A stretch of DNA of 64,000 nt from a virus. Numbering within the stretch: position 1 is the first letter of the stretch; each line of letters opens with the position of its first letter. The stretch is taken from positions 21,192-85,191 of the IMG/VR virus record IMGVR_UViG_3300020392_000010. One strand, given 5' to 3'. Positions 1 through 64,000 of the stretch are shown piece by piece. The position numbers were made by a program, and so were the translations under genes. The notes beneath the pieces are model-generated. The model did not search any database. It had not been told where the DNA came from and saw nothing but the letters and a program-made list of their open reading frames with translations.

Positions 1-2
1 AA

Positions 3-320
3 AAGGGAATACTACAAGTCTCTGATAATACAGAGGAAGCAATATCTCAAATAAAAATGACTGTTCTTACAGAAAAAGGTAGTGTGCTAGGAGAACCTAA
101 TTTTGGGTTAGATGTTAATAAATATCTTTTTGACTTTGATACGGATCCATTTGGATTATCAAATGAAGCCAATGAACAAATAGAAAGATATGTTTCCTCT
201 TCTAAAATAAAAAATATTGACGTAACGCCTGCTAAATATACCGATGAAAAAGATAGAGACGTTTTTGTGTTAAAAATAAATATAGACGGAGATAATCCAT
301 TTGGAATATTCTACGGATAA
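3..320 (+). CDS. gp25: Baseplate wedge protein, gp25-like (5' end outside window)
   Basis: The frame is open from base 3 to the stop at 318-320, so the gene starts upstream of the window; the first ATG inside (57) lies within the conserved domain and is probably not the start. The visible part reads LTEKGS...EPNFGLDVNKYLFD, the pattern of the GPW/gp25 family (turn, P-x-FG, hydrophobic xYLF). In T4, gp25 belongs to the baseplate wedge and helps to start sheath polymerisation. The gene points rightward and meets the leftward portal gene 18 bases on. Identification rests on this motif and on the structural context. Confidence 0.7.
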   Translation, partial: KGILQVSDNTEEAISQIKMTVLTEKGSVLGEPNFGLDVNKYLFDFDTDPFGLSNEANEQIERYVSSSKIKNIDVTPAKYTDEKDRDVFVLKINIDGDNPFGIFYG

Positions 321-338
321 ATTAATTAAGCGAAAATG

Positions 339-2078
339 TTATAATTGACCTTCTCCTTTAGTTTCACCACCATCCACTACTTCACCTCCTCCTTCAGGGG
401 CTGCTGCGTCTCCTCCTGGAGCGGCTGCTGCTGCTCCTGCTGCTCCTGCGTCTGGGGCTCCAGCTGCATCGGCTCCTCCTGGAGCGGCTGCTGCTTGTTG
501 CTCAGCTTCTTCTTTTTCCTCCTGTTCCTGTATGATGTAATTTTTATTAGTTGCAATTTCATCATCGGACATTTTGAGTTCTTTTCTAATTAGATACTCA
601 GTAGAGAAATATGGAGTGCCGTCGTCATTCATTACACCTTTCATAGCAGTAAAGCTAGCTAATCTCTTGTTAGCTACTTCTCTTTCTTTCATTTCTTCAA
701 ATAAATTATCATTGTTAAATACAACACCTATAGCATTCTTAAACTTATGATCTCCTTTTATTTGAGGTATATCTAATTCCATTTGTAACCACAGCGGTTT
801 AGTTATAAGTTCTTGTATAGTTGTTCTAATTCTATTTATGAATTTATTATATCTTATTTCTTCACGGGTTATACCTTCTGCATTAAGTGTAAATGCTCCC
901 ATTCCAGATTGACCTTCCCAACGTGAATATGGTATTTTAGAATCCATTTTTAATTTCTTTAAAAAGTGATTAAGTAACTCGGAACCAGATAAATTAGGAC
1001 CGGGATATTGTAAAGGTTCTATTTTTACCTGTTCATTTCTATCATTAACCGGAAGAATATAATTTTTATAGAATAAAATGTTAGGTTGTCCATTTACTTT
1101 TATTTCACCTGATTCATTATCAAAGTTAATATCCTCTTTAAGAATATTTAAAAACTCCCTGACATCTTCCTGTGCCTTTTGAATTGATTTAGAACCAACG
1201 GGTACCGTTGTAGTTAATCTAATAGGCGCATTCATAACGTGCCATATTACTTTACTTTGTTCTATTATTCTTAATAGGTTAAATGATCTAATTAATCGTT
1301 CTACAAAGCTAACTCTCTTTGTTCTAAAATGATTAGAATAAGATAGGTAAATTATTTGAGAATCAGTAAGCGTTCTGGTTTCTGTACTATTAGGAGTGTA
1401 TTGAGTCCATTGTAGAAATAATTTACCTGCATTATCTTTTGATAATTGAGGAACTACGCTAGTTGGATCTAATTCCTTATATCCTATTATCTCTCTAGGT
1501 TTTTGAGGATTATCATATATTATTTCAAAGGCTAAATGGCCTTCTACTAAATATTGATATACATATTGCCAGGCAGATATACCTTCTCCAAAGCCCCATG
1601 AATTGTATATTTTATGAAAGTTTTCATTATATTTTCTTATTACATTATCTTGATATTTTAATCTCTGTTCCTTTGAATTTCCTTTATACATCATTTTACC
1701 CACTGGGTCAGAAGGTTGACAAAACATGTTTTCGTCATCATATACAATTACATCATCGGTAATTGTTTCTAGTACAAATTCTATTTCCCCATTAGATGCA
1801 ATGTCTCTAAGTCTTTCTCTTTTTATAGCGTAATCTAATTGAAAGAACGCAACAGCCTTTGTTCTTAATTGAGAAGTAGTATCAGAGATTGCCATAGACA
1901 TTCTCATCATTTCGTTTTGACCATATTGTTCATTACTTCTAGCCATTAATTGACTTTCAATAAACCCTATAGCTTGTGAATTTTTGAGAAGCAGGTCTTC
2001 ATGCCTTACATTAAATCTACTTAATGCAGATAATCTACTACTTAATCTATTTACTGTATTTTCTAAAAATCCTGCCAT
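339..2078 (-). CDS. gp20: Portal vertex protein, T4 gp20-like
   Basis: 579 residues against 524 for T4 gp20. The body has the T4 portal pattern, with an N-terminal part rich in helices and a C-terminal core containing SKIPYSRWEGQSGMGAF. It forms the dodecameric portal at the head vertex through which DNA is packaged and which joins head to tail. The last roughly 55 residues are an Ala/Gly/Pro-rich acidic tail (residues 523-579) that is GC-rich in DNA, unlike the rest of the gene. A late promoter-like GATAAATA lies 23 nt before the ATG. Downstream on the other strand is the gp25-like gene. Confidence 0.9.
   Translation of the reverse strand: MAGFLENTVNRLSSRLSALSRFNVRHEDLLLKNSQAIGFIESQLMARSNEQYGQNEMMRMSMAISDTTSQLRTKAVAFFQLDYAIKRERLRDIASNGEIEFVLETITDDVIVYDDENMFCQPSDPVGKMMYKGNSKEQRLKYQDNVIRKYNENFHKIYNSWGFGEGISAWQYVYQYLVEGHLAFEIIYDNPQKPREIIGYKELDPTSVVPQLSKDNAGKLFLQWTQYTPNSTETRTLTDSQIIYLSYSNHFRTKRVSFVERLIRSFNLLRIIEQSKVIWHVMNAPIRLTTTVPVGSKSIQKAQEDVREFLNILKEDINFDNESGEIKVNGQPNILFYKNYILPVNDRNEQVKIEPLQYPGPNLSGSELLNHFLKKLKMDSKIPYSRWEGQSGMGAFTLNAEGITREEIRYNKFINRIRTTIQELITKPLWLQMELDIPQIKGDHKFKNAIGVVFNNDNLFEEMKEREVANKRLASFTAMKGVMNDDGTPYFSTEYLIRKELKMSDDEIATNKNYIIQEQEEKEEAEQQAAAAPGGADAAGAPDAGAAGAAAAAPGGDAAAPEGGGEVVDGGETKGEGQL
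384..494 (-). repeat. GC-rich Ala/Gly/Pro repeat tract in portal C-terminus
   Basis: Codes for portal residues about 529-565. Two copies of an A(n)PGG(A)DAA unit are separated by alternating Ala/Gly runs. GCN and GGN codons make this tract much richer in G+C than the AT-rich genome around it. The imperfect triplet repeats are a likely site of slippage and length variation. Confidence 0.75.
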
Positions 2079-2101
2079 TATATGTAATTATATTTTATAA
2101 A

Positions 2102-2109
2102 TATTTATC
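2102..2109 (-). promoter_or_regulatory. Late promoter-like element GATAAATA for portal gene
   Basis: GATAAATA on the minus strand, 23 nt before the gp20 ATG at 2078. The motif and spacing match a set of other sites in this window that precede virion genes, and the motif resembles the T4 late -10 element TATAAATA. Confidence 0.55.
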
Positions 2110-2111
2110 TA

Positions 2112-2789
2112 TTAAAAGAATTTAGATTCAAATCTTTCAAATATTCCCTGTAATCCTCCAATCTTTTGATTGAATGTAATACCATTTGAAGTTATTCCCA
2201 TATTATATAAACTAGGAAGAGTGTTCCAATCTAGTAATCTAACTTTCTTTATACTATTTATCTCATAGTTTTTAACTGCAAAGCTAACATTAGCATTAAC
2301 TACTTTGTTCATAAAAGATTCACTTACAGCTAAGAAAGGTTGTAAATATTGTTGATTTCTAAGCCTCTCTTTTAAAGGAGCTTCTATTGTTTTTAAATCT
2401 TCACTAACATAAGGCTCTATAAAATTGTTTTTAACATTCATTAATGCATAATAAGAATCTAGCACAAGCCTCCTATACTTTGGTTCCATTAGCTTTAAAT
2501 TAAGAATGGATTGATAGTTTTCATTGTTTAAACTTAAGGCGATGCCAATGGGCATTATATCATAATAAGGCTTTTTTGTTATATTTAGCTTTTCCCCTAT
2601 ATTTTCTTTATATTCTTGCTGATCAAAAGGTATTAACTCAGGGGATATTTGAAAACCAGGGTCTATACCTAATGAATACATGTGACCAGGTATAAGAGAA
2701 GGTGTCATGGCTATGCCATGATCTTCTACAATTTTAAAAGGATCTTCTATTTGGTATTTTAAGCTTATTTCTCTTAGTAACTTAGCCAT
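2112..2789 (-). CDS. Unknown protein upstream of portal gene
   Basis: 225 residues, not recognised. The sequence is mixed alpha/beta with no signal peptide or membrane segment. It has recurring aromatic and Pro-rich turns in the first 80 residues (SLIPGHMYSLGIDPGF) and a C-terminal hydrophobic region ending in FERFESKFF. It lies between head-completion gp4 and the portal gene on the same strand, so a head or neck structural role is likely by position only. No Shine-Dalgarno sequence precedes the ATG. Confidence 0.75.
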   Translation of the reverse strand: MAKLLREISLKYQIEDPFKIVEDHGIAMTPSLIPGHMYSLGIDPGFQISPELIPFDQQEYKENIGEKLNITKKPYYDIMPIGIALSLNNENYQSILNLKLMEPKYRRLVLDSYYALMNVKNNFIEPYVSEDLKTIEAPLKERLRNQQYLQPFLAVSESFMNKVVNANVSFAVKNYEINSIKKVRLLDWNTLPSLYNMGITSNGITFNQKIGGLQGIFERFESKFF

Positions 2790-2841
2790 ATATTTTATTG
2801 CTTAATATTATTCTACAATATCTGTGTAAAAAGTTTTGTTT

Positions 2842-3357
2842 CTATCTAAAGTTATTAAATAGAAAGTTTTCAGTTATTATTCCAAATTTTATTCCTTTGG
2901 AATCAGCGTAATCTTTTGCAGCCTCGAATTTAGCTCTATTTACTAGATATGCTTTAGTGTGACTGAGATATTGCTTCATTTGTTTTTCAGTCATTTTTTT
3001 AACAGGTTTAGGGGGCTGGGTATATTTTAAGGGTTTTATTTCTAAAATCCATTTTTTAAAGTTTCCACTCTTATCTTTTGTTACAATATATGCATCTACC
3101 CAGTATTTACAAGTTTTTTTACTAACTGGATTCCAATAGGCTATACCTACTGGTTCTGAGGAATATTTTAATATTTTTTCATTGTCATCGCAAAACTTTA
3201 AAAATTTATATTCCCAACTAGATCGGTATATTATTTGAGAAACGTCGCCTTCGTATTTTTCAGGATTTTTAGGAACAAAATATCCTTGCCTAATTTTTCC
3301 TCTTCTAGGTTTAAGAGTATCTTTTATACTTTTAGACTTATTATTTTTATTAGACAT
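2842..3357 (-). CDS. gp4: Head completion protein, T4 gp4-like
   Basis: 171 residues (T4 gp4: about 150). The core GYFVPKNPEKYEGD..IIYRSSWEYKFLKFCDDN..I..YSSEPVGIAYW..Y.VDAY....ILEIKP is the conserved gp4/gp50 pattern, with the acidic and Lys residues of an endonuclease-like fold (E in RSSWE, D in VDAY, E-x-K in EIKP). In T4 it acts on filled heads before tail joining. The ATG overlaps the stop of the upstream gene as TAATG, which indicates translational coupling. Confidence 0.85.
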   Translation of the reverse strand: MSNKNNKSKSIKDTLKPRRGKIRQGYFVPKNPEKYEGDVSQIIYRSSWEYKFLKFCDDNEKILKYSSEPVGIAYWNPVSKKTCKYWVDAYIVTKDKSGNFKKWILEIKPLKYTQPPKPVKKMTEKQMKQYLSHTKAYLVNRAKFEAAKDYADSKGIKFGIITENFLFNNFR

Positions 3358-3782
3358 TAATCATCAGCATTATCTCCAATGAAGGCATCGGCCTTTTTAG
3401 GGTCTAATTTACCTTGTTCTACGAGCTTTACTACCAATGCTGACATTGCTAAATTTTCAGGAACACCGTCTTTATCCATCATTTCTATTTCGTTAGAGTC
3501 ATACGCATTTTTTAAGTCGTTGTATGCTTCTTCAGCTGCTCTTTCAACATCTTCTTCAGAACCAACTGCATCTACTAAATCTTCTATTATATCTTCAGCT
3601 AAATTTAGTTCACTAACTGTTTCTTCATCCTCGCTTGGACCTTCTCCCATAGTGTCTTCTATTGCTTTTCCTCTTTTTATTTCATAAGAAGATAATTCAT
3701 TGTTTTTATCAAGGTCCGCTTTTTCTGGGTTCTTTAGACCGTGATTTTTAAACTCAGCTAATGTTTTTATTAATTTTTCCAT
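3357..3782 (-). CDS. Small acidic protein with EF-hand-like loop
   Basis: 141 residues, very rich in Asp/Glu. Residues 23-40 read DLDKNNELSSYEIKRGKA, resembling an EF-hand loop (D-x-D-x-N-x-x-x-S-x-x-E), but only one loop is present. The start (MEKLIKTLAEFKN) resembles the capsid-targeting peptides on other small proteins here, though without a clear I/L-x-E site. A late promoter-like AATAAATA lies 24 nt upstream and gp4 is coupled downstream. A head-core or internal protein role is inferred; I cannot name the family. Confidence 0.7.
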   Translation of the reverse strand: MEKLIKTLAEFKNHGLKNPEKADLDKNNELSSYEIKRGKAIEDTMGEGPSEDEETVSELNLAEDIIEDLVDAVGSEEDVERAAEEAYNDLKNAYDSNEIEMMDKDGVPENLAMSALVVKLVEQGKLDPKKADAFIGDNADD

Positions 3783-3806
3783 TTTAATAATTAGTATTAT
3801 TTTTTT

Positions 3807-3814
3807 TATTTATT
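3807..3814 (-). promoter_or_regulatory. Late promoter-like element AATAAATA
   Basis: AATAAATA on the minus strand, 24 nt before the ATG at 3782 of the acidic protein that precedes gp4. Position and sequence fit the late-element set in this window. Confidence 0.45.
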
Positions 3815-4953
3815 TACAAATACAGTATGTCAAACATTGAATTTGTAAAATAAGCATTTAAAGTGCTATTAAACTCTTTAATATTAAACATTGGACCATT
3901 TATTGAGCTTAAAAAAACATATAATGAATTTACATCATTTATTTTTTTAATGTCTATTAATTCATGAGGAAAATCTTTCTTTAAATCTTTTATTAATTTT
4001 GACCACATAAAAACCGTATATCCATCCTGTAAAAGTTTTATTGATTGATTTTTACCTGCTTTATCATTGTCAAACAATATTCTAAATTTAGTTTCTTCAG
4101 ATAACATTGAGATTGTTTCTTTAATTTTTCCAGTACCAGTTGAGGCTATTCCATTATATAGAAACATAGAATCAAACTGCCCTTCACAAATAGTTATAAT
4201 TTTTTTAAAATCTACATTAAGAATATTAAATATATTGTTTAATGAATCTATTTCATTTAACTGATCTTTGGACATAAATAACCTGGAAATATCCTTATCT
4301 ATTTCGGAATAATTCATCATTTTGTATTTAGGGCCTCTATAATTATCATCTATTGCCCTAACCGAATACCCTAATATCTTATTAGATACATCATCCTTGT
4401 TAAAGATGAATATTTTTTCTGATTTAGAATCTTCATAACAACATTCTAAAAAAGAATTACATATATCTAGTTTTCTAGCTTTTGCATAACCTTTACAATT
4501 AGAATTTTTTGATTTTTTTATTCTAGTTAAAGAAAACCTATGTGTAAAATAATCTATGTCTAATAATTTCTCTTTTAGATTGTCGTTTATTAAAAAATTA
4601 AGAAGAGATAATTTTTTTCTAGATTTTACATTAGCTTCTAGTTCTCCTTTAACAAACATATCAGGTGGCATTAGACTATATTCCTGACAATATTTAGCTA
4701 TAAATTTATCCAGGGTCATAAATATCATACAACCATCATTATAGCATTTATAAGTTTTACTTTCTAAGTATATGTTTCCTCTTTTTTTAGATTTCTTTTT
4801 TTCAGAATCACCGCATATAGGACATGCTAGGTTTATTTTTTTAGGATTTGAAAAATCTATTTCTTGTTTTATTGAGTCGTTTGGAAAACGGTTTGAAACT
4901 AAATCTTTTAAGAAATTAGGGAGAGTAGTATTAGTATCTAAATCGATTATCAT
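3814..4953 (-). CDS. gp61: DNA primase, T4 gp61-like
   Basis: 379 residues (T4 gp61: 342). A zinc-binding domain near the N-terminus has CPIC (C44, C47) and C70/C75. A TOPRIM domain follows, with the Glu motif ITICEGQFDSM and the Asp motif LFDNDKAGK. This is the layout of DnaG-type phage primases, which make RNA primers for lagging-strand synthesis with helicase gp41. It lies three bases downstream of the C-terminal polymerase gene in one leftward operon. No SD is present. Confidence 0.88.
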   Translation of the reverse strand: MIIDLDTNTTLPNFLKDLVSNRFPNDSIKQEIDFSNPKKINLACPICGDSEKKKSKKRGNIYLESKTYKCYNDGCMIFMTLDKFIAKYCQEYSLMPPDMFVKGELEANVKSRKKLSLLNFLINDNLKEKLLDIDYFTHRFSLTRIKKSKNSNCKGYAKARKLDICNSFLECCYEDSKSEKIFIFNKDDVSNKILGYSVRAIDDNYRGPKYKMMNYSEIDKDISRLFMSKDQLNEIDSLNNIFNILNVDFKKIITICEGQFDSMFLYNGIASTGTGKIKETISMLSEETKFRILFDNDKAGKNQSIKLLQDGYTVFMWSKLIKDLKKDFPHELIDIKKINDVNSLYVFLSSINGPMFNIKEFNSTLNAYFTNSMFDILYL

Positions 4954-4956
4954 CTA

Positions 4957-6402
4957 TTAAAATTTAAGTTCTACTTGAGGTTTTTCTTCTTGGGAATACT
5001 CTTCTAATTCTATTTTTAATCTTTTTGCTGTTCTTTTTCTAAATTGATGTAATTTAGAATTTGGAACAACCTTTGTATTTAACCCATACTTAGATATTAT
5101 ACTTAAATATTCTGTAAAGTCATCGTTTTTTATTTCAGCATTAGGGTTACCTATTATATTCCAAAATCTTTCAGGTATTTCTTCATACTCTAATGTCTTT
5201 TCATTTATTATATAAAGAGGATATTTGTCTTCATCGCTCAGTGGTTTCTTAGAACCTGTTTTAACCATTTCTATATTTCTCTTTAAATGAACATTAAATT
5301 CTGTTAAACCTAAAGCCACTAACTGTCTATTGATAGGTTCAACTATTAATGAAAAAAATTGCTTATCATAATCTAGAGGTAGAGCTACTTCAGTTGGATA
5401 GTTTCCAGGCGAATAAGCAAACACATCCCAGCCTTTGTCATTTTCTTTAGGGTAATAGTATTTTATTTTTTCTCCTTCTTTTACTTTTTCGTATTTTCCA
5501 ATTAAGTTATTAGTTACAAGTAAATGATTATAGTAAGCAGCAGCTCTTGCGTAAATAGGAATACCTTTTAGCAGTGTTAATTTATTTTCATTTTTTACAT
5601 ATTTGTCATACACTCTACAACTAAATGTTTGAGCAAGTTCATCAGTTGTTTTTAATTTCATTTCTTTTTTAATAGACTCAAAAATAGGAACTAAGTCTTC
5701 TTCTGGATTTATAGACCTTCCTTTTTCTAATATTATTTTTGTAAGATTAGACAAATGATTTCTTGCCCATATTGGATAAGAACCCTTTATCATTTCTAAA
5801 CCTTTGAATACTTCGTATTCTTTATTATTTTCTTTTAATAAAGATTGATTTGAGTTAGGCTCATATGAAACCCTAAGTGCATAATTTTTCTTTTTAAGCC
5901 ACATTGCTTTTGCGGATAAATTCTCTAATTCAAAATTTTGTTGATTAACAGTGTTAAAGTGTTTACCATACTTATCAAAAGCAGTATTGAAATATTCAGC
6001 TAATCTATATTCATCTATTTTAATACATAATTTTAAGTATTGATCCTCTGTTAATTCAGGCAATCCTTTTATGGAATTTATAGCTGAACCAAACTCTACA
6101 TATATAGAGTCAGTGTCAGTATAGATAGCTGCCTCTGATTCTATTTTTTCTATTTTATATTTATCTACACCTAATTTTTGATGAAGCTCTTTATCTAAAT
6201 GCCAGCGTTCTTTAAAGTAATAATTCACAGCTTTAATTGTAAATTTAATCAAGTCCTGCCCTTGTAAAGTTATACTTTGAGCTAAATCAACATTAAAGAA
6301 GTAAAACCATTTATTTCCAAATGCACCATATATAGAGTTAATAAGTAATTTAATTGCAAGTTGTTCTAAGTCTAATTTTTTGTATAAAGATTCCTTATTC
6401 AT
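4957..6402 (-). CDS. gp43: DNA polymerase, C-terminal half (gp43B-like)
   Basis: 481 residues with family B polymerase motif B (KLLINSIYGAFGN, residues about 17-29) and motif C (YTDTDSIYVEF), followed by the palm remainder and thumb. Exonuclease motifs and motif A are missing; they are in a separate gene at 60505-61920. The first residues (MNKESLYKKLDLEQLAIK) begin just before motif B, so the break lies in the fingers region between motifs A and B. Both halves must associate to form an active enzyme. Split gp43 genes are known from Aeromonas T4-like phages and, as I recall, Rhodothermus phage RM378. Confidence 0.9.
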   Translation of the reverse strand: MNKESLYKKLDLEQLAIKLLINSIYGAFGNKWFYFFNVDLAQSITLQGQDLIKFTIKAVNYYFKERWHLDKELHQKLGVDKYKIEKIESEAAIYTDTDSIYVEFGSAINSIKGLPELTEDQYLKLCIKIDEYRLAEYFNTAFDKYGKHFNTVNQQNFELENLSAKAMWLKKKNYALRVSYEPNSNQSLLKENNKEYEVFKGLEMIKGSYPIWARNHLSNLTKIILEKGRSINPEEDLVPIFESIKKEMKLKTTDELAQTFSCRVYDKYVKNENKLTLLKGIPIYARAAAYYNHLLVTNNLIGKYEKVKEGEKIKYYYPKENDKGWDVFAYSPGNYPTEVALPLDYDKQFFSLIVEPINRQLVALGLTEFNVHLKRNIEMVKTGSKKPLSDEDKYPLYIINEKTLEYEEIPERFWNIIGNPNAEIKNDDFTEYLSIISKYGLNTKVVPNSKLHQFRKRTAKRLKIELEEYSQEEKPQVELKF

Positions 6403-6423
6403 TATAAAATATTTATTATCTTT

Positions 6424-6431
6424 TATAAATA
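6424..6431 (+). promoter_or_regulatory. Late promoter-like element TATAAATA
   Basis: Exact T4 late consensus TATAAATA, 20 nt before the ATG at 6452. It lies in the short divergent gap between the polymerase C-half and the 184-aa gene. Confidence 0.6.
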
Positions 6432-6451
6432 ATCTAAAGAAGGTTTTAAAT

Positions 6452-7006
6452 ATGTTTTATAAAAAATTTCCATTTTTAAAATCTTTTCCATTTGATCACT
6501 ATGAAATATCTGGAGGAGAAGAAACGGGCAATAAAGAAGGAAAATTAAGTGAATTATTTGATGATGAATTATACAATTTTAAGTATTTTTCTAGAGATAA
6601 GGATATTACTATATCTTTTTATGATAGCGATATTGAATTTTTAAATAGAATATCTAGTGAAATTAAATCACTTGACTCTATTAGAAAAAGTATTGATAAA
6701 GGTTTAAATTCAGATGACATGTTAATAAAATTTTCATCAATAAGAAAAGCAAAAACTTTTTTAAAGAAAGTTAAATCCCCAGCAGAGGACGCCGGTACAT
6801 TTAAAACCGTACTAAATGGTTTACAAGAAATTAACGAAGTTAATTTATCTAAGGATATTATTAAAAAAATAGATAAATTAGACAAAAAATTAAAGGATGA
6901 AAAACTAAATGTTAACGAGTCAATAACAATAGATTCATATTTAGATTTTCAATTACATCACGCTAAGATAATGTTAGGCGTTGTTATAGCATCAAAAATA
7001 CACTAA
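6452..7006 (+). CDS. Unknown protein, probably late
   Basis: 184 residues, unrecognised, Lys/Asp/Ser-rich with predicted amphipathic helices and a short hydrophobic C-terminus (KIMLGVVIASKIH). The frame is open further upstream to 6380, but that part overlaps the divergent polymerase gene and the late element. The ATG at 6452 is preceded by AAAGAAGG about 10 nt upstream, one of the few SD-like sequences here. The next gene, phoH, follows after 8 nt. Confidence 0.7.
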   Translation: MFYKKFPFLKSFPFDHYEISGGEETGNKEGKLSELFDDELYNFKYFSRDKDITISFYDSDIEFLNRISSEIKSLDSIRKSIDKGLNSDDMLIKFSSIRKAKTFLKKVKSPAEDAGTFKTVLNGLQEINEVNLSKDIIKKIDKLDKKLKDEKLNVNESITIDSYLDFQLHHAKIMLGVVIASKIH

Positions 7007-7014
7007 ATATATAT

Positions 7015-7776
7015 ATGAGCAGAAAAAGCAGAAGAAATAAAAGGCTATCAGAAGCCGAAATTCAAGAGGTAGAAGAATTTGTATGGAGTAGAAATGTGGA
7101 AGAGGATAAATTTTTACAAACTATGTCTATAAATACTAAATGCAAAACTAACAATCAAAAGGTATTAGTTAATTCTATAAAACAAAATATGATAACTATA
7201 TGCAGCGGCCTCCCTGGATCTGGAAAAACTTTTTTATCTTGCTCAGAAGCACTTAAACTAATAAAATCAAGGCCTAAATATAAGAGAATAGTGCTAGTAA
7301 AATCCATTACACCTCTTAAAAATGAAGAAATAGGACATTTGCCAGGGGACTTAAAAGAAAAAATGGCACCTATAATGGAATCATTTACTGACAATATTAG
7401 AAAGCTAATTGGTAAAACTAGAATGGAAAAACTAATAGAATTAGGAGTAATAGAAATTGTACCTATTGCTTTTGCTAGGGGTAGAAGTATAGATAATTCT
7501 ATTATATTAATAGATGAAGCTCAAAACATATCATTAGATAATATTAGAACGCTAATGACAAGAATAGGTGATAACTCTAAAATGGTAATTATGGGTGATG
7601 TCAAACAAAAGGATATAAGAAATAAAAAAGACAGTTCCCTAGAAATAGTTTTAAATAAGTTTAAAGACGTAGAAGGTTTTGGATGCGTTGAACTAAGAGA
7701 CCCAGAAGACGTAGTTAGAAATCCTATTATTAAAGTAGTTGAGCAGATATTTGATAGTATGGAAGATAAAAAATAG
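7015..7776 (+). CDS. phoH: PhoH-like ATPase
   Basis: 253 residues. Walker A is GLPGSGKT (about residue 64), followed by the PhoH signature VKSITPLKNEEIGHLPGDL, Walker B LIDEAQNIS, and sensor-like MVIMGDVKQKD. This is a cytosolic P-loop NTPase of the helicase superfamily 1-like PhoH family, common in T4-like marine phages; its role in infection is unsettled. Residues 1-25 are Arg/Lys/Ser-rich. It follows the 184-aa gene closely and may be cotranscribed with it. Confidence 0.9.
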   Translation: MSRKSRRNKRLSEAEIQEVEEFVWSRNVEEDKFLQTMSINTKCKTNNQKVLVNSIKQNMITICSGLPGSGKTFLSCSEALKLIKSRPKYKRIVLVKSITPLKNEEIGHLPGDLKEKMAPIMESFTDNIRKLIGKTRMEKLIELGVIEIVPIAFARGRSIDNSIILIDEAQNISLDNIRTLMTRIGDNSKMVIMGDVKQKDIRNKKDSSLEIVLNKFKDVEGFGCVELRDPEDVVRNPIIKVVEQIFDSMEDKK

Positions 7777-7858
7777 CAGATAAATTACACAAAAATTAAA
7801 AAATTAGCACGGTAATTTTAAATAATTTTATTTTTAAAAAAAGCTGCATCGACTATAA

Positions 7859-7866
7859 AATAAATA
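7859..7866 (+). promoter_or_regulatory. Late promoter-like element AATAAATA
   Basis: AATAAATA, 21 nt before the ATG at 7888, inside a 111-bp non-coding gap that is otherwise plain A/T-rich. It matches the spacing of the other late elements. Confidence 0.5.
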
Positions 7867-7887
7867 AAATAAAAAATTTAAAAAACA

Positions 7888-9372
7888 ATGATATTTCCAA
7901 GAGACATTATAGCAAAATTAAAATGGAAACTGCTAGGTAAAGGCTTATTCAGTCAATGGCAAGATAGCCTAACCTACGGTCCTCCATACGGACCGCCCCC
8001 AATCTCAGGGCCTAACTGGGATAATCCTGATGATTATAGTTCTCTTCAAGCAAGAGGATTAGTTGGCGAATTAACTGATAATTCAGAAGGTATTCGAGTT
8101 TTAGAAGACCAAATACAAGATATTGATGATTTAATTAGCACTGCAAAAGATTACTTGGAAAATGCTCAGGAATATCCTGTTCAAGTATTCGAATTATTAG
8201 AATTTGCTTGGAATTTATGTGCAAATGATCCAGTGTATGAAAGCGACTTAAATATAGAAGGTTTTGGAAATGCAGCATTTAAAGCATACGTTAAAACAGG
8301 CGCTGCACCAAATGAAGTAATTCAAAACGGAGAAGAATTAGTATCAGCACTAAAATCACAAGAATTTAGATATTTTCCAGGCGCAACTTTAGATAACAGA
8401 AAAGCCGCAATTGAAAACGTTATCGAGGCTAGGCATGAGAAACTTATGATAGAATTTGAAAATTTAATTCAAAGATCTTGGATTAATGGAAAACTATTTA
8501 GAGAATTAGACCCTAGTAAGAAAATATATGAAATATGGAAAAACTTTGAAGCAACATGGTTAGTAAAAGTTTTTGAAGGATTTCTTTCCGAGAGTCAAAT
8601 TGCAAGCATTGTTACACCAAAGAAAAAAGGCGCATTAGAAGTCGTGGAAGAGTTTATTAAAGCAATTCCATTTAGATTGACCGAGGATGTTCAAAAAATG
8701 AATAAGGAAATCTTTGTGACTGGCATGCAAATTAAACCTGCTGAAAAAGGCGAAGAGAAAGAAGAAACAGAAATCTATGACAAGCTTAATATTCAAATGG
8801 CAGCAATAGCAGCTAAAATTCAAAAAGAGATTGAAGAATTAGGAAAAAGCGAAGCTCAGCAGAATATAAATGATAAACACGAAGCAGAGATGGCTAATGT
8901 AAATAAAAATATAGAAGAATCTTTAGAAGTTTTAAATAAAGATAATCCATATAAGCCAGATGATCTTGAAATACTTAAGAAAGAATACGCTGCGATTGTA
9001 GAAGCATCTCTTACTAATAAAGATTTACTTGAAATAAGAATAGAGGAAATAAAACAGGCTGTTGAGGAAGCAAATGATGCAAGAAAGGAAGTAAGAGACA
9101 AATTAGATTCAGATGTTAGAGAAATAATTGAAAATAATAGTACTCTACCTCCAGCAATCGATCTTTTAACAACAGAGGTTAACTTTGACGAAATTATTGG
9201 TAAAATTTTAGAAGCAGCTTCTAGAGGAGATCAATCAATAACTTTTGAAAATCTATCAATACAAGAAGCATACCTATGTATGATTAAGGGTTATGAAGTA
9301 AAAGCAATAGATGATATTACGTTTAAAATTAGCTGGACTAGAGCTAATGTCTTTGCGGAATCACAAAAATAA
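7888..9372 (+). CDS. Unknown, probably abundant late protein (494 aa)
   Basis: Not recognised. After a short N-terminus there is a Pro/Gly-rich stretch (YGPPYGPPPISGPNW, residues about 30-45), then mostly helical sequence, with a long Glu/Lys-rich, likely coiled-coil part around residues 280-410 and a C-terminal folded part. It stands alone between a late-type element and a strong hairpin terminator whose stem is almost the same as that after the major capsid gene. This suggests a highly expressed monocistronic late gene, perhaps a virion protein (inference). No membrane segment or catalytic motif is seen. Confidence 0.8.
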   Translation: MIFPRDIIAKLKWKLLGKGLFSQWQDSLTYGPPYGPPPISGPNWDNPDDYSSLQARGLVGELTDNSEGIRVLEDQIQDIDDLISTAKDYLENAQEYPVQVFELLEFAWNLCANDPVYESDLNIEGFGNAAFKAYVKTGAAPNEVIQNGEELVSALKSQEFRYFPGATLDNRKAAIENVIEARHEKLMIEFENLIQRSWINGKLFRELDPSKKIYEIWKNFEATWLVKVFEGFLSESQIASIVTPKKKGALEVVEEFIKAIPFRLTEDVQKMNKEIFVTGMQIKPAEKGEEKEETEIYDKLNIQMAAIAAKIQKEIEELGKSEAQQNINDKHEAEMANVNKNIEESLEVLNKDNPYKPDDLEILKKEYAAIVEASLTNKDLLEIRIEEIKQAVEEANDARKEVRDKLDSDVREIIENNSTLPPAIDLLTTEVNFDEIIGKILEAASRGDQSITFENLSIQEAYLCMIKGYEVKAIDDITFKISWTRANVFAESQK

Positions 9373-9395
9373 TTTACAATAGTTTAATTATATTT

Positions 9396-9425
9396 AAAAA
9401 GGGAATCACAAGATTCCCTTTTTTT
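9396..9425 (+). terminator. Rho-independent terminator after 494-aa gene
   Basis: The perfect inverted repeat GGGAATC / GATTCCC, extended by A5 on the left and T7 on the right, has a 4-nt loop (ACAA) and a run of T. The stem core GGGAATC is the same as in the terminator after the capsid gene at 39435-39463. Confidence 0.9.
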
Positions 9426-9475
9426 GTATGTTATATTTTGATATATAAAAATATATTAAAAAAAGAAAAATAGAT

Positions 9476-9724
9476 ATGAAAAATTATATTAAAAATTTTA
9501 GCCAATATCAAAAGATCAACGAAGAAAAAGGTTGTAGTTATGGAAGCGATCCAAGTAACAGTGATTTTAAAATATACTCGTCTAGTGGATCATTAATGCG
9601 TACATCTAAAAATGGAAAATGCGGAGATGTAACTAGAGAAGATTGTGAAAAAGCATGTAAAGATGGTTCTATGAAGAAGCATAAAAACGGCTATCAATAC
9701 TGTGAAGGTTATCCAAAAAAATAA
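9476..9724 (+). CDS. Cys-rich small protein with capsid-targeting-like N-terminus
   Basis: 82 residues. It begins MKNYIKNFSQYQKINE, which resembles the T4 internal-protein targeting peptide MKTYQEFIAEA and ends at an I-N-E site matching the prohead protease rule (I/L-x-E). The predicted mature part (about 66 residues) has five Cys (CSYG, CGDV, CEKAC, YCEG). The next gene starts with nearly the same peptide. A TATAAAAATA variant lies 21 nt upstream. Possibly an internal head protein injected with DNA (inference). Confidence 0.7.
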   Translation: MKNYIKNFSQYQKINEEKGCSYGSDPSNSDFKIYSSSGSLMRTSKNGKCGDVTREDCEKACKDGSMKKHKNGYQYCEGYPKK

Positions 9725-9734
9725 AAGCACAACT

Positions 9735-9983
9735 ATGAAAAATTATATTAAAAATAGTGAACAGTTTATAAAATTAAACGAAAATAAAGACCAGCCTGTC
9801 TTTATTGATACTCAATGCGATGACATTCAATCATATTGCGATAGTATAAAACAGTGCTGTGCTAAAGCTAAAAGAATTAAAGGAGGTGATATGTTTCCTA
9901 AAGGCGGAGGTCAAACGTTAGAGACTCTATGCAAACAACTAAAAGAAGTTGAAGCTAAAATCAACTCAATGGTAGCGGGTTAA
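9735..9983 (+). CDS. Cys-rich small protein with capsid-targeting-like N-terminus (second copy)
   Basis: 82 residues from the ATG at 9735; the frame is open further upstream, but that part overlaps the previous gene. The N-terminus MKNYIKNSEQFIKLNE parallels the preceding protein and ends in L-N-E. The mature part differs (DTQCDD, SYCDSIKQCCAK, LCKQL) and has five Cys. The ten-base gap suggests cotranslation. The stop overlaps the stop region of the convergent uvsW gene. An internal head protein role is inferred from the shared leader. Confidence 0.7.
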   Translation: MKNYIKNSEQFIKLNENKDQPVFIDTQCDDIQSYCDSIKQCCAKAKRIKGGDMFPKGGGQTLETLCKQLKEVEAKINSMVAG

Positions 9984-11689
9984 AGATTAACTTCATGTTT
10001 TTTAATAGGAAACGATTGTTCAATGTAAATTTTTTCCCTAACCTCAGAATGACGAATTGAATATCCATCTAGTTTATCGACAAGGTCCCATATGGTGACC
10101 TTGTTTTTATTTGCAAGCTTTCTCATTCCTCGACCTATCGCTTGCCTAATTGTAATTTCAGCTTTAGTGGTTTCTGCAAAAACAATATGATGAACATTCT
10201 TAAGGTCAATACCGGTTGCAAAGGTTCCAAAACTAGCAACTATTATAACACCTTCGTTTTTTTCCATTGCATCTTTATATTCATCCCGTTGTTCACTCTC
10301 AACACCTCCATCTATGTAATAGGTGTCCCTGTTCCACTCCTGAAGTTTCTTACATATATTCTTACCATATTCGTTTTTAATATCTGAGAAGAGAATCAAA
10401 GTGTTCTTACCGAACTTTTGTATCATACCACTTATTAGGTTTAACCTCTCTTGACTTTCAAATATAATTCCTTTTTCAAGGGTTAGCATTTCTCTACCAT
10501 ACTCTTTGTTATCCTTGTACATTCGTTTAATTTCATCTGAACTCTTTCTCATTTTAATGTATTCTTGAGCTGCCGAGTTTGATTTATTATATGTTAAGTA
10601 TACCATACGAATAGATACATTAGGAGAGTACCCGTGATCTATTAAGTGCTTTGCTGAGAGAGTCATAACCAGCGGTCCGACTTTCTCCTGTATCTTATAA
10701 AAATCAGAATACTCTTCAGAAACCTTTGCGGTTCCCGATAGCCCTAATTTATATCTCCAGTTTTCACATGCTGAAATGATATTAGAGATAGATGAACCTC
10801 TAGATTTATGAGTTTCATCTACGTTAACTACACTATATGATTCAAACATTCTAAAAGATTTAGAATATTTAATTTTTTCTTTAAGATTAGTTACTTTATT
10901 AACTGCTTTTTCAAGTTCTTTTTCTTTAGGTTTTTTAAGCTTTTCCAATTTTAATTTCTTTTTAACAGCCGAGGTTAATTGAGAGTCAAGACTTTTTTCT
11001 TCAAAATTAATTAAACTCTGATATGTTGATATAACTAGATCTGCTTCTTTAAATTCCTCTTCTGAGAATTTATTTTTACCACCTATCATTAGGATATTCC
11101 AATTTACTAATCCGTTAGAATACATTTTAAATTTTTCTTCGGTTTGACCAACTAATGAAATATTAGGAACTATCATTAGGGCTTTATTATGCCTATTGAT
11201 AATCCCTTCATGTTTTAAATAAGAATTAAAGATATAAAAGATTAAGGTTTTACCTGCTGAAGTTGCAAGCTCTTGGGTACAATATTTATATTGAAGTGCT
11301 TTGTAACCTGCTTCAAATTGATAGTCTCTTGGATATATACTGTTACCATGTTCATCTATTACATTATCAAAAAGTTTATCTACAAATTCAGTGTAATTAT
11401 CTTTACTATATTCTAAATTTAAAGTTTCTTTTAACCCGGATATTTTAAAAGAGATCCCTGTTTTTTTAGAAAAAGAGTATATTTCTTTCCAAAGTCCTAT
11501 TGGTATTTCATTTTCTTTTGTTAAAAAATTATCCATACCGTCCCATATACCTCTATCTACAAGTACATTAAAATCTCCATCCTTTGATTTTTTAGTAAAA
11601 TGATCTCGTAGTCTACCTTTTTCAGTGTCGTTATCCCACTCAATTAGTTTTATAAGATTCTTAGTTTTGAATACTTTAAACTTAAGCAT
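9980..11689 (-). CDS. uvsW: Helicase UvsW-like
   Basis: 569 residues (T4 UvsW: 587). An SF2 helicase with Walker A TSAGKT, DEAH-type motif II VDETH, motif III LSGTAK and C-terminal motif VI QAIGRGMRK. T4 UvsW unwinds branched DNA and R-loops and supports the switch to recombination-dependent replication. The N-terminal roughly 110 residues are a separate substrate-binding part as in T4. It is followed four bases upstream by a UvsY candidate, the same neighbourhood as T4 uvsW-uvsY. Confidence 0.9.
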   Translation of the reverse strand: MLKFKVFKTKNLIKLIEWDNDTEKGRLRDHFTKKSKDGDFNVLVDRGIWDGMDNFLTKENEIPIGLWKEIYSFSKKTGISFKISGLKETLNLEYSKDNYTEFVDKLFDNVIDEHGNSIYPRDYQFEAGYKALQYKYCTQELATSAGKTLIFYIFNSYLKHEGIINRHNKALMIVPNISLVGQTEEKFKMYSNGLVNWNILMIGGKNKFSEEEFKEADLVISTYQSLINFEEKSLDSQLTSAVKKKLKLEKLKKPKEKELEKAVNKVTNLKEKIKYSKSFRMFESYSVVNVDETHKSRGSSISNIISACENWRYKLGLSGTAKVSEEYSDFYKIQEKVGPLVMTLSAKHLIDHGYSPNVSIRMVYLTYNKSNSAAQEYIKMRKSSDEIKRMYKDNKEYGREMLTLEKGIIFESQERLNLISGMIQKFGKNTLILFSDIKNEYGKNICKKLQEWNRDTYYIDGGVESEQRDEYKDAMEKNEGVIIVASFGTFATGIDLKNVHHIVFAETTKAEITIRQAIGRGMRKLANKNKVTIWDLVDKLDGYSIRHSEVREKIYIEQSFPIKKHEVNL

Positions 11690-11692
11690 ATA

Positions 11693-12130
11693 TTATCCTA
11701 ATAGCTTTTCTAAGTCTAACCTAGTTTTTAAACCAAATAAAACATTATCTACTGTTTTTATAGAACCATCCATAAAAGATATTTGATTTTCTATAATCTC
11801 TACTGTTTCTTGCATGTCAGTAGTCTTGCCGTCTACTATAACCTTTTTTTCATGACCCTGATATCTCATGTTTTGATTAGAAACACTTTCCCATTCTTTT
11901 CCTCTTTTTTGTCTATATGACTTTTTTAATTTAGAAAGAGTATCTATTAAAGTGTGATTATCTTCTAAAAGTCTTTGTCTTATGCTTAGGAAAAAAACCT
12001 GAACCTCTTTAAAATCTTTAATATTGCTTAACTTTTCAATATTTCTTCGAATTTCTAAAGAGTAATTATCACGCTCTTTTCTAAACTTATCAGAAATATT
12101 TTCTTTAGGGGATTTTGTAGTATTTTCCAT
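11693..12130 (-). CDS. UvsY-like recombination mediator (candidate)
   Basis: 145 residues, highly helical and charged, close to T4 UvsY (137). It sits immediately before uvsW on the same strand, as uvsY neighbours uvsW in T4. A basic SYRQKRGKEW segment and a C-terminal helix could correspond to the DNA-binding and oligomerisation parts of UvsY, which loads UvsX onto gp32-coated DNA. Sequence similarity alone is weak, so the call rests mainly on size, charge pattern and synteny. Confidence 0.5.
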   Translation of the reverse strand: MENTTKSPKENISDKFRKERDNYSLEIRRNIEKLSNIKDFKEVQVFFLSIRQRLLEDNHTLIDTLSKLKKSYRQKRGKEWESVSNQNMRYQGHEKKVIVDGKTTDMQETVEIIENQISFMDGSIKTVDNVLFGLKTRLDLEKLLG

Positions 12131-12141
12131 AAAAATATTAT

Positions 12142-12978
12142 TTAAACCGGTTTTTTATTTTCAATTTCTTTAATCATTTCAAAGTGAATTTTTGCAATTC
12201 TATCTCTACCTTCTTCGCTTAATAATAATCTAGACTCTTCTCTATTTGTCATAAAAAAGTTCTCCGAAAGAATAGATGGCATAACCACTTTACGTAATAC
12301 CCAGAAATTTGCTTCTTTATCTGCGTCACCATCTCTTGTATCCATTCTCATTTTATGATCTGGAAACTCTGCTTTTGCTTTTTCATGCAACACCTGTGCA
12401 ATTTTATCCGATTTAGTTTCTCCTACTGTTGTATATACTGACCAACCGTGTGCAGATTCTTTGTTAAATCCATTAGCATGTACTGAAACATAAATACATT
12501 TTTTACCATCACTTTGTTGTCTCTCTCTATATATATCATTTGCTTTATCAGTTCTCCATCTTAATGATAAATCTTTTTCTGTATCAACTAAATTAATGCA
12601 TTCAATGCCTTCTTTTTCACATAGGTTAATTATTCTTTTTACAACTGCTCTGTTGAATTCTCCCTCAAATAATTGTGTACCATCTTCCCAAACAGGGGAT
12701 CTTTTACCGGCTGTTTGATATACACCATCGATTATACCACCATGGCCATTATCTAATATCCATACGTATCCCTTATCGTTTTTGATACTTGTATTTCTAC
12801 TCTGTATTTTACTCCACGTTTTTGGTCCAACTATACCGTCTGTTTCTAAACCCTGTTGGGCTTGAAATCTCATAACAGCTAATTCTGTTGCTGGTCCAAA
12901 ATCTCCATCTATTGTAATATTTAATGACTCTTGAAGTTTTTTTACTTCTTCACCTTTACTTCCTTTTTTTAATAGCAT
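12142..12978 (-). CDS. N-acetylmuramoyl-L-alanine amidase endolysin
   Basis: 278 residues. Residues 1-60 are a peptidoglycan-binding type 1 domain (GSKGEEVKKLQ, GDFGPAT, DGIVGPKTW). Residues 71-275 are an Amidase_3 domain with the zinc/catalytic pattern DNGHGG (H79), FEGEFN (E105/E107), SVHANG (H167) and LSENFF (E239). It cuts the lactyl-peptide bond of peptidoglycan at lysis. There is no signal peptide, so release needs a holin; a two-helix candidate is at 19129-19380. Alternatively it could be a structural lysin, but its place outside the tail block favours an endolysin. Confidence 0.85.
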   Translation of the reverse strand: MLLKKGSKGEEVKKLQESLNITIDGDFGPATELAVMRFQAQQGLETDGIVGPKTWSKIQSRNTSIKNDKGYVWILDNGHGGIIDGVYQTAGKRSPVWEDGTQLFEGEFNRAVVKRIINLCEKEGIECINLVDTEKDLSLRWRTDKANDIYRERQQSDGKKCIYVSVHANGFNKESAHGWSVYTTVGETKSDKIAQVLHEKAKAEFPDHKMRMDTRDGDADKEANFWVLRKVVMPSILSENFFMTNREESRLLLSEEGRDRIAKIHFEMIKEIENKKPV

Positions 12979-12981
12979 TTT

Positions 12982-13287
12982 TTAATGGTTATTTTTGTAA
13001 TCTACGAGAGCGGTTATTACGTCTGTGAACTGGGCACTATTTAAATTTACTTTTAAATTTGAATGCTCTTTATTAATAAAATTTTCCGCTTCTCTTCTAA
13101 GCTTTTCGTATGAAGTTTTTTCTTTAACAGGGTGTTTGTAAACCGAATCTTTAGTTTGCCTAAGTTCATTTATTGTTCTTTTTTTAACAGTCCTTGATTT
13201 GTAATCGGGCATCTTGTGAAAAAGCTTAGATTCGCCTGAAAAATCCATACCTGAAAAGCCTGGTTTTAATTTATTTTCTTCACTCAT
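12982..13287 (-). CDS. Unknown basic small protein
   Basis: 101 residues, Lys/Arg-rich in the middle (SRTVKKRTINELRQTK) with a helical C-terminus. No known family recognised. It precedes the endolysin with a 3-nt gap and is probably cotranscribed with it. Confidence 0.65.
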   Translation of the reverse strand: MSEENKLKPGFSGMDFSGESKLFHKMPDYKSRTVKKRTINELRQTKDSVYKHPVKEKTSYEKLRREAENFINKEHSNLKVNLNSAQFTDVITALVDYKNNH

Positions 13288-13318
13288 GTTTATAAAATTG
13301 TTTTAATATTATACTGTT

Positions 13319-13789
13319 TTAGGAAAAAAAGTTTATAAATTTATAGTAAGTTGATCCTACTTTAAAGTGATCTTCTGGAAAAACTTCATCTTGAGAAAGA
13401 GTTGAAACTATTTCATTCCCTATTATATTAGATTCGTCTTTGGTTTTAACATGTATATTAGGTTTATCTTTTCTACCTATTAAGTAATTTATTAAATCAT
13501 ACTTTTCAAAATCCTCTTTTTCTATTTTTAAACATTTATTAATGAATAGTGATGGGCATTTTCTAGTTCCTTTTCCAAAACCATTATAATACGATTGTTT
13601 TACGCAATTATCCTTACAGGTATTTAAAAAATTAAGATAGCCTTCCCTATCCTTGAAATTTATTATTGTAAAATTTCCAAGAGACTGTATACAATCTCTT
13701 ATAGAATTCCAGTTAGCATTAGAACTTGATTGTATGTCTTTCATTTCAAGATCATCAAACTCTTCAAAAACTTTTATGTACTTTTGCAT
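13319..13789 (-). CDS. Unknown protein with capsid-targeting-like start
   Basis: 156 residues. The start MQKYIKVFEEFDDLE resembles the KxYxxF...(I/L)xE leaders in this window, though the cleavage site is less clear. Four Cys lie in the middle (DCIQS, CKDNC, KCPS, KCLK gives five with the first). A late promoter-like AATAAATA lies 24 nt upstream on the minus strand, supporting late expression. Function unknown; an internal head protein is one option. Confidence 0.65.
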   Translation of the reverse strand: MQKYIKVFEEFDDLEMKDIQSSSNANWNSIRDCIQSLGNFTIINFKDREGYLNFLNTCKDNCVKQSYYNGFGKGTRKCPSLFINKCLKIEKEDFEKYDLINYLIGRKDKPNIHVKTKDESNIIGNEIVSTLSQDEVFPEDHFKVGSTYYKFINFFS

Positions 13790-13813
13790 GCTGTATTATA
13801 TAAAACTTTTTTT

Positions 13814-13821
13814 TATTTATT
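13814..13821 (-). promoter_or_regulatory. Late promoter-like element AATAAATA
   Basis: AATAAATA on the minus strand, 24 nt before the ATG at 13789. The same A-rich context (ACAAATAAATAAAA) is seen before the acidic gene at 3782. Confidence 0.45.
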
Positions 13822-13866
13822 TGTAAAACATATAGTATAATGGTACAGTTATAAAATAAAGCAATA

Positions 13867-14466
13867 ATGATAGTAATTATAGAAGGATCACAAGGGTCCG
13901 GCAAAACTCATATGATAAATTATTTAAAGTCAAACGAGTGGGGCGATAACGTATTATTTTACAAATATGAACACGTATCTCATATGAAAAACATGGGATT
14001 TGAAGACATGGAACCAAAGGACTCTTTTCACTATTTTACGCTATCTAATACACTTACTATTCTAGAGTTACATAAAACCGTTTTAAAAGATAAAATAATA
14101 GTATTTGATAGAGGAATATTTTCAGCATATGTGTGGTCTATTTTAAGAAATAGAATGGATAGAAGTAGGCTTAATAAAGAATTATCTAAACTATTAGATA
14201 GCTCTTTATATGAAAATTGTCATGTAATTAGAATAATATCTGAAAGTAAAGAAATAAGAGCGCACAGTGATATATTCGATACTTTTACAAATAATATAAA
14301 AGAAAATTTTTTATTTGACAAAGTATTCGAAGATAATATGGAAAATTTAGAATGTGATAAGCGAAATAATTCATATAATGAGATGATTAACTATAGGGAC
14401 TTTTTAAGCGAAGCTGTTATGATGAACATATTTAGTAAAAAAATTAATATAAATAAACTAAAATAG
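13867..14466 (+). CDS. P-loop kinase, thymidylate/deoxynucleotide kinase-like
   Basis: 199 residues. Walker A is GSQGSGKT at residues 7-14, and FDRGIFSAYVW (about residues 79-89) matches the DR-x-x-x-S/A motif of dTMP and deoxynucleoside kinases. The fold fits a nucleoside monophosphate kinase. In a phage with a dCMP hydroxymethylase, a kinase for the modified dCMP is needed (T4 gp1 does this), and this protein is a candidate, but substrate cannot be read from sequence. It is divergent from the 156-aa gene and followed after 10 nt by a CTS-type gene. Confidence 0.65.
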   Translation: MIVIIEGSQGSGKTHMINYLKSNEWGDNVLFYKYEHVSHMKNMGFEDMEPKDSFHYFTLSNTLTILELHKTVLKDKIIVFDRGIFSAYVWSILRNRMDRSRLNKELSKLLDSSLYENCHVIRIISESKEIRAHSDIFDTFTNNIKENFLFDKVFEDNMENLECDKRNNSYNEMINYRDFLSEAVMMNIFSKKININKLK

Positions 14467-14476
14467 TGTTTATTCA

Positions 14477-15022
14477 ATGAAAAATTTAGTAACCAAATAT
14501 AGCGATTTTATATTTGAAAAAAAGAAATCTTCTTTAAAAGGTATTTCTTCTGAAAATATTATTAAAAAAATAGAGGCAGTAATGGATGTATTGCCTAACG
14601 ATGTACAATTTGGAGTACCCTCTGATAATTTAGGCCAATCTACTTCCTATAAGTCTCCAGGTGACGCTATTCAAAGAATAAAAGATATCACTCATTACTA
14701 TAATAAGAGAAAAGAAGATGTTAAATTCTACTGCTGGTCTATTACTTTTAAAGGAGACTTTAATGCTTCACAAGAACTTGAAGATAAAATGGAAGAAGCA
14801 GATGGATTATTTCATGAAGATAAGGCTAAGTATGGAAAAATAGACATGATAAAGGTTAGAGATTATGTTCAAACAAATCCAGAGGACGCAGATGAATTTA
14901 AAAGTTTTTCAATATCATTAGATAGCGCCTCTTCTAGAAAATTTGGTATGAAACTATCATCTGGAACTTCTAATGATAAAACAAAAGAGAAAGAATCAGA
15001 AGAATCTGAAGATGAATTTTAA
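14477..15022 (+). CDS. Unknown protein with capsid-targeting-like start
   Basis: 181 residues. The N-terminus MKNLVTKYSDFIFEKKKSS fits the leader pattern KxxxxYxxFIxE, with I-F-E as a possible prohead-protease site. The C-terminus is a Ser/Glu/Lys acidic tail (KEKESEESEDEF). The middle, with FYCWSITFKGDFNAS, looks folded, alpha/beta. It lies between the P-loop kinase and the ligase/nucleotidyltransferase gene. No family recognised; packaging into the head is inferred from the leader only. Confidence 0.65.
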   Translation: MKNLVTKYSDFIFEKKKSSLKGISSENIIKKIEAVMDVLPNDVQFGVPSDNLGQSTSYKSPGDAIQRIKDITHYYNKRKEDVKFYCWSITFKGDFNASQELEDKMEEADGLFHEDKAKYGKIDMIKVRDYVQTNPEDADEFKSFSISLDSASSRKFGMKLSSGTSNDKTKEKESEESEDEF

Positions 15023-15047
15023 AATATAAATTACTTAAAAAACAAGT

Positions 15048-16961
15048 ATGGCAGGAATAAGACACTTAAAAGAAGTCCATGATAAAATGGGAGAAGACTT
15101 CTTAAATAAATTATTTAATGAGTACCTTATAGTTAATGAAAAAGTAAATGGAAGTTTTCTAGGATTTAAAAAAGACAGAGAAAATGACGAATTTAAATTC
15201 TTTAATAAGAGAAACGAAATAGGTTACATAGATAGGGTCTTATCAAAATTTTATAACGATCCTATTAACCATATTAAAAATTTAGAAAAAGACAAGATTC
15301 AAAAAATTCCATCGAATATGTATTTTGGTTTAGAATACATATCTAATACCTCATCAAATGTAGAAGATTATGGAAGATTACCGAAAAATGGATTATTACT
15401 TAATTTTATACACGAATTAGACGAAGAAGGTGGGGTAATAAAAACAATACAAGATAAACATATACTAGATGAATGGGCTAATTTTTTAGAAATAGATGGA
15501 CCAACTATAGTTTTTGAAGGAAAATTAAACGATGATCAAAAAGTTGAAATCATGGATTTTATATACAGCCCTGCTGAAGAACTATTAGAAAAATTTAAAA
15601 CGAGATCTTTTATAAAATACGTTATATCTATTTTAAATAAAGATTTTAAAGAAAGTTTTTTAGAAAATAGCATAGTTAGAGATATAAACGGATTAGTGTT
15701 TAGATTTTACGAAGGGGATAGAGAAAATCCTAGTTCAAAATCTTTTCTTGCTAAATTAATAGACCCTATATTTCAAAATAAAATGAGTACCCAAGAGGTA
15801 AAAAGAGAAGAAAATAAATCTCAAGATTATACATGGTTAATTGTAATAGATTTAATGAATTTTATAGAAATGTATGACCTAAAAACAATCAATAGTTGGA
15901 AAATAGTAGGAGATTCATTTCAAGAAAGATATGTTAAATTTGTAAATAGAGTATTTAGAGAATTTATAGATAAGTATAAAGACAAATACGAAGGAATACA
16001 ATTAAATAAACCTGAGTTTCTAGATAGTGATGAATTTGATCTAAATATGGACATGATAAATGATCCATATATTATAGATTTAATAAAAGAAAGCGATACA
16101 AATAAAGAAATTTATAAAATCCTATTAAACTTTTTTAGAAAAAAAAGAAAAAAAGTAAATTCTAACCTATTTGATAGTAATCTATTAAAGCAACTAAATA
16201 TACAGGTTGATAAGATAAAAAAGATTTTGTTGAAAGAAAAGGTTTTTGAAGGGTTTTTTCCAACGTTTAACGAGTATGTAGGCGAATCAGGAGAGTTTGA
16301 ACCAATGACAATTCAAGGTTTTTCAAAAGAAAAAAGATCAATAGCTAAGCCTAAAAAAGTAAATCTGCTAATAGGCGATTTTCAACCTATACACTTAGGG
16401 CATATAAAAGCTGCCGAAAAATTAAAATCTAAAAACAATTTTCCAGTAGTATTAATAGCAGTTGTTAAAAATGAAAAAAATAAGAATAATCCATTTTCAG
16501 AAGCATCTATTAAAAAAATGCTAAATGACGTTGAACAAGAATATGGAAGCTTTATTGAAAAGGCAATTATATTAAAAACAGGTGGAATAGAAGAAATTAT
16601 AGGTTCTTTAAAACCATCTTATGTACCTATATTATGGGGCACTAATAAAAATAGACTAAATAGATACGCTATTCAATTAGGGTATTTAAAAAAGAGAGAC
16701 GTTTCACTTGACTTAAATAAGGATTTTAAGCTAGTTGAAATACCTAAATTTCAATCTTCATCTGAAATAAGAAATATTATAAAAGATGAAAAGTACAAGG
16801 AGTTTAAAAGACTTGTACCAGATTCAGTAGTTTCTAATTTTTATAATTTAAAAAAAGAAATAGATCAATTAAATGAATCTAAAAAAGAAACTATTTCTGA
16901 GATAAATAATAAAGAATCTAATATCTCAGAAAATGAAAAAGAAATCAAAGAAGAACAGTAG
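15048..16961 (+). CDS. Fusion of nucleic-acid-ligase-like domain and HxGH nucleotidyltransferase
   Basis: 637 residues in two enzymatic parts. Residues about 1-275 resemble an ATP-dependent RNA/DNA ligase: motif I EKVNGS (K32), motif III YFGLEYIS, motif IV DINGLVFRF and a motif V-like SFLAKLIDP. Residues about 435-600 are a nucleotidyltransferase of the HIGH superfamily: LLIGDFQPIHLGH (H449, H452) and the C-terminal SSSEIRNI, as in NMN adenylyltransferases and cytidylyltransferases. A helical linker joins them and includes FFPTFNEYVGES, reminiscent of the head-targeting leaders. Roles in nucleic-acid repair and NAD(P)/cofactor metabolism are inferred. Confidence 0.7.
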   Translation: MAGIRHLKEVHDKMGEDFLNKLFNEYLIVNEKVNGSFLGFKKDRENDEFKFFNKRNEIGYIDRVLSKFYNDPINHIKNLEKDKIQKIPSNMYFGLEYISNTSSNVEDYGRLPKNGLLLNFIHELDEEGGVIKTIQDKHILDEWANFLEIDGPTIVFEGKLNDDQKVEIMDFIYSPAEELLEKFKTRSFIKYVISILNKDFKESFLENSIVRDINGLVFRFYEGDRENPSSKSFLAKLIDPIFQNKMSTQEVKREENKSQDYTWLIVIDLMNFIEMYDLKTINSWKIVGDSFQERYVKFVNRVFREFIDKYKDKYEGIQLNKPEFLDSDEFDLNMDMINDPYIIDLIKESDTNKEIYKILLNFFRKKRKKVNSNLFDSNLLKQLNIQVDKIKKILLKEKVFEGFFPTFNEYVGESGEFEPMTIQGFSKEKRSIAKPKKVNLLIGDFQPIHLGHIKAAEKLKSKNNFPVVLIAVVKNEKNKNNPFSEASIKKMLNDVEQEYGSFIEKAIILKTGGIEEIIGSLKPSYVPILWGTNKNRLNRYAIQLGYLKKRDVSLDLNKDFKLVEIPKFQSSSEIRNIIKDEKYKEFKRLVPDSVVSNFYNLKKEIDQLNESKKETISEINNKESNISENEKEIKEEQ

Positions 16962-17382
16962 TCAAAGAAACTATAAAAAGTATTTTGACAATAGAATGGG
17001 CAAAGGCGCGCCTGAAAAGCTAAAAAATGCAGTCCTTCAGCATCCAGACGATACTGATGATTCTATATATGGCTATATGCAAAAGAATAAATCTAGAAAC
17101 ATGTGGGTTATGAACTTTGATCAATACAAAAAAGCAGGAGGTGTATCAGAATCATTAAATGAAGATGAATGGACAGATGATATACTTGATAATCTTGGAA
17201 AAGAAAGCAATGAAGATTGGTGGACTGAAAAAAATTCAGAAGAACTAAATATGCACTCATTAGAAAGAGATTTAATGAAATTAGTAAATAAATATTCAGG
17301 TAAAATAGGAATAGATTCATATGGATCTATTGATGCAATATACAAGATCTTAGATGGAATGTTTGAAAGAGTAGAAAAATAA
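16933..17382 (+). CDS. Unknown small acidic protein
   Basis: 149 residues from the ATG at 16933, which overlaps the previous gene by 29 nt; an alternative ATG at 16996 would give 128 residues and no overlap. It contains FDQYKKAGGVSESLNEDEW, ending in an L-N-E site like that of the head-targeting leaders but internal. Trp- and Asp/Glu-rich (DEWTDD, EDWWTEK). No family recognised. Confidence 0.6.
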   Translation: MKKKSKKNSSQRNYKKYFDNRMGKGAPEKLKNAVLQHPDDTDDSIYGYMQKNKSRNMWVMNFDQYKKAGGVSESLNEDEWTDDILDNLGKESNEDWWTEKNSEELNMHSLERDLMKLVNKYSGKIGIDSYGSIDAIYKILDGMFERVEK

Positions 17383-17401
17383 TTATTTAATACTTTTCTA
17401 A

Positions 17402-17409
17402 TATAAATA
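17402..17409 (+). promoter_or_regulatory. Late promoter-like element TATAAATA
   Basis: Exact T4 late consensus TATAAATA, 22 nt before the ATG at 17432. Confidence 0.6.
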
Positions 17410-17431
17410 ATAAAAAGCTATTTTATTATAA

Positions 17432-19126
17432 ATGAATTTCCTGAATAAAATAAAGGGTTTTAACTTTTCAAATAAACTTTTAGAGGAAACCAAAGAAACC
17501 ATAGATAAAGACATAGAATCTATAGGTAAAAGATTAGAGGACGAAGTAGGAGGAAACGAAGATGAAATTATTATAGATTCTATACTAGACGACATTTCAT
17601 ACGAAATATTAAATAGAAAAGATGAAGAAAAAGTAGATGATGTAATTAAAATTTTTTCAGACTCTAAAAAAATAGACTATTTTTCTAAGTATAAAGAAAA
17701 TAAATCTAAAAAGATTAATAGTATAAGTAAGTCTTTAAATAAAATATCTAAAAATTTATACAGCGATAAAGATAAAGAGAGGGAAAAATCAAACAGTGAA
17801 TTTATAACAGCAGTTACTAATCTAAACCTTGAAATAGATAGGGCTAATAAATTAACTGAAATATACAAAATAAATTCAGATAAAGAATTAGACGAAAATT
17901 CAAACGCTGAAAAAACAAAAAAATTAGCTGAAAAAAATTCTTTCATTGAAAAGGCTATTTCTGCCTATAAAAAATTAGCTAAAAAAGTAATAAGCCATCT
18001 TAATAAAAGAGTAGATAAGAATATTGAGGAAGATAATGAAATGATTATTGATGACATAGAAAACACATTTGATGAAAGTGGAATATCAGTAATTAACATA
18101 AATATCAATGGAAAAGAATTAAACGTACAAGACGAAATAGAAAAAGTAAAGAAAAAAGAAGAAATTAAAAAACCCCAAGAAACAAGAAGTCAAAGGTCTT
18201 TTATAAAAGAAACTATATCTAAATTAAAAAATTCATATATACCAGAGGAAAGAGATGGTATTATAATTAAACCAGGCGGATTTTTTAGTAATGTTCTTAA
18301 TATAAAGTCTTCATATAACGATGTTCTTTTAAATATAATACAGCGCCGAGCCATTGATTTAGGCGAAGACATGTCTTATTTGGAAAAAGAAAGCACCGAT
18401 GTTAAACATCAAATAGCATACTTAGAATCTACTAAATATTTTTTAGATTATATGATAGATACATACATAACAATTAAAAAAGATAAAGACAAATTAAAAA
18501 GATTAGTCAATACCATATATCTAGATAAAGCTGCCTATATAAGAAATAAAAATTTAGCTAGAAAAATAAATATGTCAGATTTTGCTGGATTAAAAATAAA
18601 AAGAGAAGTAAAAATACCTCTTTATAAAACAGTTAACATTCCTATTTCTAATAAAGATATAGTTGCTAATTCTAAATTTAGCAAATTTAAAGAAGCTATG
18701 AAAGGTTTATCTGGTATAATGGGATGGCAAAAAAGTTACGTCGATCAAGGTAGGGCAAGCGCAAATAAGCAACAAAATAAAGCTATTCTTCAAGGAATTA
18801 CTAATATTTCTAAATCTATAGCAGGGGCATTAGGTGGAGATAAGGCTAAGAATAGAGTAGACCTAGCATCTAGAAGAGTAGGAAATACTCTTAATTTAGA
18901 ATTGAAAGAAGATATGATAGCACCTATAGATTCTGGAGGATCTCCAGGTACATCTTTCGATACACCTCAGTCACTCGCAGGTGGAATGGATATGTTTTCT
19001 AAACTAGGACCGGGTAAGCCTCTAAAAAGAAAGAAAAGAAAAAAGAAGAAGAAAAAGAAATCTAAAAAGACTACAAATGCTATTATATCATTTGACACAT
19101 TTATAAATAAAAATAAATCCTTTTAA
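17432..19126 (+). CDS. Unknown coiled-coil protein with poly-Lys tail
   Basis: 564 residues. The first roughly 270 are highly charged, probably long coiled coils (Lys/Glu/Asn-rich). Residues about 275-440 look folded and helical, followed by a Gly/Ala/Ser-rich part. The end carries a basic block KRKKRKKKKKKKSKK at about residues 532-546, which could bind DNA or another polyanion. A late element precedes the gene and a second one lies inside its 3' end for the next gene. A virion or head-interior role is inferred; no homologue recognised. Confidence 0.75.
   Translation: MNFLNKIKGFNFSNKLLEETKETIDKDIESIGKRLEDEVGGNEDEIIIDSILDDISYEILNRKDEEKVDDVIKIFSDSKKIDYFSKYKENKSKKINSISKSLNKISKNLYSDKDKEREKSNSEFITAVTNLNLEIDRANKLTEIYKINSDKELDENSNAEKTKKLAEKNSFIEKAISAYKKLAKKVISHLNKRVDKNIEEDNEMIIDDIENTFDESGISVINININGKELNVQDEIEKVKKKEEIKKPQETRSQRSFIKETISKLKNSYIPEERDGIIIKPGGFFSNVLNIKSSYNDVLLNIIQRRAIDLGEDMSYLEKESTDVKHQIAYLESTKYFLDYMIDTYITIKKDKDKLKRLVNTIYLDKAAYIRNKNLARKINMSDFAGLKIKREVKIPLYKTVNIPISNKDIVANSKFSKFKEAMKGLSGIMGWQKSYVDQGRASANKQQNKAILQGITNISKSIAGALGGDKAKNRVDLASRRVGNTLNLELKEDMIAPIDSGGSPGTSFDTPQSLAGGMDMFSKLGPGKPLKRKKRKKKKKKKSKKTTNAIISFDTFINKNKSF
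19025..19069 (+). repeat. Poly-Lys coding tract
   Basis: An AAA/AAG/AGA run encoding 14 basic residues out of 15 at the C-terminal side of the 564-aa protein. The purine-only run is a possible slippage site. Confidence 0.7.
19102..19109 (+). promoter_or_regulatory. Late promoter-like element TATAAATA inside the previous gene
   Basis: TATAAATA lies within the last codons of the 564-aa gene, 19 nt before the ATG at 19129 of the two-helix membrane protein. This is the canonical spacing seen at other virion genes here. Confidence 0.5.
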
Positions 19127-19128
19127 AT

Positions 19129-19380
19129 ATGCAATACGTTAAAGATATTTTTACAGAAGACAAAAATGATGGAAAATATTCATCTAAAAAGACATTAGGT
19201 ATAATTTCAGGTGTTTTAGTATGTTTAGCATTTTTAGGAGATGGTTTTCATTGGTTTACAGTAAACGAAGGATTATTTAATTCAATGTTAATATTTTCTG
19301 GAACCATGCTAGGCGTATCTACTGCGACTAAAATATTTAAAAAAAGTGAGCCTGTAAAAAGCGAAGAAAGTAATGGTTAA
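19129..19380 (+). CDS. Two-helix small membrane protein, holin candidate
   Basis: 83 residues with a charged N-terminus, two hydrophobic segments (GIISGVLVCLAFLGD, about 25-42, and SMLIFSGTMLGVSTA, about 53-67) and a Lys/Glu tail. Size and hairpin topology fit small phage holins, and a late element precedes it. The endolysin is not adjacent (12142-12978, other strand), so the assignment is by topology only. Confidence 0.5.
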   Translation: MQYVKDIFTEDKNDGKYSSKKTLGIISGVLVCLAFLGDGFHWFTVNEGLFNSMLIFSGTMLGVSTATKIFKKSEPVKSEESNG

Positions 19381-19798
19381 AAATTACAACAAATATCTAA
19401 AAGAAAATTGCGGCTGTATTGGAAATGAAGCTAGTGTAGAAATAGCTCCTATAGAATTATTTAGTAAAATAGCTAATTCTCTACCAACTAAACAGGATAC
19501 ATGTCCTAGTTGTTCTAAATTTCCAGAAGATTGCGGCTGTAAAGGAAATTGTGGGAATTGCGGCGATGAAAATGGAAATTGTGATTGTAGTATTAATCAG
19601 GACATATCAATAGGTGATATGGTTAGAAATGTAAACCAAAGCTGTCCTCAGTTTAAATCAGTAGGTAGAGTTGTAGATATGCCTAATAACAATTCCGTAA
19701 CATTTACTGTTGTAAGACCAGGCGGAGATTCTTCAATAGGCCAGTTGTTAAACGCTACTAGGGATCAAATTACAGTAGACGAGAAATATCGTATATAA
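19373..19798 (+). CDS. Cys-rich protein with capsid-targeting-like start
   Basis: 141 residues, overlapping the previous gene by 8 nt. The N-terminus MVKNYNKYLKENCGC fits the head-targeting leader pattern, with L-K-E as a possible protease site. The middle contains closely spaced Cys: CPSC, CGCKGNCGNCG, CDC. This resembles metal-binding or disulfide-rich small domains. The C-terminal half (ISIGDMVRNVN...GRVVDM) looks like a small beta-barrel, SH3-type. Function unknown; an injected internal protein is one option. Confidence 0.65.
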   Translation: MVKNYNKYLKENCGCIGNEASVEIAPIELFSKIANSLPTKQDTCPSCSKFPEDCGCKGNCGNCGDENGNCDCSINQDISIGDMVRNVNQSCPQFKSVGRVVDMPNNNSVTFTVVRPGGDSSIGQLLNATRDQITVDEKYRI

Positions 19799-19860
19799 AA
19801 TTTAAAACTTCATTTTTATTTTCTTGTTAGATATATAATAAAAAAGATTATTTTCTAAAA

Positions 19861-21900
19861 ATGGGAGAAGGTAGGTTTCCAGGTTTGAACATAGGCAAAG
19901 GCAATGGTCTAGAAAATTTAAATATAAAGAACATTTTAGGGGGAAAAGCAACTGATCCATTTAGAACAGGAGGTAACGGTGCAGCCGGCGATGCTTTACT
20001 TGAAATGCAAGAAGTAGATTTACAAAAAGATGAAACTGCACGTATTCCAAATACACAGGAGGAAACAGTAAAAGCGGCTCCCTCTAGGTTTAACCCATTT
20101 AACGTATTTAGATTTAGAAAATTTGGTTTAGCACAGGGTGCATATGATTTAAAAAAGCATTCAGATACTCACCTTTATGGAGCAAGTGAAGGTTTAACGG
20201 CTCCTAAAGACCAAAACGTATTTAGTCAAGCTTTTAATTACATTAGTAATGTTCCTATTTCAAAAGAAGATGATCTTAAAGACTTTAATGTTGGAGAATA
20301 CCAAAAAACACAGAGAAACCCAACCGCTGCTCAAATAATAGAAAATTTTAGAGACGATAGTAATTTTAAAGTATTAGGACCTACTCCATTTGCATACAAT
20401 GATTTTATATTTTGTACACACTATGGTAAAATACCAAATAATAGATTAATTGCGCTTAGAAGATATCCGGGACCGGTTGAAGATAGCCTAAGACAATTCA
20501 ATGCCGCAGCTGAAGAGGTTGTTAACGTTCCACTTGCACAGGCCCTTACCTATTATGGAACTGGAACAGGTAACGATATAAATAACGTATTACCAATTAG
20601 CTGGGACGTTCCATGGGAGAAGAAAACCGCAGAGGTTAATGAGATTGACGGAAATGAAATACTTGTAGACGATGTAATAGCAGCAGCAGGTATTGAAAAA
20701 GGAGATAAACAGGCTTTAATTAGAGCCGCGATAGCTTCTCAAAAGGGGAACCAAGGTGCTCTTGAAGTAGCTGGATATGATAAAGAATTACAAGACTATA
20801 TTAGAAAAGCATATGGTCCGGATGGCCCGTACTGGAACAGGGTACTAGGACCTGTGAATGTTGTAAATTCAACTAGAATGAGAAAAAGAGGAATGGGAAC
20901 AACTATGTTTGATGCTCCTATTAAGCTTAAATTCAGTTATACTTTAAGATCATTTAATTTTGTTAACCCAAGGGTTGCATTTTTAGATTTAATGACAAAT
21001 ATATTGAGTCTTACATATAACACTGCTCCTTTTTGGGGAGGAGGATATCGATACTTTAAGAATCCAGGGGTGACTATTTCAAGTGCAGGTAGTGCATTAA
21101 TAGAACAGGGTAAAATAGTAGAAGGTGTAATATTAACCCTTAATGAATGGATGAAAAGCGCATCTGGAGCAACTGCTCAATTATTAAATCAAGTATCTGA
21201 CGCTCTTGAAAAAACAACTGGTGGAAAGCCACCAACAAGAAAAGAAACCCCATTAAAATATAGAAAAGCAGATGGTAAAACTTTAACTCAAACGGGTATG
21301 GATTTAACAAACGCAGTAATGGCAGGTAGGGCTGAATCTCTTATGCAAGCCCCTCTTTCATATAGGTCTCTGCTAGAAGGCCGGCCTGTTGGAGAATGGC
21401 ATATGACAGTAGGTAACCCAATGGACCCAATGGCAGCTATGGGTAACCTAATATGCACAGCCTGTGATATGAAATTTAGTAACGAACTAGGGGCAGATGA
21501 TTTTCCTAAATCAGTTGACTTTACAGTTACCCTTACTCATGGAAGACCTAGAGCCAAGCAAGATATAGAGAGTATATTTAACCTAGGTGGAGGACCTTTA
21601 TCATTCAGCAAAGTTGTTGCTCCAAGTTCTACTAAAAATACATTCGGAGGAGAGCCTAGTAATCTAACCAATATGGAAGGAGCAGAGGGTAATGTTAAAG
21701 TAGGCGTAATTAGGGGAAGCGGAGGCGCTAACACAGGCGTTAGTGAATATAATTTACAAGAAAAAGAAGCAGAGTATAAAGCCGATCCTCTTAAAGGTGA
21801 TGACAGTAACCCATATGCCGGAAGAGTAGGTAATCACTATGGTTCTATTTTTGGAAATTCCTCTCTTTTAAAGGATTACATAAAAATGTCAGCTACATAA
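19861..21900 (+). CDS. Large baseplate/tail structural protein
   Basis: 679 residues. N-terminal Gly/Asn-rich part, then a large mixed domain (PTPFAYNDFIFCTHYGKIPNN). The C-terminal part contains GEWHMTVGNPMDPMAAMGNL and FPKSVDFTVTLTHGRPR, a pattern I associate with tube-like tail or baseplate proteins of large myoviruses. Its stop overlaps the start of the gp53-like gene (TAATG) and it heads the operon containing hub, tube-like and spike genes. The exact T4 equivalent is uncertain. A TATATAATA lies 20 nt upstream as a weak promoter candidate. Confidence 0.7.
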   Translation: MGEGRFPGLNIGKGNGLENLNIKNILGGKATDPFRTGGNGAAGDALLEMQEVDLQKDETARIPNTQEETVKAAPSRFNPFNVFRFRKFGLAQGAYDLKKHSDTHLYGASEGLTAPKDQNVFSQAFNYISNVPISKEDDLKDFNVGEYQKTQRNPTAAQIIENFRDDSNFKVLGPTPFAYNDFIFCTHYGKIPNNRLIALRRYPGPVEDSLRQFNAAAEEVVNVPLAQALTYYGTGTGNDINNVLPISWDVPWEKKTAEVNEIDGNEILVDDVIAAAGIEKGDKQALIRAAIASQKGNQGALEVAGYDKELQDYIRKAYGPDGPYWNRVLGPVNVVNSTRMRKRGMGTTMFDAPIKLKFSYTLRSFNFVNPRVAFLDLMTNILSLTYNTAPFWGGGYRYFKNPGVTISSAGSALIEQGKIVEGVILTLNEWMKSASGATAQLLNQVSDALEKTTGGKPPTRKETPLKYRKADGKTLTQTGMDLTNAVMAGRAESLMQAPLSYRSLLEGRPVGEWHMTVGNPMDPMAAMGNLICTACDMKFSNELGADDFPKSVDFTVTLTHGRPRAKQDIESIFNLGGGPLSFSKVVAPSSTKNTFGGEPSNLTNMEGAEGNVKVGVIRGSGGANTGVSEYNLQEKEAEYKADPLKGDDSNPYAGRVGNHYGSIFGNSSLLKDYIKMSAT

Positions 21901-22499
21901 TGATTACTTTAAAAACATTATTAAATAAGTACAGTGTTACTAAAGAAAACGGAGATGTTTTACCAGACATAACCAGGGGTTCTATAAACATTGATCGTAA
22001 AGATGAATTAAGATCATCTAGTAGGGTTATAGTCGATGAAGACACTGTTATGAGACCTGATCTTATTGCTGTTGCTCTATACAACGACCAAAGCATGCTA
22101 GACTTATTGTTAAAGTACAATGCAGTTTCAAACCCATTTTCATTATATGTAGGTCAAATTCTATATGCGCCAAATGCAGATGACCTGGCTAAAATAGTAG
22201 AAACTCCTTCGGTAATAAAAGACATAGGGGACGTACAAGTAGACGAAACTGAATCAATATTTGTTGATCCAAAAACAGATAAAGATAAAAATAGACTTGA
22301 CCTTCTTAAAAAACAAAATAAAGGAGGCGAAGTGTTACCAAGTAACGTAAATAAAAAAGGAGATAAGAACATTAAAATTAAAAATGGAAAACTTGTATTT
22401 GGAGAAGACGTTACTTCTGTAAATAGAGAAGACTGTCCAGAACCAATATCTAGAGCCAATCTTAAAAAAGCATTAATAAAAAATAACCTTTTTGGATAA
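21900..22499 (+). CDS. gp53: Baseplate wedge protein, gp53-like with LysM-like part
   Basis: 199 residues. Residues about 55-95 read RPDLIAVALYND..LDLLLKYNAVSNPFSLYVGQILYAP, the gp53/LysM-like pattern (aromatic, NP-x-S/L, G-x-x-L-x-x-P). T4 gp53 links wedges to the hub in baseplate assembly. The start and end overlap neighbours as TAATG, so the operon is translationally coupled. The remaining C-terminus is Lys-rich and less conserved. Confidence 0.7.
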   Translation: MITLKTLLNKYSVTKENGDVLPDITRGSINIDRKDELRSSSRVIVDEDTVMRPDLIAVALYNDQSMLDLLLKYNAVSNPFSLYVGQILYAPNADDLAKIVETPSVIKDIGDVQVDETESIFVDPKTDKDKNRLDLLKKQNKGGEVLPSNVNKKGDKNIKIKNGKLVFGEDVTSVNREDCPEPISRANLKKALIKNNLFG

Positions 22500-23941
22500 T
22501 GGCGTTTAAGCATGTATTAAAAGCTTCACTTAGTCCAAATATTCCTCTAAAAGAAATGGCCGTGTGGAACAATACAGGAAAAGGAGGAGGCCCTCAAGAA
22601 AAACATTATCAAGCGGCTCCTAGTTCTAGTAATAACAAAGAAACCATGGGTAATAATTCCCCAATGATTCAAATAAATGATTTTGATTTTGATATAAAAG
22701 ACATAGAAACAGTTGTAATTGATGAAACTGGCTTTTTACCTAGGATAAAGGTAATATATGAAGATTCAAAAGGGTGGTTTTCACCAGTTCAGTTTCCTAA
22801 TAAAAATCCAATATTAAGCCTATATGTTAAATCTACTCATGAAAAGATGAAACCTATTAGAAATGATTACATTATAACTAGCATTAAAGGGGGAACCACT
22901 AAAATAATAATAGGTGAATTGTTTATACCTGAATTATATACTAACGTATCTAAAAGCTACCCCGGAATGACATCTAAAGATTGCCTTTATAAAGTATGTG
23001 AAGAACTTGGATTAGGATTTCAGGCAAATGAAACAACTCCAAGCGATTCTATGAATTGGATAAATCCAAACTGTAATTCTAAAGACTTTATAAATCATGT
23101 TGCTAAATACTCTTATCAGAATGACGATAGTTTTTTTCATGTATTTATAGACAAGTATTACCATTTAAATTATGTTGAAACTAATATACAACTTGAACAA
23201 GATGGTGAATTTGATAATACTATATTTACAGGATCTCAGGATTATAATATATCAAAGGATATACAAGTAGAAGCAACTAAGCAAATGGAAGCTCTTCCAC
23301 AGGGGTTAATAGAAAGCCCTAAGCCATTACAGGGCGCAAACATAATAAAAGAAAAGCACTTAATAACAGAGAATGGAGAGATACTAGTAAATGAAGGATT
23401 TAAAAAAAGAGTATATTATTATGATACATATCTTGAAGAAGAAGACCCTATGGATAAACTGGTTGATTTTTATGTAAAACCTATTAAAACTAAATTAGAA
23501 TCAAAAAGAAAAACAGATCTTTCACCAACAAATGAAAGTTTAAAAAACACAGAATCTAGATATTGGGTAAATATACAATATTCAAATGTTCATCAAAATT
23601 TCGTAGCGGCTGAAGCTATTAATTCACATAATCATTCAGAATTAAATAAGATTAAAATGGTGGCTACTACAAAAGGTATTAATTTTAATACAACTAGAGG
23701 AATGAGAGTCCCTGTTGGAATCTATGAAACTGATATTGATAACGCATACTATAAAACATGGGAAGAAAAATCAGATGATAATAAAGAAGATGTAGCATTT
23801 CAAGAAAAGTTTGCATTTAATGAGTTTCTTTCGGGTATATATTATTCTACCGGAAATAAACATATATATGAAAAAGGTGGCGTTTTTAAAACAGAATTAC
23901 TGCTATCTAAACGTGATTGGATTAAAAATCCAAAGAAATAA
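22499..23941 (+). CDS. gp27: Baseplate hub protein, gp27-like
   Basis: 480 residues (T4 gp27: 391). Domain sequence fits the gp27/gpD hub fold: an early beta part (IQINDFDFDIKDIETVVI), a helical insertion with GMTSKDCLYKVCEELGLGF and NSKDFINHVAKYSY, then FFHVFIDKYYHLNYVE. The hub forms the ring that holds the spike beneath the tube. It is followed by a tube-like protein and by the OB-fold spike, a typical hub region order. The C-terminal 150 residues include HNHSELNKIKM, the second barrel. Confidence 0.75.
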   Translation: MAFKHVLKASLSPNIPLKEMAVWNNTGKGGGPQEKHYQAAPSSSNNKETMGNNSPMIQINDFDFDIKDIETVVIDETGFLPRIKVIYEDSKGWFSPVQFPNKNPILSLYVKSTHEKMKPIRNDYIITSIKGGTTKIIIGELFIPELYTNVSKSYPGMTSKDCLYKVCEELGLGFQANETTPSDSMNWINPNCNSKDFINHVAKYSYQNDDSFFHVFIDKYYHLNYVETNIQLEQDGEFDNTIFTGSQDYNISKDIQVEATKQMEALPQGLIESPKPLQGANIIKEKHLITENGEILVNEGFKKRVYYYDTYLEEEDPMDKLVDFYVKPIKTKLESKRKTDLSPTNESLKNTESRYWVNIQYSNVHQNFVAAEAINSHNHSELNKIKMVATTKGINFNTTRGMRVPVGIYETDIDNAYYKTWEEKSDDNKEDVAFQEKFAFNEFLSGIYYSTGNKHIYEKGGVFKTELLLSKRDWIKNPKK

Positions 23942-23951
23942 ATATTAATAT

Positions 23952-25076
23952 ATGCCAGTAAATTTTTTAAATACGGAAAGACACTTAAGTAACTTTAGAA
24001 AAGGAATAGTAAGAGATCAATTTGACGAACCTACTTATTTAACTTTCTCTCTAGATTTTACGTTCGATGATATGTATAGGGGTGATGACTTTTTAGCAAT
24101 AAGCCCTCTATTTAATGTCAAAGAAGGTAAAAGTCAAAGTGCTATAAATTATCTTATTCAAAGAGGTCATACCGACAAAGCAAATCAACTATCTGTTTTT
24201 AATAAGTTACTAAAATATTTAAGAGACGATACCCCTTGGTATTTTCAAAAAGTAAGAGGGTTAGATGCTATTTGGAAAAAAGCAACTAACATGGATGAGC
24301 CTATGAAAGGGGGTGAAATAACAGTAGAAACATTAGAAGCGGTTGATTTAAGAATGGCGGAACTCGCAGACCTTTATAGAAATTCAATATATGATAAACA
24401 ATACATGAGAGAACGAGTTCCAGATAATCTAAGATGGTTTTCAATGGACATATATGTTGCGGAATTTAGAAACTTAAGAAATACATTACCTTCTTTAATT
24501 AATTTAGGAACTGGCATTAACATAGGAGGACCGAATTTAGCAGGACTTGCTGGAGCAGGTAACGCTATAGGAAATGTTTTAGATAATTTTGGATATTTAA
24601 AATTTAAATGTAGACAGTGTGAATTTGATTTTAGCGATTCATTCCCAGGTAAAGGAACTATGGAAATATCAGGAGGAGATATGGAAACAAGCCAATTTAC
24701 AATAAAGATAGGGTGGATGGAAGAAGAAAATCATTATTCATCAGGTAGCGTAACATATGATGACGCAACCAGTGCCAGAATGAGAGGAAGTAATACATGG
24801 GATAGCGCCAGTCTAGGTAATAATTTAGATTCAGCAACTAGTTTCTTAACAGGGTTACCGATCGTTGGAAATAAAATAAGTACAGTTGGTGCAAAAGCTT
24901 CTGAAGGAATATCATCTGTTCTAAATACGCCTAATAAATTAATAAATCAAGGGGTTCAAGAATTAACACAGCTTGTTGATCAGGGCAATTTTGGATTAAG
25001 CAATAGTGTTGGTTATGATTATCAAGAAGGAAGAGTAGCGCCTAGAAATACTGCGGTTCCAAAAAAACCTCTTTAA
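23952..25076 (+). CDS. Baseplate tube-like protein (gp48/gp54 type)
   Basis: 374 residues. Two beta segments, LTFSLDFTFDD and LKFKCRQCEFDFSD...GGDMETSQFTIKIGWMEEE, resemble the tube fold shared by gp19, gp48 and gp54. A long helical insertion lies between them and a Gly/Ser/Asn-rich flexible C-terminus follows. It lies between the hub and spike genes, fitting a protein that starts the tail tube on the baseplate. Which of gp48 or gp54 it replaces cannot be said from this sequence. Confidence 0.6.
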   Translation: MPVNFLNTERHLSNFRKGIVRDQFDEPTYLTFSLDFTFDDMYRGDDFLAISPLFNVKEGKSQSAINYLIQRGHTDKANQLSVFNKLLKYLRDDTPWYFQKVRGLDAIWKKATNMDEPMKGGEITVETLEAVDLRMAELADLYRNSIYDKQYMRERVPDNLRWFSMDIYVAEFRNLRNTLPSLINLGTGINIGGPNLAGLAGAGNAIGNVLDNFGYLKFKCRQCEFDFSDSFPGKGTMEISGGDMETSQFTIKIGWMEEENHYSSGSVTYDDATSARMRGSNTWDSASLGNNLDSATSFLTGLPIVGNKISTVGAKASEGISSVLNTPNKLINQGVQELTQLVDQGNFGLSNSVGYDYQEGRVAPRNTAVPKKPL

Positions 25077-25096
25077 AATAAATTGTAGAATAATAC

Positions 25097-25867
25097 ATGG
25101 AGAAAGAATTAATTAATAAACAATTCTTAGGAACAGTTGAAGATTCTAGAGACCCTGATTTAGAAGGAAAATGCAAGGTTAGAGTATTTGGTATACATGG
25201 AGAAAAAATACCTATAGAAGATTTACCTTGGGCTTATCCAAAACAAAAATCATTATATTTTGGTAAAGATGGAAAAGCAGGCGCCATATCTATACCCAAG
25301 GACGGAGCAGTTGTAGCCGTTAGATTTGATAATGGAAACATATATTCCCCTGAATATTATGCAGTACAGGAATTAGCAGATGACATAAAAGAAGAATTAC
25401 AAAAAGAAGGTGAATATCATGGATCTCATTTTTTATTATTTGATGGAGATGAAGAATTAAAAGTATGGTTTACTAAGGAAAAAGGAATAACCATGCAACT
25501 AAAAGGATCTAGAATAAATATAGGTCAGGATAAAAAGATTGAAATAGAGCACGATCAAACACAATCAATTATTACATTAAAAGGATCAGAAATAGAAGTA
25601 ATAGCAGATAGTAAAATAAGCCTATCTTCAAATACTAAGATAGAACTTAACTCAAACGATATACATGTAAATGGAAAAAACGTTGTGTTAGGACCAAATA
25701 AATCACTTGCACAACCTGCAGTTTTAGGTACTTCACTTGTAACTGCTCTTTCTACAATGGCCGCTGTTATAGACACTAAATGGCCTCCAACCCCAGGGGC
25801 AACCACTGCTTCTATAACTCAAATACAACAAACTTTTTTATCTAAAACAACTAAGGTGACTCCTTAA
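25097..25867 (+). CDS. gp5: Baseplate central spike, gp5/VgrG-like without lysozyme
   Basis: 256 residues. Residues about 6-95 form the gp5 OB-fold (FLGTVEDSRDPDLEGKCKVRVFG...LPWAYP). Residues about 120-200 are a repetitive beta-helix-like stretch (GSEIEVIADSKISLSSNTKIELNSNDIHVNG). T4 gp5 carries a lysozyme domain between these parts; none is present here, so wall cutting would rely on another protein. The stop overlaps by 4 nt the stop of the convergent island gene, and no terminator is visible. Confidence 0.85.
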   Translation: MEKELINKQFLGTVEDSRDPDLEGKCKVRVFGIHGEKIPIEDLPWAYPKQKSLYFGKDGKAGAISIPKDGAVVAVRFDNGNIYSPEYYAVQELADDIKEELQKEGEYHGSHFLLFDGDEELKVWFTKEKGITMQLKGSRINIGQDKKIEIEHDQTQSIITLKGSEIEVIADSKISLSSNTKIELNSNDIHVNGKNVVLGPNKSLAQPAVLGTSLVTALSTMAAVIDTKWPPTPGATTASITQIQQTFLSKTTKVTP

Positions 25868-26472
25868 CGATAAAGATTACTAATATGTTCATATGGAAAA
25901 TACTTATTTATTCTAGAATTAGGAGTAACAGAGACTACGTTAAATCCTCGCGTCTGTAAAACTCTAAAATTATTTAGTATTCTAGAAAATCTAGAATCGT
26001 ACCACTTTTTATCAGCGTCATTACCTATGCCTTCTATCCTATTTTTTTTCCAAAAGTGACTAGGTGTTTTCCACGCTAAACTAACACCTGAAATATAAAA
26101 AGTAGTATCCTTTTTACTAAATGTATTTCTTTCTAAAATATCGATAGCCGTTGTTACGCAATCAGGGAATTTTTTTTTATTTGGTCTAGGGTATAGCTCA
26201 ATATAGTCAGGCATAGCTATTCTATTCCTAACACATTGTTTTTCAAGCCAATCGCTTGATACTATTTTAGTGTGTTTTTTAAGTTGCTCTAATTCCCTTG
26301 GGCAATTATCTAATTCTTGAAATATTTTAGGATCATTAAAAAACAAATAATTAGGTATAAGCTTCATCCAGGCCCTATTGGTTCCTACTGTTATTACATT
26401 TTGTGAAATTCTGGTAAAGTCTATTCTATCAATAGAAGGACCATTGCCAATAAGTAATACTTTATTTTTCAT
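25864..26472 (-). CDS. Glycosyltransferase/DUF115-like protein
   Basis: 202 residues. The N-terminal KVLLIGNGPS followed by VITVGTNRAW and YLFFNDPKIF, and later FYISGVSLAW, is shared with proteins at 31861-32493 and 33989-34597. This is the nucleotide-sugar-binding pattern of the DUF115/sialyltransferase-like superfamily. It overlaps the HAD gene by 11 nt, so they are coupled. A role in adding a sugar or phosphate-linked group to a glycan is inferred. Confidence 0.6.
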   Translation of the reverse strand: MKNKVLLIGNGPSIDRIDFTRISQNVITVGTNRAWMKLIPNYLFFNDPKIFQELDNCPRELEQLKKHTKIVSSDWLEKQCVRNRIAMPDYIELYPRPNKKKFPDCVTTAIDILERNTFSKKDTTFYISGVSLAWKTPSHFWKKNRIEGIGNDADKKWYDSRFSRILNNFRVLQTRGFNVVSVTPNSRINKYFPYEHISNLYR

Positions 26473-26764
26473 TTAACCAGTCGTAAGAATTCATATTTTT
26501 ATCATCTATGAATAGATCATAGGCGGGTTTTCCCATTTTTAATTCATGGAATTTTAAACCCCATTTATTTAATTGATACATGGTAATGTTTCTATGGTCA
26601 ATACCACTAACAGTGCCCCTTGCTGTCCACATTATTATAGTATTGCCCTTATCATATAACGTATTAACTTTATCTATAGCTTCAGGTATAGGGTACGCTG
26701 TATCATATCTCATAGGCTCAGCTAGCCTGCATATAGTATCGTCTATGTCTATGTAAATTACCAT
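26462..26764 (-). CDS. HAD-family phosphatase
   Basis: 100 residues, a minimal HAD without cap. Motif I is YIDIDDTIC (nucleophile D and D+2), motif II WTARG, and motifs III/IV GKPAYDLFIDDKN. Small HADs of this kind are found in capsule and lipopolysaccharide clusters, where they remove phosphate from sugar phosphates such as nonulosonate-9-P or Kdo-8-P. In this island it could serve sialic-acid precursor formation, since NeuB products from phosphorylated precursors need a phosphatase (inference). Confidence 0.75.
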   Translation of the reverse strand: MVIYIDIDDTICRLAEPMRYDTAYPIPEAIDKVNTLYDKGNTIIMWTARGTVSGIDHRNITMYQLNKWGLKFHELKMGKPAYDLFIDDKNMNSYDWLNEK

Positions 26765-26800
26765 CTTTTTGTTTTATCTATCTTGTATATAAATACTAAA

Positions 26801-27610
26801 TTAAAAATCATAATTATTTTTTTCAAAACATTTTACATAAAATGGAAAGCTAATATACATTACATGTTTAATTTCATTTTCAGTAGCTATCCTAGATATG
26901 TATTCAAAATCTTCAAACTTATTTTGTGAATTAGTATCGCACCATTCCCATTTAGGGTATCCTCTTTTATGTATAATATTTGCGGTTGAAGCAGATACGA
27001 CATCTTTACTTGAACCCTTTATTACGTCTTTTAAAGAAATCCACATATCAGGTAATCCGTTTATTTTAAATGGCTCTCCTCTCTTTTGTTTTATTATTGA
27101 TCCTTCAGGTTTTTCTCCGTTAGAAATATTATCATATTTTTTATAATTATATACTAAGCTGTTATTTATAATATAGCGTATATCTAATGAACTTTCTTTT
27201 TTAGGAAAATCTGATATTTTTTTTATCATATTACATAACTTGAAAATAGAATTTTTTAAAATATAATCATCTGAATCTAGATACATTATCCAATCTCCCT
27301 TTGCATTTTCTACCCCTTTTTGCTTTGGTAATCCTCGTTTATAATTGCCATTTGAATTCATAAGTGTTTCATCAGATTTAGGTATTTTAATTAATCTAAT
27401 ATCTTTGTAGTGTTTAAAATACGTATTGTATATTTGTTCAGTTATGGTGCATCCATCGGAGACTATTATGAGTTCCCAATTTTCTATGGTTTGCAATATT
27501 ACAGAGTACACTGCTCTTATGAATTTTGATTTTGGGTTTTTTCTAGATTCAGGGTAATCCCCTAAATAAGATTGCATTATAATACTTACGTTAATTTCAT
27601 TTTTTATCAT
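26801..27610 (-). CDS. GT2-family glycosyltransferase
   Basis: 269 residues. GT-A fold: N-terminal VSIIMQSYLGDYP, then QTIENWELIIVSDGC, ENAKGDWIMYLDSDDYI (metal-binding DxD as DSDD). Family 2 inverting transferases use nucleotide sugars on cytosolic acceptors. There is no membrane segment. Its start overlaps the GH16 gene by 14 nt. Donor and acceptor cannot be read from the sequence. Confidence 0.8.
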   Translation of the reverse strand: MIKNEINVSIIMQSYLGDYPESRKNPKSKFIRAVYSVILQTIENWELIIVSDGCTITEQIYNTYFKHYKDIRLIKIPKSDETLMNSNGNYKRGLPKQKGVENAKGDWIMYLDSDDYILKNSIFKLCNMIKKISDFPKKESSLDIRYIINNSLVYNYKKYDNISNGEKPEGSIIKQKRGEPFKINGLPDMWISLKDVIKGSSKDVVSASTANIIHKRGYPKWEWCDTNSQNKFEDFEYISRIATENEIKHVMYISFPFYVKCFEKNNYDF

Positions 27611-28301
27611 AAGGGGTATACTTAAAATTTTTGCAAATCATTTCTGATACATGGTCTGTGCTTTTTAAACTAGCGTGTTCTTTTTTTATACTGTTGTTTA
27701 TAATTACATTTAAAGTTTTTCCACGTAAATGAGATACTGTAAAATTATCAGTTATATCTCTTACTAATTTATTATCAAAGTATATTTTAATTTCGTTTTC
27801 TTTCCATTCTAAACTATATTTGTGAAAATCTTTGCTAGGGCATTTCCAACCTAGCCAGTGGTTTTCAGCACCTATACTATAATTATGTGGCTCTTTTCCT
27901 AGATGCACATTTGTTTGTACTTTAAAAAAATTTCCCCATAATGCGTCTATATTCCAATTAAAATAGCTTGATTTTTTATTTGAATACCCTTCAAATACGT
28001 CTATTTCAGGTGGCCAACTTTCCCATGCCCACATCCAAAAAGCCGGCCATAAATAAGGTCCTTTTGGTAATTTAATATCTATGTCAAATCTACCATATCC
28101 AAATTTTTCAGTACAGTGAATTAGCCCTACCCCATATGGTGAAGTAACACCGTCTATTTCCTTTGGGTTGTAATGAGTTTTTAATATTAGATCCTCTCCT
28201 TGTATTTCAACAGCCGATTTATCATACCAACATTCTGGTTTTCCAGGGTGCATAAGACCCCATCTCTCTCCAACTTTCCATGTGTATCCTTGCCATTTCA
28301 T
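27597..28301 (-). CDS. GH16-family endoglycanase
   Basis: 234 residues. The catalytic signature PEIDVFEG (E99, D101, E104) is intact. Upstream FGYGRFDIDIKLPKG and LWPAFWMW are typical of GH16 beta-glucanases, laminarinases, agarases and carrageenases. No signal peptide, carbohydrate module or tail-fibre repeat, so it is either cytosolic, released at lysis, or a virion part by an unseen route. It is the first gene of a leftward set with GT2, HAD and a DUF115-like gene. Substrate unknown. Confidence 0.85.
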   Translation of the reverse strand: MKWQGYTWKVGERWGLMHPGKPECWYDKSAVEIQGEDLILKTHYNPKEIDGVTSPYGVGLIHCTEKFGYGRFDIDIKLPKGPYLWPAFWMWAWESWPPEIDVFEGYSNKKSSYFNWNIDALWGNFFKVQTNVHLGKEPHNYSIGAENHWLGWKCPSKDFHKYSLEWKENEIKIYFDNKLVRDITDNFTVSHLRGKTLNVIINNSIKKEHASLKSTDHVSEMICKNFKYTPYDKK

Positions 28302-28394
28302 AAAATTAATATTTATTATTATATATTAATGCCTATTTTATCAACTGTGTGTTAAATGTAAATATCAACATGCAGCTGCCTTATAAATAAATAT

Positions 28395-28967
28395 ATGAAA
28401 AACAAAGAACTACTTAAGGATTTAAAAGAATATGATAGATTTGGAAAAGATAAAGAAATATCTAAGGAAATATCTAAGGAAATAGGCGTTAGCGAATCAG
28501 TATTTACATATGGTTCTACTCCATATGAAACAGCTTTAGCATTAATAAAATCAGTTAATAAAAAACCTAGTAGATTTGTAGTTGTTGGAACAAGTATAGG
28601 TTGGATGAATTTTTACTGGAATGAAATATATCCAAATATACCCTCTCTAGGTATAGACATACACTATGGTAGAATTGAATTTGGAAATTCTTTAATTAAA
28701 AAACATAAACTATCTAATATAGAATTAAAAGTAGATGATTTATATAAATTTTCATTTAAAGATACTGATTTAATATGGTTAAGCAACTGCTGTTTTGATA
28801 CAAATGAAAATGCGAAAATAGTAAATGATATAATTGCAAAAAACCCTAATGTTTCTATAATTTCATATAAACCGTTTGATTCTAGCGTAAGGAGTAAAGT
28901 TACTAGACACAGTTTAGCCGTTAGCTGGATGCCACTTCAACCCTTTTGGGTGTATGATACGAAATAA
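28395..28967 (+). CDS. SAM-dependent methyltransferase-like protein
   Basis: 190 residues. Rossmann motif I FVVVGTSIGWMNFYW and the acidic end of strand 2 LGIDIH, followed by LKVDDL and DLIWLSNCCFD, recall Dot1-like or related class I methyltransferases. Motif I lacks the usual GxGxG glycines, so binding is uncertain. It starts a rightward cassette of four genes with short gaps or overlaps (flavoprotein-like, SET-like, ATP-grasp). TATAAATA at 28382 lies only 5 nt before the ATG. Confidence 0.5.
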   Translation: MKNKELLKDLKEYDRFGKDKEISKEISKEIGVSESVFTYGSTPYETALALIKSVNKKPSRFVVVGTSIGWMNFYWNEIYPNIPSLGIDIHYGRIEFGNSLIKKHKLSNIELKVDDLYKFSFKDTDLIWLSNCCFDTNENAKIVNDIIAKNPNVSIISYKPFDSSVRSKVTRHSLAVSWMPLQPFWVYDTK

Positions 28968-28976
28968 ATTTATAAA

Positions 28977-29945
28977 ATGAAAAAATTTGATATAGCATAT
29001 GTTTCTTCAAATATTTCATTTCTATTAGACTGTTATATTAATTCTTACAAAGGTTTAAATCTTTGTATAATAGATATGAAAGATGATTTAGGTGGGGCAT
29101 GGCAAATATCAGATGCTAGAGTACATTTACAATGGGTAAGTAATGAACATAAAAAATATATTTCTGTCATTAATGAGGACTTAAAAAAAGTTGATAGTAA
29201 ATTTCAAATAAAAGGGCCGCTTAAAAATGTTAAAACAATAGAGGATAAAAAATATACAGATTATTCACTTTATCACATTAATTTGGGTTCTAATTTGTTT
29301 ATAGAAGAGCTTGTTGAAAAAATTAAACGTAAAAACAATGTTGAAATAATTAAAGATAATATTAAAGAAGTTACGTTAGAGAATAATGTTTTTAATATTT
29401 TTGGTAAAGAAACTTACTTATCTAACAAATTATATTTGACTAATAATTTAAAATTAGATAAAATAGCTTTAAATAAAAAGGAATATAAATTGTATTCACA
29501 GGATAAAAAATATAATCACCTTTTTATTGAGGTTAAATCTAAAGATATTAAACCGTTAGACATTTTAATATGTGAAGGAAATGGCTTTAAATGGGATGGT
29601 AGAGAAATGTTTAATGCTGAAAAACAAAAAATTCATAGAAATTTGAATAATTCTTTGTTCTTTATGATAAACGTAAGTGAGTTATATAAAGATTTAAAAA
29701 ATACTCAACTTTTTTCATGTCGAATAAAAAATAAAAACTTTATAGAAGATTTTAAAAATTATTTACTTTATAACAATATAACAGAAAAAGATGTGGAAAT
29801 AAAAATATTAGAAGATGATGAGTATACCCAACATAGGCTCATAAATGCATACGCAATACCAAAAACCAAAAATTTAGAAATATTTACACAGATGAATTAT
29901 TTTAAATATTTAGTAAAATTAAATCAATTGAGAAATGAATATTAA
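28977..29945 (+). CDS. Flavoprotein-like oxidoreductase, divergent
   Basis: 322 residues. Near the N-terminus FDIAYVSSNISF leads into LCIIDMKDDLGGAWQ, the E/D-x6-GG arrangement found after the first Rossmann strand in FAD-dependent enzymes such as amine oxidases and UDP-galactopyranose mutases. The dinucleotide-binding GxGxxG is degenerate (YVSSNIS). SNLFIEELVEKIK and VEIIKDNIKEV fit the same family. Possibly degenerate or specialised. Overlaps the SET-like gene by 11 nt. Confidence 0.4.
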   Translation: MKKFDIAYVSSNISFLLDCYINSYKGLNLCIIDMKDDLGGAWQISDARVHLQWVSNEHKKYISVINEDLKKVDSKFQIKGPLKNVKTIEDKKYTDYSLYHINLGSNLFIEELVEKIKRKNNVEIIKDNIKEVTLENNVFNIFGKETYLSNKLYLTNNLKLDKIALNKKEYKLYSQDKKYNHLFIEVKSKDIKPLDILICEGNGFKWDGREMFNAEKQKIHRNLNNSLFFMINVSELYKDLKNTQLFSCRIKNKNFIEDFKNYLLYNNITEKDVEIKILEDDEYTQHRLINAYAIPKTKNLEIFTQMNYFKYLVKLNQLRNEY

Positions 29946-30567
29946 AAAAGGATACAGTATACCTAAATGTTTAGAACTAAGACAATCGCCATTGCACGGA
30001 CTCGGCTGCTTTGCAATAGAATTTATTCCAGCTGGTAGTAATTTAGGTATTTGTCACTATTATGACTATAGTGAAAGACCAGTTAAACATTTAAGAAACC
30101 CCATGGTTGGTTTTTTTAATTACTCAGTCAATAAAAACGCATGGCTACCTATAGTGAAAAAAGAATTTATAAATGGAAACGGTTGGGTTACTGAACTGGT
30201 AACAACCAAAGATATAGAAAAAGGTGAAGAAATTTTATTAAGGTATAGTTGGTATGACCCTACAAAACCTGATACTAAAAAAAATAAACACTACATTCCC
30301 TTACCGGATTGTGTTTCTATTGAAAAAAGAAATGGGGTGTATACCCTCTATGCAACTAAGGATATTATGAAAGATTTTGATTTTGGGTATTCTCATAGTT
30401 ATTATGATAAATCAGATTTATATGAGCCTAATCCAATAGGAGGATATTTGCTGGAATCTACTATACCTAATTGTGATATGTTTAAAAAAGATAAAGAGCT
30501 ATATTTAAAATCAAAAAGAAATATAAAAAAAGGAGAATCAATAAGCGTAAATTATGAAGTATTATAA
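29935..30567 (+). CDS. Double SET-domain-like protein
   Basis: 210 residues. Residues about 10-115 have SET features: LHGLGCFAIEFIPAGSN, GFFNYSVNKNAW (the NHS-like part), TTKDIEKGEEILLRYSW. Residues about 120-210 repeat the pattern in shorter form: YTLYATKDIMKDFDFGYS, LESTIPNCDMF, NIKKGESISVNYEVL. The second copy resembles an internal duplication. SET domains transfer methyl from SAM to protein Lys; substrate here unknown. Overlaps both neighbours in the cassette (11 and 14 nt). Confidence 0.6.
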   Translation: MNIKKGYSIPKCLELRQSPLHGLGCFAIEFIPAGSNLGICHYYDYSERPVKHLRNPMVGFFNYSVNKNAWLPIVKKEFINGNGWVTELVTTKDIEKGEEILLRYSWYDPTKPDTKKNKHYIPLPDCVSIEKRNGVYTLYATKDIMKDFDFGYSHSYYDKSDLYEPNPIGGYLLESTIPNCDMFKKDKELYLKSKRNIKKGESISVNYEVL

Positions 30568-31312
30568 TTATTTACCGCCTAGCTTAACTCAGTGGTCCCC
30601 TGAATTTGATTGCTCGTACATTTACCCTAAGTATAAAACATATATTGAAAATAATTATATGTTAACTCTAAGGCATAAAAATAAAATAGAATGTGAAACC
30701 ATGAAAAAACTTTATAACAAATATGAAGTTAAAAAGTTTTTTGAAAAGCACGGTTTAAATATACCTACACTATATTGTTATTCTACTAAAGATTCTGATA
30801 TTTCACATGCGTTAAGAGAAAAATATGTTGCTAAACCTGCTCACATGTCAGAGAATGATGGAGTTTTTATTAACGATAAAGACTTTGAAAAAGTAGATAA
30901 AAAACTTAGAGAATGTTTAAAGTCTTCACCAAGATCAACTGAACCGGAAATGATGAAACAAGCTGAAAAAGGCATGTTAGTTGAAGAGTATATTGAACAT
31001 GATTATGAATTTAAGGTATTTGTACTATATGGGTGCCCAATAGTTGGTGATTTAAGAAACGGATCAAAAGAATGGCATAGAGTAGATATGATAGATAAAA
31101 ACAATAATTATTTTAATTGGAATAAGGAATACGAAATATGTAAACATATTGCAAAAGAACTAAAAATAGATTTTTTTAGAATAGATTTTTTTTACAATAA
31201 AAAAGAGGACAAATTTTATGCAGGGGAAATGGCATTTAGACCTTCTACGCTACTTGGTAAAGAAATAGAAAAATTTATACTCTCTAAGTGGAAAAAAATG
31301 GCTAAATACTAA
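30554..31312 (+). CDS. ATP-grasp protein, TupA-like
   Basis: 252 residues. YVAKPAHMSENDGVF (ATP-binding Lys), LVEEYIEHDYEFKVFVLYG, DFFRIDFFY and FYAGEMAFRPS match the TupA-like ATP-grasp pattern, a family whose founder forms teichuronopeptide, a cell-wall polymer. ATP-grasp enzymes join a carboxylate to an amine or similar via acyl phosphate. Last gene of the four-gene cassette; its stop overlaps the convergent membrane-protein stop by 4 nt. Substrate unknown. Confidence 0.75.
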   Translation: MKYYNYLPPSLTQWSPEFDCSYIYPKYKTYIENNYMLTLRHKNKIECETMKKLYNKYEVKKFFEKHGLNIPTLYCYSTKDSDISHALREKYVAKPAHMSENDGVFINDKDFEKVDKKLRECLKSSPRSTEPEMMKQAEKGMLVEEYIEHDYEFKVFVLYGCPIVGDLRNGSKEWHRVDMIDKNNNYFNWNKEYEICKHIAKELKIDFFRIDFFYNKKEDKFYAGEMAFRPSTLLGKEIEKFILSKWKKMAKY

Positions 31313-31749
31313 GAAATTATAAGCTTTCCACAAACTATACCAAGTGCTCCAAATACTATTAGCAAAATCAAACCTAACCATGATCCTTTAGTGGCTCTTT
31401 TAGAATTCATTGCAAATGCAAAATAATAAGAAGCCGCTACAAAAAACAAAATAATGTTTGAAAACAAATCATTTTTAGAAGGATTAGTGTATATAACTAA
31501 TATAGATGCAAGAAACGCTTGAGCAAATGGAAATAACGCTGCGAGAACTATTGTGTATGGTTTTTCATAGTTTACCTTAAGCCACCTAGTAAAAATCCTG
31601 GTCCTTACCTGAAGGCCTTTTATCAGCGTTCTTCTCTTAATATTATACGATATATATGAAGCTCTAAGGTTTAAATAAAGCACAAGAGTATACGTAAATA
31701 TTCCAAGAGTAGGAAGTGCAAAAATACATAGAAACATTAAAATATCCAT
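31309..31749 (-). CDS. Multi-pass membrane protein
   Basis: 146 residues with four hydrophobic segments: MFLCIFALPTLGIFTYTLVL (about 4-23), IVLAALFPFAQAFLASILVI (about 67-86), a third about 97-113 and LGLILLIVFGALGIVCGKLI at the C-terminus. A basic loop (KRRTLIKGLQVRTR) follows the first. No family recognised. Lies alone between the ATP-grasp gene and the sialyltransferase-like gene; superinfection exclusion or a glycan-export role are guesses. Confidence 0.65.
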   Translation of the reverse strand: MDILMFLCIFALPTLGIFTYTLVLYLNLRASYISYNIKRRTLIKGLQVRTRIFTRWLKVNYEKPYTIVLAALFPFAQAFLASILVIYTNPSKNDLFSNIILFFVAASYYFAFAMNSKRATKGSWLGLILLIVFGALGIVCGKLIIS

Positions 31750-31860
31750 CGCTGAAATACGTTTATTCTTATATAATAATGGGCTCTCACATAATATGTG
31801 ATTACGTAATATTTTATTGTTAAATATTAAAAATAATTGTAAAATTGCACACTTAATCAG

Positions 31861-32493
31861 CTATATGCCTAATATATTTGATATGTACTCATCGGCTTGT
31901 ACTTTACCCGATAATATATGATTTTTTATAATCTCATTTTGAAGAAATTGCTTATGAAATTTTAGTCTTCCTTTGTTTAATTCTCCTGGGTCAGATGTCT
32001 CTGGAATATAATTCTTGATGTGATGGTTATTGAAATCTGTCTCTGAATACATAGACATTCCAGTTATGTAAAATGATTCAGGGTTCATGTTAATTATTTC
32101 ATCTATGATATAAGTTCCCATTAAAGGAGCTGCCTTAATACGCTTTTTATATTTAAAAAATTCCTTATGTATTAGTCTTATTTTAAGATTAGGGTTTCTA
32201 TATCTCATATATAATTTTCTATAGTCATATTTTAAAGATAAATATTTTAAACCATTTATTCTATAGTCTTTAATAGACATATCCCCATGTATGGCAAAAT
32301 GCTGATTTACATACAAAGAATCACAACGCTTACCGTAATCTTTTTGTAATTCTTTAATTACAGGAAATGCACCGTTTGTTCTAATTACAATATCGTGAGA
32401 ATCTATAAACAGTCCTTTCTTTTTACCAATTAAAGTAACCGCGGGACCTACAAATATTACTCGCTTACCTTTAATAAAGTTACTATAATCCAC
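31861..32493 (-). CDS. Sialyltransferase-like protein (GT29-type)
   Basis: 210 residues. GKRVIFVGPAVTLIGKKKG, DSHDIVIRTNGAFP and FYITGMSMY recall the sialyl motifs L/S of GT29 (V-G-x-(G/A), D-x-V-x-R-x-N). This is the last gene of a tight operon: DUF115-like, NeuA, NeuB, this gene, with gaps of 1-4 nt. That context strongly favours transfer of a CMP-nonulosonate to an acceptor glycan or protein. Acceptor unknown; no membrane segment. Confidence 0.65.
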   Translation of the reverse strand: MDYSNFIKGKRVIFVGPAVTLIGKKKGLFIDSHDIVIRTNGAFPVIKELQKDYGKRCDSLYVNQHFAIHGDMSIKDYRINGLKYLSLKYDYRKLYMRYRNPNLKIRLIHKEFFKYKKRIKAAPLMGTYIIDEIINMNPESFYITGMSMYSETDFNNHHIKNYIPETSDPGELNKGRLKFHKQFLQNEIIKNHILSGKVQADEYISNILGI

Positions 32494-32497
32494 TTGT

Positions 32498-33355
32498 TTA
32501 TTTTCTAAGAGATTTCATTTTTTCAAGTTCTGATCCTATTACTTTTCTTGGACCATACCCTGACATAGCTTTTTCTATGTCTCTAATACCTTTTACTAGT
32601 TTTATAAGTCCGCCCGGTTCAACTGAAGCCATTTGATCAGAACCCCATAATGTTCTGTCTAATGTAATATGCCTTTCTATCCAAGTAGCACCTATTGGAA
32701 TAGTAGCCATTGTAGTGACTAATCCAAATTCATGCCCTGAATATCCAACTTCTGATTCTGTATTTTTAATAAGCCATTTTATATAGCCTAAATTAAGTTC
32801 ATTTATAGGCGAAGGATATGTTGAATTGGTGTGCATTATTACTTCTGGTTTACAGGTTTTAATGCACTTTTGAACCTCTTCTTCTGTACTCATTCCGGTG
32901 CTTATTATCAAAAAATCAGACTTGTCTTTTGCATACGAACATAGGTCAATGTTTGTTATTAAAGCAGATGGAATCTTCATAATAAAACTACCATGGTTAG
33001 AATAATTATTGTCTGTAATAAAGTCAACGGATAACTTATCCCAAACTGAAACAAACCAACCTATTTCTTTTTCTTGACAATACCTGTCTATTTCGTCAAA
33101 CTCTTTCTTACCAAATTCTATATCATGCTTATACTGAATATATGTAATTTCTTCTTCTCTCCATGGAACACGCTTAGGTTTATTTTTTTGATCATCAGGT
33201 ACGCATATATCGGGTGTTCTTTTTTGAAATTTTACCCAATTACAACCTGCTACACACGCTGCGTCTATTAGTTTTTTTGCGTTATCTAAAAACTTAGATT
33301 TATCGTTTCCATATGCATAATTTATGCCTATTTCAGCTATTATTTTTACAGCCAT
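32498..33355 (-). CDS. neuB: N-acetylneuraminate (nonulosonate) synthase NeuB-like
   Basis: 285 residues. NeuB TIM barrel with GCNWVKFQKR, MHTNSTYPSP, VGYSGHEFG and IERHITLDRTLWGSDQ, the conserved active-site elements for condensing PEP with N-acetylmannosamine or a related sugar. Common NeuB proteins of about 340 residues end in a SAF antifreeze-like domain; this one stops before it, so the usual partner-subunit lid is missing or comes from elsewhere. Works with NeuA downstream in the pathway, encoded 1 nt upstream. Confidence 0.9.
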   Translation of the reverse strand: MAVKIIAEIGINYAYGNDKSKFLDNAKKLIDAACVAGCNWVKFQKRTPDICVPDDQKNKPKRVPWREEEITYIQYKHDIEFGKKEFDEIDRYCQEKEIGWFVSVWDKLSVDFITDNNYSNHGSFIMKIPSALITNIDLCSYAKDKSDFLIISTGMSTEEEVQKCIKTCKPEVIMHTNSTYPSPINELNLGYIKWLIKNTESEVGYSGHEFGLVTTMATIPIGATWIERHITLDRTLWGSDQMASVEPGGLIKLVKGIRDIEKAMSGYGPRKVIGSELEKMKSLRK

Positions 33356-33356
33356 G

Positions 33357-33992
33357 CTATTTTTTATTTTTTTTAAACTCGTTTAAATCATCTAACGTAT
33401 CTACATCTATCACTTTTTTATTTATGGGTAAAAAATAAGTATTGTTATTATATAAGTTATTATTTAAATTATTTATTACATTTGACTTAAACAAACATAT
33501 ATAATGACTTAATTCAAAGCATTCAGGGTAATCTTGTCTTCTATATAAATCATGATGAAAAAGTTGAGAACCTTTGTTATTTTTTTCCTCTTTTAGCATC
33601 AAAAAAGGACTAATATCTAGTGGGTGCTTACATAATAAAGAGTCTAGATTAAGCGAGTCAAAACAAACCATAGCTGTTTGAACATCTTTCCATTTCCTAA
33701 GCGGATAGGTTAAATATAACATTAAAATCGTTTCATCTAGTATATTTAAAGTATCTATAGTATATTTCATTATATCTTTAGAAGAAGCTTTATCAGAAGA
33801 CACCTCTGGTGTTCTATTTAAAACATTAAACTTATATTTAATGGCCTGTTTTTTTATATGTTCGTCATCTGTAGTTACATATGTTAAGTGCTTCATTGCT
33901 TCTGGTATAATATTAGCAGTATATTCAAATAGTTTTCTATTTTTTAAAGGAACGCCTTTTGAACCTTTTCTAGCTGGTATAATTATTTTCAT
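33357..33992 (-). CDS. neuA: CMP-sialic acid synthetase NeuA-like
   Basis: 211 residues. IPARKGSKGVPLKNRK is the NeuA/KdsB CTP-binding motif; VTTDDEHIKK and LYLTYPLRKWKDVQ follow in family order. It activates a nonulosonate with CTP to the CMP donor. The start overlaps the previous stop and the stop lies 1 nt from neuB, so the operon is coupled. Somewhat shorter than bacterial NeuA (about 230 or more). Confidence 0.88.
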   Translation of the reverse strand: MKIIIPARKGSKGVPLKNRKLFEYTANIIPEAMKHLTYVTTDDEHIKKQAIKYKFNVLNRTPEVSSDKASSKDIMKYTIDTLNILDETILMLYLTYPLRKWKDVQTAMVCFDSLNLDSLLCKHPLDISPFLMLKEEKNNKGSQLFHHDLYRRQDYPECFELSHYICLFKSNVINNLNNNLYNNNTYFLPINKKVIDVDTLDDLNEFKKNKK

Positions 33993-34597
33993 AAAGATTT
34001 AAATTTTTCTATTGATATTTTAGGTAATGAATCTATTTTACTATCTTGACTTAAATTATAAAAGTCTACGTTTCTTTTATTTAATTGTAACTTTAATACT
34101 CTATAGCCTTCGTTAACTTGTTTCAATTTATTCATTTGCGATAAAGGATGATCACCATCTTTTATATAAAAGTGATGAGGTGTAAAATCAACGCCTATTA
34201 ACCCTATTTTTGAAAAACCCATTTTATAAGCTATGCATACGGCTACATAAGGTGAATTTAAACAGTAATCAACTTTATTATCTGAATCTAGATTGGAAAG
34301 CCTACGATTTCCTAGCTCAAAAATTATTGTTTTTTTATTATTCCAGCCTTTTACGCATGTAAATAAAGCTTTAGTAGAAGATTCAGTTATTAAATTTCTT
34401 CTATTTTGATTAAATCTAATTGGGTGATCTGTTACTACTAAATAAGTAGGGGTAAATAGTGCTGGTACATCATTAACACCTATTGTTATAAAGTTTTTAT
34501 AGTTACTTTTTATTTTATTTAAAGACACGCCGCAACCGCATACTATAACAGACTCTCCTTTATGAATATTTTTAAAGTTTGATAAAGTATTTGTCAT
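33989..34597 (-). CDS. Glycosyltransferase/DUF115-like protein, first gene of sialic-acid operon
   Basis: 202 residues from the ATG at 34597; the frame is open to 34648 but the extra part looks random and runs into the dnaJ leader. GESVIVCGCGVSLNK, FITIGVNDVP, YLVVTDHPIRF and IGLIGVDF match the DUF115-like protein at 25864-26472 in order. It starts the leftward neuA-neuB operon with a 4-nt overlap. A glycan-transfer role is inferred. Confidence 0.65.
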   Translation of the reverse strand: MTNTLSNFKNIHKGESVIVCGCGVSLNKIKSNYKNFITIGVNDVPALFTPTYLVVTDHPIRFNQNRRNLITESSTKALFTCVKGWNNKKTIIFELGNRRLSNLDSDNKVDYCLNSPYVAVCIAYKMGFSKIGLIGVDFTPHHFYIKDGDHPLSQMNKLKQVNEGYRVLKLQLNKRNVDFYNLSQDSKIDSLPKISIEKFKSL

Positions 34598-34652
34598 TTT
34601 CGATATATAAATTAAACTACATTGTTTTATACAAAAAAACCTAATCAATGTT

Positions 34653-35597
34653 TTGAATAAAAATTATTATAAAATATTAGAAGTAGAAGAAAACGCTACT
34701 CAAAAAGATATAAAGGCATCATATAGAAAATTAGCTAAAAAATATCACCCCGATACAAATAAAGAAAATAAATCATATGAAGAAAAATTTAAACAAGTAG
34801 CTGAGGCATATGATACACTAGGAGATTCTGAAAAAAGAAAAAACTACGATGAATCTAGAAGAAATCCATATCAAAGAAATAATTTTGGAGGATTTAAACA
34901 ATCCGGATTTGGATTTGAAGGAGGGTTTGGATTTGACGAATTTGTAAAAAGCGCATTTAATAGAAATAGCGCAAGAAATAATAATACCAGTAGATTAAAT
35001 ATAAAAGTTAAAACACAGGCTGATCTACAGGATTTAATTAATGAATCTGAAATAAAAGTTTTATTTGAGAGAAAACTTTTTGATAAATCAAAAGAAAATA
35101 AAGAAATAAAGTTTAAAATAGATTTAAGAAAAAGAAAATATGATATTAGAAAAATATCAAATGATTATGTTATAGTCATAAAACTATCGGGTTTAGGGGA
35201 CGAACTAAAAGGAATACGAAATAACGCATGGGGAGGATCAGAAGAATTTCATGCAATAGGTGATCTAATAGTTGAAATAAAAATAATATCTAAAGTTGAT
35301 TTTAAAATAGAAGACGGAAACATACATGAAAACATAAACATAAACCTATATGATGTGCTGTTTAATAAAGACAGGGACTACATAGTAAATTCTGCCCTTG
35401 GTAAAAAATATAGATTAGATATATGTAATCCAAAAAATTTAAGCTCTTTAAAATTTACTGTTAAATCTAATGGAGTAGTAGGTAATAATAATAAATTAGG
35501 AGACTATGTTGCTAACTTAATAGTTAACTCTCCAGATTTAAGTAAAATGAATAATCAAGACTTAAAAAATTTAAAGGATATTTTATCTAAAGTATAA
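34653..35597 (+). CDS. dnaJ: DnaJ-like co-chaperone (TTG start)
   Basis: 314 residues beginning at TTG; an ATG 5 nt before is out of frame. J domain at residues 1-67 with HPD at 32-34, then a Gly/Phe-rich stretch ([19 protein letters not shown]) and a C-terminal substrate-binding domain without the CxxCxGxG zinc repeats. It would recruit host DnaK to phage substrates. It lies just upstream of the protease-scaffold and capsid genes, suggesting help with head assembly (inference). Confidence 0.85.
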
Positions 35598-35643
35598 CTT
35601 TATACGTGTATAGTATTTTTTTATTTTTTATACTGTTTTTCTT

Positions 35644-35651
35644 TATAAATA
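35644..35651 (+). promoter_or_regulatory. Late promoter-like element TATAAATA
   Basis: Exact TATAAATA, 18 nt before the GTG start at 35670 of the protease-scaffold fusion and probably also serving the capsid gene behind it. Confidence 0.6.
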
Positions 35652-35669
35652 ATAAAAAATAGATTTTGC

Positions 35670-37673
35670 GTGAATAATTCAAGCTTAAAACCAAGTAATT
35701 TCATAGACGTTTCTGATAAAAAAGAAAATGATTTAGTATTGATCGTTGAAAACGTAGGTGAAAAACTTAATGTAAAAACCAATGAAACTAACAACACTAT
35801 TTTAGAAGGTGTATGCGCAGTTTTTGGACAAAAGAATAACAATCAAAGAGTTTACGAAAAAGATGAATACTTGCCTCATCTAGAATACTTAAAGGAAAAA
35901 ATTAAGACAAGGCAACTTGTTGGAGATTTAGATCATCCGCCTTCTTTTGAAGTTACTCTTAAAAGCGCTTCTCATATAATTGAAGGCTTAGACCATGATG
36001 GAGGAGATAAAGTAAACATTAAACTTAGAATTTTAGAAAACACGCCAAATGGAAAAATTGCAAAAGCATTAATAGATGGAGGAGTTAATATATCTATTTC
36101 ATCGAGAGCAGCAGGTCAAGTTTTAAACGAAGGTAAAGTTAAACTTCATAGAATATTTACATACGATTTAGTTGCTGAACCGGGGTTTACAGAAGCTGTT
36201 TTAAAGAAAACAGTTAACGAATCCTTAAAAGAAAATTTCGAAATGATAACTGAAAATTATAGTTTATTAAAAGAAAATTCTTTTATAAATAAAGAAAAGT
36301 TAGAAGATATCTCTGAAAATTTAAATTTTTCAAATAATTATAAATTTTACAAGATAAATAACAAAAATAATAAAGAGCTGACTAATAGTTTAAGCAATCA
36401 AAATAATAAGAGCAAAATGAACGAGTATGTTAATAAAAATGATATGAATCATTATACTGAGATAGTTAAAGAGAAATTTGAATCATTACAAGCTGAAATG
36501 GACAAAATTAAGTCTGTTAATGAAGCTGATTCAAAAGAGGTGAAAACAACAGATGTTTCACCAACTTCAGGTATTGGAAAATACGTTAATTATTTAGCTG
36601 AAAAAGTAGAAAACTTAACTAAGTACACTGACTACTTGTCTGGTAAATTAAACCAATCTGTTAAGTACACTGAACATGTAGCCGAAACTACTAACAATAG
36701 TATAGAATATCAAAACTACATTGGTGAAAAACTTAATCAGAGTTTAAATTATCAAAACTATTTAGGTGAAAACTTAAATAAAAGCATTAATTACCAAGAT
36801 TATTTAAAAGAGAACTTAAATAAAAGTATTAATTATCAAACATACCTTGCTGAAGAATTAGATAAAGGCATTCAATATACTGAATATGTAGCAGAAGGTG
36901 CTAATAAAGGAATTGAATTTGCTGAATATATTGCTGAAAATGCTCAAATGAATAGAGAATACGTTGAATACGTAGCAGAAAAATCTTCAAAAGGAATTAG
37001 TTATGCTGAATATATTGCTGAATCATTAAACTCAGGTAAATTTACTCCTAATTCTAACTTATTAAGCAATGTTAGCGGATTAAATGAAAACAAGCAAATT
37101 GAAATGATTACTGAAGGAATAGATGCTGTAATAAACACAGTCAAAAGTGAATCAGCTAGTGCCGTACTAGAAAATAAATATCCTTTCTTAAAAGTATTAT
37201 CTGAAAAGAAAAAAGAAGCATTTTATGATCTAGATACTAATACTAAACAAGCTGTTGTAGAAGCAGTTAGAGCTTCAGTATGGTTTAATGAAGCAGATGT
37301 AACTGGTATTATTAGTGCAGTCGTAGAAAACGCTAATAAGTCTATTCCAAACCATCTTAGATATATGCCAGATGAGTATAAAGCATCTTGGGAGAAGATG
37401 AATGAAGCTGAAAAAAATCAAATTCATACTAAAACTCAACTTTATACTTTAAATACTCCTTATCAAGTTAAATCTTTCTGGGATGAAATAGATTTCAGAG
37501 GAATTAATGAAAGAATTGAAAGAGAAAAAGAAAATAGAAAATTACAACAAATCAACGAGAGCCAAAGTACAGAAGGTGCAATCCCGGTAGACAGGGTAGT
37601 TGATATGACGAGAGGTTACTCTCAGACTTACATAGACTCTCTTATGAGAGGTGCGGAAAATCGCAACAAATAA
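35670..37673 (+). CDS. Prohead protease gp21 fused to scaffold gp22-like core protein
   Basis: 667 residues, GTG start. Residues about 35-185 are a T4 gp21-type (S77) protease: NQRVYEKDEYLPHLEYL, GDLDHPPSFEVTL (H89), NISISSRAAG (Ser 142-145) and YDLVAEPGF (D166). An Asn-rich linker (about 225-249) follows, then a scaffold part with eleven exact-length 14-residue repeats (305-458) and a helical C-terminus ending in LQQINESQS, a likely I-N-E cleavage site. In T4, gp21 and gp22 are separate genes. An internal ATG at residue 250 may yield free scaffold. Confidence 0.85.
   Translation: MNNSSLKPSNFIDVSDKKENDLVLIVENVGEKLNVKTNETNNTILEGVCAVFGQKNNNQRVYEKDEYLPHLEYLKEKIKTRQLVGDLDHPPSFEVTLKSASHIIEGLDHDGGDKVNIKLRILENTPNGKIAKALIDGGVNISISSRAAGQVLNEGKVKLHRIFTYDLVAEPGFTEAVLKKTVNESLKENFEMITENYSLLKENSFINKEKLEDISENLNFSNNYKFYKINNKNNKELTNSLSNQNNKSKMNEYVNKNDMNHYTEIVKEKFESLQAEMDKIKSVNEADSKEVKTTDVSPTSGIGKYVNYLAEKVENLTKYTDYLSGKLNQSVKYTEHVAETTNNSIEYQNYIGEKLNQSLNYQNYLGENLNKSINYQDYLKENLNKSINYQTYLAEELDKGIQYTEYVAEGANKGIEFAEYIAENAQMNREYVEYVAEKSSKGISYAEYIAESLNSGKFTPNSNLLSNVSGLNENKQIEMITEGIDAVINTVKSESASAVLENKYPFLKVLSEKKKEAFYDLDTNTKQAVVEAVRASVWFNEADVTGIISAVVENANKSIPNHLRYMPDEYKASWEKMNEAEKNQIHTKTQLYTLNTPYQVKSFWDEIDFRGINERIEREKENRKLQQINESQSTEGAIPVDRVVDMTRGYSQTYIDSLMRGAENRNK
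36582..37043 (+). repeat. Eleven tandem 42-bp (14-aa) coding repeats in scaffold
   Basis: Each unit follows (Y/F)xx(Y/H)(L/V/I)x(E/G)xxxxxxx, for example YQNYLGENLNKSIN. Eleven units without any gap cover residues 305-458. Period 14 equals two heptads, so a continuous coiled-coil rod is expected. The DNA copies have diverged at synonymous sites, so the repeat is maintained at protein level. Confidence 0.95.
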
Positions 37674-37690
37674 AAAAAATCAAATAGAAA

Positions 37691-39394
37691 ATGTCACGTA
37701 CAAAAGTTTTTAAACGTACTTCAGATTCTAGAATCCTTAATACTTGGAAGCCATTATTGGAAAGCCATGGTGTTAGTGCTGAAAGCGGGAAACAAGAGTG
37801 GTTAGCAGAATATGCTCACAACCATGCTATTTTTGATAATAGCGCTCCTGTATTTGAGCAAACTGCACCTGGGTTGTTTTTTCAACAACCAGGTTCTGTA
37901 TTAGGTAGAGGCGCTGCTGTAGCACCTACTGCCAGTCAGACGCCTTTTTCAGATGCTGGTGTTAAAGGTTCTTATGCCGATTCTGGTTCTGGAGATAAGT
38001 TTCCATCGTTACTTCCAGTTGCTATTCAAGTAGCTGCAAAAACGATTGGGTTTGATCTTGTTCCTGTTGTGCCTATGGATTCTCCTGTTGGGTTCTTACC
38101 TTACTTAGATTATTTATATGCAGGCGGTCGAACAGATTCAGAATTTGAACCATATATGGTTAAAATTGAAGGAGCAACAGTAGATGCTCTTGAAACTGCA
38201 GGTTTCGCCGGAGTTAATGACGGAACAAACGCCAATCAGGCAATCACAATCGCTGGTGCTCAAGGTTCTTACGAATTAGTAGGATTCTCAAGAGTAGATG
38301 GTTTATTAATAATGAAAGTTCTTAATGACGGTCTTAACCCAGCTGCAAGTGTTGATGCTGACCTTTCAGGTAATAATATTACTGCGATTGGTTCAACGAA
38401 CGGTACTTTCCAAATAGCTGGAGCGGTATCATTGGTTTCTGCTTTAGAAAACCATATCTCTGGATTTACATCTCAGTCAACTGAGGTTCAAGATCCTGAT
38501 TTTGTTGGTCCTTACTTACCTGAAACAGGTGGTGTTCCTGGATCAATGACAAGAGAACAAAGTGAATTGTCTAAATACAGACAAATGGGTCTTAGAATGT
38601 TCACTAAATTTGTTGAAGCTAAATCTGATCAAGTGTCTATCTCAGCATCTGTTGAGCAGATCCAAGATCTTAACAGAGTTTGGAACTTCGACGTTATCTC
38701 TATGTTAGAGAACGTTGCAGTTAACGAACTTGCACAGTCTATCAACAAAAGATTGGTTGACAGAATCTTCACATTAGCTGATGATCACAATGTTGAAGTA
38801 AACATGGTAGAGGGCGCTGGAATCACTACACTAGACTTAAATGCTGGTACCGGTGGTTTTGAGAACACTTCTACTCTTCAAAGAAGATTAGTCACTAAGA
38901 TTCTTGAATTAGCAAACTTAATTTACCATAGAGGTAGATTTGGTGCTGGTACATTCATGATTACCAACGGTAGAGTTGCATCTGCATTAGCTGATGTTGC
39001 TGGTTACTCAATTGCACAGGCTCCATCTGATATGGGCGGTGTTGCTGGTAACCTATACCCAGCTGGTAAAGTTTATGGTGTTCAAGTATATGTTGATCCT
39101 AACTTAAGCTTTGGAGATTCTAGAATCTGCATTGGTCGTAAAGGATCTGATGAAGAACCAGGTGTTAAATTCTTACCATATATTATGGCTGAGTCTTTAC
39201 AAACTATCTCAGAAGGTACTTTCTCACCAAAAATTGGAATGAAATCACGTTATGCGATTACTGAAGCAGGATGGCATCCAGAAACTCAATATGTAAATAT
39301 GGAAGTTACTGGAGACTTAGCTGTTCTTACAGGCGGAGCTGCCCCAAGTGGACCAGCTACACCATCACCAGTTGCACCAATAGTTGCACCATAA
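37691..39394 (+). CDS. gp23: Major capsid protein, T4 gp23-like
   Basis: 567 residues (T4 gp23: 521). T4-type features: PIRSL-like N-terminal arm, EWLAEYAHNHA with a probable protease site after L-A-E (residue 40), GAKSDQVSIS-like core (FVEAKSDQVSISASVEQIQDL), ANLIYHRGRFGAGTFMITN and GMKSRYA..EAGWHPE. Codon use is visibly less A/T-biased than neighbours, as expected for the most abundant phage protein. Ends in an Ala/Pro-rich tail and is followed by a strong terminator. Follows the protease-scaffold gene by 17 nt. Confidence 0.95.
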   Translation: MSRTKVFKRTSDSRILNTWKPLLESHGVSAESGKQEWLAEYAHNHAIFDNSAPVFEQTAPGLFFQQPGSVLGRGAAVAPTASQTPFSDAGVKGSYADSGSGDKFPSLLPVAIQVAAKTIGFDLVPVVPMDSPVGFLPYLDYLYAGGRTDSEFEPYMVKIEGATVDALETAGFAGVNDGTNANQAITIAGAQGSYELVGFSRVDGLLIMKVLNDGLNPAASVDADLSGNNITAIGSTNGTFQIAGAVSLVSALENHISGFTSQSTEVQDPDFVGPYLPETGGVPGSMTREQSELSKYRQMGLRMFTKFVEAKSDQVSISASVEQIQDLNRVWNFDVISMLENVAVNELAQSINKRLVDRIFTLADDHNVEVNMVEGAGITTLDLNAGTGGFENTSTLQRRLVTKILELANLIYHRGRFGAGTFMITNGRVASALADVAGYSIAQAPSDMGGVAGNLYPAGKVYGVQVYVDPNLSFGDSRICIGRKGSDEEPGVKFLPYIMAESLQTISEGTFSPKIGMKSRYAITEAGWHPETQYVNMEVTGDLAVLTGGAAPSGPATPSPVAPIVAP

Positions 39395-39434
39395 TAGCAT
39401 TTCAGTTTAATTTTAACAGAGAAGTTATAATATT

Positions 39435-39463
39435 AAAGGGAATCTTAACGATTCCCTTTTTTT
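39435..39463 (+). terminator. Rho-independent terminator after major capsid gene
   Basis: AAAGGGAATC - TTAAC - GATTCCC followed by seven T. The stem core equals that of the terminator at 9396-9425. It separates the capsid gene from the convergent 84-aa gene. Confidence 0.92.
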
Positions 39464-39467
39464 ATGT

Positions 39468-39722
39468 TTAATAATTTGGATTTAAAGTAACTGAATATTT
39501 AGCGGCTATAGATCTTAATTTCTTTTTAGATATTCCTTCTAAGAAGCCCTCATTAATAATCATTCCTTCACCTGAGGGATCATTCGATATGTCTTCTTCA
39601 TTACCACTAAATACTTGAAAAAAGTAACCTGGAGTGAACCCAGGGACTTCGTCATATCCATAACATACTTCTACCGGCTCTCCATTTTTAGGATTTATAC
39701 CTATTGTGTTTATTCTACTCAT
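39468..39722 (-). CDS. Unknown small protein
   Basis: 84 residues. Reads NPKNGEPVEVCYGYDEVPGFTPGYFFQVFSG.., a beta-rich pattern with a Gly/Pro-aromatic middle; C-terminus basic. No family recognised. Coupled to the upstream gene by an ATGA overlap. Confidence 0.7.
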   Translation of the reverse strand: MSRINTIGINPKNGEPVEVCYGYDEVPGFTPGYFFQVFSGNEEDISNDPSGEGMIINEGFLEGISKKKLRSIAAKYSVTLNPNY

Positions 39723-40258
39723 TTTATATCTTTTCTAATTACATTTAAGTACTCGTGAGCAACAGATAATACAGTATTTAGTGTAAAAAGAGGTTGATTT
39801 GCTTCAGCGTAAGTACGATCAGCCTCCTCTTTATTAAGATAATACTCTTTTTTAAACTTTTCAATAGTACACCCTGTTACGTTTATAAATGCTTGATCTA
39901 ACCTACCTCTTCTTAAAAACAGATAATGTTGCCAATTTCCTGTTTCTATATAGGCCTCTATAGCGTCTTTAGCTCGTAATAACGATAAGTCTTCTTTTTC
40001 TTTAAATAATTTTACAGCTTGTAATTTTTGACCTTTTCTAACAAGAAGTTCTACAGAAGGTATCCAACTAGGCTTATACCAACTATCTAACATTTTTTTA
40101 ATCTCCTTATCAGTTTTATCTGAAAATTCCCCAAGTGATATATCTTCCTTAGACTTTTTAATAGGATTTGCATCTAATATAGATTTCTTTTTATTAGGAA
40201 ATTTCCTATTATTGTAACTAAATTCTCCTCTATTAGGTTTATTCCTTAATTTTTTCAT
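39719..40258 (-). CDS. Protein with L7/L12-C-terminal-like motif
   Basis: 179 residues. Basic N-terminus (NKPNRGEFSYNNRKFPNKKK). Residues about 68-105 read VRKGQKLQAVKLFKEKEDLSLLRAKDAIE, matching the K-I-x-A-(I/V)-K-x-(F/Y)(K/R)-E-x-x-x-L-x-x-A-K-D-x-(V/I)-E pattern of the ribosomal L7/L12 C-terminal domain found also in stand-alone bacterial proteins. C-terminus helical. Function unknown; it may bind a host GTPase or other factor (inference). Confidence 0.65.
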   Translation of the reverse strand: MKKLRNKPNRGEFSYNNRKFPNKKKSILDANPIKKSKEDISLGEFSDKTDKEIKKMLDSWYKPSWIPSVELLVRKGQKLQAVKLFKEKEDLSLLRAKDAIEAYIETGNWQHYLFLRRGRLDQAFINVTGCTIEKFKKEYYLNKEEADRTYAEANQPLFTLNTVLSVAHEYLNVIRKDIK

Positions 40259-40415
40259 TTTGTTTATTAAGTTTTCTATATTGCATGATCACATCTTTTT
40301 TATAACTTAAATGTTTATTCACATAAACATGTAGTTCTTTACCCGCATCTGCGTAATTTGGGTTATCAAGCACTATTTTGACTATTTCTGAAATAGTATT
40401 CTTTTCTTCTTTCAT
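40239..40415 (-). CDS. Small ORF, 58 aa
   Basis: 58 residues from ATG 40415, starting MKEEKNTISEIVKIVLDNP. It fills the otherwise empty gap between uvdE and the L7/L12-like gene, begins 7 nt after the uvdE stop, and overlaps the next start by 20 nt. Strongly helical and Lys-rich. The tight fit in the operon supports a real gene; function unknown. Confidence 0.55.
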   Translation of the reverse strand: MKEEKNTISEIVKIVLDNPNYADAGKELHVYVNKHLSYKKDVIMQYRKLNKQNEKIKE

Positions 40416-40421
40416 ATTGTA

Positions 40422-41612
40422 TTATAAGTTTAATTTTAAAGTTTTATTCACCTTAGATTCTATAGTAGGCCTAAGTTCCATACTGTGTGATTTTTTTACA
40501 TAATCAAATAAGGCTAGTTCTTTTGATTTTGCTTCTATTTCTATATCAAAAAGATTGCCAATTTGAGGAATAGCGTCATATAAGTAATCTGCATGAGACC
40601 TTTCCATAACAGAACTATCTTCATTTAGTCTTTTACTGCTACTAAAGTGAGCAAGTGGACGCACACTAGCTGGCCAGGTTGAAGCAGCTAGTTTGGCAGC
40701 TTTTTCTTGAGATAAACCACCTGTGCAAAACAAGTGATGAAAGAAATCGAATGTAATAGGAATATTAATATGTTTGTATAAACCTTCGTATAGATCAATT
40801 ACGCTATATTGACTAGCTTTATCGTCATTTTCTACAACAAGACGCGCTTTAGTAGATTCAGAAAGTTTACTAAAGTTTTTTACAAACCTAGATAATGTTT
40901 CTTTTTTATTACCATAGGCACCTCCTACATGAATATTTAAACTATAGTTGTGATTTTTAGGTAAGCCCATTAAATCTAGTATAGTAGAATGCTTGTCTAA
41001 TTCGTTTATAGAGTTGTAAACTATTTTTTCGTTTGGACTAGGAAGTACACAAAATTGACCTGGATGAAAGCCTACTCTTAGATTGTTTTCCAGTATGTAC
41101 TTTCCTATTTCTGCAAGTTTGCTTTTTATTTGATTGTAATTTGGTAATTGATTGAAATCATATTCGCTCATCCATGGAAAAAGACTACTAGACATTCTGA
41201 ATATTCTTATATTGTTTTTAGCATTCCATTTAAGAATAACTAAAAGATCTTCTACATTTTGTATAGCTAGGTTACCTGCTTTTTTACATAGCCATTCCAT
41301 GTAACCTTTTTTTGAAACATCATAATCTGATATTTGAACTGTTTTATCTACTAATGTTCTTTTAGTTATAGATTTAAAGGTTCTAAAGCTAGTGTTAAGG
41401 GAACTAGCAGACTTTCCTTTTTCATCATATACTAGAGTTGAATCATACCATTTTTCTATTATGCTTTCGTCTGTTATATGTACTTGATTACAATTTTTAT
41501 GTAACCATTTATTAACGCTATATTCAACAACAGGACTTTGCATTCCCCTGTTAGTTGATATATTATGTTCTTTCAATGTAAGGTTTATACAACAGTATCC
41601 TAAGTTATTCAT
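40422..41612 (-). CDS. uvdE: UV damage endonuclease UvdE-like
   Basis: 396 residues. Family motifs LGYCCINL at the N-terminus, RIFRMSSSLFPWMSEY, VGFHPGQFCVL, LNIHVGGAYG, LVVENDD and FDFFHH provide the metal ligands (His/Glu/Asp) of the TIM-barrel UVDE. It nicks 5' to UV photoproducts. A region of about 75 residues between the first and second conserved strands is longer than in bacterial homologues. First gene of a leftward four-gene set. Confidence 0.9.
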   Translation of the reverse strand: MNNLGYCCINLTLKEHNISTNRGMQSPVVEYSVNKWLHKNCNQVHITDESIIEKWYDSTLVYDEKGKSASSLNTSFRTFKSITKRTLVDKTVQISDYDVSKKGYMEWLCKKAGNLAIQNVEDLLVILKWNAKNNIRIFRMSSSLFPWMSEYDFNQLPNYNQIKSKLAEIGKYILENNLRVGFHPGQFCVLPSPNEKIVYNSINELDKHSTILDLMGLPKNHNYSLNIHVGGAYGNKKETLSRFVKNFSKLSESTKARLVVENDDKASQYSVIDLYEGLYKHINIPITFDFFHHLFCTGGLSQEKAAKLAASTWPASVRPLAHFSSSKRLNEDSSVMERSHADYLYDAIPQIGNLFDIEIEAKSKELALFDYVKKSHSMELRPTIESKVNKTLKLNL

Positions 41613-41667
41613 ATTTATATTATACTAATAATTTATGATATTATACACTAAATTAAAAAATAGTTTA

Positions 41668-41675
41668 AATAAATA
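41668..41675 (+). promoter_or_regulatory. Late promoter-like element AATAAATA
   Basis: AATAAATA, 20 nt before the ATG at 41696 of the zinc metalloprotease gene, in the divergent gap with uvdE. Spacing equals the other late elements. Confidence 0.5.
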
Positions 41676-41695
41676 AACAAGAGAAGCGTATTTGT

Positions 41696-42490
41696 ATGAA
41701 AAATTTTATAGAAACATTTAAGATATTTGAATCAAAAAATCGGGTAAACGGATTAGAAGAGTTTATTAACACGTTAAAGGAAAATTTTAAAGAATATCAC
41801 AGTGTAATAGATGATTTAAAATCATACATATTAAAATCTGGATGCGAAGCTATTGGGTTTGACACCCTATATGGTGCTTCTGGAATATCAAAAACCGATA
41901 AATGTGTAATTGCAGATAAAGTACTTAAAGAACCTATTGAAAAAGCACTTTACGTAATACTTCACGAAGTATCTCATCAGTATCAATATTCTAAGTATGG
42001 AAAAAACGTAATGTGGGATTCATATAATTCTAATATAGATATAGAAAAAGCGGTCGACCTGCTAATGAATATTGAATTAGTAGCAGATAGATTAGCTATT
42101 ATCAAAACTAAACATTTATTAGATTCAAATGGCGTAAAAAACTACAAAGAAGTAACGGCAGTCTATCCTAAAATGTCTAGGCAATATTTTAAAAGTCATT
42201 TAGAATCCTTAAGAAAAAGCGTAAATGATAAAAAAATAGAAGACGTAGATGGTGTAAACAATATGATGCACAATAAACTTAAAGAAAAACCAAAACCTAT
42301 TGTATTTAAAAATCATAATAGACCAAAGCCTAAGCAATTTAAAAATCAAATAGAAATAGATAGAATATTAGATAAATTATCCGATACAGGCTGGTCTAGT
42401 TTAACTGACTCTGAAAAATCTACATTAAGATCTGCTAGTAATAAACCAAGTAGTAAGCCGCCTAGTAGCAATCAGTTAAACCTATTTTAA
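41696..42490 (+). CDS. Zinc metalloprotease-like protein with capsid-targeting-like start
   Basis: 264 residues. MKNFIETFKIFESKN resembles head-targeting leaders (I-F-E site). Zinc motif VILHEVSHQYQ (H90, E91, H94) with a downstream IELVADRLA (E127/D131) as third ligand. After a Pro/Lys-rich linker comes DKLSDTGWSSLTDSEKSTLRSAS, a short helical module seen at C-termini of Bacteroidota proteins. The last residues QLNLF match the bacterial sliding-clamp-binding motif. A packaged and injected protease is a possibility (inference). Substrate unknown. Confidence 0.7.
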   Translation: MKNFIETFKIFESKNRVNGLEEFINTLKENFKEYHSVIDDLKSYILKSGCEAIGFDTLYGASGISKTDKCVIADKVLKEPIEKALYVILHEVSHQYQYSKYGKNVMWDSYNSNIDIEKAVDLLMNIELVADRLAIIKTKHLLDSNGVKNYKEVTAVYPKMSRQYFKSHLESLRKSVNDKKIEDVDGVNNMMHNKLKEKPKPIVFKNHNRPKPKQFKNQIEIDRILDKLSDTGWSSLTDSEKSTLRSASNKPSSKPPSSNQLNLF

Positions 42491-42505
42491 ATAAATAAAA
42501 ATAAA

Positions 42506-42733
42506 ATGAAAGAATTTTTAAATATAGGTCAATTAATATTGTGCCTAACATTCTGTATATTATGGCCATCCTGGTTAAAAGACGGGTATCTAGAAAACGG
42601 TTACTTAATAATCGCAACGTTTATAGCTGCATATGGAGGATTTATAGCTGGTTTATACTGGTATATTAAAAATAAATTTAAATGGAAAAGTTGGAAAGAA
42701 ATTTGGAATAAAATTACTTCCAAAAAACATTAA
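42506..42733 (+). CDS. Two-helix membrane protein
   Basis: 75 residues with two hydrophobic segments (LILCLTFCILWPSWL, about 9-23, and IATFIAAYGGFIAGLYWYI, about 36-54) and a Lys/Trp-rich cytosolic tail. Follows the metalloprotease by 15 nt. Convergent with the next gene, overlapping it by 20 nt. No family recognised; a holin-like or accessory membrane role is possible. Confidence 0.6.
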   Translation: MKEFLNIGQLILCLTFCILWPSWLKDGYLENGYLIIATFIAAYGGFIAGLYWYIKNKFKWKSWKEIWNKITSKKH

Positions 42734-43064
42734 CTGATATAAGCAATACTGCTAAAATGAGAGATACAATTACTTTTAAAGTAATAGTTTCATTAAAAAA
42801 GTAGTTTACCATTATTGCATAAACTAACATTCCTATTCCAAATCCTATAAATCGGGTAGGCCATAATAATCCCCCTACTCCTTCAACGGTGTATTTAGTT
42901 CCCCATATAAATAAAAATGATATAGGTATACCGCATATTGCTAATAGCCATTCATTTTTACTAAACCAATTCCACTTAAACTGACCATTTAATTGTATGA
43001 AAACAGCAATATGCCCAATCATAAAGAAAAATAAACCATATATAAATGAATTAATATTACTCAT
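42714..43064 (-). CDS. Four-helix membrane protein
   Basis: 116 residues with four hydrophobic stretches (about 9-25, 42-56, 66-88 and 97-115). Ends the leftward topoisomerase operon. Conserved-looking GVGGLLWPTRFIGFGIGM between helices 2 and 3. Function unknown. Confidence 0.65.
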   Translation of the reverse strand: MSNINSFIYGLFFFMIGHIAVFIQLNGQFKWNWFSKNEWLLAICGIPISFLFIWGTKYTVEGVGGLLWPTRFIGFGIGMLVYAIMVNYFFNETITLKVIVSLILAVLLISVNVFWK

Positions 43065-43065
43065 A

Positions 43066-43260
43066 TTACATTAAGTCGCTTTCATCCTGTAAAAATTCTT
43101 CAAACCTTTTTATTATAAGTGCATTAAAATCACTATTGAATTTTTCCATATAAAGTTCATCAACTTCTTTAGAAAGTTCATCAAGTAAATCTTGGCATTC
43201 ATACAATTTTTTAAGTATATTTTGAGCTTTAGTTAAATTTTCATTTGCAGGGCTTATCAT
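43066..43260 (-). CDS. Small helical protein
   Basis: 64 residues, probably a coiled coil (LKKLYECQDLLDELSKEVDELY). Gaps of 1 and 2 nt to its neighbours show a coupled operon. Not recognised. Confidence 0.6.
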   Translation of the reverse strand: MISPANENLTKAQNILKKLYECQDLLDELSKEVDELYMEKFNSDFNALIIKRFEEFLQDESDLM

Positions 43261-43262
43261 AT

Positions 43263-43655
43263 CTATCTTAATTTTATTTCAAACCTTTCTTCCATATTAC
43301 ATAACACTTCTTCTGGTACATCATGTGTATCTACTCCATTATGCCTATTTTCAACTATTAGAGAATATACGATGTAATTATTATCTTTTGCTATTTTATA
43401 ATAAGGATCCATTTCCCACTTTTGAGTAAAGGTATTTGAAACAACTATTTTAGATTCACCCGCAATCATAAAAGACAATACTGATTCTTGACACCATTGA
43501 TGAGCATCTTTTAACTTATTTGGGTTAAAAATATACTCTCCAGTAATAGAGTCTACAAAATACATATCAGATTCTAAATGCGTTCCTCCAATAGACTTTG
43601 CTAATGTCGTTTTTCCTGCTCCAGGGACTCCTCTAAGTAAAAATAGTTCTTTCAT
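43263..43655 (-). CDS. P-loop ATPase/polynucleotide-kinase-like
   Basis: 130 residues. Walker A GVPGAGKTT at residues 9-17, HLESDMYF as the DxD/Y metal part, VVSNTFTQKWEM as the switch region, and VENRHNG with the lid Arg. This is the small AAA_33/PNK-like kinase fold seen in many phages. Substrate (polynucleotide 5' end or small molecule) unknown. Same operon as gp52. Confidence 0.75.
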   Translation of the reverse strand: MKELFLLRGVPGAGKTTLAKSIGGTHLESDMYFVDSITGEYIFNPNKLKDAHQWCQESVLSFMIAGESKIVVSNTFTQKWEMDPYYKIAKDNNYIVYSLIVENRHNGVDTHDVPEEVLCNMEERFEIKLR

Positions 43656-43686
43656 AAGTATATTATACTAAATATATTTAACAAGT

Positions 43687-43836
43687 TTAAACCCACTGTT
43701 TGCAATATAGATTAATTAATATAGTTTTAGCCATTTTAAACTCATCAACTTTATATAATTTTAAATTGTACGCAATGGCCACTGATTTCAAATGAGGTAA
43801 AGCTTCTGATATTGTCATTTTTCCAAAATCTTTCAT
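43687..43836 (-). CDS. Small ORF, 49 aa
   Basis: 49 residues from ATG 43836, starting MKDFGKMTISEALPHLKSV. It sits 4 nt after the gp52 stop in an otherwise gene-free gap of about 185 nt and keeps a codon use like its neighbours. Function unknown. Confidence 0.5.
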   Translation of the reverse strand: MKDFGKMTISEALPHLKSVAIAYNLKLYKVDEFKMAKTILINLYCKQWV

Positions 43837-43840
43837 ATTA

Positions 43841-45190
43841 TTATTTGTTTTTAATTATTACTTTTTTAAGATCGTTTAAATCTTTTTTATACATATCAAT
43901 AGGTAAAGTTAATTTAACTACATTTAATTCATTTTCTTTTTCTTTCTTTTGAGAAAGAAGTTCTGTATATTTTTCTTTAGTAAGAGTATGTATAGGCATA
44001 GATAATAGGTAACTATATGAATCATCTACTTTGTCAAAAGTATGTTTTTCAAGCCATATTACAATTTGTTTTTTTGGAACATTATTTATTTTAAGTTTTT
44101 CATTTATTATGGCTTTAATAAAAGCTGCTTTATTTGAAAGAATTATCACTTGCTCACCAAGTGTTTTTATTAGATAATCTTTTCTTTTATCGTAATATGT
44201 TAATCTAAAATTTACAAAGTATTTAATAATATCCTTTACATTATCGAAAATCTTAAGTTTACCATTTTCGTCTAACATAGTTAGATTTTCAGACTGTTTT
44301 TCTTCCATTTTTAAAAACCTACTTAATCTTTTAGATTTTATAAGTTTATCTAGGTCTGCCCTTTTAAATTTTAAAGTGTAATCTATGTTAGATTTTGAAT
44401 TATCGTCATATGTGGCTATTTCTCTAGAATCCTCTTTACTTATCAAATATTTGTCATATTTTTCATAAGTAACCGAGGGAGGAAGCTCTGATATATGAAC
44501 GGTTGATGTATTTTTTACATCATATATTCCTTTTAATATCCATGTTGAAGGATTAGTTTCATCTCTAGTGCAGCTTCCATTAAATCCTCTATACCACGGT
44601 TTAGGTTCATCATATCTTTTTTTAGATAATTCTTTTATACAAGAATCTATAAGGTCTATGGGGTTTCTGTTTAATATATTTGTTGCAAAACCAACTGCAA
44701 TTCCAGATCCACCATTTAATAACACAGTAGGTATTATAGGTAAGAAAAAACTTGGTTCTATTTCTATACCTTCTTCATACCGAGGCTCTAATAATTCAAA
44801 ATCTTTATATAAAAGCCTAAAGTTTTCATTTAGTTTTGTTGAAATATATCTAGGAGCACCTGCCTCAGGGGACCTTAATGATCCAAACTGACCTATTTCA
44901 TCAAGAAGAGGCATTGAATTTTTAAAACCTTGCGCCATTCCTATTATGGCAGATGAAAGGGAGGCATCACCATGATGATAATTAGCATCAGAAGCAACCT
45001 TTCCACCTAATTGAAATATTTTTAATGGTTTGTTATTAGATCCCTTCCATACTTTAGAAGCTATATGTATAACCTTACGCTGTGTGGGTTTAAATCCATC
45101 TATAACTGAAGGTATAGCCCTATGTTCTATTACATACTTTGCATAATTTCCATAATCTTGATCTAAATATTCTGTTACTGTTTTTTCCAT
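43841..45190 (-). CDS. gp52: DNA topoisomerase II, medium subunit gp52-like
   Basis: 449 residues (T4 gp52: 442). ParC/GyrA-like breakage domain: RAIPSVIDGFKPTQRKV, DANYHHGDASLS, GSLRSPEAGAPRYIST with the catalytic Tyr, and FFLPIIPTVLLNGGSGIAVGFAT. Together with gp39 it relieves supercoils during replication. The ATG overlaps the stop of the preceding 55-aa ORF (TAATG). Confidence 0.93.
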   Translation of the reverse strand: MEKTVTEYLDQDYGNYAKYVIEHRAIPSVIDGFKPTQRKVIHIASKVWKGSNNKPLKIFQLGGKVASDANYHHGDASLSSAIIGMAQGFKNSMPLLDEIGQFGSLRSPEAGAPRYISTKLNENFRLLYKDFELLEPRYEEGIEIEPSFFLPIIPTVLLNGGSGIAVGFATNILNRNPIDLIDSCIKELSKKRYDEPKPWYRGFNGSCTRDETNPSTWILKGIYDVKNTSTVHISELPPSVTYEKYDKYLISKEDSREIATYDDNSKSNIDYTLKFKRADLDKLIKSKRLSRFLKMEEKQSENLTMLDENGKLKIFDNVKDIIKYFVNFRLTYYDKRKDYLIKTLGEQVIILSNKAAFIKAIINEKLKINNVPKKQIVIWLEKHTFDKVDDSYSYLLSMPIHTLTKEKYTELLSQKKEKENELNVVKLTLPIDMYKKDLNDLKKVIIKNK

Positions 45191-45357
45191 TATTGTTGTT
45201 TTTCCTTCAATGCTTGTTTAAACATTTCTGATAATTTTTTATCGTCAGGGATAGTGTCTTTTAAAACTGCTCCTGCATGCATATATCCTTGCTTGTAAGA
45301 CCATATTAGTAATTCTACTATTTCTTTAAAGTCTTGTGATTTTTCTACTTTATTCAT
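45190..45357 (-). CDS. Small ORF between topoisomerase subunits, 55 aa
   Basis: 55 residues from ATG 45357, starting MNKVEKSQDFKEIVELLIWS. It begins 1 nt after the gp39 stop and its stop overlaps the gp52 start, so it bridges the two subunits. Helical and charged. The exact fit strongly suggests a translated gene; function unknown. Confidence 0.65.
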   Translation of the reverse strand: MNKVEKSQDFKEIVELLIWSYKQGYMHAGAVLKDTIPDDKKLSEMFKQALKEKQQ

Positions 45358-45358
45358 A

Positions 45359-47230
45359 TTAATTTATATTTAAAATTTTAATTTTTCTAGGGCTTGAGTC
45401 TTTTCCAAACCAAATATTTAAACTCTCTCTATAGTTTTTATCGTTTACTATTTTAATAACCCTTGGATTTTTTATTATTTCTTCATATTCTGCGTCTTCT
45501 AATGAGGCTAGACCCTTTTTATACTCTATATTCCATTTACTTATAAATTTTTCATTAGAGGACCATTTTTTATATTCTTCGTCAGAATAAAATTCTAAAA
45601 CCTTATTTGCTTTCTTAGCTACTACAATAGGTGTCATTACTTTATGAATAACGCCTTTTTCAAACAATTCAGGCCAATATTTGTTAAAGAAGTTTATTAA
45701 AAGAGAAGCAATTGAGTCTCCATCCGGGTCTGCATCAGTATATATGTATATTTTACCATATCTAAGAGCAGTTGGCTCCTCACCTAGTTTTAAACCCAAT
45801 GCCGCCATTAAATCTTTAACCTCATCATTTTGTATCACCTTTGAGTTAGGTAATTCACTTACATTTAAGAATTTTCCTTTAAGTGGAAAAGCTCCTATTG
45901 TTTGAGAGTCTCTAAATTTTCTAACAGCACTTAATGCCGATAATCCTTCATATATACCTAGTATACAGTTATTTCTATTGCCTTTTTTCTTTGCATCTAT
46001 TAGTTTTAAAACTTTAGAACTACTTAGATTTTTATTTAACTTTCTTAATTCAGCTCGTTCCTCTGCCAGTTTCTTTCGCTCTACCCAGTCTAACACGGAT
46101 TGTATTATTTCTGATTTAAATACCTGTTTTGCTATTTTTTCACTTACATTGTGTGAGGTTTTAAAATATTTCTTTTCAGTTATTAATTTTTCTTTGGTTT
46201 GAGATGAAAAAGCTGGGTTAATAATAGTACTATCTATAAATACATATAAATGATTTCTAATATCATTGGGTTTAACTGCTACTTTGTATTTTTTATGAAT
46301 CATTTCACGTAAATACGATATTAATTGATCAGATATGTAATCTACGTGATTACCGCCGTCCTTTGTGTGAACTGAATTAACAAAACTAACATTATTAAAT
46401 CCATCTTTAGATTTTGCAAAACCTATTTTCCAATTTTCAGATTCTTCGTAAAAATACTCTGAATCTTGAACATATAGGCGTATATAATCTTCAAATTTCT
46501 TAAATTTTAAATCATTTGTAAACTTATTTCCATCCTTTAGAGTAGTTACTTTTATTTTTAGTTTTTGATTGCACGCAGCAGCGTCTAAACATCTCTTATA
46601 TAGTATTCTATGAGTGTTTTCGTCTATAGATCCCATATTAAACCTAGAAAGTTCTGGAAAATATAAAATTTCAGTAAATCCCCTAGCCGCTTTTGTTATT
46701 TTAGGTTTACTTTTACTATTCATGTTGTTTTTAAACACTTGATGGAATTTATTAGTACCATCACACGTGGTTATAACAAATTTAGTGCTAAATATATTAG
46801 TCAAAGTAGATCCTACTCCGTTTGTACCAGCTACGTTCCTATCTTTAGTGTCATCAAAGTTGCTACCTGCCTTTAAATTTGAAAATATCATTTCAGGTAT
46901 CCATTCTTTATGTTCGGGATGCTTTTTAACAGGTATTCCTCCATTATCCCATACTGAAATACTGTTATTATTTAAATCAAATGTTACACGTATTTCGTTT
47001 AGTTTATTATTTCTCCTATGTTCGTCTATTGAATTAGATAGGATTTCATCAAATAATTTTATAAAGCCAGGGTTGTATACAACTTCTTTAAGTTCAACGT
47101 TTAATCCATCAAAAAGATACTGATCGCCGCTATGCGCTTTAGTAGAGCCAACATACATGTAAGGCCTATGTAAAACATGCTCTATATCGGTTAATTTTTG
47201 ATATTTAGTTGCTAATTCTTTCTTTTTCAT
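45359..47230 (-). CDS. gp39: DNA topoisomerase II, large subunit gp39/gp60-like (single ORF)
   Basis: 623 residues from ATG 47230; the open frame to 47287 adds 19 residues that do not fit the family. GHKL ATPase: FDEILSNSIDEH, DNGGIPV, GTNGVGSTLTNIFS, then QTKEKL, and a TOPRIM part with NCILGIYEG and YIYTDADPDGDSI. T4 splits this subunit into genes 39 and 60; here it is intact. ATP binding drives strand passage with gp52. Confidence 0.93.
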   Translation of the reverse strand: MKKKELATKYQKLTDIEHVLHRPYMYVGSTKAHSGDQYLFDGLNVELKEVVYNPGFIKLFDEILSNSIDEHRRNNKLNEIRVTFDLNNNSISVWDNGGIPVKKHPEHKEWIPEMIFSNLKAGSNFDDTKDRNVAGTNGVGSTLTNIFSTKFVITTCDGTNKFHQVFKNNMNSKSKPKITKAARGFTEILYFPELSRFNMGSIDENTHRILYKRCLDAAACNQKLKIKVTTLKDGNKFTNDLKFKKFEDYIRLYVQDSEYFYEESENWKIGFAKSKDGFNNVSFVNSVHTKDGGNHVDYISDQLISYLREMIHKKYKVAVKPNDIRNHLYVFIDSTIINPAFSSQTKEKLITEKKYFKTSHNVSEKIAKQVFKSEIIQSVLDWVERKKLAEERAELRKLNKNLSSSKVLKLIDAKKKGNRNNCILGIYEGLSALSAVRKFRDSQTIGAFPLKGKFLNVSELPNSKVIQNDEVKDLMAALGLKLGEEPTALRYGKIYIYTDADPDGDSIASLLINFFNKYWPELFEKGVIHKVMTPIVVAKKANKVLEFYSDEEYKKWSSNEKFISKWNIEYKKGLASLEDAEYEEIIKNPRVIKIVNDKNYRESLNIWFGKDSSPRKIKILNIN

Positions 47231-47339
47231 ATTTTTTTTTACTAATAAAACATGATTAGTTTTTAAGATATGTATATAATATACCAAATAAATAACATAT
47301 ATAAGTATCCCTATTGATAAAAAGACGGTTACTTATAAG

Positions 47340-47347
47340 GATAAATA
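47340..47347 (+). promoter_or_regulatory. Late promoter-like element GATAAATA
   Basis: GATAAATA (within AAGGATAAATAACT), 21 nt before the ATG at 47369, in the divergent gap with gp39. Confidence 0.55.
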
Positions 47348-47368
47348 ACTAAAATAATACACACACAA

Positions 47369-47602
47369 ATGAAGAAGAATGTTGTAATGAACCACGCTCA
47401 ATTCATGGCTGCTGCCAATGCAGCTGCTGCAAAATACACTGTTAAAGCTAATACTGCTCAGAAAGATGAAAGCGGTACTAAAGTAAAACAAGATTTATCT
47501 AAAGTTGAGGGACAGGGTACTGCTTCTATCCAAAGATTTACTAAGTCATTTTTAGCAAAAGCTAAAAGTAAAAAAGTAGTAGGCGGAGGAAAGAAAAAAT
47601 AA
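47369..47602 (+). CDS. Small basic Ala/Lys-rich protein
   Basis: 77 residues. Starts MKKNVVMNHAQFMAAANAAAAKY and ends KAKSKKVVGGGKKK. Strongly basic, helical, with no Cys. Codon use is close to that of capsid genes, suggesting high expression. A late element precedes it. It may bind DNA inside the head or be a minor virion protein (inference). Confidence 0.65.
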   Translation: MKKNVVMNHAQFMAAANAAAAKYTVKANTAQKDESGTKVKQDLSKVEGQGTASIQRFTKSFLAKAKSKKVVGGGKKK

Positions 47603-47613
47603 TTCATAAAAAC

Positions 47614-47874
47614 ATGAATACTAACAAAGCTTTAAGTTTTGAGAAATTTTCTGTCCTTGAAAAAAAGGGAGCTCTTAAAAAATTAGTTGGAAAAGATCCA
47701 GATGAGGAATTAACAACTAATGATGCTAAAAAACTAGGAAAGAAAATAGCTAAAATGGACGGTAAAAATAAAAGAAAATACGTAGGTATTATTAATTTTC
47801 TAGGCGCTTCGTGTGATATTTACAATGAGCTTTGGAAAAATTACACTAAAACTAGAGATAGTTTAGCAGACTAA
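47614..47874 (+). CDS. Small basic protein with capsid-targeting-like start
   Basis: 86 residues. The start ALSFEKFSVLEKKG resembles the head leaders, with V-L-E as a possible protease site. The mature part is Lys-rich and helical (DAKKLGKKIAKMDGKNKRK). Follows the 77-aa gene by 11 nt and precedes the tail-tube operon. Possibly an internal head protein. Confidence 0.6.
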   Translation: MNTNKALSFEKFSVLEKKGALKKLVGKDPDEELTTNDAKKLGKKIAKMDGKNKRKYVGIINFLGASCDIYNELWKNYTKTRDSLAD

Positions 47875-47892
47875 TATAAAATATCATTACCT

Positions 47893-48711
47893 ATGAAAAT
47901 TTACGAGTACGAAAATGTAAGTGCTAAAGACGGAGGCGTAATCTTTCAAGTAGTATTAAGTCACGATATATCTTGGAAGATAGTAGACGGAACAACTAAG
48001 TTTGAACAATATCTCGTAAATACAAATATTCACGAAATGGATGTGTTTCCTGATTTAAATTTTAAAAAAGCAAGTGCCACTTCTACATACTACATACTAA
48101 GTGAAGCAGTTTTACTTAAGCAAAAATTAGATTTATTAACAGAATTTGTAAAAAAGCAACTAGTTAAAGACTATGAATTAGAAATAAATTCTAACTCTTC
48201 TGGTAATAATAGAAATATAACAGACAATATAGTAAAAGAAGCAACAGAAAAATACTTTAAGAATACATCTTTTAACGTAAAAATAAATACTAAAAGAATA
48301 GTTTTTAGAGGAGTGGCATCATCTTTAGATCAAGGAAGTCCTAAAATAGTTTTAAAAGCGTCTACTCATATGGTAGACACTTTAGAAAATCAAACAATAA
48401 ATAACTGGAAAAATGTAAACTTAAACGTTTCAGGAAATGGGGCTAACCTAAATATAAATAGTGAAACGCCAATTAACATAGCCAATTTACAAGAGTATGA
48501 TAGAGTAGATAATAAAATGGAAAACTCTCTAGTTGAATTAATACTTCCTTCTTTAATATTAAAATTTACAGGTGATCCAGTAGAAACTCAAAAAATATGG
48601 TCTGGCGATGAGGACGCTTCTCAAGAGCTTCTTACATCTCAATTAGATAAACTAACATCCGGAGGAAGAATGGACAAGGATACTATTGAAATGAAAAAAA
48701 ACCTTGAGTAA
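47893..48711 (+). CDS. Unknown protein upstream of tail tube
   Basis: 272 residues, mixed alpha/beta. Contains IFQVVLSHDISWKIVDG, a helical middle, a beta-rich VKINTKRIVFRGVASS and an Asn-rich stretch. No T4 equivalent recognised. By position just before gp19 it may be a tail or neck protein. No SD. Confidence 0.7.
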   Translation: MKIYEYENVSAKDGGVIFQVVLSHDISWKIVDGTTKFEQYLVNTNIHEMDVFPDLNFKKASATSTYYILSEAVLLKQKLDLLTEFVKKQLVKDYELEINSNSSGNNRNITDNIVKEATEKYFKNTSFNVKINTKRIVFRGVASSLDQGSPKIVLKASTHMVDTLENQTINNWKNVNLNVSGNGANLNINSETPINIANLQEYDRVDNKMENSLVELILPSLILKFTGDPVETQKIWSGDEDASQELLTSQLDKLTSGGRMDKDTIEMKKNLE

Positions 48712-48716
48712 AAAAA

Positions 48717-48724
48717 GATAAATA
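48717..48724 (+). promoter_or_regulatory. Late promoter-like element GATAAATA
   Basis: GATAAATA, 22 nt before the tail-tube ATG at 48747. Confidence 0.55.
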
Positions 48725-48746
48725 AAATAAAATAATTTACACAATT

Positions 48747-49319
48747 ATGGCAGGCTTACCACATTTTGATAATTCTACAGCAGCTACTAATTATTACGAA
48801 CCAATATTTTTAAATCAGTTCGAAGTAATCATTAACTTACCAAGTACTATTCAAGGTACTAATGATGGATTACTCGTTGAACACGTTACTAAAATAGAAG
48901 GTCTTCCTGAATTAACAGGTGTTGGTACTGTAGAGCAATTTTACAAATTTGCTAGACGTACATTCGCTTCTGGAAAACCAGCAAAAACAGATGCTCAATT
49001 AACAATTAATTTTGAAGTTAACTTAAACGAGGAAAACGATATGTATGTATATAACATGATGAGAGCATGGGGAGATTTAACATTTGATCCACTTAACGGT
49101 AGACAAGGTCTTAAAAAAGACTATATTGGATCAATTAAAGTAGTTATCTTTAATAAAGCTCAAGAAATATTTAGAGAATTTAATTTTAGCCCAGCTTATT
49201 TATATGATCCACTATCAGTAATGAATTTAGAATATAAATCAGAAGGACTTTATCAATTAGCCGCTAAATTTCAATGTGACTCATTTAGAGAAACTAGAAT
49301 AGGAGCAATTGAAGTATAA
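48747..49319 (+). CDS. gp19: Tail tube protein, T4 gp19-like
   Basis: 190 residues (T4 gp19: 163). Family pattern: FLNQFEVIINLPS, VEHVTKIEGLPELTG, FARRTFASGKP, AQLTINFEVNL, YVYNMMRAWGDL, FDPLNGRQGLKKDYIGSI and YLYDPLSVMNLEYKS. Its hexameric rings build the inner tail tube. It has its own late element and is followed by a 309-aa acidic protein. Confidence 0.9.
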   Translation: MAGLPHFDNSTAATNYYEPIFLNQFEVIINLPSTIQGTNDGLLVEHVTKIEGLPELTGVGTVEQFYKFARRTFASGKPAKTDAQLTINFEVNLNEENDMYVYNMMRAWGDLTFDPLNGRQGLKKDYIGSIKVVIFNKAQEIFREFNFSPAYLYDPLSVMNLEYKSEGLYQLAAKFQCDSFRETRIGAIEV

Positions 49320-49337
49320 TAAAAACTAAAAACTAAA

Positions 49338-50267
49338 ATGGATATATTTGACGTACATAGAAGAGATGTTTATAATTTTGATCAATATATGGATCTAAAA
49401 AAACCTAGCTTTGGAGGAAACGATTCTTTAATTTACGATAGAGACGATAAAGGTAAAAAAACATCGGAATCCGATAAATTAAAGGAATATAGACGAGTAG
49501 TTAAAAGAGATCCACTTTTTAAAAATCCACATTACAATTCTACTTATAAGGCAATGAGCCATGATTTAGTGTATAAACAAGAAGGAGAAAAGCCAGTAAC
49601 TTATAGAGACCCGTATTTAACCGGTATAGCCACTGTTGAAGTAGGAGAATATGAGCATGAAGAGTCTAATGAATCAGTTTTACCTAACTTTACTAAATTT
49701 ATAAATGAATCTAAAGGATTAGAAGGTTCTACTAAAGCAACAGTTGAAATAGATAGTAAAATTGAGAAAGTAATAAAAGAAGAAAGTGCTAAGCTTGAAA
49801 AATTACAAAAGTCAAGAGAAGAAGCAATAGCAGAAGGAAAGTGCAATAGCTTTGAAGAATTTGATTCTATTTCAGAAGACTGGTTTGATGATGCATACCC
49901 AGAACCGGATGTAGAAACAGAGGAAGAAACAACAACTAGTCCAGATATAGATACTGAAGAAGGTCCTGAAAACCCTCCAAGAAGAAGAATAAATCCTAAT
50001 CCTAAAAATATGGCATCTCTAGATTCTGCAGTTAAGGATTTAATGGATTATATGGGAATATCTAGAGAAGAAGCTGAAAATATATTGGCCATAGACGTAA
50101 TAAACGATATAGAAAATTCTGAAGAAATGGAAGGCGAAGATAACAAAATGGATGATTTAGAAGAAATTATAGCTAAATATGGAGAAGGTCCCGATTGTTA
50201 TAGTGAAGGCCCTGATTGTTACAGCGAAGGTCCGGATTGTTATAGTGAAGGACCCGGATGCGAGTAA
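49338..50267 (+). CDS. Acidic protein with Cys-containing heptapeptide repeats
   Basis: 309 residues. N-terminal basic part (DVHRRDVYNFDQY), middle with PNFTKFINESKGLEGS containing an I-N-E site like the head-protease rule, then a coiled coil and a strongly acidic tail. The end has three EGPDCYS units and a partial EGPGCE. DNA copies differ only at wobble positions. Follows gp19 by 18 nt, so a virion protein is likely; no family recognised. Confidence 0.65.
   Translation: MDIFDVHRRDVYNFDQYMDLKKPSFGGNDSLIYDRDDKGKKTSESDKLKEYRRVVKRDPLFKNPHYNSTYKAMSHDLVYKQEGEKPVTYRDPYLTGIATVEVGEYEHEESNESVLPNFTKFINESKGLEGSTKATVEIDSKIEKVIKEESAKLEKLQKSREEAIAEGKCNSFEEFDSISEDWFDDAYPEPDVETEEETTTSPDIDTEEGPENPPRRRINPNPKNMASLDSAVKDLMDYMGISREEAENILAIDVINDIENSEEMEGEDNKMDDLEEIIAKYGEGPDCYSEGPDCYSEGPDCYSEGPGCE
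50184..50264 (+). repeat. 21-bp tandem repeats encoding EGPDCYS
   Basis: Three full units (50184-50204, 50205-50225, 50226-50246) and a partial fourth. Synonymous differences between units show that the protein repeat is what is kept. Confidence 0.9.
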
Positions 50268-50268
50268 T

Positions 50269-50667
50269 TTAATCCAAGAAATGTAATAGCGAATTGTTAA
50301 ACAATTCTTTATCGAAATCTTCCTTAGGATCTATTATATGATATTTAAAATTTACATTTAAATATTCTTTTTCTAAAAATTCAACAGTATTTTGTATGCC
50401 GCTAAAGGTAATCGTAGAATTTAAAAAGATTATTCTATTATATTTTTGATTTTTTATGTTTACAGCTTTATCTAAAAGTTTTTTTATTTCATAATTTAAT
50501 AGAAAAGATTGAACGGGGTTGGGTACTAAAAATTTAGTATTAAACTTATCTTTTATTATTTTATTTACATTTAAAAGATAATCTTCTTTTTGTTTTTTAT
50601 TAAACTTTTTTATGAAAAACTTAAACTCTTTTATAAAAATAATATTTAAACATCTTTTTTCTTCCAT
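50269..50667 (-). CDS. Unknown small protein
   Basis: 132 residues from ATG 50667; a GTG at 50679 would add 4 residues but overlaps the deaminase. Contains RIIFLNSTITFSG and KYHIIDPKEDFD, an alpha/beta pattern. Lys/Phe/Asn-rich. Last gene of the leftward replication cluster, 1 nt after the dCMP deaminase. Not recognised. Confidence 0.6.
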   Translation of the reverse strand: MEEKRCLNIIFIKEFKFFIKKFNKKQKEDYLLNVNKIIKDKFNTKFLVPNPVQSFLLNYEIKKLLDKAVNIKNQKYNRIIFLNSTITFSGIQNTVEFLEKEYLNVNFKYHIIDPKEDFDKELFNNSLLHFLD

Positions 50668-50668
50668 T

Positions 50669-51091
50669 TTATAAATCACTTATTTTTAAGACTTCTATCC
50701 CAGCTGATTTTAATACCTTTATTCCATCTAAGTCTCTATAATCTTCAATGTATATTACTTTTTTAATTCCTGATTGTATTATTAACTTACAACAATCTCT
50801 ACAAGGAGATAATGTAACATATAATGTAGAACCACTAATGTCTTGAGTAGACCTTGCGGTTTTTAAAATTGCATTAGCTTCTGCATGCAAAACATACCAA
50901 TGAGTATTTCCATTAATGTCTTCGCAATCATTTGGAAAACCGGTTGGTGTTCCATTAAATCCATCTGAAATAATAGTATTTCCTTTGACCACTAATGCTC
51001 CTACTTTTTTACGCTTACTCTTAGATAACGTAGACCATACTAGCGCCATTTTTAAGTATGTTATATGATATTGTTTTTCTTTATTTGTCAT
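50669..51091 (-). CDS. cd: dCMP deaminase
   Basis: 140 residues. Zinc-binding LHAEANA (H69, catalytic E71) and SPCRDCC (C97, C100), plus NGTPTGFPNDCED characteristic of deoxycytidylate deaminases. Makes dUMP from dCMP for dTTP synthesis; T4 Cd accepts modified dCMP too. In the same operon as the dCMP hydroxymethylase-type gene. Confidence 0.93.
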   Translation of the reverse strand: MTNKEKQYHITYLKMALVWSTLSKSKRKKVGALVVKGNTIISDGFNGTPTGFPNDCEDINGNTHWYVLHAEANAILKTARSTQDISGSTLYVTLSPCRDCCKLIIQSGIKKVIYIEDYRDLDGIKVLKSAGIEVLKISDL

Positions 51092-51284
51092 TGTTTTTCA
51101 TACTTGCTGTAACCAGTATAACTATTTGTAATAAAATAGCGTACATTCCTAAAAAATTTTTAAACGTTAGTTCTCTATTATCAAAAGTAATGTAATATGT
51201 TAAATACCCTAGTAAACATACAATGAGATAAAAAAGTAACATTCCAAAAATATTTTTTAAGATATTTGAAAATTTATCTTTCAT
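51081..51284 (-). CDS. Two-helix membrane protein
   Basis: 67 residues with hydrophobic segments IFGMLLFYLIVCLLGYLTYYI and FLGMYAILLQIVILVTASM. Overlaps both neighbours (11 and 4 nt) within the nucleotide-metabolism operon. Function unknown. Confidence 0.65.
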   Translation of the reverse strand: MKDKFSNILKNIFGMLLFYLIVCLLGYLTYYITFDNRELTFKNFLGMYAILLQIVILVTASMKNNDK

Positions 51285-52189
51285 ATTAAATGTTTGAATA
51301 AGTTATAGTATATAAAAGATAACATATCGTTATCTTTAAATTCGTTTACCCTATTCATTATTTTATAAGAATCTTTTAAACCGGTTTCTATGTCATACTC
51401 AATATTTTGTAATTCAACAGACGGTTTTGAATCTACGCTAATTAGTTGATTTTTTAAAACTGGCATTTCATAAGGGGTAAATTCATTTTTTAACATTTCA
51501 TTTAATCTATCATATTCAGTACTATACACGTGCATTGAATCAACTACATGAGAATAAGTTCCTAATTCTAAATTTGGATACACTTCTTTCAAATGCATTA
51601 ACATTTGTTGTTGTAAAACTGTAAAAAAAGCTACGTCTGTAGGTAACCCTAGTATTACATCATTGCTTCTCATTTTTACAGACATTCTAAGTTTATTATT
51701 TCTTATTAAAAAATTTGCATACATAGTACATACAAAGTCTTTATTATCAAAAGACTGATGTTTAGGTAAATTAAAGTGCATAACAGCTTGTCTAGTGTCT
51801 TTATCTTTTATTAAAGATTGTAGGGCCCATTCGTATTCTGTTAAATTATAATCATTTTTATTGTTAAACAATAAGTTTCCATATGAAGAATTAACTGTTC
51901 CATCGGGATTAGCTATTTTTTCCCAAAATTTAGCGTATTTACTAATAAATTTAACATCATTTCTCCCTAAGAAATACCACATAAACTCGGCTGCTATGTA
52001 TTTACTTTGAGAAGACCTTATTTTATTTTTATATAAGCTAGAAATTGGGTTTTTTATTTCTAAACATACATCTACTATTTCTTTAGTAGAATTTGACCGA
52101 GGGTTACTTTCTTGACCTGCTTTTCCCATTAAATCAGTTAACATGTCCTTATATACCTCTGCAAAAGTGTCTTTTGAATAAACTTTCAT
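51281..52189 (-). CDS. gp42: dCMP hydroxymethylase-type enzyme of the thymidylate synthase family
   Basis: 302 residues. Catalytic Cys in DFVCT (C154), then KMRSNDVILGLPTDVAF and YSHVVDSMHVYS. Aligned to E. coli thymidylate synthase (C146, R166, D169, N177) the equivalents are C154, R174, D177 and D185. Asp in place of the Asn that reads the dUMP base is the hallmark of T4 dCMP hydroxymethylase, so the substrate should be dCMP. It would make 5-hydroxymethyl-dCMP (or, less likely, 5-methyl-dCMP). dCMP deaminase and gp56 dCTPase in the same cluster support this. Confidence 0.85.
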   Translation of the reverse strand: MKVYSKDTFAEVYKDMLTDLMGKAGQESNPRSNSTKEIVDVCLEIKNPISSLYKNKIRSSQSKYIAAEFMWYFLGRNDVKFISKYAKFWEKIANPDGTVNSSYGNLLFNNKNDYNLTEYEWALQSLIKDKDTRQAVMHFNLPKHQSFDNKDFVCTMYANFLIRNNKLRMSVKMRSNDVILGLPTDVAFFTVLQQQMLMHLKEVYPNLELGTYSHVVDSMHVYSTEYDRLNEMLKNEFTPYEMPVLKNQLISVDSKPSVELQNIEYDIETGLKDSYKIMNRVNEFKDNDMLSFIYYNLFKHLI

Positions 52190-52224
52190 AAAATATTATA
52201 CAATAAATGATTAATAGGTTTTAA

Positions 52225-53901
52225 TTAACACTCTGTAGCTGAAGTAATAGTCATTTCTGAAAAAAAGTTAGCCTTTTCTATGCTTATTTTTTTATGAAAA
52301 AGCTCTTCAGGTAAAGGATCGTGTGAAATTACAAAAACAGTAAGCCCATGCTCTTTAGAAAAGTCTTTTAGTATTTCGATTGTCTTGTATATGCTATCTT
52401 TATCTAAAGAACTAAAAATTTCATCTAAAAATAGAACATTTATTTGATGATTCTTCATTTTTATTAATTCTAACATAGCCAATAGCACTATTAAGTTCAT
52501 TTTCTTCTGTTCTCCAGTAGAAAGGCTATCTGGGGCTATTTGTTCACCTAAATGTGAAATAATAGGGTTAAATTGACTATCGAATTCAAAACTAAACTTA
52601 AAATCTAACTTTTTGCTTATAGTTAGTATTTTTGAATTTAAAATAGGCATTACTTTGTCCATCAACCGCTGTTTTACGCCCGATTCTGATAAAAAATCTA
52701 GCATATCAGTAAATATTTCGTGCTTCTTAGTGGTTTTTTCTAATTTTTCTGTAGAACTAGCTATTTTACCCTGTATATTAGATATAATATTGTTTAAAGC
52801 AGTTGTTTGTTTGCTATTGTCTTTTATTTTTAAGGATTCTATTGCTTCTTGAAGATTTATTATATCTAATTCTATCTTAGAAACCTCTTTTCTATTAGAA
52901 TCATAACTATCTACTATTTTTTGCTTACTAGACTCTAAATTTTCTATGTTTTTTTGTAAAATAGGTGTTTTTTTAGTAAAAGTACGCTGTTTTTCAATAA
53001 TAGCTTCTTTTATTTTACTATGTTTATCATCTGTTAAGTCGCTTAAGCAATGTGGACATTTATTAAGTTCGTATATTTCTAATTTTTTTGATATTTCAGA
53101 CAGAGCTGCTTTGTTTTTACTTAAAGTAGAGCTAGCATTGCTTAATTTAGAGTTTATTTCTGCTACTTCCTGTTTTAATTCTATTGAAATTTTATTGTAT
53201 TTACTAAGATCAATGTTTTTAGAGTCTACTTGTTTTGATTTAGAAGATATTTCAGTAGTTTTTTCTTCAGTTATGCTATTTTTTAATAATTCTAATTGTT
53301 CTTTAGATTTATTTAAAGTTTCATTACTGCTTTCTATGTCAGATTCAAGAAAAAGTATGTTTGACTTATTATCTTTAGAGTCTTCCTTTACTTGATTAGA
53401 CATATCTGATAAAATATCTGTTCCAAATATTCTATCTATTATTTTTCTTTTATCAGTAGGTGTTAATTTTATAAAAGATTTAAAATCTTCAAATGAAAGG
53501 CTTATTGTATTTGAAAAAACAGAAAATGGAAAATCTATTAATTCATCTTCTACAAAAGAATCTACTTTACGTTTGTCGGGTAAATTATGAGCAGAATCGT
53601 CTATTGTTAAGTTAGTATAATTTGGGTCTATTCCTCTTTCTAAGCGTATAGAACTCCCAGATGAAGATAAAAAGTCAACACAAGTATAAGCATTTTTATT
53701 AATCCTATTAGGTATATCCTTTGTTTTTCTAACCGCTGATTTTCCATACAAAGAAATAGTAAGTGCTTCTTTTATAGAAGACTTTCCGCTTCCATTTTTA
53801 CCCTCAACAAGTATTAATTCTGGGGTATCTGAAAAAGTAAATTCTTGTAATTTATTTCCATATGAACATATATTTCTCCAAGCTATCTTTAATAATTTCA
53901 T
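52225..53901 (-). CDS. gp46: Recombination endonuclease subunit gp46 (Rad50/SbcC-like)
   Basis: 558 residues (T4 gp46: 560). Walker A EGKNGSGKSS, long coiled coils around the zinc hook CPHC, ABC signature LSTGEQKKMNL, Walker B VLFLDEIFSSLD. With gp47 it resects DNA ends for recombination-dependent replication. A small nuclease gene separates it from gp47. Confidence 0.93.
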   Translation of the reverse strand: MKLLKIAWRNICSYGNKLQEFTFSDTPELILVEGKNGSGKSSIKEALTISLYGKSAVRKTKDIPNRINKNAYTCVDFLSSSGSSIRLERGIDPNYTNLTIDDSAHNLPDKRKVDSFVEDELIDFPFSVFSNTISLSFEDFKSFIKLTPTDKRKIIDRIFGTDILSDMSNQVKEDSKDNKSNILFLESDIESSNETLNKSKEQLELLKNSITEEKTTEISSKSKQVDSKNIDLSKYNKISIELKQEVAEINSKLSNASSTLSKNKAALSEISKKLEIYELNKCPHCLSDLTDDKHSKIKEAIIEKQRTFTKKTPILQKNIENLESSKQKIVDSYDSNRKEVSKIELDIINLQEAIESLKIKDNSKQTTALNNIISNIQGKIASSTEKLEKTTKKHEIFTDMLDFLSESGVKQRLMDKVMPILNSKILTISKKLDFKFSFEFDSQFNPIISHLGEQIAPDSLSTGEQKKMNLIVLLAMLELIKMKNHQINVLFLDEIFSSLDKDSIYKTIEILKDFSKEHGLTVFVISHDPLPEELFHKKISIEKANFFSEMTITSATEC

Positions 53902-53904
53902 ATT

Positions 53905-54273
53905 TTATTTTCTTTTACCTCCATGATATTCTACTGCGTGTCCTTCGTTTATCATCATTTGATTTGCGCTTAATGTCCATGAAGAATCTTCAAATAATAT
54001 TTCGCCTAAGCATCTTCCAAATTTTCCTACCCCATGTGATTTTAAAATAAATATAGAATTATGACTTTTTAAAAGATTTTGTAAATACTTAGTTGCTGCT
54101 TTTCCTTTTTTTTTCTCTTCCTTATCTCTTGTTCTTGATTCAGGGGCATTTATTCCCATCATTCTTATTCTGACCTTTTTCCAAGTATCAAAACCTAGAT
54201 CAACTAATGCGTCTACAGTATCTCCATCTACTACTCTATCTAATTTAGCCCTATAATTATAAAGATTACTCAT
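53905..54273 (-). CDS. Staphylococcal-nuclease-like protein
   Basis: 122 residues. VVDGDTVDA (calcium-site Asp), RMMGINAPES with R37 and E45 spaced as R35 and E43 in the family model, and GKFGRCLGEIL with R87. The second metal Asp is Asn here (N42). No signal peptide, so it acts in the cytosol or virion. Inserted between gp47 (8-nt overlap) and gp46 (3-nt gap), implying a joint role in DNA degradation or processing. Confidence 0.85.
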   Translation of the reverse strand: MSNLYNYRAKLDRVVDGDTVDALVDLGFDTWKKVRIRMMGINAPESRTRDKEEKKKGKAATKYLQNLLKSHNSIFILKSHGVGKFGRCLGEILFEDSSWTLSANQMMINEGHAVEYHGGKRK

Positions 54274-55396
54274 AGCTTTTTTCTTTGTTTTTTACTTTAT
54301 CGTTTAATTTTTTAAAATACATTTTCATAGTATTATTATAAGACTCAGGGTATTCTCTTTCAGATAAACAAGTTAGAAATATGTCATATATGTCGTAATC
54401 TTTAATTTCATCTATTGTTTTATCTTCTATTTCAGAGCTTTCTTTTATTTCAGGATTATATGTAAAAAATTCTATTTTTTTATAATTAAAAGATTCTATA
54501 ATTTCCATAAACCGAGTAACGGGGAAAACAGATGCTTTATCTATTTTCATCATAACATCTACATAATTGTTACTAAACATTTTTTTGATTTCATCTAATT
54601 TCATTTCTAACAAATCAAAAGAGTCTACTTTTATAAATTTAGGAGAAAACTTATTTTCTTCAAAAGTTTCTATTATTTTACCATTTTCTACTAAGTCTAT
54701 TATATGATACCCTTTAGGATTGCCCCTATCTCCCCTATCTAGTTCAAAAGGTGTTCCAGTGTATAATACGTTTTCGTTTTCCTGGTGAATATGGATATGC
54801 CCTGAAAAAACCCTAGAAAAATTACTTAATAACTTAGTGTCTAATCCATTATGTAATTTTACCCATTTATTTAATTTGAAATTTTTTATATCAGCATGAC
54901 ATATTATATAATCGGCCTTTCCTATGTAAGATGTTACTTCTTTAGTTATTTTAGCCTCATCTTCAATCCAAGGTAACATTAAAAAATTATGTATAGAGTT
55001 AAGGCTTAATATTTCCGGTTTTTCAAAAACGTGAACATTAGGAAATATTTTTTCAATACCTTTTAATGAATGTATACTATTATTATCTTTGTAATAAACA
55101 TCGTGATTTCCTAATATTATATAAATTCCTCTTTTAAATTTTTTAGAAAGACAGTTTAATATTTCTAAAGAATCATTCCAAATTCTATTATTAGTATGTT
55201 CCCTATTATGAAACCAGTCTCCTTCTTGAATTAAAATATCAGTATTTTCGTTAAAACCATGCTTATCAATTTCATTTAAAAAATGATCTATTAAAAAGGA
55301 TTTTTGAGAATTAGCCCATTCTATAGAATTATTTCTTATGCCTAAGTGTAAATCTCCTAATAAAAATATTTTATTTACTTTTTCTAAAGATACCAT
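54266..55396 (-). CDS. gp47: Recombination endonuclease subunit gp47 (Mre11/SbcD-like)
   Basis: 376 residues (T4 gp47: 339). Phosphoesterase motifs GDLHLG, QEGDWFHNR, ILGNHDVYY, CHADI and FSGHIHIHQ coordinate the two metals. It forms the nuclease half of the gp46/47 complex. Operon with the SNase-like gene and gp46. Confidence 0.93.
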   Translation of the reverse strand: MVSLEKVNKIFLLGDLHLGIRNNSIEWANSQKSFLIDHFLNEIDKHGFNENTDILIQEGDWFHNREHTNNRIWNDSLEILNCLSKKFKRGIYIILGNHDVYYKDNNSIHSLKGIEKIFPNVHVFEKPEILSLNSIHNFLMLPWIEDEAKITKEVTSYIGKADYIICHADIKNFKLNKWVKLHNGLDTKLLSNFSRVFSGHIHIHQENENVLYTGTPFELDRGDRGNPKGYHIIDLVENGKIIETFEENKFSPKFIKVDSFDLLEMKLDEIKKMFSNNYVDVMMKIDKASVFPVTRFMEIIESFNYKKIEFFTYNPEIKESSEIEDKTIDEIKDYDIYDIFLTCLSEREYPESYNNTMKMYFKKLNDKVKNKEKSYE

Positions 55397-55930
55397 TTAA
55401 AACATTTTATTATTCTTATTCATTTTCCAATCTAGGAATTTATATTTTTTATTAAGCTCAGACAACAGGGTTTCTTTATGAGAATATTCTAAAAAATCAA
55501 ATATTTTTTTATAATCCATTGCTGTAATATTAGATATGGCTTCTAATATGTATATTGGATTAGAAAAAGTTTCAAACTCTTTTTTATTATCTAATAATGA
55601 ATTAACTTTTTCAAAAATAAAATTTATTTCATCTTTATTAAACTTATTTCTAGTGCCTTCTTTTTCTGTTATCATTTGAGATAATTCATGATCTAAATTT
55701 ATTATCTTAAATATATGATCTAAAAAAATTTTATATTCTACATTGTTTTCATAATCATATAAATCATTTAAATAGCTTTTAGAATAACTAGACTCAACTT
55801 GTATGTTTCTATTATATTCATACTCATCTGGATCCTTTAACCCGTCACCCTGGTTATATCTATTATTAAAGATTTTATCTTCTCTTTTATCTATTTGTTT
55901 TGATTTTTCTGATTTTGATGCATCTTTCAT
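55397..55930 (-). CDS. Unknown protein between gp41 and gp47
   Basis: 177 residues. Charged disordered N-terminus (KSEKSKQIDKREDKIFNN), then a helical domain with KEFETFSNPIYILEAISNI. No T4 late-sigma (gp55), helicase-loader (gp59) or clamp-binding tail can be recognised. Its ATG lies 18 nt after gp41 and its stop abuts gp47. Replication or recombination role by context only. Confidence 0.7.
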   Translation of the reverse strand: MKDASKSEKSKQIDKREDKIFNNRYNQGDGLKDPDEYEYNRNIQVESSYSKSYLNDLYDYENNVEYKIFLDHIFKIINLDHELSQMITEKEGTRNKFNKDEINFIFEKVNSLLDNKKEFETFSNPIYILEAISNITAMDYKKIFDFLEYSHKETLLSELNKKYKFLDWKMNKNNKMF

Positions 55931-55948
55931 TTTTTAAATTAATATTTT

Positions 55949-57451
55949 TTATATCTGATTCAAGAGGTCGCTATAGTCGTCTTTTTGAACGTCAATTGTT
56001 TGATTGTTACTATTTAATCCAAAATTTTCACTAGGACTTATGTTTTTATAAGAATCTCTAAGCTCTGATTCCATATTTCCTGCCTCATCGTCGTCGCTAT
56101 AATATTCACTATTTTCTCCTACTGATTCGTCTAACCTCATGTAATCTTTTTTCATATCATAAAATTTATAGCTTTCTTCATATCCGTTGTCTCTATTTGC
56201 TATAAGTTTTATTTTCATTCTTTGCTCTAAAGGACCTCTCATTAACCCATACAAAGCATCTACTGTGTGAATTAAGCCAAATGATTCTGCTACTGAATCC
56301 ATTCCTAAGTCAAAATCATCTATTGCATCTCTCTTGATTTGAGTAGCAGTTATTATGCACCATTTATTTCTCATGGCAACACCTCTTAGTTCTTCAGATA
56401 TTACTTTTATTTTTTCATATAGTCCGCCCTGTTCGGTTATAGGTCTCATTAAGTTTATGTAATCAACAACTATTACAGAAAACTTTTTATTCATTTCTTT
56501 TTCTTGTCTAATAAAATAATTTTCTATATCAATAGCAGTTGCTCCGCCAGTTGCAAATTCTTTTATTAGTAATTCGCCATATTTTTTCCCAGAAGCTTCT
56601 AATTCTTTTAATTTATCTTGAACCATTGACATAGCGGTTTCATTTGTAAACCCGTCATATTTAATAGTTTCAATACCTAGAATATTTGAACCTAGTCTTT
56701 TCATATATTTACCTTCAGATAACTCAACCGTAACAACACCTGTGTTATTTCCTGCTAAAAACGAACGGGTCGCTATATTTCCAAGGACTATTGATTTTCC
56801 TACTTTAGGCCTACCTTGAAAAACTATTAAAGACTTAGCATTCCATCCTCCGCCTTGGGTTTTATCAAAAAATTTAAAACCAGACGGGCATCCTTCTTTA
56901 GAGATTTGAATATGGTGCATGGGATTTAAAAAATTAAGCCCCGATTTACCATTTTCAAAATTAATAGATAATTTGTCATTCATTTTATTTCTAACACCTT
57001 CAATAACTTGTTCTATATTATCAGGATTTACGTTTGTTGTTTTTAAAGTAGTTAACATATCTATTAATAGTATGTTAAATCCTCTTAATAAAACAAAAGC
57101 TTTTACGTATTTGTATAAAAAGCTATAATTATGTTCTGATAAGTTGTAGTTATAAATTTCATCTAAAACAAGTTGATCTATGTCTTCATTTTTAACTCCT
57201 AAAAATAAGCTTAGCTCTTTTTTACTAGGTATTTTACCATGGTCTCTATAATATAGAGTTGCGTATTTCCAAGTAATTTGCAAATCTTCATTAGAAAAAT
57301 ATTTAGATTTGATTTTAGACATTAAATCTTTTTTATCTAAATATTCCTCGGTGTTAGAAGGTTTTAATAAATCTTCATCTGCTGTTGGGTTTAAAACAAA
57401 ATTCCAAACCATTTTTTCTAAAAGTTCAATATTTTCTATAAAGTCTATCAT
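55949..57451 (-). CDS. gp41: Replicative DNA helicase gp41-like
   Basis: 500 residues (T4 gp41: 475). RecA-type core with Walker A GRPKVGKS, VTVELSEG (motif 1a), VIVVDYINLMRP (motif 2) and GLMRGPLEQRMKIKLIANRDNG near the C-terminus. Hexameric 5'-3' helicase that works with primase gp61. The start overlaps the 116-aa gene by ATGA. Confidence 0.92.
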   Translation of the reverse strand: MIDFIENIELLEKMVWNFVLNPTADEDLLKPSNTEEYLDKKDLMSKIKSKYFSNEDLQITWKYATLYYRDHGKIPSKKELSLFLGVKNEDIDQLVLDEIYNYNLSEHNYSFLYKYVKAFVLLRGFNILLIDMLTTLKTTNVNPDNIEQVIEGVRNKMNDKLSINFENGKSGLNFLNPMHHIQISKEGCPSGFKFFDKTQGGGWNAKSLIVFQGRPKVGKSIVLGNIATRSFLAGNNTGVVTVELSEGKYMKRLGSNILGIETIKYDGFTNETAMSMVQDKLKELEASGKKYGELLIKEFATGGATAIDIENYFIRQEKEMNKKFSVIVVDYINLMRPITEQGGLYEKIKVISEELRGVAMRNKWCIITATQIKRDAIDDFDLGMDSVAESFGLIHTVDALYGLMRGPLEQRMKIKLIANRDNGYEESYKFYDMKKDYMRLDESVGENSEYYSDDDEAGNMESELRDSYKNISPSENFGLNSNNQTIDVQKDDYSDLLNQI

Positions 57452-57798
57452 GCTTTGTATTTTTCAGTTATATTGTAAAATTTAGAAATACCTTTTTCAG
57501 ATATATGAAAAGTTTTAGATTTAACATCTATATTTTTTTCTTCTATTAACTCTTTAATCATTGATATTATACTATCTTTTTCCTCTTCGGATTCGAATCT
57601 TTCTCCAAAAATATACTTTAGTGTTTTAGAAGAAAATTTTAAATTTTTATAATTTATTTTTTTATCCTTTCCTTCTATGTTATTAGTTATTATATAGTTT
57701 ATTATTTCAAATAAAATAGAATCTTTACTTATTAAGTTATTATTCAAGTGCATATTTAAATAATACTTTAATTGTAAATCATTTTTTAACTTAATCAT
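57448..57798 (-). CDS. Unknown small protein at the T4 gene 40 position
   Basis: 116 residues, Lys/Ile/Asn-rich, with a C-terminal winged-helix-like ending (KTFHISEKGISKFYNITEKY). Lies between uvsX and gp41 as gene 40 does in T4, but no similarity to gp40 is visible. Overlaps both neighbours (4 and 8 nt). Confidence 0.65.
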   Translation of the reverse strand: MIKLKNDLQLKYYLNMHLNNNLISKDSILFEIINYIITNNIEGKDKKINYKNLKFSSKTLKYIFGERFESEEEKDSIISMIKELIEEKNIDVKSKTFHISEKGISKFYNITEKYKA

Positions 57799-58999
57799 CG
57801 CTTGCTTCTATTTCAAATGAATCTTCTAATTCTTCTAATTCATCCTTTAATACTTCTGAAATAGAACTATATTTAAATTTTGGTTTTATTACATTTTCAT
57901 CGAGTTCATCTATTACTTTGTCAGTAAATACTTTTTCTGTAAATATTTCTCTCCATGGTATTTTTTCACCTGTCCATTTGTTTATGTAATTCCTAGCAGA
58001 TTTTTTAGGTTGAAAATATACTTTTTTATTGTTTTCTTCGAATGGTCTACATTGTGATTGGTCTGATTCTGAAAGTTTACTAAATTCTTTTTCTGATATA
58101 ACACTTCCTCTACCTACTCCACATGCATCCCAGCTAATGTAGTCTTGTAATCCAACATATGGATTCATTCCTTTATGAAAACCTATATGGAATTCTATTC
58201 TCTCAGGTTTAGCTAAACGATTCTTATCAGTATTACACCTAACTATAACACCCGTTTTCTTTTTTTCGTCTTCTTCGTCATCTTTAAGGTGCCCTTTTGC
58301 TAGCATCATTACAACAGAAGCCGCATATAAAGGGCCTCCTCCACCTGACATAGTTTTACCAGCATATTGATCCTGGCCAGCATAATTATGAGCAGTAAAG
58401 ATTAAAGGTATTTTTAAATTAGATAAGTCTAGGGTAAAAGATTTGAAGAGAGCCCTTAATTCTTTTGCTCGAAGACCCATGTCTTGGGCGTTACTGCCCT
58501 TGTTTATATCATTTACTTCCTTATCAGTTAATAAGTGAGTTAATGAATCTACTATAACCATTATTTTTAAACCGGGGTTGGATTCTGCTGTTTTAATAAT
58601 GTCATTGATAAAAAACTTTACCTCTGATATTTTAGCCATTCTTTTATAGTTAAGAAGATCCATGTTTATTCCAAAGTTTTCAAAGTCTTTAGAGTCTAAA
58701 GCCCCTTCTGAATCTATATAAAACGCCACATAGCCCTGTTTTTGAGCATTGTGAACAGCATTCATTGCTAAAAACGTTTTACCGGTTCCAGAATCTCCAG
58801 AAACACCTAGGCTTCTGGCGTTTGGATAACCTCCTCTTAAACTCCCTGACATTTGAGCGTTTAACAAATAATTACCTGTATGTATAAATTCATCTATATC
58901 TGAAAAACCTCTTAACTTTACTCTGCCTTTTGTTTCTTTTGCTAATTTATCGTTAAATTTACTAAATGCTGCTAGGGTTTCTGCTGTACTTTTGCTCAT
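57791..58999 (-). CDS. uvsX: RecA-like recombinase UvsX
   Basis: 402 residues (T4 UvsX: 391). Walker A GDSGTGKT, YIDSEGALD, Walker B IMVIVDSLTHL, FTAHNYAGQDQYAG, and GGGGPLYAASVVMMLAKG. Acidic C-terminus (EELEDSFEIEASDD). Catalyses strand exchange and feeds recombination-dependent replication. The leader is A/T-rich with a short hairpin upstream. Confidence 0.93.
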   Translation of the reverse strand: MSKSTAETLAAFSKFNDKLAKETKGRVKLRGFSDIDEFIHTGNYLLNAQMSGSLRGGYPNARSLGVSGDSGTGKTFLAMNAVHNAQKQGYVAFYIDSEGALDSKDFENFGINMDLLNYKRMAKISEVKFFINDIIKTAESNPGLKIMVIVDSLTHLLTDKEVNDINKGSNAQDMGLRAKELRALFKSFTLDLSNLKIPLIFTAHNYAGQDQYAGKTMSGGGGPLYAASVVMMLAKGHLKDDEEDEKKKTGVIVRCNTDKNRLAKPERIEFHIGFHKGMNPYVGLQDYISWDACGVGRGSVISEKEFSKLSESDQSQCRPFEENNKKVYFQPKKSARNYINKWTGEKIPWREIFTEKVFTDKVIDELDENVIKPKFKYSSISEVLKDELEELEDSFEIEASDD

Positions 59000-59043
59000 G
59001 TTAAATTGTTTTTATTTTTGTACTAAAAAAAGCGCTACGGTTT

Positions 59044-59066
59044 TAGGTTTTTAAATATTAAACCTA
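59044..59066 (-). other. Short hairpin in the gap before uvsX
   Basis: TAGGTTT - 9 nt - AAACCTA in the 75-nt gap between the 189-aa gene and uvsX. On the minus strand it is not followed by a T-run, so it is not a canonical terminator; it may stabilise mRNA ends or slow transcription. Confidence 0.35.
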
Positions 59067-59074
59067 GATAAAAA

Positions 59075-59644
59075 TTAAGAAAGATATGATAATAATAACA
59101 TACAACTAGAAAGAACTAATGAGTCATTGCATTCTCCTTTTATTACTCTTGAAAATTTCATTTTTTTCAACGAATAGTACTTGCCATTAATTTCACCCTT
59201 AGGTATATCTAGCTCAAATCCTTTAGGGGATTTTATATAATCATTTACACAAAATGCGTATGCATTATATACTTTTTTAAAAGGAATATTATGATTAACT
59301 TTTCCTAAATAATAACAAGAATCTACATTAGGATTTTTAATATCTAAATCTTTATGAATACATCTTAAAAAAGTGTCGTATTCATTATCGTCTATTTTAA
59401 AATTAACATCTTCTATTAAGCACGAAGAACATTCTTTTCCATTATTATAATCAGCTTGACTTAGCAAATAAATATTATTAATTTTCATACTATCTGTTAA
59501 GTCAAATAATAATATAGATATAGCCTCTTTAGAGTCAATTCCTCTTAAAAAACCTTCATTGTCTTTGCCTATCCAATTTATTTCTAAATTATCGTCATTT
59601 GAATAAAGTAATTGTTTAACCTGTGTGTCTTGCTTATTATTCAT
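59075..59644 (-). CDS. Unknown protein
   Basis: 189 residues, mixed alpha/beta with GKECSSCLIEDV and several further Cys. Ends in a hydrophobic VLSSCMLLLSYLS. No family recognised. Overlaps the 255-aa gene by 8 nt and precedes uvsX, so it belongs to the replication operon. Confidence 0.65.
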   Translation of the reverse strand: MNNKQDTQVKQLLYSNDDNLEINWIGKDNEGFLRGIDSKEAISILLFDLTDSMKINNIYLLSQADYNNGKECSSCLIEDVNFKIDDNEYDTFLRCIHKDLDIKNPNVDSCYYLGKVNHNIPFKKVYNAYAFCVNDYIKSPKGFELDIPKGEINGKYYSLKKMKFSRVIKGECNDSLVLSSCMLLLSYLS

Positions 59645-60404
59645 TGTTTTCTTTTATTTCAGTTACAGTTATTGTTGTAGATGAGGATTTTTCTTTTATA
59701 CTTGCTCTTTTTTTAGGAGTAGGAACAAGCGTTTTCTTCAACGACTCTTTAACTATATTGTTATTTATCTTTGAATAAACATACTGAGATAAATCTAATA
59801 AGAATGTTTCTTTATTATCTGCATTTTCATACATCATTTTAAGAAGTTTTTTATTAGGTAACTTTAAATTAACTGAAATATTTAGGTTTGTTTCATCTGC
59901 ATTAAACATGCTAAACATATTAGTTGCGTGAACAGTGGATTCTTTCGCATTCAAGTTTTTACCTTCTTTTACCATTTGGCTCGAGGGAGGAGTTGGTTTT
60001 TGAGAAGGGGGTGTTTGAAATTGTTTTAAATCGTCTGGCATTTTTATAGGGCCATTTCCTATACCACTGGGTTTAGGAGAAGCAGCAGAATTAGGTATAG
60101 AAGGGCCATTTATAGATGAGACTTCTCCCATGGTTAATGGTTCCATTCCATCAGTTAACATCATAAGATTACGAGTTACTAATTCAGAGTCTATTGTTGA
60201 ACCATCATTAAAGACTACTTGAAATCCTCTTCCTTTAGGCATAATATCTCTACATTTTACTACTTTTCCAAGTAAACCTTTTTTATTAGTTTTTATCCAT
60301 TGAAATTTTTGATTAGTAAAGTTTTCCTTTAAGCTTATTAATCTTTCAGTATCCATTTTATTATTGTTTTTTTTTCTAAATATTTTTTTAAAAAAGCCTA
60401 GCAT
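59637..60404 (-). CDS. Unknown protein with Pro/Ser linker
   Basis: 255 residues. Basic start (FFKKIFRKKNNNK), then a small beta-barrel-like part (GLLGKVVKCRDIM, FQVVFNDGSTIDS), a Pro/Ser-rich linker (about 105-150), a helical domain and a Thr/Ser/Lys-rich end. Lies between the N-terminal polymerase half and uvsX. Not recognised. Confidence 0.65.
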   Translation of the reverse strand: MLGFFKKIFRKKNNNKMDTERLISLKENFTNQKFQWIKTNKKGLLGKVVKCRDIMPKGRGFQVVFNDGSTIDSELVTRNLMMLTDGMEPLTMGEVSSINGPSIPNSAASPKPSGIGNGPIKMPDDLKQFQTPPSQKPTPPSSQMVKEGKNLNAKESTVHATNMFSMFNADETNLNISVNLKLPNKKLLKMMYENADNKETFLLDLSQYVYSKINNNIVKESLKKTLVPTPKKRASIKEKSSSTTITVTEIKENNE

Positions 60405-60508
60405 TTTTCTAAATATTGGTATTTTGGTAAAATATTATCATAAGAGCAGCTAACGCATTTTTCATTAAAAAGAGGTTTCATAATAATTGTATAATTATAT
60501 TTTATCAT
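60398..60508 (-). CDS. Very small ORF with CxxC, 36 aa
   Basis: 36 residues, starting MIKYNYTIIMKPLFNEKCVSC. It overlaps the stop of the N-terminal polymerase gene as ATGA and its end overlaps the next start, so it exactly fills the gap. Short length keeps this uncertain. Confidence 0.4.
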   Translation of the reverse strand: MIKYNYTIIMKPLFNEKCVSCSYDNILPKYQYLEKC

Positions 60509-61920
60509 AATCTTTTCATTTTTTTCTTTGTTTCTACTCGTTTATTATATAATCTATTAAGTATTACTCTAGTAACCGAGTCTTTTTCACCTGAAAATAA
60601 AGTATTATTTTTAGTAGCTATTTCAGTTCCTGTTCTCTTAATATTTCCTTTTCCTATAAATGAGTCAGGCGATATGTTAAATTGCATTTGAACATTAGGG
60701 TACATTGAAGCAAAGTCATAGCAGGCCACGTAATCATAATGACCTGGAATAGGGGGCATTACAAAAGCCCCGGTATATGTTCCAGATTTATTTGCGTTTT
60801 CAGGTTTACCGTCTTTAGCCATTCTTAAGCCATTTGATAAAAATTCTCTACAAATAAGAGTTTCCGTTATGTGAACAGGGTTAAATACTTTATTAATTTC
60901 AACCCTTGCTACTTTAGATAGGCTTAAGGCAACATCTAATAATTCATGTTTATCATCTAACATTTTAACAATTAAAACGTCTATTATATTATACATTGTA
61001 AATTCAGCTACGTGCTTTTGAGCTTCTCGCATAGATTTATGGTTACTTTTTAATTTAGTAACGCCTAATGATAAATTAGCAAAGTAATCAAGTTTATAGT
61101 TTTCTATTACTTTATATGGTTTCATTTGCATAACCATGTCCATATAATCTAGTACGGCCGTGTGTATAGGTATTTTATTATGCTTAGAAACTATACGTTC
61201 ACTTGGAAGTTTTAAAAAAGCGTCTACTCCTATATTTTTACATCTATTCATTAAATACACCCAATCAAAATTTATAACATTCCAACCGGTTATAACAGGC
61301 AATTTAGGTAATATTTTATGAAAAAAGCATTCCATTAATTCTTTTTCTGTATTAAAGTGTATATAATTAATATTAAATTTTTGATCTAAAATTAACCTAT
61401 CACTTTCTTTTAAATTTTTTACGTTTTTGAAATATTTGTGAACATCTTTATTGATAATTTCTTCTTCTGATTTAGATAGAGACTTACCTGTTTCAGGGTT
61501 TTTCATAGTGCTTAATATATAACAATCATTATTGCTATTACAGAATGTTATTAAATTGACTGGCATAGCAGCTTTATCTGCTTCTGGAAAGTCGTCACTT
61601 ATTAATTCTATTTCAATATCTAAGTATGCTTTACTTGGAGTAAAATCAGATTCATACATTAAATCTAAATCTTCTTTAGAAAATTTACTTTGAACTAATT
61701 CAAATATTCTTTCTTTAGTTAACCATTTGCCTGAACTAGGGGTTCTTTTAATACATCTTCCATCCCAGTTCTTATCAACGGTTGGACTTTTAGAAATAGT
61801 CCAATTAAAAAGTTCTGATTTATGTAATTTCTTTTTTATATACGATAACTTGCCGTTTTCATTAATATAAGAAATTAATAAAGATTGTATTTTTTCATTA
61901 TATTCACTTCCTACTATCAT
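60505..61920 (-). CDS. gp43: DNA polymerase, N-terminal half with exonuclease (gp43A-like)
   Basis: 471 residues. Exo I YLDIEIE, Exo II TGWNVINFDW, Exo III MYNIIDV, and polymerase motif A CYDFASMYPNVQM near the end. The ORF stops soon after (KRVETKKKMKRL), before motif B, which lies in the separate gene at 4957-6402. Upstream genes are small membrane and zinc-ribbon proteins and gp56. With the C-half it would form a complete family B replicative polymerase with proofreading. Confidence 0.93.
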   Translation of the reverse strand: MIVGSEYNEKIQSLLISYINENGKLSYIKKKLHKSELFNWTISKSPTVDKNWDGRCIKRTPSSGKWLTKERIFELVQSKFSKEDLDLMYESDFTPSKAYLDIEIELISDDFPEADKAAMPVNLITFCNSNNDCYILSTMKNPETGKSLSKSEEEIINKDVHKYFKNVKNLKESDRLILDQKFNINYIHFNTEKELMECFFHKILPKLPVITGWNVINFDWVYLMNRCKNIGVDAFLKLPSERIVSKHNKIPIHTAVLDYMDMVMQMKPYKVIENYKLDYFANLSLGVTKLKSNHKSMREAQKHVAEFTMYNIIDVLIVKMLDDKHELLDVALSLSKVARVEINKVFNPVHITETLICREFLSNGLRMAKDGKPENANKSGTYTGAFVMPPIPGHYDYVACYDFASMYPNVQMQFNISPDSFIGKGNIKRTGTEIATKNNTLFSGEKDSVTRVILNRLYNKRVETKKKMKRL

Positions 61921-61929
61921 ATATTTTTT

Positions 61930-62277
61930 TTAAGGTTTCCATTTTTTAGGTAATTTCCATATTTGCCTAAATACATCTTTTTCATAATTAAACATTTCAT
62001 CCCATGTTTGAGGAAAAAGCTTTAAATATATCCATGTTATAGGGATTATACACCAGCCAATTAAAAAAGGCAAATAATATAAATCATTATCTTTGTAAAC
62101 CAGCACGGCAGACCATATAAAAGCAAAAAGCATAATGTATGAGATTGGGTGTTGATTAAATTTTGAAGTAGATTTATCATGCATTATAGGTCTATATAAA
62201 TTTATAATAGCTCTTCGTATTGTTTTAATCCATTTAGGATATATTTTTTTTAAATTATCTCTGGTAGATTCTTTCAT
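61930..62277 (-). CDS. Membrane protein with two hydrophobic segments
   Basis: 115 residues. SYIMLFAFIWSAVLVY (about 46-61) and LPFLIGWCIIPITWIYLKLF (about 69-88), flanked by basic regions. Begins 15 nt after the zinc-ribbon gene and ends 9 nt before the polymerase N-half. Function unknown. Confidence 0.65.
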   Translation of the reverse strand: MKESTRDNLKKIYPKWIKTIRRAIINLYRPIMHDKSTSKFNQHPISYIMLFAFIWSAVLVYKDNDLYYLPFLIGWCIIPITWIYLKLFPQTWDEMFNYEKDVFRQIWKLPKKWKP

Positions 62278-62292
62278 TTTTATTGTATTTTT

Positions 62293-62547
62293 TTACATGT
62301 TAGGCTGCATTTCAGTGTTTACATGTCCACATGCTGCGCATGCTATAACTGGCATAGGAGCTATACTATCTCTTTCTGAACCAGTTAGAAATTTAGATAT
62401 TTTTTTAATTTGCATGGCTTCTATAAATGTTTTACCCTCACATTTATCACATACTAACCATTCCGCGTCTTTTAGTTGAGCGTTAGTTAATGGGTTATTG
62501 GTAGGTCCTCCTTGCGGCGGTGTGTCATCTTTTCCTAAAATTTTCAT
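62293..62547 (-). CDS. Zinc-ribbon small protein
   Basis: 84 residues. CDKC (about residue 33) and CAAC (about residue 70) form a likely four-Cys zinc site. N-terminus PPQGGPTNNP is flexible. Between gp56 and the polymerase N-half. It may bind nucleic acid or a polymerase; not identified further. Confidence 0.7.
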   Translation of the reverse strand: MKILGKDDTPPQGGPTNNPLTNAQLKDAEWLVCDKCEGKTFIEAMQIKKISKFLTGSERDSIAPMPVIACAACGHVNTEMQPNM

Positions 62548-62560
62548 ATCTTTATATTTT

Positions 62561-63025
62561 TTAGTATCCCCGGTCTTGCCTAGCTATATTTTCTTTTTGC
62601 TTGGCCATATACAGATTTATTATATCTTCGCTAGTCATTCCTATTGCTATAGCAAAATTCATATAAAAATGCAAGCCATCTATCCATTCGTAATATAACT
62701 CTAATCTATCTTCTTCGGATAAATCTTTAATTGTCATTTTACTTGATTTAGAATGATCTTTTTTCCAATATTTCCAAGCAGAAGACCCTATACCGTCATT
62801 TATGCCGCCTAAAGCGTCAAACATTTCATTAAGTTCATCACTCATTGCATGCTTGTTTACCATCCAAGATTCGGCTATTTCTTTTAAGGATAAATTTTCA
62901 TAATTTAACCCTAGTCTTTTTTGAAGCTCTTTTTGTTTATTGTAAATCATGCCAAACGTATCTTTTACATTTGTGTAATGATCTTTTACTTCTAAGTCTG
63001 AACATTGATTATCTGAGTTTGCCAT
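62561..63025 (-). CDS. gp56: dCTPase/dUTPase gp56-like
   Basis: 154 residues from ATG 63025; the frame extends to 63073 but family alignment starts here. Contains LGGINDGIGSSAWKYWKK, LELYYEWIDGLHFYMNFAIAIGMTSEDIINLYMAKQKEN and the exact T4 ending ARQDRGY (quoted in parts of the family consensus). T4 gp56 hydrolyses dCTP, dCDP and dUTP, keeping unmodified cytosine out of phage DNA and supplying dCMP for hydroxymethylation. Confidence 0.93.
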   Translation of the reverse strand: MANSDNQCSDLEVKDHYTNVKDTFGMIYNKQKELQKRLGLNYENLSLKEIAESWMVNKHAMSDELNEMFDALGGINDGIGSSAWKYWKKDHSKSSKMTIKDLSEEDRLELYYEWIDGLHFYMNFAIAIGMTSEDIINLYMAKQKENIARQDRGY

Positions 63026-63118
63026 GCTATTTATTTTTTTTAAAGTATATAATCTTTTACTAAATATTTGCAAAAGGTTTATTTTTTTGCATTTTTAATT
63101 TTATAGGTTGATATATTG

Positions 63119-63126
63119 GATAAATA
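63119..63126 (+). promoter_or_regulatory. Late promoter-like element GATAAATA
   Basis: GATAAATA, 21 nt before the sheath ATG at 63148, in the divergent gap with gp56. Confidence 0.55.
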
Positions 63127-63147
63127 ATTAAAAATATAGTATCAGAA

Positions 63148-64000
63148 ATGGCCGAAAAAGTATTAAACTTAAACAACTTTAAATCATCTGGTGTGTATAC
63201 AGTTGAGATAGACCAGAGTCAGGGTCTAGCTTTGCCTCTTACAACAGGAAGGTTAATAATAGGATCAAGCAGAAGAGGTCCTTTTAATACAGTGGTATTA
63301 ATAAACGATGTACGTACATTAAACGCTGTATATGGAGATAGAGATACTCAATTAGAAAAACAAGGAAGTTATTTTCATAGAACAATAGAAGTAGCCCTTA
63401 GAGAAGGACCTGTCTTTGCAATGAATGTATTACCTTTAGATACTGACACAGATGTTGTCGCTAATCAAGATAAAGCTTACTTTACAACATATAACACTGA
63501 ATCTTCTTCAAATAATGAAGATTCTGCCCCTTATCAATATCCTCTAGTTGAATTCTTTAATAGAAGAAAATTATGGTTTGCAGACGATGATAGCTTAAAT
63601 AAATCAAAAAATATTGCATTGGGAGATGATTATATCATGAATCCTAGTTCTTTTGGTAATGCTTCAATAGCATCTAATAAAATATTAAGTTTTGCAAACA
63701 CAGGTAACTCTAACATGACAATATGGGTTAGAAAAGCTAGCGTTACAGGTTTTGATGTAACCGCTAAAGAATGGTATGCAAGCTTTGGAGAATCTGTTGA
63801 TTTTCCAAATTTTGTTAGCCCTGACGATTTTATATCAGACTACTTTGTAGAAGTAATGATTGTAGAAGGAGACTGGTCTAATAATATTAGATTAGCAAAA
63901 GATGCGTTATTTGGACAATATTTTGACGAAAGCGGATTGATAGATAGTGAAATACCTAACTTTTTAGCTTTACAAGAAGTAAAAGCAATAGCTAGAGTAA
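63148..64000 (+). CDS. gp18: Tail sheath protein gp18-like (3' end outside window)
   Basis: 284 residues visible, no stop before the window ends. MAEKVLNLNNFKSSGVYTVE, then GRLIIGSSRRGPFNTVVLIND and LNAVYGDRD are typical sheath N-terminal features, followed by REGPVFAMNVLPLD. Sheath subunits contract to drive the tube into the host. The start is set by the ATG 21 nt after a late element. Confidence 0.88.
   Translation, partial: MAEKVLNLNNFKSSGVYTVEIDQSQGLALPLTTGRLIIGSSRRGPFNTVVLINDVRTLNAVYGDRDTQLEKQGSYFHRTIEVALREGPVFAMNVLPLDTDTDVVANQDKAYFTTYNTESSSNNEDSAPYQYPLVEFFNRRKLWFADDDSLNKSKNIALGDDYIMNPSSFGNASIASNKILSFANTGNSNMTIWVRKASVTGFDVTAKEWYASFGESVDFPNFVSPDDFISDYFVEVMIVEGDWSNNIRLAKDALFGQYFDESGLIDSEIPNFLALQEVKAIARV

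What the first reader, a model, noticed from the sequence alone, without database searches (positions are those of the whole stretch)
9476..47874. Dispersed family of proteins with a shared capsid-targeting-like leader and prohead-protease sites
At least six small or enzymatic proteins start with a Lys/Asn/Tyr leader ending in (I/L/V)-x-E: 9476 (MKNYIKNFSQYQKINE), 9735 (MKNYIKNSEQFIKLNE), 14477 (KYSDFIFE), 19373 (YNKYLKE), 41696 (FKIFE), 47614 (FEKFSVLE), with 13319-13789 and 3357-3782 as weaker members. T4 internal proteins begin MKTYQEFIAEA and are cut by gp21 at I/L-x-E. Past the leader the proteins are unrelated to each other, except that several are Cys-rich. This looks like a packaged effector set delivered with the genome.
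Basis: partly seen in the sequence, partly recalled or inferred. Interest (0 to 1): 0.88.

Follow-up and report, generated by a model that had tools for sequence, protein, structure and literature searches.

The report
Phage-wide capsid-entry tags on unrelated proteins
Many unrelated proteins of this T4-related phage start with the same short tag that T4 uses to load proteins into its head; in related giant phages the tag sits on dozens of proteins, and the phage's own scaffold protein is built from repeats of the same motif.

Summary
The leader family is real and larger than reported. All six named proteins carry it; about ten more lie in the 21 kb of the same contig left of the window. It matches T4's capsid-targeting sequence (MKTYQEFIAE) at the residues shown genetically in T4 to matter: the aromatic pair for targeting, [ILV]-x-E for gp21 cleavage. 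The genome encodes a gp21-type (S77) protease fused to a scaffold with ten strict copies of the same core, Y-x-x-Y-[LIV]-x-E; no other protein of the contig has more than one. Leaders exceed shuffled and internal-Met controls. Orthologs keep the motif while the rest of the leader drifts. At one syntenic locus three phages keep the leader on unrelated mature domains. In 735-, 642- and 462-kb huge phages about 30 to 90 genes carry such leaders; PAU has its own dialect on 19 unrelated proteins; PTm1 shows none. Best reading: T4-type capsid targeting and processing, greatly expanded, leaders probably docking like scaffold repeats. Virion location, cleavage and injection are inferred, not shown. 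'Effector set' is only partly supported: several members are conserved core proteins.

The parts
9476..9724 (+). Leader MKNYIKNFSQYQKINE (9476-9523) on an 82-aa Cys-rich protein; variable locus next to PhoH/helicase
   Evidence: leader 69% alike in G005, mature part unrelated
9735..9983 (+). Leader MKNYIKNSEQFIKLNE (9735-9782) on an 82-aa Cys-rich protein
14477..15022 (+). Leader MKNLVTKYSDFIFE (14477-14518) on a 181-aa conserved protein
   Evidence: orthologs FLFE, FVAINE
19373..19798 (+). Leader MVKNYNKYLKE (19373-19405) on a 141-aa protein, the most Cys-rich of the contig (11 Cys)
41696..42490 (+). Leader MKNFIETFKIFE (41696-41731) on a 264-aa protein with invariant HExxH (possible zinc peptidase)
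   Evidence: leader disordered in the model
47614..47874 (+). Leader MNTNKALSFEKFSVLE (47614-47661) on an 86-aa protein conserved in all relatives
   Evidence: conservation starts exactly after E
13319..13789 (-). Weak member MQKYIKVFEEF: aromatic pair, no [ILV]-x-E
3357..3782 (-). Weak member; orthologs in G005 and G010 carry leaders, this copy has a different N-terminus
15048..16961 (+). 637-aa protein (ligase-like first part by eye, cytidylyltransferase-like second part) with internal tag FNEYVGE between the parts (16266-16286)
17432..19126 (+). 564-aa protein with C-terminal tag IISFDTFINKNKSF (in 19076-19123), no E
   Evidence: tag kept in G002, G005, G007, G008, G010
47369..47602 (+). 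77-aa protein, N-terminal [YH]xxFM without E (possible targeted, uncut member)
35670..37673 (+). S77 prohead protease fused to scaffold; repeats Y-x-x-Y-[LIV]-x-E every 14 residues (36582-37022)
37691..39394 (+). gp23-type major capsid protein with conserved LAE40 and [VLI]FE56 in its N-terminal region
339..2078 (-). gp20-type portal protein

Best explanation
The leaders are T4-type capsid-targeting sequences. Late in infection each leader docks its protein onto the assembling prohead core through a pair of aromatic residues three positions apart. The core scaffold's 14-residue repeats present the same Y-x-x-Y-[LIV]-x-E motif, so a leader plausibly packs like one more repeat (inferred). When the shell closes, the S77 protease fused to the scaffold cuts after [ILV]-x-E, degrades the repeats and releases the cargo inside the head, where it stays with the DNA and is probably ejected into the next host (inferred from T4). 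Shown by sequence: shared leader on unrelated proteins, conservation of the motif positions, cognate protease, scaffold repeats, leader kept while mature domains swap. Not shown: virion location, cleavage, docking, injection.
For: Leader excess over shuffles and internal-Met controls here and in three huge phages; pattern-free N-terminal similarity among non-homologous proteins, 13 pairs vs 0 here, 344 vs 55 and 1058 vs 42 in huge phages; mature parts unrelated; conserved positions equal those mapped in T4 IPIII; S77 protease and gp23/gp20 in the genome; scaffold is the one motif-dense protein; orthologs conserve the motif and step up after E; domain swap behind a constant leader at a syntenic locus; PAU relative: leader LYE dialect, scaffold and 'internal capsid protein' among its bearers, and a capsid-protein cut within one residue of L-M-E by published N-terminal sequencing.
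Against: No proteomics for this group. A scaffold-derived matrix predicts leaders only modestly. Patterns were chosen after seeing sequences; the loose class has a 2-3% background. Some leader genes lie next to a head-tail adaptor gene, so some bearers might be connector rather than head-interior proteins.
Confidence: 0.8

Rival explanations
1. Composition artefact: AT-rich genomes favour Lys/Asn/Ile/Tyr codons near starts, so look-alike N-termini arise by chance.
For: Contig is 29.5% GC; leaders are K/N/Y/I rich.
Against: Residue-preserving shuffles give 1.4 against 12 observed; internal Met windows give 2% against 15.5%; PTm1 shows no excess; motif kept in orthologs.
Confidence: 0.03
2. The leader targets proteins to the tail, neck or baseplate, or is an assembly tag not removed by the protease.
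For: Some bearers lie next to head-tail adaptor genes; C-terminal and internal versions often lack the E.
Against: Same core as T4's capsid-targeting sequence and as the scaffold repeats; [ILV]-x-E conserved in most N-terminal leaders.
Confidence: 0.1
3. The leader sends proteins to another compartment of the infected cell, such as a replication zone or membrane.
For: No direct localisation data; leaders are short, basic and aromatic.
Against: Identity of the four key positions with T4's mapped signal, and the dense repeats of the same core in the scaffold fused to the protease.
Confidence: 0.04

Closest known systems
T4 capsid-targeting sequence of internal proteins IPI-IPIII (Mullaney and Black; PMC9026906, PMC3012670)
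   Same: About 10-20 N-terminal residues, aromatic-x-x-aromatic-[IL]-x-E, on otherwise unrelated proteins; gp21-type protease; variable loci with constant leader
   Different: T4 has three IPs plus Alt; here about 15-18 in 85 kb, and 30 to about 90 in huge phages; two spacing classes; likely C-terminal and internal versions; scaffold made of repeats of the motif
SPN3US/phiKZ head propeptides (PMC5694885)
   Same: Many head proteins with N-terminal propeptides removed by a gp21-related protease in a giant phage
   Different: Those are mostly longer than 100 residues, cut at S/A-x-E, and no scaffold counterpart to gp22 is confirmed
P1 DarB capsid signal (PMC9024508)
   Same: N-terminal 30 residues suffice to send a reporter to the capsid
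   Different: No consensus among Dar proteins and no separate scaffold in P1
Protease-scaffold fusion of Tenacibaculum phage PTm1
   Same: Single gene for prohead protease and scaffold upstream of the capsid gene
   Different: No motif repeats and no leader excess in PTm1

Membership tests
T4-type capsid-targeting sequence | Short N-terminal leader shared by otherwise unrelated proteins | tested here: met
T4-type capsid-targeting sequence | Residues equal to Y4, F7 (targeting) and I8, E10 (processing) of T4 IPIII | tested here: met
   met in the strict class; the loose class keeps the aromatic pair and [ILV]-x-E with 1-3 extra residues between
T4-type capsid-targeting sequence | Cognate gp21 (S77) protease in the genome | tested here: met
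   PF03420 E 7.6e-11
T4-type capsid-targeting sequence | Leader cut after [IL]-x-E in vivo | not testable with these tools
   needs proteomics; conservation step after E and the PAU capsid cut near L-M-E are indirect
T4-type capsid-targeting sequence | Proteins packaged in the head and injected | not testable with these tools
   no virion data
T4-type capsid-targeting sequence | Variable loci where the leader stays and the mature domain changes | tested here: met
   PhoH-helicase locus in G000, G002, G005
SPN3US/phiKZ long propeptides | Propeptides of about 100 residues or more, S/A-x-E sites | tested here: not met
   leaders are 11-16 residues with [ILV]-x-E
T4 gp22-type scaffold | Scaffold with S77 protease just upstream of the gp23-type capsid gene | tested here: met
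   the 14-residue motif repeats are not found in any T4 protein

The most novel reading that the evidence does not exclude
Leaders are detachable copies of a scaffold repeat: the scaffold is a strip of about ten docking modules, any protein given a one-repeat tag at its N-terminus, C-terminus or a linker is loaded into the head, and huge phages up to 735 kb load dozens of different proteins, enzymes included, into their virions.
Probability: 0.4. Interest if true: 0.87.

Novelty: new variant of a known kind. Interest (0 to 1): 0.7.

Why it matters
It gives a readable sequence rule that predicts, from the genome alone, which of the hundreds of unknown proteins of uncultured huge phages travel inside the virion and so act in the first minutes of infection. 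T4 internal proteins with this kind of leader are anti-restriction proteins (PMC12373910), so the lists are candidates for counter-defence screens. The scaffold-repeat likeness would explain how the tag is read, and offers modular tags for loading proteins into very large heads.

Tried and rejected
Scaffold-derived position matrix as an independent predictor of leaders: only 2-9% of N-termini pass where 1% is expected, so mimicry is supported at the core positions, not as a full profile. Ribosomal protein S21 of huge phages (published basic/aromatic N-terminal extensions, PMC7162821) as hidden leader proteins: S21 of the 735- and 642-kb phages has no such leader. AlphaFold of the scaffold fusion: repeats helical but low confidence, mean pLDDT 46. 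41696: body modelled with moderate confidence, leader disordered; no match in solved structures by sequence or fold. Four - strand pattern hits in this contig (window 27597, 43841, 52225; contig 6348) are judged chance, within the expected background. T4 and P-SSM2 as whole-genome positives: leaders are found (IPII, IPIII; several MKSF/MRTF proteins) but too few to beat shuffles. Literature: no paper in the held library joins 'huge phage' with 'capsid targeting', and the one joining 'capsid-targeting' with 'jumbo' is the SPN3US paper; the library misses most subscription journals.

Full report
Setting. The window is bases 21192-85191 of an 85,191-base virus record. It is T4-related: gp20 portal (339-2078 -), gp23 major capsid protein (37691-39394 +), S77 prohead protease fused to a scaffold (35670-37673 +). 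Its capsid protein is closest, among deposited phages, to uncultured 462-735 kb huge phages and Lak phages, then to Tenacibaculum, Flavobacterium and Chryseobacterium phages and PAU, so a Bacteroidota host is likely (inference). Twelve environmental relatives were found; large parts of nine of them, three huge phages, PAU, PTm1, Lak-A1, T4 and P-SSM2 were read. Genes were called with a simple longest-ORF script, a limitation.

The observation. All six named leaders are there, each with [ILV]-x-E. The two weaker ones lack the site. In the 21 kb left of the window there are about ten more, e.g. MNSYIQNYANWSRVFE (on a cell-wall hydrolase), MNKHIFSYYDFIKE, MKIVKSFNQWQSLNE, MIKSYEQYIKE, MKNYIKNFKGFIAE, MKHNKQHIKKIEDFLNE. 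Leaders lie mainly on the + strand, which holds the capsid and tail genes: 14 of 49 genes against 2.5 in shuffles. TATAAATA, the T4 late-promoter core (own knowledge), stands upstream of 8 of 49 + and 1 of 67 - genes.

Match to T4. Published genetics of T4 IPIII puts targeting mainly at residues 4 and 7 and processing at 8 and 10 of MKTYQEFIAE (PMC9026906). The strict class used here, [FYWIL]xx[FYW][ILV]xE, has exactly that spacing, and 116 leaders of that class from six phages are mostly Y/F, F/Y, I/L/V, E. Those positions were part of the search pattern; what is independent is that gene starts carry it and internal methionines do not: 71/1060 against 19/2990 (p 5e-26) in the 735-kb phage LR756501, 30/706 against 3/1417 in the 462-kb phage LR756500; with the looser class 90/522 against 39/1377 in 351 kb of the 642-kb phage LR756502. 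Genes are not independent: the 71 fall into 50 groups without similarity to each other, two of them of 11 paralogs. A pattern-free comparison of N-termini among non-homologous proteins agrees: 13 similar pairs against 0 here, 344 against 55 and 1058 against 42 in huge phages. PTm1 is negative in all tests. Two smaller relatives (G002, G010) show no excess in the pattern-free test, although G002 does in the pattern test.

Dialects. The 642-kb phage has many MKHLKxYKIFES leaders. PAU has MK[ST]xxxL[YF]E-type leaders on 19 proteins with no detectable similarity after it, among them those annotated as scaffolding and internal capsid protein. Published N-terminal sequencing gives PAU's mature capsid protein as 520 of 585 residues (PMC5646251); L-M-E64 is within one residue of that cut. 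The PAU pattern was written after seeing the sequences.

Selection on the motif. In 47614 orthologs the leader drifts (ALSFEKFSVLE, ITKFSQFALLE, ITKFEDYYLAE) and strong conservation begins exactly after the E. Orthologs of 14477 and of contig 19911 switch between spacing classes (FIFE/FVAINE; FLNE/YLEHINE), so the two classes are one signal. At the PhoH-helicase locus this contig has two leader proteins, G002 one of 156 aa and G005 one of 181 aa, with the leader alike and the rest unrelated, as at T-even internal-protein loci (PMC3012670).

Scaffold. After the protease the scaffold has 14-residue repeats such as INYQTYLAEELDKG and IQYTEYVAEGANKG: ten strict copies, while no other protein of the contig has more than one. 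The same protein tops the list in the relatives and huge phages with leaders tested, though only weakly (3 copies) in the 462-kb phage. So the motif of the leaders is the one of which the scaffold is made. That leaders bind like a repeat is inference; the scaffold-derived matrix is only a modest predictor.

Other positions of the tag. The 17432 family ends in a [FxxF]-type tag (IISFDTFINKNKSF, ILSFKDFISAGRK, VVKFDDFISGNR) in six phages, twice on a short separate ORF. The 15048 family keeps Fx[DE][YF] at the end of its first part, also where the second domain is missing. 47369 keeps an N-terminal [YH]xxFM without E. In T4 an Asp at position 10 stops processing but not targeting, so tags without E may be targeted but uncut (inference).

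Cargo. Pfam matches among leader proteins of the huge phages include LRR proteins, methyltransferases, PPK2, polynucleotide kinase phosphatase, DeoC/LacD aldolase, radical SAM, HNH, RNase T, HAD and DHH; in this contig a cell-wall hydrolase. With the internal-Met rate as guide, about 9% of the strict calls in the 735-kb phage are chance, so single enzymes are unproven. Most cargo has no known function. In T4, IPI, IPII and IPIII inhibit distinct GmrSD restriction enzymes (PMC12373910).

Verdict. A real, genome-wide leader system of the T4 capsid-targeting kind, greatly expanded in related huge phages, with a scaffold built on the same motif. Cleavage, location and injection remain to be shown; whether the set is of 'effectors' is open.

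Noticed in passing
4957-6402 (-) and 60505-61920 (-): Family B DNA polymerase appears split into two ORFs far apart (N-terminal part at 60505-61920, C-terminal part at 4957-6402); G002 and G005 have a similar C-terminal ORF.
   Followed up: no
25864-34648: Block of sugar-related genes between tail and capsid genes, by eye including NeuB-like synthase (32498-33355), CMP-sugar synthetase-like (33357-33992), glycosyltransferase-like and GH16-like (27597-28301) proteins.
   Followed up: no
49338-50267: Protein after the tail-tube-like gene ends in CYSEGPD repeats; it has an N-terminal YNFDQYMD (Asp in place of Glu) and an internal FTKFINE, the latter also in G005.
   Followed up: partly
LR756502 (W03), first 100 kb: Dense run of small genes with MKHLKxYKIFES leaders; 11 of 33 with this dialect have related mature parts, most of the rest none.
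   Followed up: partly
MK250016 (Lak-A1), 390 kb read: Excess of shared N-terminal pieces among non-homologous proteins (147 pairs against 43) with a different look (YESLFDD); possibly another dialect.
   Followed up: no
LR756501 (W02) 21458-26533 (-): 1691-aa protein with hydrophobic repeats and seven FVKYIIE-like copies of the motif, second only to the scaffold.
   Followed up: no

Follow-up and report, generated by a model that had tools for sequence, protein, structure and literature searches.

A core of three genes, encoding a predicted protein-lysine-methyltransferase-like enzyme (A), a tandem SET protein (C) and a predicted ATP-grasp ligase (D), recurs in several distantly related marine phages, often contiguously. 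We propose that these genes form a late phage module that would add methyl groups to lysines and form amides on a single surface protein, belonging either to the virion or to the host envelope, and we give this reading a probability of about 0.42. Each of the enzyme families is known. The conserved combination appears to be undescribed for viruses, and a literature search that covered few subscription journals found no work joining ATP-grasp, SET domain and phage. Protein-lysine methylation has scarcely been studied in phages; if the proposal is real, a SET enzyme, a PKMT/DOT1-like enzyme and an amide-forming ligase across marine phages would make up a new class of viral protein modification. 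The cassette would also allow a tractable test of whether phages place marks that alter charge on virions or on the host surface, and it is relevant to the history of SET and DOT1 enzymes in viruses.

Gene organization of the cassette

The window analysed here is a stretch of 64,000 nucleotides, positions 21192-85191 of an 85,191-base IMG/VR virus record. Its source is a tailed phage with portal, major head, prohead protease, baseplate, DNA polymerase B and topoisomerase II genes, and the cassette lies in the region of the baseplate gene. An earlier note on this DNA had described four rightward genes, and all four open reading frames are present at that place on the plus strand: A (28395..28967, 190 aa), encoding a class I methyltransferase of the PKMT/DOT1-like type, predicted to be a protein-lysine N-methyltransferase; B (28977..29945, 322 aa), encoding a Rossmann/GR2-flavoprotein-like protein; C (29935..30567, 210 aa), encoding the tandem SET protein (PF00856); and D (30554..31312, 252 aa), encoding, by its family profiles, a putative ATP-grasp carboxylate-amine ligase of the TupA/sugar-transfer-like type. 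B and C overlap by 11 nt and C and D by 14 nt, as described, and the gap between A and B is 9 nt instead of 10. The cassette is indeed on the strand opposite to the adjoining glycan genes on its left and right. The convergent ends claimed for both sides were found on the right only, where D ends at 31312 and the minus-strand gene ends at 31309, the stop of D overlapping this next gene. The left junction is divergent, with the GH16 gene starting at 28301 on the minus strand and A starting at 28395 on the plus strand, and the gap upstream of A is 93 nt. The dN/dS values of the window genes against their relatives are 0.10-0.44, indicating constraint; all four cassette genes are genuine and intact, and the selection acting on them is purifying.

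RiPP maturation was considered and set aside, since no precursor was found among open reading frames of at least 60 aa and the contiguous genes A-D (at most 9 nt between them) leave almost no space. A candidate late-promoter motif, TATAAATA, has a copy just before A (28382-28389). It was given no weight, because 25.6 copies are expected in the window and 20 are present, and because relatives do not keep the site. Elsewhere in the window, a full-length DnaJ-like gene (34653-35597, plus strand) adjoins the prohead protease gene and has equivalents in records G001, G004, G005 and G006.

Recurrence of the cassette in other phages

The search for relatives covered IMG/VR, isolated phages and bacterial genomes. 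Two long contigs (L004 and L005) carry A-B-C-D followed by a GH16 gene on the same strand, and a 13-kb contig from a Prochlorococcus single-cell genome (L059) carries A-B-C-D, a PrsW-like gene and then GH16. L001-L003 show the arrangement GH16(-)-A-C-D without B, and their flanking baseplate gene is 83% identical to that of the window. The distant L020-L022 have A-C-D as well, with identities to the window proteins of 37-42% for A, 40-44% for C and 47-49% for D. L014 has A-B-C and then a different ATP-grasp-like ORF at the contig end, L028 and L029 have an A-D pair, and L018 and L019 have A followed by an ATP-grasp-like gene; the L018 and L028 cassettes adjoin genes of the tail sheath/tube type, named by eye. 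B occurs alone in L010, and D occurs without A or C, within the 6 kb fetched, in L057 and L058. Wherever A occurs in a phage, an ATP-grasp or ATP-grasp-like gene adjoins it or lies in the same run, and in two lineages this gene differs from D. Since several contigs are near-duplicates, the number of independent cassette lineages, about 6-8 by inspection, is below the contig count. The same order, A-C-D or A-B-C-D, in several phage lineages argues for linkage beyond chance.

The earlier note had proposed a search for the gene set outside this phage. The set does recur, which supports an unusual linked system. The quartet as such is not the conserved unit, as B is absent from L001-L003 and L020-L022; B is an optional member, missing in several lineages. 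The GH16 gene lies outside the coordinates of the earlier note, yet in the lineage of the window it is part of the linked set. It adjoins the cassette in L001-L003, L004 and L005, is one gene away in L059, and was found only in records G000-G005 and G016, always beside the cassette or one gene off.

The isolated phages yielded matches to SET proteins only, and none to A, B or D. Among 292 genomes of the cyanobacterial phylum, no relative of B, C or D was found except on the 13-kb Prochlorococcus single-cell contig, which was also the only hit when genome contigs were scanned with D. This contig looks phage-derived. Its B is broken into two frames (L059:1253-2210), by a frameshift or an assembly error, and it carries an M43 peptidase gene (L059:10606-11598, minus strand) with a Por-secretion-tail-like C-terminus, below cut-off; since the latter hints at a Bacteroidota host, L059 may be a stray phage. 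The bacterial relatives of A are orphans without C or D, so A is not always partnered with these genes. An origin of the cassette in host genomes was rejected on the near-absence of B, C and D from these 292 genomes and on the orphan status of A. The orphan A-like methyltransferases (L065-L070 and L074-L083) are about 195-250 aa long and occur in several copies per genome in some cyanobacterial-phylum genomes, and some of them visibly carry a YGxTP motif.

Assignment of methyltransferase A

Pfam and PDB sequence searches confirmed the earlier call of a class I methyltransferase for A. The single sequence, searched with phmmer against the PDB, matched Rickettsia PKMT2 (5doo, E 4.9e-5) and gave no other significant match. 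With the family profile (A6), PKMT2 (E 2.3e-10) and PKMT1 (1.2e-5) came well before the next methyltransferase (0.0044). In profile-profile comparison, A aligned (E 3e-7) with the DOT1-like proteins whose genes precede it in other phages, over the YG(S/E)xT motif and the SAM core; against the DOT1 family PF08123 the window protein scored 15.1 bits, below the cut-off of 23. The PKMT matches in the PDB and the alignment with DOT1-like phage proteins place A, by sequence, among the class I enzymes that resemble protein-lysine methyltransferases.

A second methyltransferase gene, of the DOT1-like type, immediately precedes A in L018-L022 and L028. Those of L018 and L028 are above the DOT1 Pfam cut-off, and those of L020-L022 are weaker. 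The L018 enzyme matched a DOT1 histone methyltransferase (E 1e-12) and the archaeal aKMT (E 1e-11). It is fused to a J-domain-like protein (L018:6831-7994), in which the J-domain-like stretch matches PF00226 with E 0.003, below cut-off, and in L028 (6187-7380) the DOT1-like methyltransferase follows a J-domain-like protein. The J-domain link at these two loci suggests chaperone-linked methylation of folding proteins.

The tandem SET protein C

The SET call for C was borne out by a match to PF00856 over its cut-off (E 4e-12). The protein carries the SET domain twice in tandem, by internal duplication. Pfam matches SET at two distinct places in the gene, a single-domain phage SET protein matches it in two pieces, and its N-terminal half aligns with its C-terminal half by hhalign (E 2.6e-8, 29% identity, 84 columns). 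When the AF2 model (pLDDT 74) was compared with known structures, residues 1-106 matched MLL1 SET (Z 12.3) and residues 120-210 matched S. pombe Set7 (Z 11.5 over 89 aa), so that both halves support the duplication.

The N-terminal half (about 8-112) retains HGLG, FFNYS and Y104, and the C-terminal half (about 120-210) is degenerate, having lost GxG and the Asn-His-Ser-like residues. H21-G22-x-G24, F61-N62 and Y104 are invariant in the alignment of the family (A7, n = 7). Position 63 is Tyr in six of the seven, whereas canonical SET domains have His (NHS). SET histone methyltransferases were matched in the PDB, with vSET as the best profile match. The title of Manzur 2003, cited in PMC10117894, describes vSET as dimeric, and by analogy the second half of C may replace the dimer partner.

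ATP-grasp ligase D and its glycan surroundings

The earlier TupA-like ATP-grasp call for D is supported through its relatives, and the window protein itself has no PF14305 match. Across the D family, the best matches were E 4.8e-6 to PF14305 (TupA) and E 6e-6 to PF14397 (ATPgrasp_ST); two of the seven D relatives match PF14305, and L020 reaches 21.4 bits against the cut-off of 25. Several ATP-grasp Pfam models match the window D, all below their cut-offs. The alignment of the family (A8, n = 7) has K94, E144/E145, R209-D211, E225 and F228-T232 invariant, and these include the ATP-binding Lys, hinge Glu and metal-binding Asp/Glu of ATP-grasp enzymes (K94, E144/E145, D211 and E225). The end motif of D, E-x-x-F-x-P, resembles that of TupA-like and sugar-transfer ligases. 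D is predicted to form an amide, or a similar bond, at the expense of ATP.

The ORFs in the place of D in L018 and L014 look like circularly permuted ATP-grasps, as judged from Pfam motif positions only. In L018 (8569-9513), an N-terminal stretch matches the C-terminal ATP-grasp motif (YheC/D, TTL, RimK) and a later stretch matches the N-terminal part of ATP-grasp models; in L014 (10149-10859), an N-terminal ATP-grasp motif was recognised by eye only. Since hhalign of D against these two genes gave no significant match, they are not established as homologs of D.

The linked GH16 gene (27597..28301, minus strand) encodes a laminarinase/endo-1,3-beta-glucanase-like glycosidase. It matches PF00722 with E 4e-18 (65.9 bits, cut-off 22), its ExDxxE catalytic motif is intact (PPEIDVFE in the window, PPEID(V/I)FE conserved in three members), and its PDB matches are GH16 enzymes (E 3.9e-9), mostly laminarinases and endo-1,3-beta-glucanases. 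The window cassette is also surrounded by NeuB, cytidylyltransferase, GT29-like and GT2 genes. Three of these types (NeuB, cytidylyltransferase and GT29/MptE-like; 31861-34648, minus strand) suggest phage-encoded synthesis and transfer of nonulosonic (sialic-type) acid. NeuB is present in G000-G003 and in the Prochlorococcus assembly, and L001-L003 carry it nearby.

These neighbours bear on the main rival to our proposal, the decoration of a surface glycan. Here D would join an amino acid or amine, through an amide bond, to the carboxylate of an acidic sugar (a uronic or nonulosonic acid), A and C would methylate the added amine and GH16 would trim the polymer, so that host capsule or LPS or virion glycans would be altered. 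Such a role would suit the glycan genes around the window cassette and near L001-L003, the linkage of GH16 in four arrangements and the resemblance of D to TupA and sugar-transfer ATP-grasps, and it has a precedent in Cj1438, whose TupA-like ATP-grasp fold forms the amide of glucuronate with serinol phosphate or ethanolamine phosphate (PMC11800379). However, the known targets of SET and PKMT/DOT1-like enzymes are proteins and not glycans, and A-C-D in L020-L022 and A-D in L028 have no adjoining glycan-synthesis genes. NeuB was not found in the cassette records G004 (146 kb), G005 (160 kb), G006 (198 kb) and G008 (158 kb), nor was GT2, the sole glycosyltransferase family searched, in G004 and G005, all of these records being possibly incomplete. 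Two cassette records of 146-160 kb with neither NeuB nor GT2 weaken the glycan reading, which we consider somewhat unlikely. Amidation of nonulosonic acid as a general role was rejected, since the large cassette records gave no NeuB match.

The optional gene B

B had been called flavoprotein-like. It gave no match in Pfam, NCBIfam or PDB sequences, and the GxGxxG dinucleotide motif was not found at its N-terminus, which has DIAYVSSNISFLLD instead, followed by ID...LGGAW. The AF2 model, which is poor (pLDDT 50), lends the call weak support: those structure matches that extend over about 200 residues are to FAD enzymes (protoporphyrinogen oxidase 1sez, phytoene desaturase 5mog, PA4991 5ez7 and sarcosine oxidase 1vrq), with Z 4.5-5.4, below the tool's meaningful level. 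The flavoprotein identity of B is a lead only. B is 72-75% identical to the window protein in L004, L005 and L014 and 58% identical overall (53% in the best segment) in L010.

Taken together, the ATP-grasp, both methyltransferases and B as a possible amine-oxidase-like flavoprotein would be a plausible biosynthetic set, and the whole-length matches of B include sarcosine oxidase and PA4991, both weak. The cassette could then make a small molecule, a methylated amino-acid amide (e.g., a trimethyl-lysine conjugate) acting as a toxin, siderophore-like compound or signal, with B as the oxidase. We regard this as quite unlikely, as the cassette has no carrier, exporter or precursor gene linked to it in a conserved way, SET enzymes normally require a protein substrate, and B is absent in several lineages and its model is too weak to give a function.

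Proposed function

The earlier note had left a choice between a peptide or surface polymer and a protein as the thing modified. Protein modification is the better supported of these alternatives, since A and C belong to or resemble protein-lysine methyltransferases. A protein target is favoured by these two enzymes together with the failure to find NeuB and GT2 in some records, and a surface location is favoured by the relatives of D and by GH16. The conserved linkage, the PKMT/SET/DOT1-like chemistry, the tail/baseplate context and the purifying selection all speak for the module proposed here.

For the activities, substrate, shared target, location, benefit and any role of B, we infer the following. 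A, C and D would be a transferable phage module whose enzymes covalently modify the same protein, the likeliest candidates being a virion protein exposed at the surface (tail or fibre) or a protein of the host envelope. A and C would transfer methyl groups from SAM to lysine side chains, with the first half of C being catalytic and the second half serving as a built-in partner in place of the dimer subunit of vSET. D would use ATP to activate a carboxylate and would then couple this group to an amine. The overall outcome would be a surface whose charge is hidden or altered, which may shield the phage or block further adsorption. Where B is present, it might oxidise an intermediate or a methylated amine, and the part of the linked GH16 would be to trim a beta-glucan at that surface.

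Several observations stand against this reading. TupA-like ATP-grasps with known activity act on glycans (PMC11800379), and the cassette lies among GT, NeuB and cytidylyltransferase genes with a glycosidase linked to it. A is without the extra domains of the 535-aa rickettsial PKMTs, and most C proteins have Tyr63. A is found in bacteria without C or D, and nearness to tail genes could be common to late regions in general.

A viral ligate-then-methylate route, in which D would link an amino acid, for instance lysine, to a carboxylate group on a protein of the virion or envelope, and the amine of the added amino acid would then be methylated by A and C, is unlikely. If true, it would be a quaternary-amine surface decoration, which is not known from any virus, and the degenerate tandem SET half would be a built-in partner of the catalytic half.

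The target might also be intracellular. DOT1 and SET enzymes classically act on DNA-binding proteins, and the cassette could modify host proteins of translation, RNA polymerase, the nucleoid or defence, for host takeover or counter-defence. Phage ATP-grasps were earlier proposed to modify proteins, and the R2K-clade phage peptide ligases are predicted to act in this way (PMC4431377, PMC7824862); the role would be analogous to that proposed for phage R2K ATP-grasps and ADP-ribosyltransferases. However, the similarity of D to R2K (R2K_2) is marginal (E 0.026), PADLOC matched the generic methyltransferase part only (mad2), and the cassette is near late structural genes, not in a clear early region. 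We hold such a role to be quite unlikely. A defence system was rejected on the same PADLOC result.

Comparison with known systems

The R2K-clade ATP-grasp peptide ligases of phages are proposed protein modifiers, as is D, to which they are marginally similar. Unlike D, they have no SET or PKMT partner named in the available part of their description (PMC4431377). TupA-like and sugar-transfer ligases, which include the C-terminal domain of Cj1438, rank with the best-matching Pfam models for the D family. Unlike Cj1438, D stands alone and is linked to methyltransferases, and in several phages it has no glycan genes beside it.

The outer-membrane PKMTs include Rickettsia PKMT1 and PKMT2 and Acinetobacter KmtA, and the two rickettsial enzymes were compared with A. 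These two share the methyltransferase core with A and are its best, and nearly only significant, matches among solved structures. The rickettsial enzymes are about 535-554 aa long and have extra domains after the core, whereas A is a 190-aa minimal core, its match covering positions 44-162 of the 535-residue chain. Outer-membrane PKMTs methylate surface adhesins multiple times (PMC11784438), which is a precedent for the proposed modification; unlike them, A adjoins a SET protein and an ATP-grasp. P-SSM7, P-RSM6 and Pelagibacter phage Kolga have single-domain SET proteins that can be aligned to C and that, unlike C, lie outside any recognisable cassette in annotated phages. vSET of chlorovirus PBCV-1 has the same SET fold as C, and C differs from it in being a tandem protein with a motif-less second half.

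Follow-up and report, generated by a model that had tools for sequence, protein, structure and literature searches.

The closest described counterparts of the gene module analysed here are bacterial systems that glycosylate flagellin. In Campylobacter, Clostridium and Magnetospirillum, NeuB and NeuA provide a CMP-nonulosonate to Maf, a soluble cytoplasmic transferase of the DUF115 type, and Maf enzymes O-glycosylate serine and threonine residues of flagellin from such donors, with donor promiscuity possible (PMC11339370). The modification takes place before chaperones bind the flagellin and before it is exported (PMC4065374). A second counterpart is the Kdn/Neu5Ac-9-phosphate route of vertebrates and Bacteroides thetaiotaomicron, in which a synthase, a HAD phosphatase and a cytidylyltransferase are encoded together. 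Among phages, glycosylation of virion proteins by phage glycosyltransferases is established in mycobacteriophages (Freeman et al. 2023, as cited in PMC12619734), and large marine phages carry sugar biosynthesis genes, as in a marine virus whose NeuA, KdsA, Gmd and other genes have been read as serving LPS and capsule synthesis for a surface change (PMC5332604). Moraphages, large aquatic phages with predicted Bacteroidota hosts, encode DnaJ and four core glycosyltransferases (PMC12619734).

The phage module has something in common with each of these systems and departs from each. It resembles the Maf systems in its predicted CMP-nonulosonate donor and soluble DUF115-type transferase, but it is encoded by a phage, has no flagellin, retains only the central Maf domain, pairs a NeuB that lacks the SAF domain with a small HAD protein, adds two sialyltransferase-type enzymes and in relatives includes a variable cassette. 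The gene set of the Kdn/Neu5Ac-9-phosphate route is likewise encoded together, and the phosphatase beside cellular relatives of the phage NeuB scores close to the KDN-9-phosphate phosphatase model; the phage synthase, however, is SAF-less, its HAD protein belongs to another subfamily and its phosphorylated substrate is putative. Compared with the mycobacteriophages, the module has a dedicated pathway for synthesis and CMP activation of a nonulosonate-type sugar, and its virion target is putative. It differs from the phage LPS/capsule gene sets in having NeuB rather than KdsA and transferases of the Maf, GT29 and GT42 types, and genes for polymer export or ligation were found in none of 50 viral records. 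With moraphages our comparison extends to shared traits alone: an aquatic origin, DnaJ and glycosyltransferases. Each ingredient is thus of a known kind (nonulosonate pathways, Maf-type transfer, phage glycosylation), and we found no description of a phage module combining SAF-less NeuB, HAD, NeuA and a Maf-like protein in the open-licence full-text literature.

Organization and genomic setting of the module

The window, by which we mean the whole 64,000-nucleotide stretch that was analysed, comes from an 85 kb virus fragment. It contains what the initial annotation had called a phage-encoded sialic-acid operon of four closely packed genes between baseplate and capsid genes, and the genes do lie as described (Table 1): the Maf/DUF115-like gene and neuA overlap by 4 nt, and gaps of 1 nt and 4 nt separate neuA from neuB and neuB from the GT29-like gene. 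The first reading frame (33989-34648) encodes 219 aa if translation starts at a TTG at 34648, and relatives favour an ATG at 34597 that gives 202 aa. The module is flanked by genes for a head protease and the major head protein (35670-39394) at one end and for the baseplate hub (25097-25867) at the other; elsewhere the window encodes a portal protein, a DNA polymerase, a helicase and topoisomerase II. Two further core genes, encoding the HAD and GT42-like proteins, lie about 5 kb from the operon, the core being interrupted in the window by an inserted block (27597-31749).

Table 1. Coordinates in the window of the module's genes and of a putative regulatory region
Feature	Position	Strand	Basis
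Candidate nonulosonate transferase, Maf/DUF115 type	33989..34597	-	Predicted fold; weak PF01973 match; first gene of operon
NeuA, cytidylyltransferase of CMP-acylneuraminate type (211 aa)	33357..33992	-	PF02348; alignment with 1eyr
NeuB, SAF-less synthase of nonulosonate or nonulosonate-phosphate (285 aa)	32498..33355	-	PF03102
GT29-type sialyltransferase-like protein (210 aa, GTG start)	31861..32493	-	PF00777; profile of relatives
GT2 glycosyltransferase, possible member of the glycan set	26801..27610	-	PF00535 (7.7e-12); relatives in a few related loci
Small HAD-type phosphatase, predicted to act on NeuB product	26462..26764	-	Motifs; linkage to NeuB
GT42-type sialyltransferase-like protein	25864..26472	-	Predicted fold; beside baseplate hub
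Putative divergent promoter region, Maf-like/DnaJ-like intergenic	34598..34652	.	TTGTATAA-type near-palindrome

The major head protein is 32-38% identical to its best matches, which come from uncultured huge phages and from Lak phages. A Shine-Dalgarno-like word precedes 2 of the 59 genes with ATG starts (2.95 expected from shuffles) and the upstream regions are A-rich, features consistent with a Bacteroidota host. The TTGTATAA-type near-palindrome can be recognised in the corresponding intergenic region of relatives in an alignment judged by eye. No clear motif emerged when upstream regions were scanned for 9-mers without bias. The T4-type late promoter TATAAATA is not enriched in the window (20 seen, 25.6 expected), so the timing of the module cannot be read from promoters.

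A lineage of phages with an exchangeable cassette

Homologues of NeuB with 64-85% identity occur in 14 further viral contigs, and a profile-guided scan found relatives encoded in 399 viral stretches, 80 of which were kept. Clustering of NeuB neighbours covered 93 viral and 66 genome loci, or 92 viral loci once one bacterial locus had been dropped. A Moritella match in the phage collection (L019) does not represent a phage; it belongs to a bacterial capsule locus of the usual kind, which includes an epimerase of NeuC type.

Members of one phage lineage carry the module at a fixed site, bounded by the capsid module and by the baseplate hub. DnaJ-like, protease and capsid genes come first; the DUF115-like gene and neuA run divergently from them and are followed by a variable stretch, neuB, small genes, the gene for the 202-aa GT42-like protein and the baseplate hub. 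The Maf-like gene heads the operon in L002, L005, L009, L012, L013, L015, L029, L032, L035, L045 and L053. Genes for GT8, GT2, RgpF, polysaccharide pyruvyltransferase, FkbM methyltransferase, hexapeptide acyltransferase and Gfo/Idh-type proteins occur in the variable stretch, and related phages keep the same ends around this exchangeable glycosyltransferase cassette: L005 and L007 share an 11.6 kb stretch at 97% identity, upstream of which their cassettes differ through partial replacement, and the pairs L013/L029 and L055/L071 have similar ends and unrelated middles. The window is a collapsed version in which neuA adjoins neuB and the 6.4 kb cassette present in L005 is missing.

The core genes are under purifying selection. 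Median pairwise dN/dS is 0.23 for NeuB, 0.36 for NeuA and 0.30 for the DUF115-like protein, and medians across the core genes with enough pairs fall between 0.23 and 0.40 (0.12-0.39 for pairs that include the window), so the core is maintained as protein. Together with the viral homologues, these values show that the operon's reading frames are not chance ones.

The synthesis, activation and transfer enzymes

By its sequence, the window's NeuB is a member of the NeuB family with an intact PEP/metal site. It matches PF03102, its sole Pfam domain, at 6e-58 (196.6 bits, cut-off 22.1), and every PEP- and metal-binding position checked is conserved (E25, K53, Q55, K129, S132, Y186, S213, H215, E234, H236 and D247 in meningococcal numbering). 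Two features set it apart from canonical bacterial Neu5Ac synthases (NnaB/SiaC). The protein ends before the SAF domain and hence has no counterpart of Arg314, the SAF arginine that meningococcal NeuB needs and whose replacement (R314A) inactivates it (PMC6795526), and its score against the closest NCBIfam model, the N-acetylneuraminate synthase TIGR03569, is 172.9 bits, far under the cut-off of 399.65. In addition, leucine replaces E134, a conserved active-site glutamate, in the window and in 87 of the 93 viral homologues, nearly all of which, where complete, are 270-306 aa long and SAF-less. Such enzymes also occur outside phages, the 290-residue chain of 6ncs likewise appearing SAF-less. 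In PHROGs, NeuB matches only one family of unknown function, and that weakly.

NeuA has the features of a CMP-nonulosonate synthetase, with a CTP_transf_3 domain over the Pfam cut-off (PF02348, 4.4e-6), a below-cut-off match to PseF (7.7e-16) and a full-length alignment with the CMP-Neu5Ac synthetase of N. meningitidis (1eyr) in which the IPARKGSKG (IPAR-GSKG) and IDVDT (D-x-D) motifs are kept. PF02348 is found in 46 of 50 NeuB-bearing viral records, and a viral scan started from NeuA alone returned only relatives with 46-49% identity. PHROGs gave no match for NeuA or for the GT29-like protein.

That GT29-like protein scores above the cut-off for Glyco_transf_29 (PF00777, 1.3e-6). The window's own match is mainly to sialylmotif L, which is kept, and the parts beyond it were recognised through a profile of 12 relatives that matches ST3Gal-I at 2.8e-27 and has an invariant histidine (H180) aligned with the ST3Gal-I histidine near the C-terminus. 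A scan of viral contigs from the window protein alone found no relative, the relatives having been reached through NeuB. The GT42-like protein (202 aa) has no family match by sequence, its best similarity to CstII (E 0.13-0.19) being confined to an N-terminal GNGPS...IDF stretch, but its AlphaFold2 model (pLDDT 95.1) has the GT-A-variant fold of CstII (Foldseek 3e-6; Z 12.9 over 193 residues), and the ten best structural matches are all sialyltransferases (CstII, Cst-I and the P. multocida enzyme; Z 10.9-12.9). A sialyltransferase fold is thus predicted for this protein, whose gene is near neuB and adjoins the baseplate hub in 40 viral loci.

The product of the operon's first gene matches the MptE-like/DUF115 family (PF01973) at 4e-5 with 23.8 bits, under the cut-off of 34.6, and the corresponding protein of one relative (L008) scores just over it. 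There is also a weak match to WaaZ. The predicted model (pLDDT 87, with low confidence at the N-terminus, whose start is doubtful) has the fold of the central Maf (PF01973/DUF115) domain, its best structural match being Magnetospirillum Maf (5mu5, Z 15.4 over 193 residues), followed by an archaeal HPPK (Z 12.2) and CstII (Z 11.8). The central Maf domain itself also resembles archaeal HPPK, which counts against the Maf assignment. At 202-219 aa, compared with 632 residues in the 5mu5 chain, the phage protein has neither the N- nor the C-terminal flagellin-related Maf domains; as modelled it consists of the central domain only and is not a full Maf. From its fold and context, we infer that it acts as Maf does.

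Of the gene identities first proposed, then, NeuB, NeuA and the GT29-like protein are borne out by Pfam matches over cut-off, but the DUF115 label falls below cut-off in a protein whose predicted fold is closest to Maf. The broader proposal, of a phage that encodes the enzymes to condense a nonulosonate, activate it with CMP and transfer it, draws support from the families, the PEP/metal residues, the linkage and the predicted folds, and we regard as well supported the presence of an enzyme set for synthesis, activation and transfer of a sugar of the nonulosonate type.

Phage protein or host surface as acceptor

The core enzymes and almost all of the cassette proteins have no membrane segments in hydropathy analysis. 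Families for the Wzx flippase, Wzy/WaaL and undecaprenyl-phosphate sugar transferases (Bac_transf) were found in none of 50 viral records, in a search whose controls were positive in 13, 9 and 9 of 14 genomes, respectively; such absences are not proof, because most of the records are fragments. Soluble enzymes, no lipid-carrier machinery, a Maf-like fold and a site among virion genes together favour a soluble phage protein as the acceptor. Our leading guess is a virion protein, although no Ser/Thr-rich, mucin-like acceptor was found in the window, where the Ser/Thr-rich stretches of virion proteins are modest.

In the main rival reading, synthesis and activation of the nonulosonate proceed with these enzymes as above, but the sugar is attached at the inner membrane to LPS core or capsule of the host, which would change the surface of the infected cell, for example as a block to superinfection by other phages. 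In bacteria, GT42 and WaaZ-like enzymes have LPS as their substrate, the weak WaaZ match of the Maf-like protein points the same way, and hypervariable cassettes would also suit a change of surface antigen. The marine virus with NeuA, KdsA and Gmd offers a precedent. Against this, the lipid-carrier families are missing from the 50 records, the best fold match of the first core gene is Maf, and the module is fixed among virion genes in one lineage, so that we consider modification of the host surface rather unlikely, though far from negligible. Of the three ends once suggested for the locus, decoration of the virion is therefore favoured over alteration of the host surface, and mimicry of animal sialic acid finds no support in the data.

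The sugar substrate and a linked HAD phosphatase

The small HAD protein (~101 aa) has DIDDT, WTARG and DDK motifs that are conserved among 60 distinct sequences, and its NCBIfam matches, HAD_phos_BT0820 (3e-5) and EcbF-BcbF (1e-3), are both below cut-off. Its gene lies at most six genes from neuB in 78 of the 92 viral loci, and the order of the genes differs among them. When the test was reversed and started from the HAD protein, 69 of the 80 best loci had NeuB in their flank. Neither count represents independent events, because the loci share descent. A KdsC-like gene neighbours 12 of the 28 cellular NeuB relatives shorter than 300 aa, and NeuC neighbours 2 of them; of the 23 relatives that are 300-380 aa long, 4 have the former and 5 the latter. 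One of these KdsC-like proteins scores 180 bits against KdsC and 167 against KDN-9-phosphate phosphatase (cut-off 180), below both cut-offs. That a KdsC-like enzyme is near only some of the cellular relatives counts against a phosphorylated route.

NeuC (PF02350) is present in 1 of 50 related viral records. The missing SAF arginine and E134, the rarity of NeuC and the linked phosphatase together suggest a sugar phosphate rather than ManNAc as substrate. From these sequence data, the balance tips slightly toward a phosphorylated sugar with a dedicated phosphatase, and the HAD protein is predicted to dephosphorylate the NeuB product. Our guess at the sugar is mannose-6-phosphate, whose condensation to give Kdn has been described (PMC7845648) and which would need no further precursor gene. 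It is improbable, to our minds, that the phage instead follows the canonical bacterial route, in which the host supplies unphosphorylated ManNAc (or a legionaminic or pseudaminic acid precursor) and the HAD protein has nothing to do with the sugar. N-acetylneuraminate synthase is indeed the closest NCBIfam model, and 29 of 92 viral loci have DegT/SDR genes close to neuB whose products could make amino sugars, but that model's cut-off is far from reached (173 of 400 bits), and this route is hard to square with a NeuB that has neither SAF arginine nor E134, with the presence of NeuC in 1 of 50 records and with a phosphatase linkage seen in viruses and cells alike. These findings also leave two parts of the initial annotation unsupported as worded: sialic acid as the product, and a unit complete except for its amino-sugar precursor, since at least two more core genes (HAD and GT42-like) belong to it and a sugar phosphate is the suggested substrate. 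That the window holds a decaying remnant which no longer makes the finished glycan, as its missing cassette and split core might indicate, is very doubtful given that all core reading frames are intact with their key residues, that dN/dS for the window's pairs is low and that the GT29-like gene adjoins neuB in L010 too.

A proposed pathway and its implications

If these pieces are assembled, the SAF-less NeuB would join PEP to a sugar of the host, for which a sugar-6-phosphate such as mannose-6-phosphate is the likeliest candidate, and so form a nonulosonate-phosphate, from which the small HAD enzyme would strip the phosphate before NeuA converts the product into a CMP-sugar. The Maf-type transferase would then move the sugar moiety directly to a protein of the phage, most likely one of the virion, within the infected cell, and the GT29-like and GT42-like enzymes could add further nonulosonate residues. 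In relatives, swappable glycosyltransferases and pyruvyl-, methyl- and acyltransferases would vary the glycan, and the whole pathway would be soluble and cytoplasmic. The phosphorylated substrate, the order of the steps and the virion target are inferred. For the reading as a whole, a phage-encoded cytoplasmic nonulosonate glycosylation with a sugar-phosphate route, Maf-type transfer to a phage protein and a glycan that varies among relatives, our belief and our doubt are about evenly matched. More tentative is its extension to a widespread system in which SAF-less synthase and HAD act on a sugar phosphate, a minimal Maf modifies virion proteins and the exchanged cassette produces a serotype-like glycan coat.

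The SAF-less NeuB-HAD pair is a test case for NeuB-like catalysis without the essential SAF arginine, and a minimal Maf, if that is what the first gene encodes, would be a small soluble enzyme for O-sialylation. If the proposed pathway is correct, many large aquatic phages would produce a CMP-activated acid sugar of their own and attach it to proteins, and a variable, negatively charged glycan on the virion would matter for how these phages adsorb, recognise hosts and persist in water.

The inserted block

The GH16 glycoside hydrolase gene in the block that splits the core genes of the window is kept in L005-L007 (loci with NeuB relatives), and its product is possibly a polysaccharide-cutting enzyme associated with the virion or with lysis. 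The methyltransferase, SET and ATP-grasp genes that follow are likewise common to the window and L005-L007, with dN/dS of ~0.12 for the ATP-grasp pairs, and the run to which they belong may constitute a protein-modification set of its own.

Features of the window and of loci with NeuB relatives (L-numbers; coordinates within the locus)
Feature	Location	Remarks
GH16 glycoside hydrolase	window 27597-28301	PF00722, 4e-18
Methyltransferase-like, unknown 322-aa, SET-domain and ATP-grasp genes	window 28395-31312	consecutive
SAF-less NeuB adjoining several GT29-like genes	L017 (LR756508.1), 9256-14077	484 kb uncultured phage
Cysteine-rich protein	L050:982-1284	
Second NeuB-like protein, shorter (~244 aa)	L034:10409-11143, a few further loci	near NeuB
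First cassette gene	L002:1335-3794; L009:4378-6723; L012:3127-4824; L013:3877-5610	

Variation around NeuB

In L002, L009, L012, L013 and L005, the first gene of the exchangeable glycosyltransferase cassette seemingly has a common N-terminal region of ~290 aa, while its C-terminal glycosyltransferase domains differ, being GT8 with RgpF, GT8 alone or, in L005, GT2, as if a constant adaptor carried exchangeable catalytic ends. Seven PF00777 (sialyltransferase-type) match segments lie in the L017 record, which also has nucleotide-sugar genes similar to the GDP-fucose pathway. The cysteine-rich protein (~100 aa, unknown family; L050 and 35 viral loci) is mostly encoded immediately after NeuB.

Cellular relatives and host

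NeuB proteins 50-58% identical to the phage NeuB occur on MAG or single-cell contigs (L098-L104) labeled Planctomycetota, SAR202, Saprospiraceae, Woesearchaeota, Alphaproteobacteria and Thermoplasmatales. In some of these cases, the binning may have placed a phage sequence among those of cells. Since Shine-Dalgarno words are effectively missing in the window (2/59 gene starts) and its gene leaders are A-rich, a host of Bacteroidota type is suggested.

Follow-up and report, generated by a model that had tools for sequence, protein, structure and literature searches.

A predicted zinc metallopeptidase with a probable head-targeting leader, encoded downstream of the head genes of a T4-like phage

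What does the open reading frame (ORF) at positions 41696-42490 encode, and would its product travel in the phage head? The original prediction had read this ORF of the plus strand, which encodes a 264-amino acid product, as a zinc metalloprotease made late and equipped with a head leader. It lies in a stretch of 64,000 nucleotides that we analyzed as a whole (the window), part of an 85,191-base virus record. The gene contains the following features:

41696..42490, plus strand: coding sequence, comprising the leader, a zincin-type metallopeptidase domain, a linker and DUF6576
41696..41731, plus strand: leader MKNFIETFKIFE, codons 1-12, ending in I-F-E, with a predicted prohead-protease cut after E12
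41963..41977, plus strand: HEVSH, residues 90-94, in helix 81-101 of the predicted model
42074..42088, plus strand: ELVAD, residues 127-131, in helix 116-144 of the predicted model
42338..42442, plus strand: DUF6576 C-terminal domain, residues 215-249 (PF20216, 33.5 bits versus a cut-off of 27.3)

Between pairs of orthologues dN/dS is 0.11-0.21, indicating that this ORF is a gene under purifying selection and not a chance motif. The proposed zincin site, HEVSH with the downstream ELVAD, was borne out by conservation: all 21 aligned members of the family keep H90, E91, H94, E127 and D131, and the equivalent residues are invariant in 46 diverse aligned members, in which an HExxH motif is followed by a putative third-ligand Glu on the next helix (helices 81-101 and 116-144 of the window protein). 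From this pattern H90 and H94 are predicted to be zinc ligands and E91 the catalytic residue, with E127 as the probable third ligand. Residues S48, C50, Q95, Q97, K100, G102, Y110 and Y157 are also invariant in the 21 members. C50 sits in an S-x-C motif, and the cysteine switch described for Wss1 (PMC4559962) is one example of a role that it may have. While the zincin part of the predicted domain composition stood, the C-terminal DUF6576 domain had been overlooked. Among the aligned members this domain is present in the window clade only.

We searched for relatives of this protease by an iterated scan of viral contigs, which yielded 83 loci. No relatives were found in the 84,980 cellular genomes, 72,556 plasmids or 50,697 annotated phage records searched, the last of which gave just one match with E = 6. 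Pfam, PHROG and NCBIfam contained no usable model for the family, and the PADLOC defence models produced no confident match. As judged from sequence, this is a phage-only and previously unnamed family of putative zincins.

Two confident AlphaFold models, one for the window protein (pLDDT 83.7) and one for a distant relative (pLDDT 93.4), share the order of secondary structure, and the VIA-align rows of both are nearly all HExxH metallopeptidases (IrrE/PprI, M1 aminopeptidases, Wss1, ArdC, BlaR1 and BepA). The highest Z-score was 6.1 and all rows were below 8, so that a fold class can be assigned to the protein but not a family. The IrrE/PprI (M78) rows (Z 5.9-6.1 over 95-96 residues) tie with those of other families, and the rows also include Wss1 (5.2), the 6mdx crosslink-repair protease (5.1), ArdC (5.0-5.7) and PprI with ssDNA (5.8-5.9). 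At the sequence level, the SprT-like model (PF10263) scored 14.7 bits versus a cut-off of 25.6 (E 0.028), proabylysin was a weak match of the family profile (E 0.0044), and CapP matched one relative weakly (E 0.014). Because these matches are weak or tied, the protein was not assigned to the SprT-like, ArdC or M78 families. With IrrE/PprI, SprT/Wss1 and other minimal zincins, which are among the best structural rows (Z 5.0-6.1), the family shares the pair of active-site helices, but it differs from them in that Z stays below 8, no match exceeds a curated cut-off and members occur in viral contigs only. The zincins of phage polyvalent proteins and ArdC are likewise similar in having HExxH plus a downstream Glu and in their proposed delivery with DNA (PMC5512222). 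In contrast to those domains of giant polyproteins, most members of the family are small, stand-alone and leader-bearing, and no ArdC-N domain was recognized in them.

These resemblances bear on where an injected protease would act. Like SprT/Wss1-type or ArdC-type minimal zincins, it could work at the incoming phage DNA, stripping bound or crosslinked proteins or blocking restriction, and both the weak similarity to SprT-like proteins, proabylysin and CapP and the structural rows of Wss1, 6mdx, ArdC and ssDNA-bound PprI are consistent with such a role. However, these rows tie in Z-score with unrelated M1 aminopeptidases, SprT remains below the Pfam cut-off for the window protein, and no DNA-binding domain was recognized in it. 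We consider action at the phage DNA unlikely.

To place the gene in its genome, we analyzed the head genes and promoters of the window:

35670..37673, plus strand: 667-amino acid ORF, the N-terminal part of which is a T4 gp21-like prohead protease (PF03420, Peptidase_S77, E 7.6e-11; phrog_207)
37691..39394, plus strand: gp23-like major head protein (phrog_138, E 1e-37)
41664..41672, plus strand: late-promoter-like element TTTAAATAA, with its TAAATAA core 30 nt upstream of the ATG and one mismatch to [TG]ATAAATAA
41617..41628, minus strand: TTAGTATAATAT, matching the TAGTATAATAT box, probably the early promoter from which the divergent UvsE gene is read

The metallopeptidase gene is located downstream of the gp21- and gp23-like genes on the same strand, and in locus L019 the orthologue immediately follows a head gene. 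The window phage thus encodes a gp21-type (S77) prohead protease, as do nine others of the 18 records tested (10/18 in total; the remaining eight may be fragments). In annotated phages, the best listed relatives of the head protein belong to metagenomic phages that are uncultured (32-38% identity) and to Prevotella Lak phages (32%). The T4-type late element [TG]ATAAATAA precedes 13 of the 49 plus-strand genes (1.2 expected) versus 1 of the 67 minus-strand genes. The late element claimed for the target gene proved to be the near-consensus TTTAAATAA, with its core at the usual distance of -30. An identical element is present ahead of the orthologue in L002; none was seen before those of L012 or L019, and among more distant orthologues the box cannot be made out clearly. 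The TAGTATAATAT box, on the other strand, lies ahead of five minus-strand genes (0.1 expected) and of no plus-strand gene. The divergent neighbour at 40422-41612 encodes a UvsE-type UV-damage endonuclease, which contains an insertion of about 75 residues near the N-terminus relative to L002 and L004 (396 versus 320-322 amino acids). A NeuB-like sialic acid synthase and a cytidylyltransferase are encoded on the minus strand at 32498-33992.

DUF6576 was detected in one of 14 control genomes, a Bacteroides, and it forms the end of a Bacteroides rhomboid protease as well. Such occurrences suggest that the host belongs to the Bacteroidota and that the domain may perhaps serve in docking. With DUF6576 proteins such as the Bacteroides finegoldii rhomboid protease the window protein shares a C-terminal domain of about 35 amino acids, above the Pfam cut-off, whereas outside this domain it bears no relation to rhomboids. 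DUF6576 also forms the C-terminus of an unrelated 178-amino acid phage protein (G006:C1:49749-49835, L040). The window phage is T4-like, and its host is probably among the Bacteroidota. The open-access literature that we searched yielded no account of leaders in phages of Bacteroidota, nor of DUF6576.

We next turn to the N-terminus, which had been read as a packaging-type leader. A 10-20-residue leader ending in L/I-x-E is present in the window protein, in which MKNFIETFKIFE is followed by S13. Using a profile of eight other leaders of the same record, which were picked by eye, MKNFIETFKIFE ranked 9th among the 116 genes of the 85-kb record (P 0.001 versus random residues and P 0.007 versus its own residues shuffled). 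The leader type is therefore shared with unrelated proteins of the same phage. The window-clade leaders (L053, L056, L058 and L059) gave no significant match among neighbouring genes within 5 kb, and it is genes in other parts of the record that support this leader type. Leaders upstream of the window are borne by a cell-wall hydrolase (PF07486, L034:2726-3529) and by proteins of 1384 and 650 amino acids (L034:9046-13200 and 13254-15206), which had no Pfam or PHROG match; the hydrolase is the sole functional annotation obtained for the other leader-bearing ORFs of this phage.

Relatives carry several unrelated leader types, including MNLQENIRRILKEET, MKTIRLTESDLVKLIKRVINEET, MKIVLTENQYKSIILEET, MKYILTESQYNLLLEQ and MYLSESYKNRLKLLSGVILEDG. 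At 25 of 55 loci the leader matched the N-terminus of another gene of that locus better than any of 100 random draws of internal segments did (the rows being partly non-independent). The L100 leader, for example, scored 65 versus 11.7 expected, and its gene adjoins a 619-amino acid ORF with a nearly identical leader. Of 49 members, 43 have L/I-x-E within the final 14 residues of the leader, versus 17.3 +/- 3.2 expected from shuffling, mostly 3-6 residues ahead of the conserved domain. Together with three fusion ORFs (below), the several leader types, the 25/55 loci and the 43/49 members give the packaging-leader reading strong comparative support. The six leader labels require 10 changes on the tree, where the minimum possible is 5, and leaders differ even between L082 and L100, which are sister rows. 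Leaders are absent from 7 of 53 tree rows, the grouping of which is weakly supported. Of these leaderless members, L018 and L021 sit among tail-fibre-like or structural ORFs, and G005, one phage of the group, encodes S77. The existence of leaderless relatives indicates that the leader is neither obligatory nor intrinsic to the family: in these members it may be optional, the virion may be reached differently, or the protein may act differently.

The leaderless relatives would also fit with the N-terminal stretch being no packaging signal, the protein then being an ordinary late intracellular protease, or tail-associated in those relatives. We regard this as very unlikely, because leader types switch across the tree while the protease domain is kept, the leaders resemble those of neighbouring genes, and the boundary motif L/I-x-E is strongly enriched. 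The N-terminal tag thus probably loads the protease into the head.

In three fusion ORFs the protease follows another domain, and a leader-like stretch is kept at the junction (IINEET, ILREET and VLKEET). Each begins with a leader-like N-terminus and has a second such stretch internally, ahead of the protease:

L091:2300-3283, fusion ORF
L099:4044-5564, fusion ORF
L124:3951-5546, fusion ORF

The L099 fusion starts with about six repeats of KWTEDEIKKEASKYxSxxEF, and the N-terminal domain of the L124 fusion contains a motif that, in sequence, is reminiscent of ADP-ribosyltransferases. Throughout loci L029 and L031, ORFs tagged with leaders (MNLQEHIRRVLKEE and variants) are densely arrayed, mostly without assigned function. 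Such numbers of leader-tagged proteins in related phages, and the in-head processing proposed for polyvalent-protein zincins such as P1 DdrB (PMC5512222), would suit a packaged protease that is active within the head, where it would process itself or other cargo while DNA is being packaged or earlier. Yet leader removal is already explained by the S77 prohead protease, the junction sites of the three fusions resemble S77 sites, and the T4-like phages of the annotated collection manage without this zincin, all of which makes a function within the head quite unlikely.

Sequence, predicted structure and comparative genomics give good support to a late zincin that carries a head leader, and T4 provides the closest precedents. 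T4 proteins are targeted to the capsid by a 10-residue sequence, and gp21 cleaves after L/I-X-E (PMC9026906). The injected internal proteins IP1-3 inhibit GmrSD restriction enzymes (PMC12373910), and Alt is a further injected head protein (PMC9503650). As in T4 IPI-III and Alt, a short N-terminal leader ending in L/I-X-E is found on otherwise unrelated proteins, together with a late-type promoter, an S77 prohead protease and T4-type head genes. The differences are the leader sequence itself (MKNFIETFKIFE), the cargo, a zinc metallopeptidase, the several unrelated leader types of the relatives and the three fusion ORFs with an internal leader. The protein is probably a variant of the T4-type head-targeted internal protein.

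Analogy with the internal proteins of T4 and with Alt makes it plausible that the protein is packaged and injected and that it cuts a host protein. We infer that the gene would be expressed late from its T4-type promoter together with the head genes, and that the 12-residue leader would steer the protein into the prohead core, where the S77 protease would cut IFE12|S13 and release a metallopeptidase of about 250 residues within the head. This enzyme would leave the head with the DNA and enter the new host. There it would act as a zinc peptidase, that is, an enzyme with H90, H94 and E127 holding the zinc and E91 as the base. Its target would be a host protein, most likely with a part in defence or regulation, and the DUF6576 tail may aid in finding it. 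We lean slightly towards this whole course of late synthesis, leader packaging, cleavage, ejection and host-protein proteolysis being correct.

For large phages, probably of Bacteroidota, the leaders may amount to a modular cargo code, a proposal for which we see an even chance. Exchangeable, phage-specific L/I-x-E leaders would load arrays of effectors into the head, a leader inside a fusion would allow one polypeptide to be cut by the prohead protease into several cargos, and the metallopeptidase family would be a cargo repeatedly re-tagged between phages. If this is true, fused cargo may be cut apart within the head, and the family supplies a specific candidate for the injected proteases that have been proposed for phages but seldom put to the test. 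Moreover, the leader rule (a type common to unrelated genes, and L/I-x-E immediately ahead of the folded domain) would predict injected proteins from sequence alone, and would be usable in uncultured large phages, whose virion content is otherwise unknown.
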